Positions 1-25,669 of a stretch of DNA of 25,669 nucleotides are shown here, piece after piece. The notes under the pieces were generated by a model. The model searched no databases. It was not told where the DNA came from and saw nothing but the letters and a program-made list of their open reading frames with translations. Position 1 is the first letter of the stretch; the number at the start of each line of letters is the position of its first letter. The stretch spans positions 1 through 25,669 of the forward strand of contig CALZJV010000037.1 in the NCBI GenBank assembly GCA_945787595.1, given 5' to 3'. The position numbers were made by a program, and so were the translations under genes. The DNA is from an uncultured Desulfobacterales bacterium. GTDB lineage: Bacteria > Desulfobacterota > Desulfobacteria > Desulfobacterales > JAFDCJ01.

Positions 1-1
1 A

Positions 2-1000
2 CTCAAAGCCTTCAAAGTGCTGGGAGGCAGCTACGCGGTGGCCCGGCTGGTATGCCAAAAGCTGGGCCGTCCTTTGAGCGAGGTGCCCTATGCCCAGCTG
101 GTGAGCGATGATGTACGGGAACGCATCGGGCAAATCACTCTAACTACGGCGACCGACGGTAACCACGGTCGGGGCGTAGCCTGGGCTGCGGAGCGACTGG
201 GACAAAAGGCGGTGGTCTACATGCCCAAGGGAACCGCACCCAGCCGGGTGATCGCCATCCGCTCCCATGGCGCCACCGTGGAGGTTACCGATCTAAACTA
301 TGACGACGCCGTCCGCCTGGCCTGCAGCATGGCCGAAGAAAACGGCTGGTACGTGGTTCAGGATACGGCCTGGGAGGGATACAGCGAGGTGCCCCTATGG
401 ATCATGCAAGGGTATCTGACCATGTGTTCAGAGACGGTCGATCAGTTGCGTGCCGAAGATGCCTATCCGACCCATATCTTTGTGCAGGCCGGCGTGGGTG
501 CCCTGGCCGGGGCCGTGGTGGGCTACCTGGCCCAGGTATTTCAGGAACCGCGTACCAAGTTTATCATCATGGAACCAAACAACGCGGCCTGTATCTTCGC
601 TTCGGCCGCCGCCGGCGACGGCCGGCCCCATGCGGTCACGGGGGACCTGGACACGATCATGGTAGGCTTGGCCTGCGGGGAGCCCAACCCCCTTTCCTGG
701 GAAATTTTACGTGATATTCCCAGTGCATATGTGAGCTGCGACAACTGGGTGGCCGCCAACGGTATGCGTATCCTGGCCAATCCAATCGGCGGGGACGCTT
801 CGGTCGAGGCGGGGGAATCCGGCGCCGTGGGTATCGGTTTGATGGACCTTCTGGCAAACCATGCCGATTTTGAGGCCCTCAAGGACAGTCTAGAAATTGG
901 TCCCGATTCCACGCTGCTTTGCTTCAACACTGAAGGTGCCACCGATCCGGTTAACTACCAGGAGATCATCTGGCACGGCAACCATCCGTTTATTGGTTAA
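2..1000 (+). CDS. ygeX: 2,3-diaminopropionate ammonia-lyase, 5' end cut by window edge
   Basis: PLP-dependent fold-type II lyase that converts 2,3-diaminopropionate to pyruvate and two ammonia in the cytoplasm. The frame is open from base 2, so the N-terminus lies outside the window; about 70-75 residues are missing compared with the E. coli protein (398 aa). The GTG at 17 is only the first start-like codon and not the true start. The PLP Schiff-base lysine is the AAA at 14-16, in the context [10 protein letters not shown]. The phosphate-binding TDGNHGRG motif follows, whose Asp matches E. coli Asp120, and [10 protein letters not shown] contains the match to Asp189. Both acid residues are used for the D- and L-isomers in E. 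coli. [12 protein letters not shown] and a C-terminal NTEGATDP segment also fit. ygeY follows after 97 bp. In the purine/urate cluster this is the last carbon-releasing step. Confidence 0.95.
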
Positions 1001-1010
1001 AGAAATTGGG

Positions 1011-1038
1011 GAATTCAGGAATGAGGAATCAGAAGATA
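1011..1038. repeat. Short 7-bp-period array between ygeX and ygeY
   Basis: The gap after ygeX reads as four degenerate heptads (GAATTCA, GGAATGA, GGAATCA, GAAGATA). It is a minor member of the heptad arrays found in most gaps of the window. Confidence 0.5.
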
Positions 1039-1081
1039 CCAGAAATATCAACACGTTAAGAAGTTTGAAGAGTTCATACTT

Positions 1082-1087
1082 AGGAGG
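1082..1087 (+). promoter_or_regulatory. Shine-Dalgarno site of ygeY
   Basis: AGGAGG lies 10 nt before the ATG at 1098. It decides the ygeY start: the reading frame stays open back to an ATG at 897, but that would put about 67 extra residues inside ygeX and the gap. Confidence 0.85.
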
Positions 1088-1097
1088 CGTTGAATCC

Positions 1098-2312
1098 ATG
1101 GCACAACTAAATTTTGTAAAAATTAAGGAGCTGGCCGAGAGTTACAGACCTGACATGACCCGATTTTTACGCGACATGATCCGTCTACCAAGCGAAAGCT
1201 GCCAGGAAAAAGCAGTTGTCGAGCGGATCAAAGAAGAAATGGAGGCGGTGGGATTTGATCAAGTAGAAATCGATCCCATGGGCAACGTCTTGGGTACCAT
1301 CGGAAACGGCGCGCATATAATTGCGATGGACGCTCACATAGACACCGTCGGCGTGGGCAACAAGGACAACTGGGAATTCGACCCATACGAGGGCTACGAG
1401 GACGATGAGGTGATCGGCGGCCGCGGCGCCTCAGATCAGGAGGGCGGTATGGCATCCATGGTCTACGCGGGTAAAATTATCAAGGATCTGGAACTGCAAG
1501 GCGACTACTCCCTGGTCGTGGTCGGCACCGTTCAGGAGGAAGATTGCGACGGTTTGTGCTGGCAATACATTATCAAGGAATCGGGATTGAAGCCTGAGTT
1601 CGTAGTCTCGACCGAGCCTACCGACGGCGGTATATACAGGGGCCAGCGCGGCCGCATGGAAATCAAGGTGGCGGTTAAAGGGGTCAGTGCCCATGGTTCG
1701 GCACCCGAGCGCGGTGACAATGCTATCTTCAAGATGGGACGTATCCTGGATGAACTTGAGACGCTGCACGGCCGCCTGAAAACCGACGATTTCTTAGGTA
1801 AAGGTTCTTTGACAGTTTCCGAAATATTCTACACGTCACCATCCCGCTGTGCGGTGGCGGATGGCTGCACCATCTCCATCGATCGTCGTTTGACCACTGG
1901 TGAGGACAAGGAACTCGCGCTGCAGCAAATAAGGGACCTTCCGGCTGCAAAAACCGCCAATGCTCAAGTATCCATGTACCCTTACGATAAACCCTCTTAC
2001 ACCGGTTTGGTTTATCCGACCGACTGTTACTTTCCCACTTGGGTGATTCCTGAGAACCACACGGTGACCCAATCGGCAGTGGCGACCTACAGGTCCTTGT
2101 TCGACGAGGAGCCCCGGGTGAACAAATGGACCTTTTCCACCAACGGCGTCTCCATCATGGGAATGTTTGGCATTCCTTGCGTAGGCTTTGGGCCGGGCAA
2201 GGAATCTGAGGCCCATGCACCTAACGAAAAAACATGGAAAGCCGATCTGGTGCGTTGCGCGGCCTTCTACGCCGCTTTGCCGCTCACCTACCTGGAAATT
2301 ATTGAAGATTGA
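1098..2312 (+). CDS. ygeY: YgeY, M20-family metallohydrolase (selenium-metabolism-linked type)
   Basis: Cytoplasmic two-metal hydrolase of the M20/DapE/ArgE/CPG2 group, 404 aa, which is the usual YgeY length. The five metal ligands and the catalytic acid pair are visible: His80 and Asp82 (AHIDTVG), Asp113 (GASDQEGG), Glu147-Glu148 (VQEED), Glu173 (STEPTDGG) and His373 (EAHAPNE). The dimerisation (lid) domain sits between about 180 and 295. The family is annotated as a putative selenium-metabolism hydrolase because it co-occurs with the SsnA/YgfK genes. In anaerobic purine clusters it more likely cleaves an amide or ureido bond of a ring-opened intermediate upstream of diaminopropionate; the substrate is inferred. 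The start is set by the AGGAGG site at 1082. The last codons (ATT GAA GAT TGA) lie inside a heptad array, so the C-terminal IED comes from repeat DNA. Confidence 0.94.
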
Positions 2313-2404
2313 AGATTGCAAATTGACTATTTAAGGAATTCTTTCCATTTAAAAAAGATGGAGCGAAGCGACATCCACAAATCTTCAATATTCAATCTTC
2401 AATT
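2301..2404. repeat. Inverted heptad-arm element, copy A (ygeY-arcC gap)
   Basis: The left arm at 2301-2325 is built of GAAGATT-like heptads. The right arm at 2378-2403 is its near-perfect reverse complement, with about 22 of 25 positions pairing. The core between them carries TTAAGGAATTC, an A-rich run and GGAGCGAAGCGACATCC (2360-2376). As RNA it would form a long, AU-rich hairpin. It starts inside the end of ygeY. Confidence 0.85.
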
Positions 2405-2434
2405 CTCCGCGGATCCGGCTAAGGGAGGTAGACC

Positions 2435-3385
2435 ATGAACGCCAAGCTTGTTTTTATCGCCATCGGCGGCAACTCGCTGATCAAGAGCAAAGAACTGCGA
2501 AGCGTCGAAGATCAGCATACCGCCATTCAAGAGACGGTCCGACATGTGGCCGATTTGATCGAGCACAATTATCAGGTACTGATCTCTCACGGCAACGGGC
2601 CTCAGGTGGGTTTCATCATGCGCCGTTCCGAAGTGGCCCGACGGGTAACCGGACTGCACCTCGTCCCGCTGGTCAACGTCGTGGCTGACACCCAGGGCTC
2701 CATCGGCTATCAGATTCAGCAGTCTTTGAACAATGAGTTAGCCAGCCGGAATACCGCAGGTCAGTGCGTAACGGTGGTCACCCAGGTGGTCGTGGACCGG
2801 AACGATCCCGGCTTTAAAGAACCGGCCAAACCGGTGGGTGAATTCTTCGACGCGGAGCAGTTAGCAGAAATCCGCCGGGATTATCCGGACTGGACCCTGG
2901 TCGAAGATGCGGGCCGCGGTTTTCGCCGGGTGGTGCCGTCTCCGGAACCCCGCGAGGTAATAGAAAGGCCGGTGATTGAATCGTTGCTCAACAGCGGCTA
3001 CCACGTAGTGACTGTGGGCGGCGGCGGCATTCCAGTGGTGCGAACAGACGCGGGTCTGGAGGGGGTAGATGCCGTGATCGACAAAGATCTGGCTTCAAGC
3101 CTGCTGGCCAACCAGTTGGATGCCGGTCTGCTCATCATCTCAACCTCGGTGGAGCAGGTCACTTTGAACTTCGGTAAGCCCGCTGAGAAGCCCATCAGCA
3201 AAATGACCGTTGCCGAGGCGGAGCAATACATTTCGCAGGGACACTTCGCCCCCGGCAGCATGCTGCCCAAGATTCAATCCGCCCTGCGCTTCTTAAAAAA
3301 CGGCGGTCAAGAAGTGATCATCACAGCCCCTGAATTCATCAAAGCGGCCGTGACCAGAGGCCGCGGCACCCATATTGTGCCGTAG
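2435..3385 (+). CDS. arcC: Carbamate kinase (YqeA/ArcC family)
   Basis: Amino-acid-kinase fold enzyme, 316 aa, normal for the family. It interconverts carbamoyl phosphate plus ADP with carbamate plus ATP; carbamate falls apart to CO2 and ammonia, so in catabolism it yields ATP. Visible motifs are the N-terminal IGGNSL loop (residues 10-15), GNGPQVGF (53-60) and the GGGGIPVV loop (195-202). AGGGAGG at 2422-2428 precedes the ATG. In E. coli the paralogue yqeA sits in the same yge cluster. Placed directly before ygeW, it is the expected partner of a carbamoyltransferase that makes carbamoyl phosphate. arcC is used as the generic symbol; yqeA is the positional equivalent. Confidence 0.92.
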   Translation: MNAKLVFIAIGGNSLIKSKELRSVEDQHTAIQETVRHVADLIEHNYQVLISHGNGPQVGFIMRRSEVARRVTGLHLVPLVNVVADTQGSIGYQIQQSLNNELASRNTAGQCVTVVTQVVVDRNDPGFKEPAKPVGEFFDAEQLAEIRRDYPDWTLVEDAGRGFRRVVPSPEPREVIERPVIESLLNSGYHVVTVGGGGIPVVRTDAGLEGVDAVIDKDLASSLLANQLDAGLLIISTSVEQVTLNFGKPAEKPISKMTVAEAEQYISQGHFAPGSMLPKIQSALRFLKNGGQEVIITAPEFIKAAVTRGRGTHIVP

Positions 3386-3390
3386 AAGAA

Positions 3391-3479
3391 AACAGAAATC
3401 GGAAGACAGAAGGCAGAGGACAGAGGGCAGAGGTCAGGAGGCAGATGTCGGAAGTCAGAGGACAGAAGACAGAGGGCAG
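3391..3479. repeat. Purine-rich 7-bp-period tandem array
   Basis: About twelve degenerate heptads of the GACAGAG/GGCAGAG type run head to tail directly after the carbamate kinase stop codon. Almost all pyrimidines on this strand are single C or T at fixed heptad positions. A related array lies at 18612-18656. Confidence 0.8.
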
Positions 3480-3505
3480 CCTATCCGCTAGCCTAAAAAT
3501 CAGCC

Positions 3506-3524
3506 AGTTTAATCGAAAAAGAAA
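3506..3524. repeat. 19-bp dispersed repeat, copy 1
   Basis: AGTTTAATCGAAAAAGAAA matches 6238-6256 with one mismatch. Both copies sit a short way after a gene end and before an inverted heptad-arm element. Function unknown. Confidence 0.5.
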
Positions 3525-3551
3525 TTTTGGCCTTGTGGAGTTTATAAAAAC

Positions 3552-3702
3552 CGAACGAACGACAAATGTCGAATTAAGGAATTTTTTCTATTTTATTATT
3601 TAAAAAAGCAGAGCGAAGCCTCCGGCTCGTAGGGGTTATAGCGCCTACGCCTCGGAGAGCGACATCCACAATTCGTCAATCGACAATCGTCATTCGTCAT
3701 TC
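3552..3702. repeat. Inverted heptad-arm element, copy B, with nested hairpin
   Basis: This has the same core as copy A (TTAAGGAATT, an A-rich run, GAGCGAAGC, then GACATCCAC). The right arm at 3671-3702 is ATTCGTC/AATCGAC-type heptads and the left arm at 3552-3575 is weaker. The core is split by 41 bp (3620-3660) that form their own GC-rich hairpin: CTCCG 3620-3624 pairs with CGGAG 3653-3657, and CGTAGG 3628-3633 with CCTACG 3644-3649. Together with 3391-3479 this fills the 335-bp gap; no gene is seen in it. Confidence 0.75.
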
Positions 3703-3720
3703 CCAGAGGAGTGCACCACC

Positions 3721-4917
3721 ATGGATACCGTAAAAATCAAAGCGCTCATCAATCAACTCGCGCAGCTCGATTACCACGATATGTACCTCAATGACTTTCT
3801 ACTGACGTGGCAAAAGAGTGACGATGAAGTGCGGGCCACGTTTCTGGTGGCCCAGATCCTGCGGGGTCTGCGTCAGAAAAATATCTCCAGCCGAATCTTC
3901 GACAGCGGTCTGGGCATTTCCCTGTTCCGTGACCAATCCACACGCACGCGCTTCAGCTTTGCCAGCGCCTGCAATCTGTTGGGCTTGGAAGTTCAGGATC
4001 TGGATGAAGGCAAGTCCCAGGTCGCCCATGGCGAAACTGTGCGCGAGACCGCCAATATGGTCTCTTTTATGGCCGATGTGATCGGCATTCGCGACGACAT
4101 GTACATCGGAAAGGGCAATGCCTACATGCGCGAAGTGGCCGAGGCCGTCAAACAGGGCTTCCTGGAGGGTGTCCTCGAACAGCGCCCCACCCTGGTCAAT
4201 CTGCAGTGCGACATTGACCACCCCACCCAGTCCATGTCCGACATGTTGCACCTGATCAACACCTTCGGCGGGGGTGAGAATCTCAAGGGCAAGAAGATCG
4301 CCATGACATGGGCCTACAGTCCTTCTTACGGCAAACCCCTTTCCGTGCCCCAGGGGGTTATCGGATTAATGACCCGCTTCGGCATGGAGGTGGTGCTGGC
4401 TCATCCCGCAGGGTACGAGATCATGCCCGCTGTGGAGGAGGTCGCCCGGTGCAACGCGGCCCGAAGCGGCGGCAGTTTTATCAAGACCAACTCCATGGCC
4501 GAAGCCTTTGAGGGTGCCCATATCGTTTATCCCAAGAGCTGGGCCCCCTTCGCCGCCATGGAGAAGCGTACCGACCTGTATGGTAAGGGCGACCACGACG
4601 GCATCGGCGTTTTGGAAAAAGAATTGCTTGCTCAGAACGCCGGCCACGAAGATTGGGAGTGTACCGAGAAATTGATGAAAAGGACCCACGAGACCAGCGC
4701 TCTGTACATGCACTGTCTGCCGGCCGACATCACGGGCGTGAGCTGTGCCCAGGGCGAGGTGGAAGCCAGCGTATTCGACCGTTACCGGGTGCCCATGTAC
4801 TTAGAGGCCAGCTATAAGCCTTACATTATTGCGGCCATGATTCTGCTGAGCAAGGTCAAGACGCCGGCGGACAATCTGAGTGATCTTCTTGAGGCCGGTA
4901 TTCCTCGTATGCGTTAG
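3721..4917 (+). CDS. ygeW: YgeW, aspartate/ornithine-carbamoyltransferase-family protein
   Basis: Cytoplasmic transcarbamylase-fold protein, 398 aa (E. coli YgeW is about 396). The carbamoyl-phosphate signature STRTR is at residues 73-77 and HCLPADITG starts at His331. The segments between them (GISLFRDQ, DLDEGKSQVAHGETVRETANM, DIDHPTQSM, TWAYSPSYGKPLSVPQG) are diagnostic of YgeW rather than of ornithine or aspartate carbamoyltransferase. The acceptor is not established from sequence. Gene context suggests phosphorolysis of a carbamoylated intermediate of purine breakdown, possibly a carbamoylated diaminopropionate, feeding carbamate kinase. AGAGGAG at 3705-3711 supports the ATG at 3721. The gene follows arcC but is separated by 335 bp of repeats. 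Confidence 0.95.
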   Translation: MDTVKIKALINQLAQLDYHDMYLNDFLLTWQKSDDEVRATFLVAQILRGLRQKNISSRIFDSGLGISLFRDQSTRTRFSFASACNLLGLEVQDLDEGKSQVAHGETVRETANMVSFMADVIGIRDDMYIGKGNAYMREVAEAVKQGFLEGVLEQRPTLVNLQCDIDHPTQSMSDMLHLINTFGGGENLKGKKIAMTWAYSPSYGKPLSVPQGVIGLMTRFGMEVVLAHPAGYEIMPAVEEVARCNAARSGGSFIKTNSMAEAFEGAHIVYPKSWAPFAAMEKRTDLYGKGDHDGIGVLEKELLAQNAGHEDWECTEKLMKRTHETSALYMHCLPADITGVSCAQGEVEASVFDRYRVPMYLEASYKPYIIAAMILLSKVKTPADNLSDLLEAGIPRMR

Positions 4918-4935
4918 CATAAGGGACTTAATTAA

Positions 4936-5105
4936 CCTCGAATATCCAATAACGAATTTCGGATCTAGAAGGAAGGAGTGAAACAGACAATTTCGAATAT
5001 CGAATAATGAATGTCGAAGGAAGGAATTCTATCAATTTTTATAAATTTAAAAGACAGAGCGCAGCGATTCCTCCCTTCGATATTCTGCGGTTCTGCGGTT
5101 CTCTT
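4936..5105. repeat. Heptad arrays and element copy C (ygeW-dctP gap)
   Basis: Two CGAATAT/CGAATTT-type heptad arrays (4938-4965 and 4992-5020) are followed by a core with GGAATTC, an A-rich run and GAGCGCAGCGATTCC (5056-5070). The outer arms, GAATGTCGAAGGAAGG near 5010 and CCTCCCTTCGATATTC near 5070-5085, are inverted copies. It ends with a duplicated CTGCGGTT module (5085-5100) that returns in copies D and I. No gene is credible in this 269-bp gap. Confidence 0.7.
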
Positions 5106-5186
5106 TTCTCCCATTCCTGAGATTCGCTGTCGTCTGGAATTTTATCATTTATTTTTTCAATCAACCTACAAAAAGGAGGAAATCTC

Positions 5187-6230
5187 ATGTTCAGGAAAGT
5201 ATCTATCGTATTTATTTTAGTAGCAAGCCTGTTGGTCTTTGCAACTGCACTGCCTGTTGCCGCCAAGGTGATCAAATTGGCCCATTTGAATCCCCAAAAC
5301 CCCTTTGATATCGCCACCGCGGCGGTCTCGGCAGTATTTAAAAATGAGGTGGAAGCCCGAACGGGCGGCGAGATCAAAGTCGAAATTTATCCGAGCGGCA
5401 CCCTGGGAAATGAACGTGAAACCATGGAGCAGGTTAAAGCCGGCATCACTCAAAGCTACATCGCCTCCGTCGGCGGTATCGCGCCGTTTTATTCCCTGAT
5501 TGACATTACCAGTATGCCATTTGCCTACAGCTCCTATGAAATCGGCTGTACACTCTACGACGGCCCCTTCGGGCAGGCACTGGCGTATGACATTCGAAAT
5601 AAAACCGGCATACGCGTCTTGGGCTTCATTCCCCAGGGATTTTTCCAATTTACCAATTCCAAACACCCGATCAAAACACCCGCAGATATGAAAGGGCTGA
5701 AAATGCGGACGATGAATAATCCCTTGCACATGGAATTTATGAATTCCTTGGGAGCGGCCGCCACGCCTGTGGCCTGGGCCGAAATCTACACCGCTCTTCA
5801 AACGGGTGTTGTCGATGGGCAACATAATCCGATCACGGTTATCAATTTAGGGAAAATCTTTGAAGTCCAAAGGTACCTGACCCTTTCGAACCACATGGCC
5901 GGCTTGTATGTGTGGGTCATTAACGACCGGTGGTTCAATGCCCTCCAACCTGAAGAGAAAACGGCTTTGCAGGGAGCTGCTGATGCAGCCGTGATCGCAG
6001 GCCGGGGAATTGACCGGTTGGTTACCGCAACCGAAAAGGGTTTGCCGGCTTTGGCCGCTAAAATGGAAATATATACCGCAACTCCTGAAGAGTTGGAAAG
6101 ATTTAGAGAAATCGCAATTCCGGCGGCAAAAAAGTTCTTCGCGCAAACCCTTGGCCAAGAAGGAACACAGTGGGTCGAGAAATATTTAAACGCCGTAGAG
6201 GAAGCAAAAAAAGCGTCAATGTCAAGATGA
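5187..6230 (+). CDS. dctP: TRAP transporter substrate-binding protein (DctP family)
   Basis: Periplasmic solute receptor, 347 aa. A signal peptide covers residues 1-26: a Lys/Arg start, a hydrophobic stretch VFILVASLLVFA, and a cleavage site after PVAA. The mature part has family hallmarks: TGGEIKVEIYPSGTLG near 53-68, GLKMRTMNNP with the carboxylate-clamping Arg174, and AEIYTALQTGVVDGQ near 194-208. The family binds mostly anionic organic acids and hands them to the DctQM membrane pair. AAGGAGGA at 5173-5180 sets the start. This gene sits inside the purine cluster, where E. coli has no TRAP system, so the ligand may be a purine or an acidic intermediate such as a ureido acid. That is an inference; the sequence does not show the ligand. 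Confidence 0.93.
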   Translation: MFRKVSIVFILVASLLVFATALPVAAKVIKLAHLNPQNPFDIATAAVSAVFKNEVEARTGGEIKVEIYPSGTLGNERETMEQVKAGITQSYIASVGGIAPFYSLIDITSMPFAYSSYEIGCTLYDGPFGQALAYDIRNKTGIRVLGFIPQGFFQFTNSKHPIKTPADMKGLKMRTMNNPLHMEFMNSLGAAATPVAWAEIYTALQTGVVDGQHNPITVINLGKIFEVQRYLTLSNHMAGLYVWVINDRWFNALQPEEKTALQGAADAAVIAGRGIDRLVTATEKGLPALAAKMEIYTATPEELERFREIAIPAAKKFFAQTLGQEGTQWVEKYLNAVEEAKKASMSR

Positions 6231-6616
<386 letters not shown>

Positions 6617-7096
6617 ATGCAAACTCGATCAATCGGCTTATTTGCTCTCAAACTGAGTTTGTTTATAGAACGGCTTGCAGCCTATCCTTGTATTGCTGCA
6701 ACCGGCGCCATGACGGTGGTAGTGCTCCTGGGAGTATTGTTTCGCTATGTCTTGCAGTCGCCGCTTTCCTGGTCCGAGGAAGTCGCCCGCTATCTCATGA
6801 TCTGGGCGGCTTCCCTGGCGCTCCCACCTTCGGCTCAAAAATATGCGGCGGTTCTAGTCAATTTAGCGGTGTTATGGTTTCTATGGATCTTAACCAAATT
6901 TGGCTATGATATGGCGCTGGAAGGCCAAAGCCAGCTTTCCCCTGTCCTGGCCAAGTACAGAATTAACATGATGTGGTCGCTTTCAGCGATCCCGGTAGCC
7001 GGCGCGTTGGCAATAATCCAAACCGTCTTGCAGATAGTGATTGATCTTTTCAGAAGAAAAGAAGACCTTGATATCAAAGGTATGGTGGACATCTGA
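6617..7096 (+). CDS. dctQ: TRAP transporter small membrane subunit (DctQ family)
   Basis: Four-helix inner-membrane subunit, 159 aa from the chosen start. Hydrophobic segments lie near 26-46, 55-72, 78-95 and 118-143. The family signature SWSEEVARYL is at 51-60. The frame is open further back to a GTG at 6563, which would add 18 residues with no hydrophobic or family feature. I prefer the ATG at 6617, although its ribosome site (CAGG near 6602) is weak. The stop overlaps the dctM start by one base (TGATG), as expected of coupled translation. The segment after the signature (ALPPSAQKYAAVLVNL) departs from the usual Gly/Ala/Arg/His pattern, so the loop may be divergent. Confidence 0.88.
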   Translation: MQTRSIGLFALKLSLFIERLAAYPCIAATGAMTVVVLLGVLFRYVLQSPLSWSEEVARYLMIWAASLALPPSAQKYAAVLVNLAVLWFLWILTKFGYDMALEGQSQLSPVLAKYRINMMWSLSAIPVAGALAIIQTVLQIVIDLFRRKEDLDIKGMVDI

Positions 7097-8421
7097 TGCT
7101 GTTATTTATCAGTCTCATTTTCTTTGGTTTGCTTTTATTGGGAACGCCTATCGGTTTTGCGCTTGGCATCACTGCGGTTTTGTCCTTGGCGAAAATGGGA
7201 GGGGTTGAACAGCTTCCAATCCTGCTCAATCCAGGGTCGGATATCTTCATTTTTAAAATGGTCTCACAGCGCTTTTATGCCGGACTCGATATGTTCACCT
7301 TGATGGCCATGCCTTTTTTTATTTTTGCCGGCGCCATCATGAATAAAAGTGGGATCACCCATCGTTTGGTGAAATTTTCAAATACGCTGGTCGGTCATCT
7401 GCGCGGCGGCCTGGCCCATGCCAACATTGTTGCCAGTATCTTTTTTTCCGGGATGACCGGGGCGGCCGTTTCCGATACAGCCGCCATCGGAACCATGCTG
7501 ATTCCGGCCATGGTAGAAGACGGCTATGACAAGGATTTCAGTGCGGCGGTCACGGCAGCATCCTCTATCATCGGCCCCACCATTCCACCAAGCAATATGA
7601 TGGTTATTTATGGGTCGTTGATGAGCGTGTCGATTGCCGGTTTGTTCGCGGCCGGTTTTGTACCCGGACTCTTAATTGCCATCTTCCTCATGATCCTCTC
7701 CGGATTCATCGCCAGAAAGCGCGGCTATCCCAAAAATGTCCGCAGCAGTCTGAAGCAGATGCTTTTTGCTACCAAAGAAGCAGTCCTTCCCTTATTGATG
7801 CCGATCATTATCCTGGGAGGCATACTGACCGGAATCTTTACCCCGACCGAAGCCGCCGCCGTTGCGGTGGGGTATGCCTTCATCATCGGGTTTTTTGTAC
7901 TGCGAACGTTAAAATTACGGGATATTCCCGACCTTCTGTATCAGACCGGCAAGACGACCGGGGTGGTGTTTCTGATTATCGGATCAGCGTCAATTCTCGG
8001 TTGGATTTTAACCATGGAACGTGTTCCCGAAGCGGTTGCTGCAGGCTTTTTAAGTGTCAGCAACAATCCGCACATCATTTTACTTCTCATTCTCGTCCTC
8101 ATGCTGATTGTCGGCATGTTTATGGATATTGCTGCAGCTTTGATTATCTTGGGCCCGATCCTGCATCCGATCGCGGTCAATAATTTAGGGATCGACCCCA
8201 TCCATTTCGGAATCATCATGGTGCTTTCGCTAAATTTGGCGTTGATGACGCCGCCGGTTGGGGCCTGTCTGTTCGTCGCCTGTAATATCAGCAACCTCTC
8301 ACTTGAAGCCTTAACGAAAGCCATCTGGCCTTTTATAATCGTTGAGGTCATCGCTCTTTTTATCATTGCTTACTGGAGTGATCTCGTTTTATTTTTCCCA
8401 CGACTGGTGGGGGTGGGGTGA
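7096..8421 (+). CDS. dctM: TRAP transporter large membrane subunit (DctM family)
   Basis: Ion-coupled transport subunit, 441 aa, hydrophobic over nearly its whole length with about 11-12 membrane spans, as normal for DctM. Recognisable segments are GLLLLGTPIGFALG at the N-terminus, MPFFIFAGAIMNKSGIT, FFSGMTGAAVSDTAAIGTM, GPTIPPSNMMVIYG and GIFTPTEAAAVAVGYA. The repeat-inverted half near the C-terminus has GMFMDIAAALIILGPI and LMTPPVGACLF. The ATG at 7096 overlaps the dctQ stop. With dctP and dctQ it forms a complete sodium-coupled TRAP system. The stop at 8419 is followed within 10 bp by an inverted heptad element that may end or stabilise the transcript. Confidence 0.95.
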   Translation: MLLFISLIFFGLLLLGTPIGFALGITAVLSLAKMGGVEQLPILLNPGSDIFIFKMVSQRFYAGLDMFTLMAMPFFIFAGAIMNKSGITHRLVKFSNTLVGHLRGGLAHANIVASIFFSGMTGAAVSDTAAIGTMLIPAMVEDGYDKDFSAAVTAASSIIGPTIPPSNMMVIYGSLMSVSIAGLFAAGFVPGLLIAIFLMILSGFIARKRGYPKNVRSSLKQMLFATKEAVLPLLMPIIILGGILTGIFTPTEAAAVAVGYAFIIGFFVLRTLKLRDIPDLLYQTGKTTGVVFLIIGSASILGWILTMERVPEAVAAGFLSVSNNPHIILLLILVLMLIVGMFMDIAAALIILGPILHPIAVNNLGIDPIHFGIIMVLSLNLALMTPPVGACLFVACNISNLSLEALTKAIWPFIIVEVIALFIIAYWSDLVLFFPRLVGVG

Positions 8422-8430
8422 CAGCTTTAT

Positions 8431-8578
8431 ATTGAATATTGAAAATTGAAAATTGAAGATTGAAGATTTGTGGTATTCTATCTTTTTTATTGTAGCCTCA
8501 TTGATGAATTAACCGGGAACAACATTTAAATAGACTGCAATCCTTAAATATTCATTCTTCAATCTTCAATCTTCAATT
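8431..8578. repeat. Inverted heptad-arm element, copy E (dctM-xdh gap)
   Basis: The left arm (8431-8469) is five or more ATTGAAA/ATTGAAG heptads and the right arm (8550-8578) is their reverse complement. The core differs from copies A and K. It is instead a reverse-complement copy of the element at 16047-16188: 8459-8488 is identical to the reverse of 16137-16166 over 30 bp, and GAACAACA and AAATAGACTG are also shared. Confidence 0.85.
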
Positions 8579-8592
8579 AATTGGGGTCCGCC

Positions 8593-11163
8593 ATGATTAC
8601 GTTCGCGCTGAACGGTCAGGAGACGGGATTTGCCGGCGATGAAAAGACATCGCTGTTGAGTTTTCTGCGCGAAGAGAAGGGGATTACGTCCGTCAAGGAT
8701 GGCTGCTCAGGGCAGGCGGCCTGCGGAGCTTGTTTGGTAGAGCTGGACGGAAAGCCCGCCCTGGCATGCTCCACATCGCTGAAACGGGTGTCCGGTAAGA
8801 AGATCGTCACCATCGAGGGATTTCCGGAAAACGTGCGGCGCACCCTGGGTCGAGCCTTTGTGGCCAAAGGCGCGGTGCAGTGCGGCTATTGTACGCCGGG
8901 CATCCTCTCCCGTGCCAAAATCCTCTTGGAAAGCAACCCCGCTCCCAGCCGCGATGACGTCGTCAAAGCCTTGAGGGCCAATGTCTGTCGCTGCACCGGT
9001 TACGTCAAGATTATCGATGCCATCCTGCTGGCCGCCCAGGCCCTGCGGCAAAATCAGGAAATCGCCTGGGAGCAAAAGACCGGCATTGGTTACTCCACCC
9101 CCAAGTACGAAGGTTACGAAAAAGCGCTAGGGATCAGTCCGTATATCCATGACATGAAGTTTGAAGGCATGCTTTATGGGGCTTTGAAATTCAGCGAACA
9201 TCCCCGCGCCAAGGTGCGAAACATCGACGTATCAGCCGCAGAGCAGTTGCCCGGCGTGATCCGGATTTTTAGAGGCCGGGACATACCGGGGCAGCGCTAT
9301 CAAGGCATCCACGTCAAAGACTGGCCCATGCTGGTCGCCCAAGGCGAGGAAACCCGCTGTATCGGTGACGTGCTGGCCGGTGTCGTGGCGCAAAGTGAAG
9401 AGATTGCCCGCCAGGCGCTAGAACGGATTCAAGTCGATTACGAAGTCCTGGAACCTCTGATCGAGATGACCGCCGCAGCCGACAGCCCGGTGCGCATCCA
9501 TCCGGACGGTAACCTGCTCAAGGAGACAGTCATCTGCCGCGGAGAACCCTTGGATCAGGTATTTGCCGCGTCAGCCCACGTGGTGGCAGGCGTTTTTGAA
9601 ACCCCCTGTGTAGAGCACGCCTTTCTGGAGACCGAGACCAGTATCGCGCGGCCCGACGCCGCTGATGGTGTCACGGTCTATTCTCAAAGTCAGGGTATTT
9701 TCAAGGACCGTCAGCAAATTGCTTCGCTGCTAAACCTGCCCGAGGAGAAGATCGACATCGTGCAGGTTTCAGCCGGTGGCGGTTTCGGCGGCAAGGAGGA
9801 TTTGACCGTCCAGCACCATGCCGCGCTCTATTGTATGGCATTGCGGCGCCCGGTCAAGGTTCGCCTTAATCGCGCCGAGTCCATTCGCATGCACCCCAAA
9901 CGGCACCGCATGCTGATGAGCTACAAACTGGCCTGCGACGAAAAGGGCAAGCTCACCGCTCTGCGAGCCCGGATCGTGGGGGACACCGGGGCTTATGCCT
10001 CTGTTGGCGGCGAGGTGGTCGCCCGCACCGGGACCCATGCCGCTGCGGCCTACCATGTGCCCAGCGTGGACGTCGTGGCCAGTGCCTACTACACCAACAA
10101 CCCCCCGGCGGGGGCCTTCCGGGGATTCGGTGTCAATCAATCCAACTTCGCCATGGAAAGCCTGGTGGACGAACTCTGCATCCAGGGCGGCTTCGATCGC
10201 TGGCAGTTTCGCTACGACAACGCCCTTACCGCCGGGCGCATGACAACAACCGGTCATGTGTTAGGTGAGGGCGTCGGTCTGCACCAGTGTCTGGAGGCTG
10301 TCAAAGATGCCTTCTATCAGGCCGAGTATGCCGGACTGGCCTGCGCCATTAAGAACTGCGGCATCGGTAACGGCCTGGAGGAGATCAGCGAGACGCGCCT
10401 TAAGGTCGTGGCTTCCGATCGCATTGACCTCCATCACGGCTGGACCGAAATGGGCCAGGGCATTCACACGATCGCCCGCCAAATACTGTGCGAGGTGCTG
10501 GGCATAGACAGTTCGGTGCAGATCGATGTCAAGTGCTCCACCGCGGCGGGAGCCAAGGGCGGCGTCACCACCGCCAGCCGGGGCACCGCACTGCTGGGAA
10601 ACTCCGTCATCGCAGCCGCCCAAAAACTGAAGGCCGACCTCGAGGGCCGCATGCTGGCCGATTTGGTCGGCAAGGAATACTTCGCCCGTTACGTGGTGGA
10701 CTGGACCACTGATCATAATGTGGATGGCGAGATCGTGAGCCACTTCTCCTACGGCTATGCGACGCATCTGGCTGTGCTGGACAAGGACGGCAATCTCCAA
10801 ACCATCCACGCCGCCCATGACGGCGGTAGAATCATCAACCCCATCCTCTACGAAGGCCAAATCGAAGGCGGTGTGGTCATGGGAATCGGGTACGCGCTCA
10901 GTGAAAAACTGCCCCTCAAGGGCGGTCGCCTGACCTCGGAGCGCATGTCAAAACTGGGGCTGCCCAAAGCCAAGGATGTTCCGGAAATCAAAACAATCGG
11001 CGTGGAGTGTGCCGATCCGATGGGACCCTTTGGTGCCAAAGGCGTCGGTGAGATTGTCTGCATCCCGACTGCGGCGGCCATTGCCAACGCGTATTGCCGA
11101 TTTGACGGAAAGCGTCGCTACCGGTTGCCCTTGTCACCATTGGCTGCCAAAAGCAAGCAATGA
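8593..11163 (+). CDS. Fused [2Fe-2S]/molybdopterin hydroxylase, selenium-dependent xanthine dehydrogenase type
   Basis: Molybdenum hydroxylase of the xanthine oxidase family, 856 aa, with the iron-sulfur and molybdopterin parts fused and no FAD domain. The first [2Fe-2S] site uses Cys38, Cys44, Cys47 and Cys59; the second uses Cys97, Cys100, Cys132 and Cys134. The molybdopterin part runs from about 165: GGGFGGKED (395-403), GAFRGFG with Arg510, EMGQG with Gln622, and the catalytic base Glu820 in GAKGVGE. Arg478, 32 residues before Arg510, is placed like Arg880 of bovine xanthine dehydrogenase, which fits a purine substrate. Layout and neighbours match the family annotated as selenium-dependent xanthine dehydrogenase, where selenium is thought to be a labile cofactor ligand; no in-frame Sec codon exists. 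The ATG at 8593 fits the family N-terminus better than the TTG at 8581. An FAD partner must come from elsewhere. Confidence 0.9.
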   Translation: MITFALNGQETGFAGDEKTSLLSFLREEKGITSVKDGCSGQAACGACLVELDGKPALACSTSLKRVSGKKIVTIEGFPENVRRTLGRAFVAKGAVQCGYCTPGILSRAKILLESNPAPSRDDVVKALRANVCRCTGYVKIIDAILLAAQALRQNQEIAWEQKTGIGYSTPKYEGYEKALGISPYIHDMKFEGMLYGALKFSEHPRAKVRNIDVSAAEQLPGVIRIFRGRDIPGQRYQGIHVKDWPMLVAQGEETRCIGDVLAGVVAQSEEIARQALERIQVDYEVLEPLIEMTAAADSPVRIHPDGNLLKETVICRGEPLDQVFAASAHVVAGVFETPCVEHAFLETETSIARPDAADGVTVYSQSQGIFKDRQQIASLLNLPEEKIDIVQVSAGGGFGGKEDLTVQHHAALYCMALRRPVKVRLNRAESIRMHPKRHRMLMSYKLACDEKGKLTALRARIVGDTGAYASVGGEVVARTGTHAAAAYHVPSVDVVASAYYTNNPPAGAFRGFGVNQSNFAMESLVDELCIQGGFDRWQFRYDNALTAGRMTTTGHVLGEGVGLHQCLEAVKDAFYQAEYAGLACAIKNCGIGNGLEEISETRLKVVASDRIDLHHGWTEMGQGIHTIARQILCEVLGIDSSVQIDVKCSTAAGAKGGVTTASRGTALLGNSVIAAAQKLKADLEGRMLADLVGKEYFARYVVDWTTDHNVDGEIVSHFSYGYATHLAVLDKDGNLQTIHAAHDGGRIINPILYEGQIEGGVVMGIGYALSEKLPLKGGRLTSERMSKLGLPKAKDVPEIKTIGVECADPMGPFGAKGVGEIVCIPTAAAIANAYCRFDGKRRYRLPLSPLAAKSKQ

Positions 11164-11369
11164 ATGGCTTAAAGTTATAATTCTGAGCCCTACTACCCGG
11201 CTTTGATTGCCCACTGGAAGGGGCTTACTTTATAGTGACTGGGTTTAAATCCGAATATCGAATTTCGAATTTATCTTAACCAAATTTCGACACCGCCAGT
11301 TAACTATGACCTGACAATGAGGACCACGCTTTCAATTTAGAAGTAAACCGAACCGGAGAGGACAGTTCC
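11164..11369. other. xdh-ssnA gap with a short heptad array
   Basis: This 206-bp gap has no credible gene. A short CGAATAT/CGAATTT heptad array lies at 11251-11272 with no matching inverted arm nearby. GGAGAGG at 11355-11361 is the ssnA ribosome site. I see no confident promoter or terminator. Confidence 0.6.
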
Positions 11370-12647
11370 ATGACTTTATATCTGAAAGACTGCACGTTTT
11401 TGAATTGGGATAGTTTTGATATTACACGATCGAATCTGGCCGTTGAAGAAGACCCTCGGAAGGGGATATCCTTTTTGGCGAGTGTGCCTTCATCGGATAA
11501 CCTCAGTCCGCAAGATCGCGTGATAGACTGCACCGGCAAGCTGGTGACCAAATCCTTCGGCTGTGGCCACCACCATATTTACTCTACCCTGGCGCGAGGC
11601 ATGCCTGCACCGCGCAAGATACCGGCAAATTTCACTGAGATACTCCAGTACGTCTGGTGGCATATAGACAAACGCCTGGATTTGGAGATGATCGAGGCCA
11701 GTGCCCTGGCTTCCGCCATCTACTGCGCCAAAAACGGTGTGACCTTTGTCATCGACCATCACGCCTCGCCCCTGGCGATTAGAGGCTCTTTGTCTGCCAT
11801 TGCCCAAGCCTTCGACCGGGTGGGAATCGCCCACATGTTGTGTTATGAGATCTCCGATCGTGACGGTGAAGGTCCTCGAGAAGAGGGGTTGGCCGAAAGC
11901 GATAACTTTTTAGCGGCGGGCCATCCAGGTCATGTGGGATTGCACGCTTCCTTTACGGTGGGAGATTCACTTTTGGAAAAAGCGGTCGCGCTGGCCCGCA
12001 AACACGACAGCGGTCTACACGTGCACGTGGCCGAGGACAGGGCCGATCAGGAGGATTCCTTGGCCAAGTATGACCAACGGGTGGTAGAGCGTTTTGAGAA
12101 GGCCGGTGCCCTGGAACTGAAAAAGTCCATCTTCGCCCACTGCATTCACCTCACGGATCGGGAAAAGGCCTTGTTGCGGGAATCAGGCGTCTGGGTGGTC
12201 CAGAACGTGGAGAGCAACCAAAACAACAATGTGGGCGTGGCCGGCTATACCTTTATCACCGATAACGTGATGCTGGGTACCGACGGCATGCACTGCGACA
12301 TGCTGCGCAGCGCCAAGGCCGCTTTCCTTGTGGGCCAGTCCACGGAAGGCATCGGTTTCGACGGGGTTTATCGGCGCTTTCGTAACGTACACCGCTATGC
12401 GCAGGCATTCGATTTTCGCGGAGATGGAGAAAATAACTTAGTGATACTTGACTATGATTCGCCTACCGAGGTAACCTCGGAAAATTTCCTGGGACATTTC
12501 GTCTATGGTATCGATGCCCGCCATGTGGAAACGGTTATCTGCTCTGGCAAGGTGATCGTAGAAAACGGCAAGGTGACCCATGTGGATGAGGACGATGTGC
12601 TGACTTTTGCCAGGGAAATGGGCAAAAAACTGTGGGGTAAAATGTAA
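11370..12647 (+). CDS. ssnA: SsnA, amidohydrolase-superfamily protein
   Basis: Cytoplasmic metal-dependent hydrolase of the chlorohydrolase/guanine-deaminase branch, 425 aa (E. coli SsnA about 442). Metal-site residues are visible: His67 and His69 (GCGHHHIYST), His217 and His219 (HVHVAED), His257 with a following His260 (HCIHLTDRE), and Asp305 (LGTDGMHCD). The family is named a putative selenium-metabolism protein for its linkage to ygfK and the molybdenum hydroxylases. A role opening or deaminating a purine-derived ring is more in keeping with the fold; the substrate is not known from sequence. GGAGAGG at 11355-11361 supports the start. The gap to ygfK is only 112 bp and is one of the few without heptad repeats, suggesting a tight ssnA-ygfK unit. 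Confidence 0.94.
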   Translation: MTLYLKDCTFLNWDSFDITRSNLAVEEDPRKGISFLASVPSSDNLSPQDRVIDCTGKLVTKSFGCGHHHIYSTLARGMPAPRKIPANFTEILQYVWWHIDKRLDLEMIEASALASAIYCAKNGVTFVIDHHASPLAIRGSLSAIAQAFDRVGIAHMLCYEISDRDGEGPREEGLAESDNFLAAGHPGHVGLHASFTVGDSLLEKAVALARKHDSGLHVHVAEDRADQEDSLAKYDQRVVERFEKAGALELKKSIFAHCIHLTDREKALLRESGVWVVQNVESNQNNNVGVAGYTFITDNVMLGTDGMHCDMLRSAKAAFLVGQSTEGIGFDGVYRRFRNVHRYAQAFDFRGDGENNLVILDYDSPTEVTSENFLGHFVYGIDARHVETVICSGKVIVENGKVTHVDEDDVLTFAREMGKKLWGKM

Positions 12648-12743
12648 TCTACAGACCTCTTAATTCATAATATAAAAGTGACCGTAGACATTAATATATA
12701 CCGAGGAGTTGCCCATAAATTGGACATTCGGTCGGTCTGGGTT

Positions 12744-12752
12744 AAAAGGAGA
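12744..12752 (+). promoter_or_regulatory. Shine-Dalgarno site of ygfK
   Basis: AAAAGGAGA lies 7 nt before the ATG at 12760. It favours this start over the in-frame TTG at 12709, which would add 17 residues absent from the family. Confidence 0.8.
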
Positions 12753-12759
12753 TGACACG

Positions 12760-15700
12760 ATGAGCAGTGACAAATTTTGGGGCTGTCACATCGAGACCCT
12801 GCTCCAGTGGATCCTGGAAGAAGAAAAGCAGGGACAGATTTTCGGGATTCCCAAAGAACTCTTTTTCATCCCCACAGAGACGGACCCTTTCCGGATTCGC
12901 CGCTATGGGCAGCTTTTGGAGACACCCCTGGGGGTAGCGGCCGGCCCCCACACTCAGCTTTCCCTGAACCTGATCGCCGCCTGGCTGACCGGGGCCCGTT
13001 ATTTAGAATTGAAAACGGTCCAGGTGTTGGACGAACTGGAGGTCACCAAGCCCTGCATCGATATGACCGATGAGGGCTACAACTGCGAATGGTCTCAGGA
13101 GCTGAAGCTGGACCAATCCTTTGATGAATACCTGAATGCCTGGATCGTATTGCACATTCTCAAGGATAAGTTCGGCTGGGGTATCTCCGAGGAGAGAGGA
13201 TTTATCTTCAATATGAGCGTAGGATACAATTTGGAGGGTATCCTCAGCGATACTGTCCAGCGCTTCCTAGACCGCATGCAGGATTGCACGGAGGAAAAAA
13301 GCGCCAAGATTGAACGTTTGGCCAAACTTTACCCCAGGGTCAGGGAGCTGGATATCCCAAGCCGCATCTCCGACAACGTAACAATATCGACCATGCACGG
13401 CTGCCCGCCGGACGAGGTGGAAAAGATCGGCCGTTATTTTGTGACCGAGCGTAATCTCAATACCACCATCAAGCTCAATCCAACCCTTTTGGGACCTGAA
13501 CGTTTGCGAGGCATCCTCAACGACAAACTGGGCTTTGAGACGGTAGTGCCGGATCTGGCCTTTGACCACGATCTCAAATACATCGACGGCGTGGCCCTGA
13601 TCCGTGCGCTTCTGGCCGACGCCGAAAAAACCGGGGTGGCCTTCAACATCAAACTAACCAATACACTGGAGACCAGCAACCAGGAGCAGAATCTGCCCAA
13701 AAACGAGCAAATGGTCTACATGAGCGGCCGCGCCTTGCATCCCATCAGTATCAACCTGGCCGCTCGTTTGCAGGCGGAGTTCGAGGGCGTCCTGGATATA
13801 TCCTTTTCGGCCGGGACCGATTGCTTTAACTTCGCCGATGTCATTGCCTGCGGTCTGAAACCGGTCACGGTCTGCTCCGACATATTGAAACCCGGCGGCT
13901 ATGGTCGCCTGTCACAGTACCTGAAGGAGCTGGGTAAAGCCATCCTTGACAGCGGCGCCAAGACCATAGAAGACTTCATCCTGGCCCGCAGCGCCGAGAC
14001 TGAGGATCAACAAAAGGCCGGGCTGAGGAATCTTCAAGCGTATGCTGAAGCGGTGTCTAAAAAGCACGCCTACCAAAAGACTCGTTTCCCTTATGATAAC
14101 ATCAAAACCCACCTCGAGCTCCATACGTTTGATTGCATCGCAGCTCCCTGCATGACGACCTGTCCCGTCAGTCAGGACATCCCCGGTTATATGTATTACA
14201 CGGCCCGGGGAGACTATGCCAAGGCACACCAGGTGATTCTGGAGACCAACCCCTTTCCCAACATTCAGGGCATGGTTTGCGATCATTTGTGCCAAACCAA
14301 ATGTACGCGCATCAATTACGACGACCCCTTGTTGATCAGGGAGATCAAGCGCTTCATTGCTCAAAGAAGCGACCGGGCCGGCGGGCTCAAGGTGGCTCCA
14401 CTCAATGGGATCAAGGTGGCCATCATCGGGGCCGGGCCCTCCGGATTGGCCTGCGCCCATTTTCTGGCACTGGATGGATTTGAAGTCCAAATATTCGAGA
14501 GCAAGGCGTTTGCGGGGGGATGGGCCTCGGATGCCATCCCAACGTTCCGGCTCGACGAGGCCAGCATCCGCGAAGACATCGATGCGATCTTGGGACTGGG
14601 TGTCGACATCCAATATCGGACCCAAATCGACCGCCAAAGATTCGAGCAGCTGCGCCGTGATTGCGATTATGTTTATATCGCCATCGGGGCCCAGGAGGGC
14701 ACCGAATTGGGTGTTCCCGGCGAAGACGCCGAAGGGGTCATGGATCAGTTGCGCTTTTTAAGCGCGGTTCGCCGCGGCGAGCGGCCGAATCTTGGAAAGA
14801 AAGTGGCCGTCATTGGCGGCGGCAATTCGGCCATGGATGCAGCCCGTACTGCAAAACGCCTGGTCGGCGAGGAGGGTGAGGTCAGCGTCGTCTATCGGCG
14901 CACCCGTCAAGAAATGCCGGCTGCTGCCGAGGAAGTTCAGGCCATGATCGATGAAGGCATTCAGCTGATCGAACTGACCGCCCCCGAGTGCATGCTGGTC
15001 GAAGACGGTCGTGTGCGATCCAATCTGTGTTTTCGCATGGAGCTCGGAGAAAAAGATGACAGCGGTCGACCCCGGCCGATCAAACTCGACGGTTCCGAAT
15101 TCGAATTGAATGTTGACAGTGTTATTTCGGCCATCGGTCAGCGCGTCAACCTTGATTTCTTCCCCGAAAAGAAACTGGAAATCAATCCGGCTACCCATGA
15201 GACCCAGCTCGAAAACGTATTCGCCGGCGGCGACGCTGTCCGCGGGGCCTCCACCCTCATCAAGGCCATTGGTGACGGCAAGAAGGTGGCCGAGACCATC
15301 AAACGACGTGCTCTAAAGGATTTAAGGGTTCCGGAGAGCGTTTCAGCGAAAGCATCGGACCCCGTGGATTTGAAGCGTCGCAAAGCCCATCGGGAATTAG
15401 GCGCCGAATTGCCGGAAATCGGCTTTGCTGAACGCTCCGGATTCGAGATGGTGATTAAAACCCTGGATGAGGATGCGGCCCAAAAAGAGGCTGGCCGCTG
15501 TCTGCAGTGTGACGAAGTCTGCAGTATCTGTGTGACGGTTTGTCCAAATCGCGCCAATATCGAGTTTTCGGTGGAACCCCTGGAATTTAAATTGCAGCAG
15601 GCGCAGCAGACCGGCAACGGTATAGAAATTTCAGATATCGAGACGGTTCGCATCGAACAGAAATACCAGATCCTGAATTTGGGTGATTATTGTAACGAAT

Positions 15701-16059
15701 GCGGCAACTGTGCTACCTTTTGTCCGACCAGCGGCGCACCTTACCAGGATAAGGCCAAGTTCCACCTGACGGCCGAGAGCTTTGCCTCCGCGCGGATCGG
15801 TTACTATTTCAGCGCCGATAACCGACTTGCGTACAAACACGAAGAGCGCCGCGCCGATCTTGAGATCTCTGCGGACGGTTACATCTATGAAAATGAAGCG
15901 GTAAGGGTCAACCTGAGTAATGATTACATGGTCCAAAAGGTCGAATTGAAAGGCAACGGCAACGCTGCCGTAAACCTGCGGCATGCCGCGGAAATGGCGA
16001 TCCTCGCCCAGGCAGCGCGCCACGTGCTGCCCCTGGCACTAAGGGATATTGAATATTGA
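12760..16059 (+). CDS. ygfK: YgfK, iron-sulfur flavoprotein (putative selenate reductase subunit; dihydropyrimidine-dehydrogenase-like)
   Basis: Large cytoplasmic redox protein, 1099 aa. Domain order: a dihydroorotate/dihydropyrimidine-dehydrogenase-like barrel at about 50-390 (GVAAGPHTQ near 58, TMHGCPP near 211, KLNPTLLG near 237, GTDCFNFADV and LKPGGYGRL near 352-385); a cysteine-rich Fe-S domain (CMTTCPVSQDIPGYM near 464, CDHLCQTKCTR near 507); a GltD-like FAD/NAD(P) domain (IGAGPSGLACAHFL near 555, IGGGNSAMDAARTAKR near 684, FAGGDAVRGASTL near 821); and two C-terminal [4Fe-4S] sites (CLQCDEVCSICVTVCPNRAN near 914-933, YCNECGNCATFCP near 977-989). It is named a selenate reductase subunit by genomic linkage only. 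The domains suggest electron transfer from NAD(P)H to a ring-reducing site or to the XdhD-YgfM pair. The last residues (DIEY and stop) lie in a heptad array. Confidence 0.95.
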   Translation: MSSDKFWGCHIETLLQWILEEEKQGQIFGIPKELFFIPTETDPFRIRRYGQLLETPLGVAAGPHTQLSLNLIAAWLTGARYLELKTVQVLDELEVTKPCIDMTDEGYNCEWSQELKLDQSFDEYLNAWIVLHILKDKFGWGISEERGFIFNMSVGYNLEGILSDTVQRFLDRMQDCTEEKSAKIERLAKLYPRVRELDIPSRISDNVTISTMHGCPPDEVEKIGRYFVTERNLNTTIKLNPTLLGPERLRGILNDKLGFETVVPDLAFDHDLKYIDGVALIRALLADAEKTGVAFNIKLTNTLETSNQEQNLPKNEQMVYMSGRALHPISINLAARLQAEFEGVLDISFSAGTDCFNFADVIACGLKPVTVCSDILKPGGYGRLSQYLKELGKAILDSGAKTIEDFILARSAETEDQQKAGLRNLQAYAEAVSKKHAYQKTRFPYDNIKTHLELHTFDCIAAPCMTTCPVSQDIPGYMYYTARGDYAKAHQVILETNPFPNIQGMVCDHLCQTKCTRINYDDPLLIREIKRFIAQRSDRAGGLKVAPLNGIKVAIIGAGPSGLACAHFLALDGFEVQIFESKAFAGGWASDAIPTFRLDEASIREDIDAILGLGVDIQYRTQIDRQRFEQLRRDCDYVYIAIGAQEGTELGVPGEDAEGVMDQLRFLSAVRRGERPNLGKKVAVIGGGNSAMDAARTAKRLVGEEGEVSVVYRRTRQEMPAAAEEVQAMIDEGIQLIELTAPECMLVEDGRVRSNLCFRMELGEKDDSGRPRPIKLDGSEFELNVDSVISAIGQRVNLDFFPEKKLEINPATHETQLENVFAGGDAVRGASTLIKAIGDGKKVAETIKRRALKDLRVPESVSAKASDPVDLKRRKAHRELGAELPEIGFAERSGFEMVIKTLDEDAAQKEAGRCLQCDEVCSICVTVCPNRANIEFSVEPLEFKLQQAQQTGNGIEISDIETVRIEQKYQILNLGDYCNECGNCATFCPTSGAPYQDKAKFHLTAESFASARIGYYFSADNRLAYKHEERRADLEISADGYIYENEAVRVNLSNDYMVQKVELKGNGNAAVNLRHAAEMAILAQAARHVLPLALRDIEY

Positions 16060-16188
16060 AGATTGCAGAATGAATATTAAGGATTTCAGTCTATTTTATT
16101 GTTGTTCGTGCTTTATTTATGAGGCAAGCGATAATAAAAAAAGATAGAATACCACAAATCTTCAATTTTCAATCGTCAATCTTCAATC
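16047..16188. repeat. Inverted heptad-arm element, copy G (ygfK-xdhA gap)
   Basis: The left arm (16047-16074) is GAATATT/GAAGATT heptads and begins inside ygfK; the right arm (16157-16188) is AATCTTC/AATTTTC heptads. The core is the reverse complement of copy E (8431-8578), including 30 identical bases (16137-16166). Copies E and G therefore face each other across xdh, ssnA and ygfK. Confidence 0.85.
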
Positions 16189-16255
16189 TATCCGGTTCCG
16201 CTTAGCGGTAAAATAAGCACCTTAACCAAAAACCATTCGAAATTGGAATGTAATC

Positions 16256-18544
16256 ATGGCAGTCGGCAAAGCAGTGCAAAGAGTGGATGGCGTGGCCAAA
16301 GTCACCGGCAAGGCCCGTTATACGGATGACTTCTCCATGCCCGGTATGCGCGTGGCCAAGTTCCTGAGGAGTTCCATCGCCCACGGCCGGGTGATTCGTA
16401 TCGATACCGGCCAAGCCCGGGGGCTGCCGGGAGTGGACGGGGTTTTCACCTACGAAGACATCCCCAAAAAGATATTCGCCACAGCCGGGCATCCATTTTC
16501 TTTGGATCCGGGCCATACCGACGTGGCCGACCGGCGGCTTTTAACCGATCATATTCGCTACCAGGGCGATGAGATTGCGGTGGTGGTGGCCGAAAACGAA
16601 CTGACCGCCCAAAAGGCGCTGGCCCTCATCGAACTGGAATATGAGTCCTACCGGCCCTTGGTGCGCATGGACGATGTCTTGGCCGAAGATGCACCCGAAA
16701 TCCATAAAAGGACCCGAAACATCGTCAAGGAGCATGCCTATACGGCCGGCGGCGACTGGGAGCAGGCCAAGGAGGAATCGGATCACCTGATCGAAGGCTG
16801 CTATGAAACCCAGGTAATGCAGCACTGCCACCTGGAGAACCACACGGCTTACGCCTATATGAACGATCTGGAGCACATCGTCATCGTGTCGTCTACCCAG
16901 ATTCCGCATATCGTGCGGCGCATCGTGGGTGAAGCCCTGGAACTGCCCTTAAGCCGGATCCGCGTCATCAAACCTTTCGTAGGGGGCGGATTCGGCAACA
17001 AGCAGGACGCCGTGCTGGAACCCATGGTGGCGTTTCTGACACTGAAGCTGGGCGGTGTGCCGGTCAAGTTGAGACTGGACCGCGAAGAGTGTATGATCGG
17101 CACCCGGGTGCGCCATCCCTTCCGGGTAAAATTGCAGGTGGGTCTGCAAAAGGACGGCACCGTGAAATTGATCAACCTCGACGCGCTATCCAATACCGGC
17201 GCCTACGCTTCTCACGGGCACTCCATCGCCGCGGCCGCCGCCGCCAAGGCGCATTATATGTATCCGCGGGCGGTCTATCGCTGTCACGCCCGCACGATTT
17301 ACGGTAACTTCCCGGCGGCCGGCGCCATGCGGGGGTACGGCTCGCCCCAGATGACCTTTGCGGTCGACTGCGTCATGGAAGATGCCGCGCGCACCCTGAA
17401 CATGGATTCCGTGGAATTTCGGCTCAAGAATGCGGTCAAGCCGGGCGACATGAACCAGATCGGTAAGCGGCCCATACTGACGGCCGGGCTGATGGAATGC
17501 ATTGAAAAAGGGAAACAGCTGATCGGCTGGGAAAAAAAACGTGCCGAATGGCCCCAATCCCAAAACGGACCGCTTCGGCGTGGCCTGGGCGTGGCCTGTT
17601 TCAGTTACCTCTCCGGGACCTATCCGGTCTGTGTAGAGGTGGCCAGCGCCGCTCTCACTTTGAACCAGGATGGTTCGGTGCATCTGCGGGTGGGGGCCAC
17701 CGAGATCGGCCAGGGTTCGGATACGGCCTTTGCCCAGATGGCGGCTGAAACCCTGGGAATACCATTTACCAAGGTGCACCTGGTCTCCACCCAGGATACC
17801 GACGTCACCCCCTTTGACACCGGTGCCTATGCCTCACGCCAAACCTACGTTGGCGGCCAGGCGGTGATGCGCACCGCCCAACAACTCAAGGAAAAAATCC
17901 TGGACTATGTCGGTATCATCACGGGGATGAATCCCCCGGATCTCGACATCCTGGATGGAAATATCGTGGTCGCCCGGACACCCAAGACAGCCGTAATGAG
18001 CCTGGAGAACGTCGCCATGGACGCTTATTACGATAAAAACCGCGGCGGCCAGCTCACGGCTGAGGTCAGCTACAAGACGCGCACCAACGCGCCCTCCTTC
18101 GGGTGCACCTACGTGGATCTGGAAGTGGATGTCCCCATGTGCAAGGTCAAGATTAACGAGATCTACAACGTGCATGACTGCGGGGTGGTCATCAACCCCT
18201 TAAACGCCGAAGGGCAGGTGCACGGCGGCATGGCCATGGGCATCGGCGCCGGTCTCTTCGAAGCGCTCATGATTGATCCCGACTCCGGGCGAATCTACAA
18301 TAACAACATGTTGGACTACAAAGTACCGACCATCATGGACATCCCCGATCTGGGCATGGCTTTCGTGGAGACCCGGGAGCCCACACATCCGTATGGTAGC
18401 AAGTCCCTGGGTGAGCCACCGGTGCTGTCGCCCGCTCCGGCCATCCGTAATGCGATCTTGGATGCCACCGGTGTGGCCATCAACGAACTGCCCCTCAACC
18501 CCAAAACCCTGTTCAAGCATTTCAAGGAGGCCGGGTTGATTTAG
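16256..18544 (+). CDS. xdhA: Xanthine dehydrogenase, molybdopterin-binding subunit
   Basis: Molybdopterin subunit of a three-part xanthine dehydrogenase, 762 aa (E. coli XdhA about 752), with close resemblance throughout. Visible sites are GGGFGNKQD with Phe246, GAMRGYG with Arg359, EIGQG with Gln486, QDTDVTPFDTGAYASRQ and the catalytic base Glu720 in SKSLGEPP. It catalyses hydroxylation of hypoxanthine to xanthine and xanthine to urate, or the reverse under reducing conditions, passing electrons through XdhC to the FAD of XdhB. The ATG at 16256 has only a weak upstream TTGGAA, but the N-terminus (AVGKAVQRVDGVAKVTGKAR) is typical. The distance to xdhB is 216 bp, long for an operon, and is filled with repeats. 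Confidence 0.95.
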   Translation: MAVGKAVQRVDGVAKVTGKARYTDDFSMPGMRVAKFLRSSIAHGRVIRIDTGQARGLPGVDGVFTYEDIPKKIFATAGHPFSLDPGHTDVADRRLLTDHIRYQGDEIAVVVAENELTAQKALALIELEYESYRPLVRMDDVLAEDAPEIHKRTRNIVKEHAYTAGGDWEQAKEESDHLIEGCYETQVMQHCHLENHTAYAYMNDLEHIVIVSSTQIPHIVRRIVGEALELPLSRIRVIKPFVGGGFGNKQDAVLEPMVAFLTLKLGGVPVKLRLDREECMIGTRVRHPFRVKLQVGLQKDGTVKLINLDALSNTGAYASHGHSIAAAAAAKAHYMYPRAVYRCHARTIYGNFPAAGAMRGYGSPQMTFAVDCVMEDAARTLNMDSVEFRLKNAVKPGDMNQIGKRPILTAGLMECIEKGKQLIGWEKKRAEWPQSQNGPLRRGLGVACFSYLSGTYPVCVEVASAALTLNQDGSVHLRVGATEIGQGSDTAFAQMAAETLGIPFTKVHLVSTQDTDVTPFDTGAYASRQTYVGGQAVMRTAQQLKEKILDYVGIITGMNPPDLDILDGNIVVARTPKTAVMSLENVAMDAYYDKNRGGQLTAEVSYKTRTNAPSFGCTYVDLEVDVPMCKVKINEIYNVHDCGVVINPLNAEGQVHGGMAMGIGAGLFEALMIDPDSGRIYNNNMLDYKVPTIMDIPDLGMAFVETREPTHPYGSKSLGEPPVLSPAPAIRNAILDATGVAINELPLNPKTLFKHFKEAGLI

Positions 18545-18589
18545 GCCCTTATCGGGTTTTATCTGACAAGGTGTTGCAAGGAACGTAAG

Positions 18590-18700
18590 CTTTCAGGTTT
18601 CGGTGTTCAGGTGTCAGGGGAAAGAAGACAGAAGACAGAAAGCAGAGGACAGAAGTCTGAAAGTGGGCATTCGAAAGACGGAGCGCAGCGACACCATAAT
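18590..18700. repeat. Heptad arrays and core remnant H (xdhA-xdhB gap)
   Basis: TTCAGGT/TTCGGTG-type heptads (18592-18620) run into AGAAGAC/AGAGGAC purine heptads (18620-18660), akin to 3391-3479. A core remnant GACGGAGCGCAGCGACACC follows at 18678-18696. No convincing inverted arm follows, and no gene is seen in this gap. Confidence 0.7.
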
Positions 18701-18760
18701 TTTAGTCATTTCAAAATTTTAGCTCATTTTTGCTCATTATTTCTAAACAGGTAAACGCCA

Positions 18761-19636
18761 ATGTTTGATCTAAACAGTTATCACAAAGCAAGTACGGTTA
18801 ATGAAGCCATCGCGCTTCTGGCGCAGAATCCCCAAGCAATCCCCATTGCCGGCGGAACAGACGTGCTGGTCCGCTTGCATCAACGGCATCCGGACTACCG
18901 CCATCTGGTCGATATTCACGACGTGGCGGAGCTGAAAAGCATCTCTATAGAACCCGATGGGTCCATCGTCATCGGATCCGGGGCCACTTTCACCGACCTA
19001 ATGGATGCCAAAGCCATCACCACCCATATTCCGGTCCTGGCCGAGGGGGCATCCTGGGTGGGAGGTCAGCAGGTGCGTAATATGGCCACCGTGGGCGGCA
19101 ATATTAGCAATGGCGCCCCCAGTGCAGACAGCGCCGCGCCCCTGCTGGTCCTCAACGCCGTCGTGGTACTGAAGGGGCCTCAAGGCATCCGCCAATTGCC
19201 TTTGCATGAGTTTTACCAGGGACCCAGCCGGGTGGACTTGCAACAGGCTGAAATCATGACCGCATTGCGAATCGCCCCGGACGACTACCAATGCTGGTTC
19301 GCCAGCTATTACAAGTACGCCATGCGCGACGCTATGGACATCGCCACCATTGGCTGCGCGGTGGCCTGCAAGCTGGAGGGCAAGCGGGTTTCCAGATTAC
19401 GCATGGCCTACACGGTGGCGGGTCCCACCCCCCTGCGTTGCTGGAAGACGGAGAAAAAGGCAAGGGGTGCGGTTGCGGATCAGGCCCTGTTGCAGCTCGT
19501 CAGTGCTTCAGTGCTGGCTGATCTCCGGCCGCGGGAGTCCTGGCGATCGCCCAAGGCTTTCCGTGAGCAGATCATCAAGACCCTGGCGGAACGGGTGTTA
19601 CAAAAAACCCTTAATCAAGGTGGAATATGCTTATGA
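18761..19636 (+). CDS. xdhB: Xanthine dehydrogenase, FAD-binding subunit
   Basis: FAD subunit of the XdhABC complex, 291 aa (E. coli XdhB about 292). The flavin-binding segments are IPIAGGTDVLVRLH (27-40) and the NMATVGGNISNGAPSADSAA stretch near 106-125. The segments SYHKASTVNEAIALL and FKYAMRDAMDIATIGC-like YKYAMRDAMDIATIG (near 185-200) also match XdhB. It takes electrons from the [2Fe-2S] subunit and passes them to NAD or another acceptor. The ATG at 18761 has a modest CAGG upstream. The stop overlaps the xdhC start in an ATGA arrangement (19633-19636), showing translational coupling. Confidence 0.95.
   Translation: MFDLNSYHKASTVNEAIALLAQNPQAIPIAGGTDVLVRLHQRHPDYRHLVDIHDVAELKSISIEPDGSIVIGSGATFTDLMDAKAITTHIPVLAEGASWVGGQQVRNMATVGGNISNGAPSADSAAPLLVLNAVVVLKGPQGIRQLPLHEFYQGPSRVDLQQAEIMTALRIAPDDYQCWFASYYKYAMRDAMDIATIGCAVACKLEGKRVSRLRMAYTVAGPTPLRCWKTEKKARGAVADQALLQLVSASVLADLRPRESWRSPKAFREQIIKTLAERVLQKTLNQGGICL
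19617..19623 (+). promoter_or_regulatory. Shine-Dalgarno site of xdhC, inside xdhB
   Basis: AAGGTGG ends 9 nt before the ATG at 19633 but only 3 nt before the ATG at 19627, so 19633 (or the adjacent ATG at 19636) is the more likely start. Confidence 0.6.
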
Positions 19637-20148
19637 TGAACCGTAATATATCCTTTACGATCAACGCTAAACCCACGACCCTGACGGTGGACGTGCGGCA
19701 GTCCCTGCTCGAGGTGCTGCGGGAGCATGGCTACACCAGCGTCAAAGAAGGCTGCGGGGTCGGAGAATGCGGCGCCTGCACCGTGCTGGTGGATGATGTC
19801 CCGCTGGATTCATGCCTGTATCTGGCAATTTGGGTCGACGGCCGCAGCGTCCGCACCGTCGAGGGCGAAACCATGCAAGGCCAGCTCTCAGAGGTGCAGC
19901 AAGCCTATCTGGACACGGGCGCCGTGCAATGCGGTTTCTGCACGCCGGGCCTGATCATGACCTCTACGGCCTTCGTGGAAAAGTACAAGGGCAAGGAAAA
20001 GGTCTCCCGTACGGAGATCAGGCGCGCCCATGCCGGCAACCTGTGCCGCTGCACCGGCTACGAGGGCATCATCCGGGCGGTGGAACAATGTTTGACAGTC
20101 GAAGAAGACGAGGAGCCCGACAAAGGTCTGGCATGTGAAATCAAATAG
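19633..20148 (+). CDS. xdhC: Xanthine dehydrogenase, [2Fe-2S] subunit
   Basis: Electron-transfer subunit with two [2Fe-2S] clusters, 171 aa from the chosen start (E. coli XdhC about 159). The first site is Cys41, Cys46, Cys49 and Cys61 (GCGVGECGACTV), with the usual four-residue spacing between the first two. The second is Cys100, Cys103, Cys138 and Cys140 (VQCGFCTPG, LCRCTGY). The C-terminal tail (EEDEEPDKGLACEIK) is a little longer and more acidic than in E. coli. It overlaps xdhB by 4 bp. This gene is the iron-sulfur subunit and should not be confused with the XdhC-type cofactor-insertion chaperone of other bacteria, which is not in this window. Confidence 0.95.
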   Translation: MMNRNISFTINAKPTTLTVDVRQSLLEVLREHGYTSVKEGCGVGECGACTVLVDDVPLDSCLYLAIWVDGRSVRTVEGETMQGQLSEVQQAYLDTGAVQCGFCTPGLIMTSTAFVEKYKGKEKVSRTEIRRAHAGNLCRCTGYEGIIRAVEQCLTVEEDEEPDKGLACEIK

Positions 20149-20350
20149 GCTATGGACGGAAGGTTTACTAAAATAATGAACATCGAACGTCGAATGAATG
20201 TATTCAGTCTGTTTTAAAAAAGATTTCGCGAAGCGATTCCATCCTTCGTCATTCGTTATTCGATATCCTGCGGTTCGCTGTTTAATCCAGACCACCGAAA
20301 CGGGCAGTCTAGGCATCATGAAACGGTGCCATTTTTGAAAGGGGTTATTT
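20149..20350. repeat. xdhC-permease gap: element copy I
   Basis: Left-arm heptads GAACATC/GAACGTC lie at 20177-20196. A core follows with GTATTCAGTCTGTTTTAAAA and CGCGAAGCGATTCCATCC (20227-20244). Right-arm heptads TTCGTCA/TTCGTTA/TTCGATA lie at 20245-20266, then the CCTGCGGTTCGCTG module at 20267-20280. AAAGGGG at 20338-20344 is the ribosome site of the permease. No gene is seen. Confidence 0.7.
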
Positions 20351-21736
20351 ATGAACGAAAATACAATGGATGTTGACCGTGAAGCGGAAGAGGATGTCTT
20401 CGATCTCATCTACCAACTCGAGGACAATCCCCCTGTCAAGGAAGGAATGTTCGCAGCCCTTCAGCACCTTTTGGCAATTATTGTCGGAATTATTACCCCA
20501 ACCCTGATTATTGGAGGCGTCCTGGGCTTGGGCAGCGAGATTCCATATCTGATAAGTATGGCTCTGTTTGTTTCAGGTGTGGCCACATTCATCCAGGTAA
20601 AACGGATCGGACCGGTAGGCTCCGGTATTTTGAGCATCCAGGGAACCAGTTTTGCTTTCCTGGGGGCCATATTGACGGCCGGATTTTTGGTTAAAAATCA
20701 GGGCGGCGGCCCCGATGAGATTTTGTCAACGATCTTTGGTATATGTTTCTTTGGCGCCTTTATTGAGATGATCCTCAGCCGTTTCCTGCAACACCTGAGA
20801 AAGATAATTACACCGGTGGTTACCGGAACGGTTGTGACCCTCATCGGACTTAGTTTGGTCAAGGTGGGAATCATGGATATGGCCGGCGGCAAATGGCTGC
20901 TGGACAACAAACCGGATCTGTTTGGCAGCGCGCAGAACCTTTTTCTGGCGTTTCTTGTGCTGGTTATCGTAATTGTCTTGACCAGCAGCAAAAATCAATT
21001 TCTGAGAATGGGCTCCATCGTGATCGGATTGATCGTCGGGTACATCATTGCCGCGTTTATGGGTAAGGTCAATTTTAGCGCATTGCAGGGCTTGCCCCTG
21101 ATAAATATCCCCATCCCGTTTAAATATGGTTTCAGCTTTAGTCTAACCGCCTTCATCCCGGTTGCGTTTATCTACCTGATCACAACCATCGAATCGACGG
21201 GAGACCTAACGGCCACATCGATGGTATCCGGCCAACCGATCACAGGGGACCTATACATGAGGAGGATCAAGGGCGGCGTCTTGGGAGACGGTGTCAATTC
21301 CGCTATCGCCGCCATGCTCAATACGTTCCCCAATACGACCTTCAGTCAAAACAACGGTGTGATCCAGCTTACCGGCATTGCCAGTCGTTATGTCGGAATG
21401 TATCTGGCCGGTTTCCTGGTTCTACTAGGCTTGTTTCCGGTCATCGGAGCGTTTTTCCGTTCCTTACCGAGCCCCGTGCTCGGGGGGGCGACCATTGTCA
21501 TGTTCGGGACGGTCGGCGCGGCAGGTATCAGGATCATCGCTTCCAGTGAGATAGACAGACGAGATATGATTATTATGGCGGTTGCCTTCGGTCTGGGATT
21601 CGGAGTGGCCTATGTGCCGGAGTTTCTCAATAAGGCGCCCAAGGCCATCCAGCAGATTTTCGGATCGGCGGTGACTACCGGCGGGATTTCGGCACTGCTG
21701 CTGAATACGGTTTTACCGGGTCGCAAAGAGAAGTGA
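20351..21736 (+). CDS. NCS2-family xanthine/urate permease
   Basis: Inner-membrane purine:proton symporter of the NCS2 (nucleobase-ascorbate) family, 461 aa, about 14 membrane spans. TM1 carries QHLLA (His39). Glu281 (TTIESTGD), Asp313 (VLGDGVNS) and the signature QNNGVIQLTG (from Gln333) keep the exact spacing of E. coli XanQ residues Glu272, Asp304 and Gln324. The ASRYVG ending of the signature marks the xanthine/urate branch rather than the uracil one. Ser100 in IQGTSF falls where XanQ has Asn93 and UacT has a Thr (from memory), so xanthine versus urate cannot be settled by sequence. In E. coli xanQ also adjoins the xdhD cluster. This gene is the obvious purine entry route for the island. 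Confidence 0.92.
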   Translation: MNENTMDVDREAEEDVFDLIYQLEDNPPVKEGMFAALQHLLAIIVGIITPTLIIGGVLGLGSEIPYLISMALFVSGVATFIQVKRIGPVGSGILSIQGTSFAFLGAILTAGFLVKNQGGGPDEILSTIFGICFFGAFIEMILSRFLQHLRKIITPVVTGTVVTLIGLSLVKVGIMDMAGGKWLLDNKPDLFGSAQNLFLAFLVLVIVIVLTSSKNQFLRMGSIVIGLIVGYIIAAFMGKVNFSALQGLPLINIPIPFKYGFSFSLTAFIPVAFIYLITTIESTGDLTATSMVSGQPITGDLYMRRIKGGVLGDGVNSAIAAMLNTFPNTTFSQNNGVIQLTGIASRYVGMYLAGFLVLLGLFPVIGAFFRSLPSPVLGGATIVMFGTVGAAGIRIIASSEIDRRDMIIMAVAFGLGFGVAYVPEFLNKAPKAIQQIFGSAVTTGGISALLLNTVLPGRKEK

Positions 21737-21751
21737 TGTCCAATGCAACTT

Positions 21752-21826
21752 CTAACCCGGAACTCGTAACCCGAAACCCGTAACCCGCAACCCTGAACGG
21801 TGAACTTTAAACCTGTGAACGGTTAG
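21752..21826. repeat. TAACCCG-type heptad array
   Basis: Heptads TAACCCG, GAACTCG, TAACCCG, AAACCCG, TAACCCG and CAACCCT follow in register from about 21752 to 21793, then GTGAAC-type units to 21826. This array has no inverted partner. AAGGGGGA at 21836-21843 is the ygfM ribosome site. Confidence 0.75.
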
Positions 21827-21850
21827 GTTTCAAAAAAGGGGGACCATTTA

Positions 21851-22672
21851 ATGATTAAGGAATTTTTTAAACCGCAAACCATCGCCGAAGCGGTATCCCT
21901 GAAAGATAAGTATAGGGATGAGGCGGTATTTATGGCCGGCGGTACGGACGTGAATTGCAGGGATGTAACCGCTGCGGTTGAAAAGGTCATTGGTATCGAA
22001 CAGTTGAAGCTTAGAAAGATATCAAAGACAGATGAAGCGCTGTTAATCGGCGCCGGCGTTACGATTCAGGAACTAATTGATTCACCCAAGATTCCGGATC
22101 AGCTGACGATTGCCGCCGGGCATTTTGTGAACCGCAATATCAGAAACATTGCTACCATCGGCGGTAATATCGCCTCTAATCATACCACCTCCAACTTGAT
22201 ACCGATTCTTGTTGCTCTGGATGCCGAATTGAAGCTGGCCGGCTCAGAATCTTCGGTGTCCGTTTATGATTATATTACACAGGAAATGAGCCGTCTTATC
22301 GAAAGTATTACGATTTCATCGAATAACTTAAAGAAACCCTATGGCTTACGGAGATTTTCTCATACGGCCAATGATATCTCAATTATAGTGGCGGCCGTCA
22401 CGTTCGATATCCGGAATGAAATCATTTTTAACGTCAGAGTCGCCGTCGGCGGTGTCAGCAAACACGTGGTGCGCTTGAAGGAGTTGGAAAGCAAATTGGA
22501 AGGAAATAAGCTGCCGGCGCGCACGGAAATTGAAGAGATGGTGAGAAAGGCGGTAACCCCGCTTAAGGATATCCGCGGCGGGGTCCGGTTTAAGAAATAC
22601 CTGGCGGGGATTTTGGTAAGTGATTGCATTTATAGTGCCCAAACCGGAACAAAAATGACGATTGACGAATGA
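21851..22672 (+). CDS. ygfM: YgfM, FAD-binding subunit partner of XdhD
   Basis: FAD subunit of the molybdenum hydroxylase family (CO-dehydrogenase flavoprotein fold), 273 aa (E. coli YgfM about 259). The N-terminal segment IKEFFKPQTIAEAVSLKDKY and the flavin-binding MAGGTDVN (28-35) and NIATIGGNIASNHTTSNLIP (about 98-117) segments are visible; LRRFSHTANDIS matches the region after the FAD loop. It should pass electrons between the [2Fe-2S] clusters of XdhD and an outside partner, perhaps YgfK. AAGGGGGA sets the start. The C-terminal MTIDE and the stop codon are encoded by a GAATGAC-type heptad array, which makes the protein slightly longer than usual. This gene and xdhD look lower in GC than xdhABC. 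Confidence 0.93.
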   Translation: MIKEFFKPQTIAEAVSLKDKYRDEAVFMAGGTDVNCRDVTAAVEKVIGIEQLKLRKISKTDEALLIGAGVTIQELIDSPKIPDQLTIAAGHFVNRNIRNIATIGGNIASNHTTSNLIPILVALDAELKLAGSESSVSVYDYITQEMSRLIESITISSNNLKKPYGLRRFSHTANDISIIVAAVTFDIRNEIIFNVRVAVGGVSKHVVRLKELESKLEGNKLPARTEIEEMVRKAVTPLKDIRGGVRFKKYLAGILVSDCIYSAQTGTKMTIDE

Positions 22673-22731
22673 CGAATGGCGGAGCGAAGCGACCTCCACA
22701 ATTCTTCATTCGTCATTCTTCATTAGTCATT
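22654..22731. repeat. Inverted heptad-arm element, copy K (ygfM-xdhD gap)
   Basis: Compact and clear copy. The left arm at 22654-22678 (AATGACG-type heptads) and the right arm at 22707-22731 pair at about 22 of 25 positions around the core GGCGGAGCGAAGCGACCTCC (22678-22697). The left arm overlaps the ygfM stop codon. The arm sequence differs from copy A while the core is nearly the same. Confidence 0.88.
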
Positions 22732-22755
22732 TAAAAAAGGGGGCCGGAGTAAAAC

Positions 22756-25620
22756 ATGAAAATAAACGTAACCCTAAATGGAGTGCCAAAAACGATATTC
22801 ACGGAACCGGGTGAGAATGTCAGACACCTGCTGGCGCGCGAAGGCATCGTCTCCCTGCGAAACGGTTGCGACGCTCAGGGTGTCTGCGGAGCGTGTGCAG
22901 TTATCCTTAACGGTAAGGTGGTAAATTCCTGTTTGCTGGTGGCGCCGCAAATTGACGGCAAAGAAATTACGACCGTCGATTCACTGGCAACCGGCAGGGA
23001 GCTTTCACCGGTTCAGTCGGCCATGGTCGCTGCGGGGATTGTCCAGTGCGGTTATTGTACCCCGTCGATGGAATTGGCCATAGAGGATTTGCTGAAGCGC
23101 GTAGAAAATCCCACCCGTGGACAAGTGCAAGATGCCCTATCCGGAAACCTTTGCCGATGTACCGGTTATGAACAGATATTTACGGCCGTAGAAATCGCTA
23201 AAGAACGGTTGAAAGAGCCTGGCTATCGGCAACGGGTGGCGCCCGATTTCAGGGAGGATTTGCGCATCGTCGGCAAGGCACAACTTAAAGTAGACGGCCC
23301 TAAACTGGCGCGCGGCGAGAAGGCCTTTGTTGAGGATATGGTCGAACCCGGGTCGTGTTATCTGAAAATGCTGAGAAGCCCTCATGCCCATGCCTATATC
23401 AGCAATATTGACGTTACCCAAGCTGAGAAAATACCGGGCGTGGTCACCATTTTAACCTATAAGAACTGCCCGGAAATTTATTATACCCAGGCCGGCCAGG
23501 GATTTCCGGAGCCTTCGCCGTATGACAGAAAATTAATGGGACGTAAGGTATTACATGTAGGGGATAGAGTCGCGGCCGTCGTGGCTGAATCGCCTGAGAT
23601 CGCAGAAGAGGCCGTTAAGAAAATCCAAGTTGAATATGACATATTAAAACCGGTGTTAACCATCGACGACGCCATGGCGCCAGGCGCGCCGATTGTCCGT
23701 AATGCCGAAATAGAATACGTTCACAGCGCTCCTCAAGACCTTGATAATTCAAATATAGACCCCCGTGAAGGGAAAATTATTTATCGTTTCCCCATCGGGG
23801 CAGACCCGCGTAAGAATCTGGCTGCCAGTGCGGTGGGCGGCATCGGTGACGTTCATAAAGGATTTGAGGAAGCCGACGTCATTCTGGAAAGTGAGTATGA
23901 AACCACTCAGGTTCACTGTACGCCCTTGGAACCGCATGTCGTTTATACCAGAATGGATGGTGACCGGCTGATTATCCATGCGTCGACGCAGACACCCTGG
24001 TGTATCAGAAGAACGGTTGCACGCGCCCTTGAAATAAGTGAAAACAAAATCAGAGTCATTAAAGAACGTGTCGGCGGCGGATTTGGCTCCAAGCAGGACG
24101 TGCTTTTGGAGGAGGTTGCGGCCTATCTGACATGGGCCACCGGCCGGTCGATATTATTCCGATATACGCGTGAAGAAGATTTTATCGCTTCGAGCAGCCG
24201 GCATCCGCTGAAGATAAAGGTAAAATTAGGTGCCCGCCAAAATGGCCGCTTAACAGCCATATATATGGACGTAAAAGCCAATACCGGACCGTACGGCAAC
24301 CACTGTTTAACCGTTCCCGTAAATGCCGTCTCAAAGTCCATGCCGTTGTTTTTATGCGACAATGTCGGATTCGAGGTGAAATCATATTATACGAATATAC
24401 CCCCGACAGGCGCATACCAGGGCTATGGAGCACCGCAAGGCTCCTATGCCCTCCAAACAGCCATGGCGGAATTGGCCGCAAAACTGGGAATCGATCAGCT
24501 GGAATTGATTGAAAAAAACAGGGTCCGTCAAGGCGTCATGCTCGAAATTCTCAAATGTCTTGGGGAGGGACGCGAAGGCAAACCGGAGCGTGTTGCCAGC
24601 TGCGGGTTGGGACCGGCATTAAGAAAAGGTGCCAAGCTGATTCACTGGGGTCGAAAAAAAGAAAGTGATGATCCTGATATAAAAATCGGCCAGGGCGTGG
24701 TGATCGTGCAGCAGGGTTCGGGATTGCCGGGTCTTGATTCGGCCAGCGCCGTGCTCAGGATGCTCGGTGACGGAACATTTACCTTACTCAGCGGCGGCGC
24801 TGATTTGGGTACCGGTTTGGATACGGTGGCGGTAAAAGTGGCGGCTGAATGTCTGTGCACGGATATGAGCAACATCGCAATTATTTCGGGTGATACCGAT
24901 GCAACGCCATTTGATACCGGCGCTTATGCTTCCAGCGGCACCTTTTTTTCCGGTAATGCCGCCTTGGAAGCAGCCAAGCTCATGAAAGAAAAGATCCTTG
25001 AGGTCGCGGCTCAAATGTTGAAAGAAGATAAACAAGATTTGCAAATCCTGTGTCCCGGAATAGTAAAAGGTAAAAAGGGCGCCATCACCTATCAAAAGAT
25101 TGAAACATTTTCAGAAAAAGGCACCGGCGGAGGCCAACTGGTCGCGTCGGCCAGTTTTACGACCGATGATTCAGCGTTTCCCTATGGTGCCCATTTCTGT
25201 CAGGTGGCCGTCAATACCCGCACAGGGGAGGTCAAGATTCAAAAATATTACGCATTGCAGGACTGCGGTACGCCCATAAACCCGGAATTGGCCCTAGGAC
25301 AGATACACGGCGGTGTATTAAAAGCAATTGGTCACTCATTGTACGAAGAAATGATTTTAGATGAGACCGGCAAGTGTTTAAATACCAGTCTGAAGGATTA
25401 TAAAGTACCGATGATCCATGATCTGCCGCAAGATTTCCGGGCCGAGTTGGTATTTACCGATGATCCTTTCGGACCCTTCGGCGGCAAGTCAGTCGGAGAA
25501 ATCAGCACGAACGGTGCCGCTCCGGTGATTGCCATCGCAATCCACGATGCGATCGGTATATGGATCAGAAATTGGCCGTTCACACCGGAGAAAATTCTCA
25601 AAGCCATCGGGAAGATTTAG
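22756..25620 (+). CDS. xdhD: XdhD, fused [2Fe-2S]/molybdopterin hydroxylase (putative selenate reductase molybdenum subunit)
   Basis: Xanthine-oxidase-family protein, 954 aa (E. coli XdhD 956), with iron-sulfur and molybdopterin parts fused. [2Fe-2S] ligands are all present: Cys38, Cys44, Cys47, Cys59 and Cys98, Cys101, Cys133, Cys135. The molybdopterin part has GGGFGSKQD (439-447) and the catalytic Glu915 in GGKSVGE. Two usual active-site residues are changed: GAYQGYG has Gln555 where xanthine dehydrogenases have Arg, and GADLGTG has Thr686 where they have Gln. The reaction may therefore not be standard purine hydroxylation. The family is labelled putative selenate reductase by linkage only; clusters for anaerobic purine or urate use carry it. 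It follows ygfM by 83 bp, and GGAG at 22746-22749 supports the ATG. FAD should come from YgfM. Confidence 0.94.
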   Translation: MKINVTLNGVPKTIFTEPGENVRHLLAREGIVSLRNGCDAQGVCGACAVILNGKVVNSCLLVAPQIDGKEITTVDSLATGRELSPVQSAMVAAGIVQCGYCTPSMELAIEDLLKRVENPTRGQVQDALSGNLCRCTGYEQIFTAVEIAKERLKEPGYRQRVAPDFREDLRIVGKAQLKVDGPKLARGEKAFVEDMVEPGSCYLKMLRSPHAHAYISNIDVTQAEKIPGVVTILTYKNCPEIYYTQAGQGFPEPSPYDRKLMGRKVLHVGDRVAAVVAESPEIAEEAVKKIQVEYDILKPVLTIDDAMAPGAPIVRNAEIEYVHSAPQDLDNSNIDPREGKIIYRFPIGADPRKNLAASAVGGIGDVHKGFEEADVILESEYETTQVHCTPLEPHVVYTRMDGDRLIIHASTQTPWCIRRTVARALEISENKIRVIKERVGGGFGSKQDVLLEEVAAYLTWATGRSILFRYTREEDFIASSSRHPLKIKVKLGARQNGRLTAIYMDVKANTGPYGNHCLTVPVNAVSKSMPLFLCDNVGFEVKSYYTNIPPTGAYQGYGAPQGSYALQTAMAELAAKLGIDQLELIEKNRVRQGVMLEILKCLGEGREGKPERVASCGLGPALRKGAKLIHWGRKKESDDPDIKIGQGVVIVQQGSGLPGLDSASAVLRMLGDGTFTLLSGGADLGTGLDTVAVKVAAECLCTDMSNIAIISGDTDATPFDTGAYASSGTFFSGNAALEAAKLMKEKILEVAAQMLKEDKQDLQILCPGIVKGKKGAITYQKIETFSEKGTGGGQLVASASFTTDDSAFPYGAHFCQVAVNTRTGEVKIQKYYALQDCGTPINPELALGQIHGGVLKAIGHSLYEEMILDETGKCLNTSLKDYKVPMIHDLPQDFRAELVFTDDPFGPFGGKSVGEISTNGAAPVIAIAIHDAIGIWIRNWPFTPEKILKAIGKI

Positions 25621-25669
25621 TATTCCGTATCCTTCAGTGGTGAACTCTTAGGCAAGAACATTCACTTTA
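25621..25669. other. Short non-coding end of window
   Basis: 49 bp after the xdhD stop; nothing recognisable is seen. Confidence 0.4.

Follow-up and report, generated by a model that had tools for sequence, protein, structure and literature searches.

The window, by which we mean the whole 25,669-nucleotide stretch analysed here, holds nearly all genes of the reductive (anaerobic) route of urate degradation, and the locus is probably the form that this pathway takes in Desulfobacterota. It is a variant of an already described route, with its own version of SsnA and, for the first step, an additional candidate enzyme. The observed basis for this reading comprises gene content, conserved signature residues and conserved neighbourhoods. 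Each reaction is assigned from enzyme experiments in E. coli and C. difficile (PMC12507026), and three elements are inferred in the present analysis only, namely a hydantoinase supplied from elsewhere, the role of the selenium-type xanthine dehydrogenase (XDH) and any substrate proposed for the TRAP transporter.

In work published in 2025, urate is reduced by XdhD-YgfM to 2,8-dioxopurine (yanthine), the pyrimidine ring is reduced and opened by YgfK and SsnA, and HyuA, the second ring-opening enzyme, leads with YgeW, YgeY and YgeX to pyruvate and ammonia (PMC12507026). The sequence-only reading of this DNA had called several of these steps biochemically unclear, a statement that now applies to the order of ureido cleavage, the step left without a published assignment (PMC12507026; commentary in PMC12990295). 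Family scans with NCBIfam and Pfam identified 16 genes, all on the + strand (bit scores are given against the cut-off of each model):

2..1000, + strand: ygeX, 2,3-diaminopropionate ammonia-lyase, truncated at its 5' end by the window edge (NF006058, 485.9 vs 276; below the TIGR03528 cut-off, 505.9 vs 532.25)
1098..2312, + strand: ygeY, M20-family hydrolase, predicted to cleave a ureido group to leave diaminopropionate (TIGR03526, 690.6 vs 321.5; ATG at 1098, with aggagg ahead of it)
2435..3385, + strand: carbamate kinase, arcC/yqeA type (NF009007, 436.5 vs 266)
3721..4917, + strand: ygeW, knotted carbamoyltransferase, predicted to turn a ureido group into carbamoyl phosphate (TIGR03316, 743.9 vs 500)
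5187..6230, + strand: DctP, TRAP solute-binding protein (NCBIfam, 198.3 vs 175.05)
6563..7096, + strand: DctQ, TRAP small permease (PF04290, 69.5 vs 28.3; Pfam match only)
7096..8421, + strand: DctM, TRAP large permease (TIGR00786, 412.9 vs 268.45)
8593..11163, + strand: selenium-type XDH, Fe-S and Mo domains fused (TIGR03311, 923.5 vs 830.45; ATG at 8593)
11370..12647, + strand: ssnA from a divergent clade, an amidohydrolase predicted to open the pyrimidine ring once it is reduced (the top NCBIfam matches are to SsnA models, below cut-off)
12760..16059, + strand: ygfK, flavin/Fe-S reductase, predicted to dearomatise 2,8-dioxopurine (TIGR03315, 937.8 vs 835.3)
16256..18544, + strand: xdhA, Mo subunit of a three-subunit xanthine dehydrogenase (NF043082, 1187.4 vs 780)
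18761..19636, + strand: xdhB, its FAD subunit (NF043083, 385.1 vs 310)
19627..20148, + strand: xdhC, its Fe-S subunit (NF043084, 224.8 vs 217)
20351..21736, + strand: NCS2 purine permease, XanQ-like (TIGR03173, xanthine permease pbuX, 440.2 vs 414.15)
21851..22672, + strand: ygfM, FAD subunit for XdhD (TIGR03312, 179.3, below the cut-off of 241.5; FAD_binding_5 and CO_deh_flav_C domains)
22756..25620, + strand: xdhD, Fe-S/Mo subunit of a predicted urate reductase yielding 2,8-dioxopurine (TIGR03313, 1292.4 vs 1101.9)

Every gene named by the sequence-only reading was thus recovered in the order it gave, ygeX being cut by the window edge. Its interpretation as purine/urate catabolism with three molybdenum hydroxylases is also supported, as is an origin in Desulfobacterota. 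The YgeW, carbamate kinase, YgeY and YgeX set of the reductive pathway is present, with YgeX short of roughly 72 residues at the N-terminus compared with the E. coli protein. Scans for tRNAs and for Rfam families (at the gathering threshold) gave no match in the window, and none of the 16 genes received a xanthinase-type purine fermentation name from NCBIfam or Pfam. The absence of hyuA and the scores of SsnA and YgfM below their curated cut-offs count against assigning the locus to the reductive urate pathway.

In the proposed pathway, xanthine would be taken up by the XanQ-like permease (48.5% identical to E. coli XanQ vs 31.6% to UacT), and XdhABC would oxidise (hypo)xanthine to urate. XdhD-YgfM would use NAD(P)H to remove the 6-oxo group from urate, giving 2,8-dioxopurine, the ring of which would be reduced by YgfK and then hydrolysed by the divergent SsnA to ureidomethyl-hydantoin. 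A hydantoinase whose gene lies outside the window would open the hydantoin; one ureido group would yield carbamoyl phosphate and ATP through YgeW and carbamate kinase, the second would be taken off by YgeY, and YgeX would convert diaminopropionate to pyruvate and ammonia.

XdhD scores above its curated cut-off, and YgfM falls under its own yet is adjacent. In the alignment, Glu at window XdhD residue 604 occupies the E. coli 606 position. In the numbering of bovine xanthine dehydrogenase (E802, R880, E1261), XdhD carries Gln in place of the substrate-binding Arg that xanthine dehydrogenases have at R880 (124/124 aligned homologues); this contrast offers a single-residue handle on what directs the enzyme to C6. 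Counting against the pathway reading, XdhD is 86-93% identical but incomplete in three genomes (G015, G380 and G138), in which no YgfK was found at E 1e-100 or better. A YgeW orthologue was not found in G380 and G138, and G015 carries ygeX-ygeY-arcC-ygeW at 89-91% identity. YgfK retains its Cys-rich stretches. Also on the negative side, its structure model is poor (mean pLDDT 60, pTM 0.41), with matches of NfnL type at an rmsd of about 7 A, and a likeness to PreA was set aside after an hhalign profile comparison proved uninformative, with a weak Fe-S stretch only.

None of the window's long ORFs is a hyuA, yqeB, yqeC or mocA. Contrary to the sequence-only reading, the locus is therefore not self-contained: hyuA and yqeB, the latter encoding a selenium-maturation protein, lie outside the window, and both are inside the cluster of its nearest full-length relative (L124, in the Desulfobacterales genome G105). 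In kin genomes yqeB and dihydropyrimidinases are found elsewhere, YqeB (TIGR03309) scoring over its cut-off in six of nine. None of six near-kin genomes (G001, G021, G109, G015, G019, G171) has a close homologue of the L124 HyuA, the best match being 40-42% identical in five of them and 29% in G171.

The window SsnA lies under both NCBIfam cut-offs (TIGR03314, 337.0 vs 455.5; NF005540, 365.5 vs 444), as do nine further members of its clade (308.7-338.5 and 343.2-382.3, respectively; 10/10 scored, with the window). E. coli SsnA is above both (737.9 and 709.6). The clade, drawn from Desulfobacterota, Bacteroidota and Krumholzibacteriota, is separate with 100/100 support, whereas E. coli SsnA sits on a long branch and its position is uncertain (93/79). 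An HHH metal motif was rejected as a mark of the divergent form, as it is shared by two SsnA rows that fall outside this clade and by 8-oxoguanine deaminase-like rows. The family IPR017700 is built on TIGR03314. A published survey built on IPR017700 covers Pseudomonadota, Bacillota, Chloroflexota, Actinomycetota, Spirochaetota and Elusimicrobiota, and its main text contains no word starting with "Desulf" or "Bacteroid". Since the divergent members fall under the SsnA cut-offs, that survey may have overlooked these clusters.

The three TRAP genes stand together at 5187-8421, between ygeW and the selenium-type XDH, and one kin genome (G001) has them in the corresponding position. Any part of this system in purine uptake would be hypothetical. 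Arg174 of DctP is invariant in 11 DctP rows, and the corresponding Arg in TRAP receptors binds carboxylate. Assignment of a DctP ligand from the structure model (pLDDT 70.4) was abandoned, the best solved chains being tied within 1 Z (4ngu 27.1, ectoine binders 26.7, and others); 4ngu and 4n8g are structures with D-Ala-D-Ala.

The selenium-type XDH comprises Fer2_2, Ald_Xan_dh_C and MoCoBD_1/2 domains only, and the Pfam scan found no FAD domain in it, so that another electron carrier is probable for what would be a second urate/xanthine enzyme and a candidate for the first step. It is possible, if doubtful, that this protein is the lineage's urate to 2,8-dioxopurine enzyme, leaving XdhD-YgfM for another purine or as a spare enzyme that draws on another electron donor. 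It adjoins the divergent SsnA in 13 of the 17 loci that have the latter, it is the sole molybdenum hydroxylase on the stretch in 7/9 Bacteroidota and Krumholzibacteriota loci having both, and XdhD/YgfM are absent from 20 stretches from 17 genomes of the order. The C. difficile XdhD likewise lacks a FAD domain (PMC12507026). Against this idea, the window protein and 18 relatives keep Glu and Arg where the bovine enzyme has E802 and R880, the arrangement in enzymes oxidising C8/C2. Moreover, the family model bears the name xanthine dehydrogenase, and urate reduction was demonstrated for the XdhD family. The assignment of urate reduction to XdhD-YgfM is preferred. The letter of the selenium-type XDH at the E. 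coli 606 position is alignment-dependent (a gap in one alignment, Glu in another). E. faecalis EF2570 has xanthine dehydrogenase activity. A related and equally tentative idea is that the FAD-less XDH and the divergent SsnA form an ancestral first module, which an NADH-linked XdhD-YgfM joined as a second urate reductase suited to a different electron supply, with the TRAP system importing a ureido acid or related carboxylate intermediate. If the lineage does run such a distinct branch, the pathway would be of long standing in non-gut anaerobes and would not be an adaptation to the gut.

That the window joins modules without one shared function, either because a selenium-type cluster and an XdhD module of E. 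coli type form a mosaic or through an assembly artefact, appears quite improbable. XdhD-YgfM do lie on separate contigs in G007, G387, G008 and G355, and kin identity is uneven (in G109, 85-88% for ygeY, arcC, ygeW and the selenium-type XDH, 61% for ssnA and ygfK). Nevertheless, independent assemblies repeat the junctions ygeX-ygeY-arcC-ygeW (G015), ygeW-TRAP-selenium XDH (G001), selenium XDH-ssnA-ygfK (G171, G019) and ssnA-ygfK-xdhABC-NCS2 (G001), which leaves NCS2-ygfM-xdhD as the sole junction without a counterpart among the contigs compared. The genomes compared for gene co-occurrence are related to one another, and co-occurrence p-values are therefore too small. A selenate reductase system, after the older "putative selenate reductase" names of YgfK and XdhD in NCBIfam and JGI and the use of YgfK as a selenium-cycling marker in two sediment metagenome papers (PMC8857189, PMC12218205), is highly implausible given the purine and ureido enzymes as neighbours and the demonstrated action of the E. 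coli enzymes on urate and 2,8-dioxopurine (PMC12507026). This suggests that the YgfK marker in sediment metagenomes often reports purine breakdown, not selenium cycling.

No printed account of the pathway in sulfate reducers or sediments was found in the open-licence library searched. The "non-gut" label given to the locus rests on its kin being Desulfobacterales MAGs. In the tree, 80 YgfK loci span 17 phylum groups, and the E. coli branch is long. MAGs of Desulfobacterota, Bacteroidota and Krumholzibacteriota contain clusters that are complete or nearly so. This spread bears on a question raised in the commentary, namely whether the pathway is of ancient origin and was co-opted in the gut or arose there recently as an adaptation; the commentary leans to the second view (PMC12990295).

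The E. coli K-12 locus (L001) runs xdhABC-ygeWXY-hyuA-yqeA-yqeBC-mocA-ygfK-ssnA-ygfM-xdhD-xanQ. Identities to its products are 55% for XdhD, 35% for YgfM, 37% for YgfK, 32% for SsnA, 64% for YgeW, 72% for YgeY, 50% for YgeX (over E. coli residues 73-394), 44% for carbamate kinase (YqeA), 56/47/58% for XdhABC and 49% for XanQ. The window differs in gene order, in its extra selenium-type XDH and TRAP genes, in the clade of its SsnA and in lacking hyuA, yqeB, yqeC, mocA, guaD, uacT and ygfT. L124 shares the window's order for ygeX (67%), ygeY (82%), arcC (73%), ygeW (79%), the selenium-type XDH (75%), ssnA (69%), ygfK (70%) and xdhA (75%); unlike the window, it has hyuA between ssnA and ygfK, yqeB behind ygfK, and an upstream gene for a YheO-like regulator, with neither TRAP nor xdhD in its cluster. 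Desulfobacterales MO_140.B15 (G001) has ygeY-ygeW-dctPQM-selenium-type XDH (86/83/86/78/95/80%) and ssnA-ygfK-xdhABC-NCS2 as in the window, but on two contigs (C200 and C29), with guaD and a permease-like ORF of 521 aa lying upstream, and with no xdhD over the cut-off. Finally, the loci of Enterococcus faecalis and other selenium-dependent molybdenum hydroxylases (Haft and Self 2008; PMC2276186) share an EF_2570-type XDH, YgeW, YgeY, YgeX and carbamate kinase with the window, which has no selD or yqeB and adds XdhABC and XdhD-YgfM.

Most of the reductive urate pathway is encoded in a single cluster in the window, which comes from a Desulfobacterales bacterium. In agreement with the gene set named in the sequence-only reading, family scans recovered 16 genes, all on the forward strand:

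First nine genes, forward strand: ygeX (truncated by the left edge of the window), ygeY, carbamate kinase, ygeW, dctP, dctQ, dctM, selenium-type xanthine dehydrogenase (XDH), ssnA
Following genes, forward strand: ygfK, xdhA, xdhB, xdhC, NCS2 permease, ygfM, xdhD

With NCBIfam models most of them score above a curated cut-off. The exceptions are SsnA and YgfM, which fall below theirs, and DctQ, which was detected by Pfam alone. That reading had also described several steps of urate breakdown as biochemically unclear, a view overtaken by published enzyme assays, which have largely solved them (PMC12507026; PMC12990295). According to PMC12507026, in which E. coli and C. difficile enzymes were assayed, XdhD-YgfM reduces urate to 2,8-dioxopurine, YgfK and SsnA yield ureidomethyl-hydantoin plus some 5-ureido-dihydrouracil, HyuA produces 2,3-diureidopropionate, YgeW (or UacY) and YgeY take off the ureido groups, and YgeX forms pyruvate. 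PMC12990295 names two points as still open: which ureido group is cleaved first, and what donates electrons to the FAD-less reductase. The window maps onto these steps, HyuA excepted.

The SsnA of the window belongs to a divergent lineage. In a tree of 63 amidohydrolases it falls within a 29-row clade (support 100/100) of Desulfobacterota (one record titled Proteobacteria), Krumholzibacteriota and Bacteroidota, with E. coli SsnA outside it on a long branch. All nine further clade members scored lie under the cut-offs of both SsnA models (TIGR03314, NF005540), and E. coli SsnA passes both. The published distribution of the pathway was built on IPR017700, and its main text names neither Desulfobacterota nor Bacteroidota. 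Among the best 80 of at least 591 stretches matching YgfK, divergent SsnA occurs at 45% identity or more in 17 loci, adjoined by selenium-type XDH in 13, some misses being contig ends. XdhD-like pieces were seen in six of these 80 (L026, L040, L058, L067, L069, L075); DctP, DctM and full-length XdhD were not, many loci being short.

Among the best 120 matches listed per search, the closest proteins come from metagenomes and Desulfobacterales MAGs (top identities: YgfK 93%, SsnA 95%, XdhD 92%). The nearest searchable kin are G015, G171, G019 and G001. In G015, ygeX-ygeY-arcC-ygeW is 89-91% identical to the window, and xdhD (93%) lies on a different contig; in G171, selenium-type XDH, ssnA and ygfK reach 90%, 78% and 90%, the profile seen along its locus L177. 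Locus L130 of G109, compared with window positions 1084-15784, starts at 85-88% and falls to 61% within the cluster. Such jumps inside the cluster hint at recombination of ssnA-ygfK segments.

Across 389 genomes of the order, YgfK occurs in 30 (E 1e-100 or better), selenium-type XDH passes its cut-off in 25 (YgfK also in 23) and XdhD in four, all with YgfK. Three genomes with incomplete XdhD (86-93%) gave no YgfK match, their assemblies being fragmented; one of them, G015, carries the ygeX-ygeW block. Neither XdhD nor TRAP genes turned up in 20 stretches drawn from 17 of the order's genomes.

The three molybdenum hydroxylases differ at alignment positions that we take to be bovine E802, R880 and E1261. 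These read Q, R, E in XdhA and Q, Q, E in XdhD. The selenium-type XDH of the window reads E, R, E, and so do the 18 aligned relatives, apart from one in which the last position is missing. Both Gln residues are invariant in 124 XdhD homologues (the closest 120 plus four), as is Glu at the E. coli 606 position. We hypothesize from the alignment that loss of the Arg would let urate turn C6 towards the molybdenum in XdhD. Glu606 of E. coli XdhD is discussed in PMC12507026. In seven of nine Bacteroidota and Krumholzibacteriota loci with divergent SsnA and selenium-type XDH, the latter is the sole molybdenum hydroxylase on the stretch and therefore may be the urate reductase there.

Among the 389 genomes a close DctP occurs only in G001 (87%; next best 47%), where dctP sits between ygeW and selenium-type XDH as in the window. 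In G021, G109 and G105, ygeW adjoins selenium-type XDH without TRAP genes between. The NCS2 permease of the window resembles XanQ, which carries xanthine, more closely than UacT, which carries urate. G001, G015 and G138 encode a 521-residue protein without a Pfam match, its copies 53% alike (L152:7660-9222, L172:1983-3545, L174:1620-3182). In G001 it neighbours guaD/ygeY, and in the other two it lies downstream of xdhD; by eye only, it looks like a purine-type permease.

The intergenic gaps of the window hold degenerate, partly palindromic 7-base-periodic repeats, with units like ATTGAAG and arms around GGAGCGAAGCGA; related copies occur in kin loci L155 and L177. Repeat-bearing gaps include:

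2313-2434, intergenic gap
3386-3720, intergenic gap
4918-5186, intergenic gap
6231-6562, intergenic gap
8422-8592, intergenic gap
16060-16255, intergenic gap
18545-18760, intergenic gap
21737-21850, intergenic gap

Of 13 gaps, seven have a lag-7 self-match above that of every one of 500 shuffles, and in two more only one or two shuffles were not exceeded.

Relatives with no good ygeX in view carry a cysteine-synthase-like PLP protein near ygeY or ygfK, which may replace YgeX there; the family scan covered three candidate ORFs.

L133:1733-3199, cysteine-synthase-like PLP ORF
L140:5285-6751, cysteine-synthase-like PLP ORF
L138:4995-6626, cysteine-synthase-like PLP ORF
L127, L128, L136, ORFs of 489-494 aa grouped with these proteins

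An amidohydrolase follows ygfK at L140:16879-18240, with similar ORFs in L128, L132, L133, L135-L137 and L141. The single ORF scanned scores 579.7 with the 8-oxoguanine deaminase model, above the cut-off of 532, an identity that, if true, would feed 8-oxoguanine into urate. The related cluster of G105 has a YheO-like PAS/HTH regulator upstream (L124:1124-1798) and a phage integrase downstream (L125:1386-2621).

The G105 cluster (L124) places hyuA between ssnA and ygfK, and hyuA is present in 5 of the 20 stretches; in the window, G001, G021, G019 and G171, ssnA is directly followed by ygfK. Six near-kin genomes searched yielded no close homologue of the L124 HyuA, and five of them contain a weaker one (40-42% identity). 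The G001 homologue (528.6) and L124 HyuA (497.9) both pass the dihydropyrimidinase model (cut-off 393.25), and the former has PreA and a GltD-like protein for neighbours, an arrangement found in pyrimidine catabolism. We infer that such a dihydropyrimidinase-type enzyme could stand in for HyuA.

In contrast to the E. coli cluster, which contains hyuA, yqeB, yqeC and mocA, none of these four was found within the window. The cluster is a variant of the kind of pathway already described in 2025, set apart by its distinct SsnA clade.
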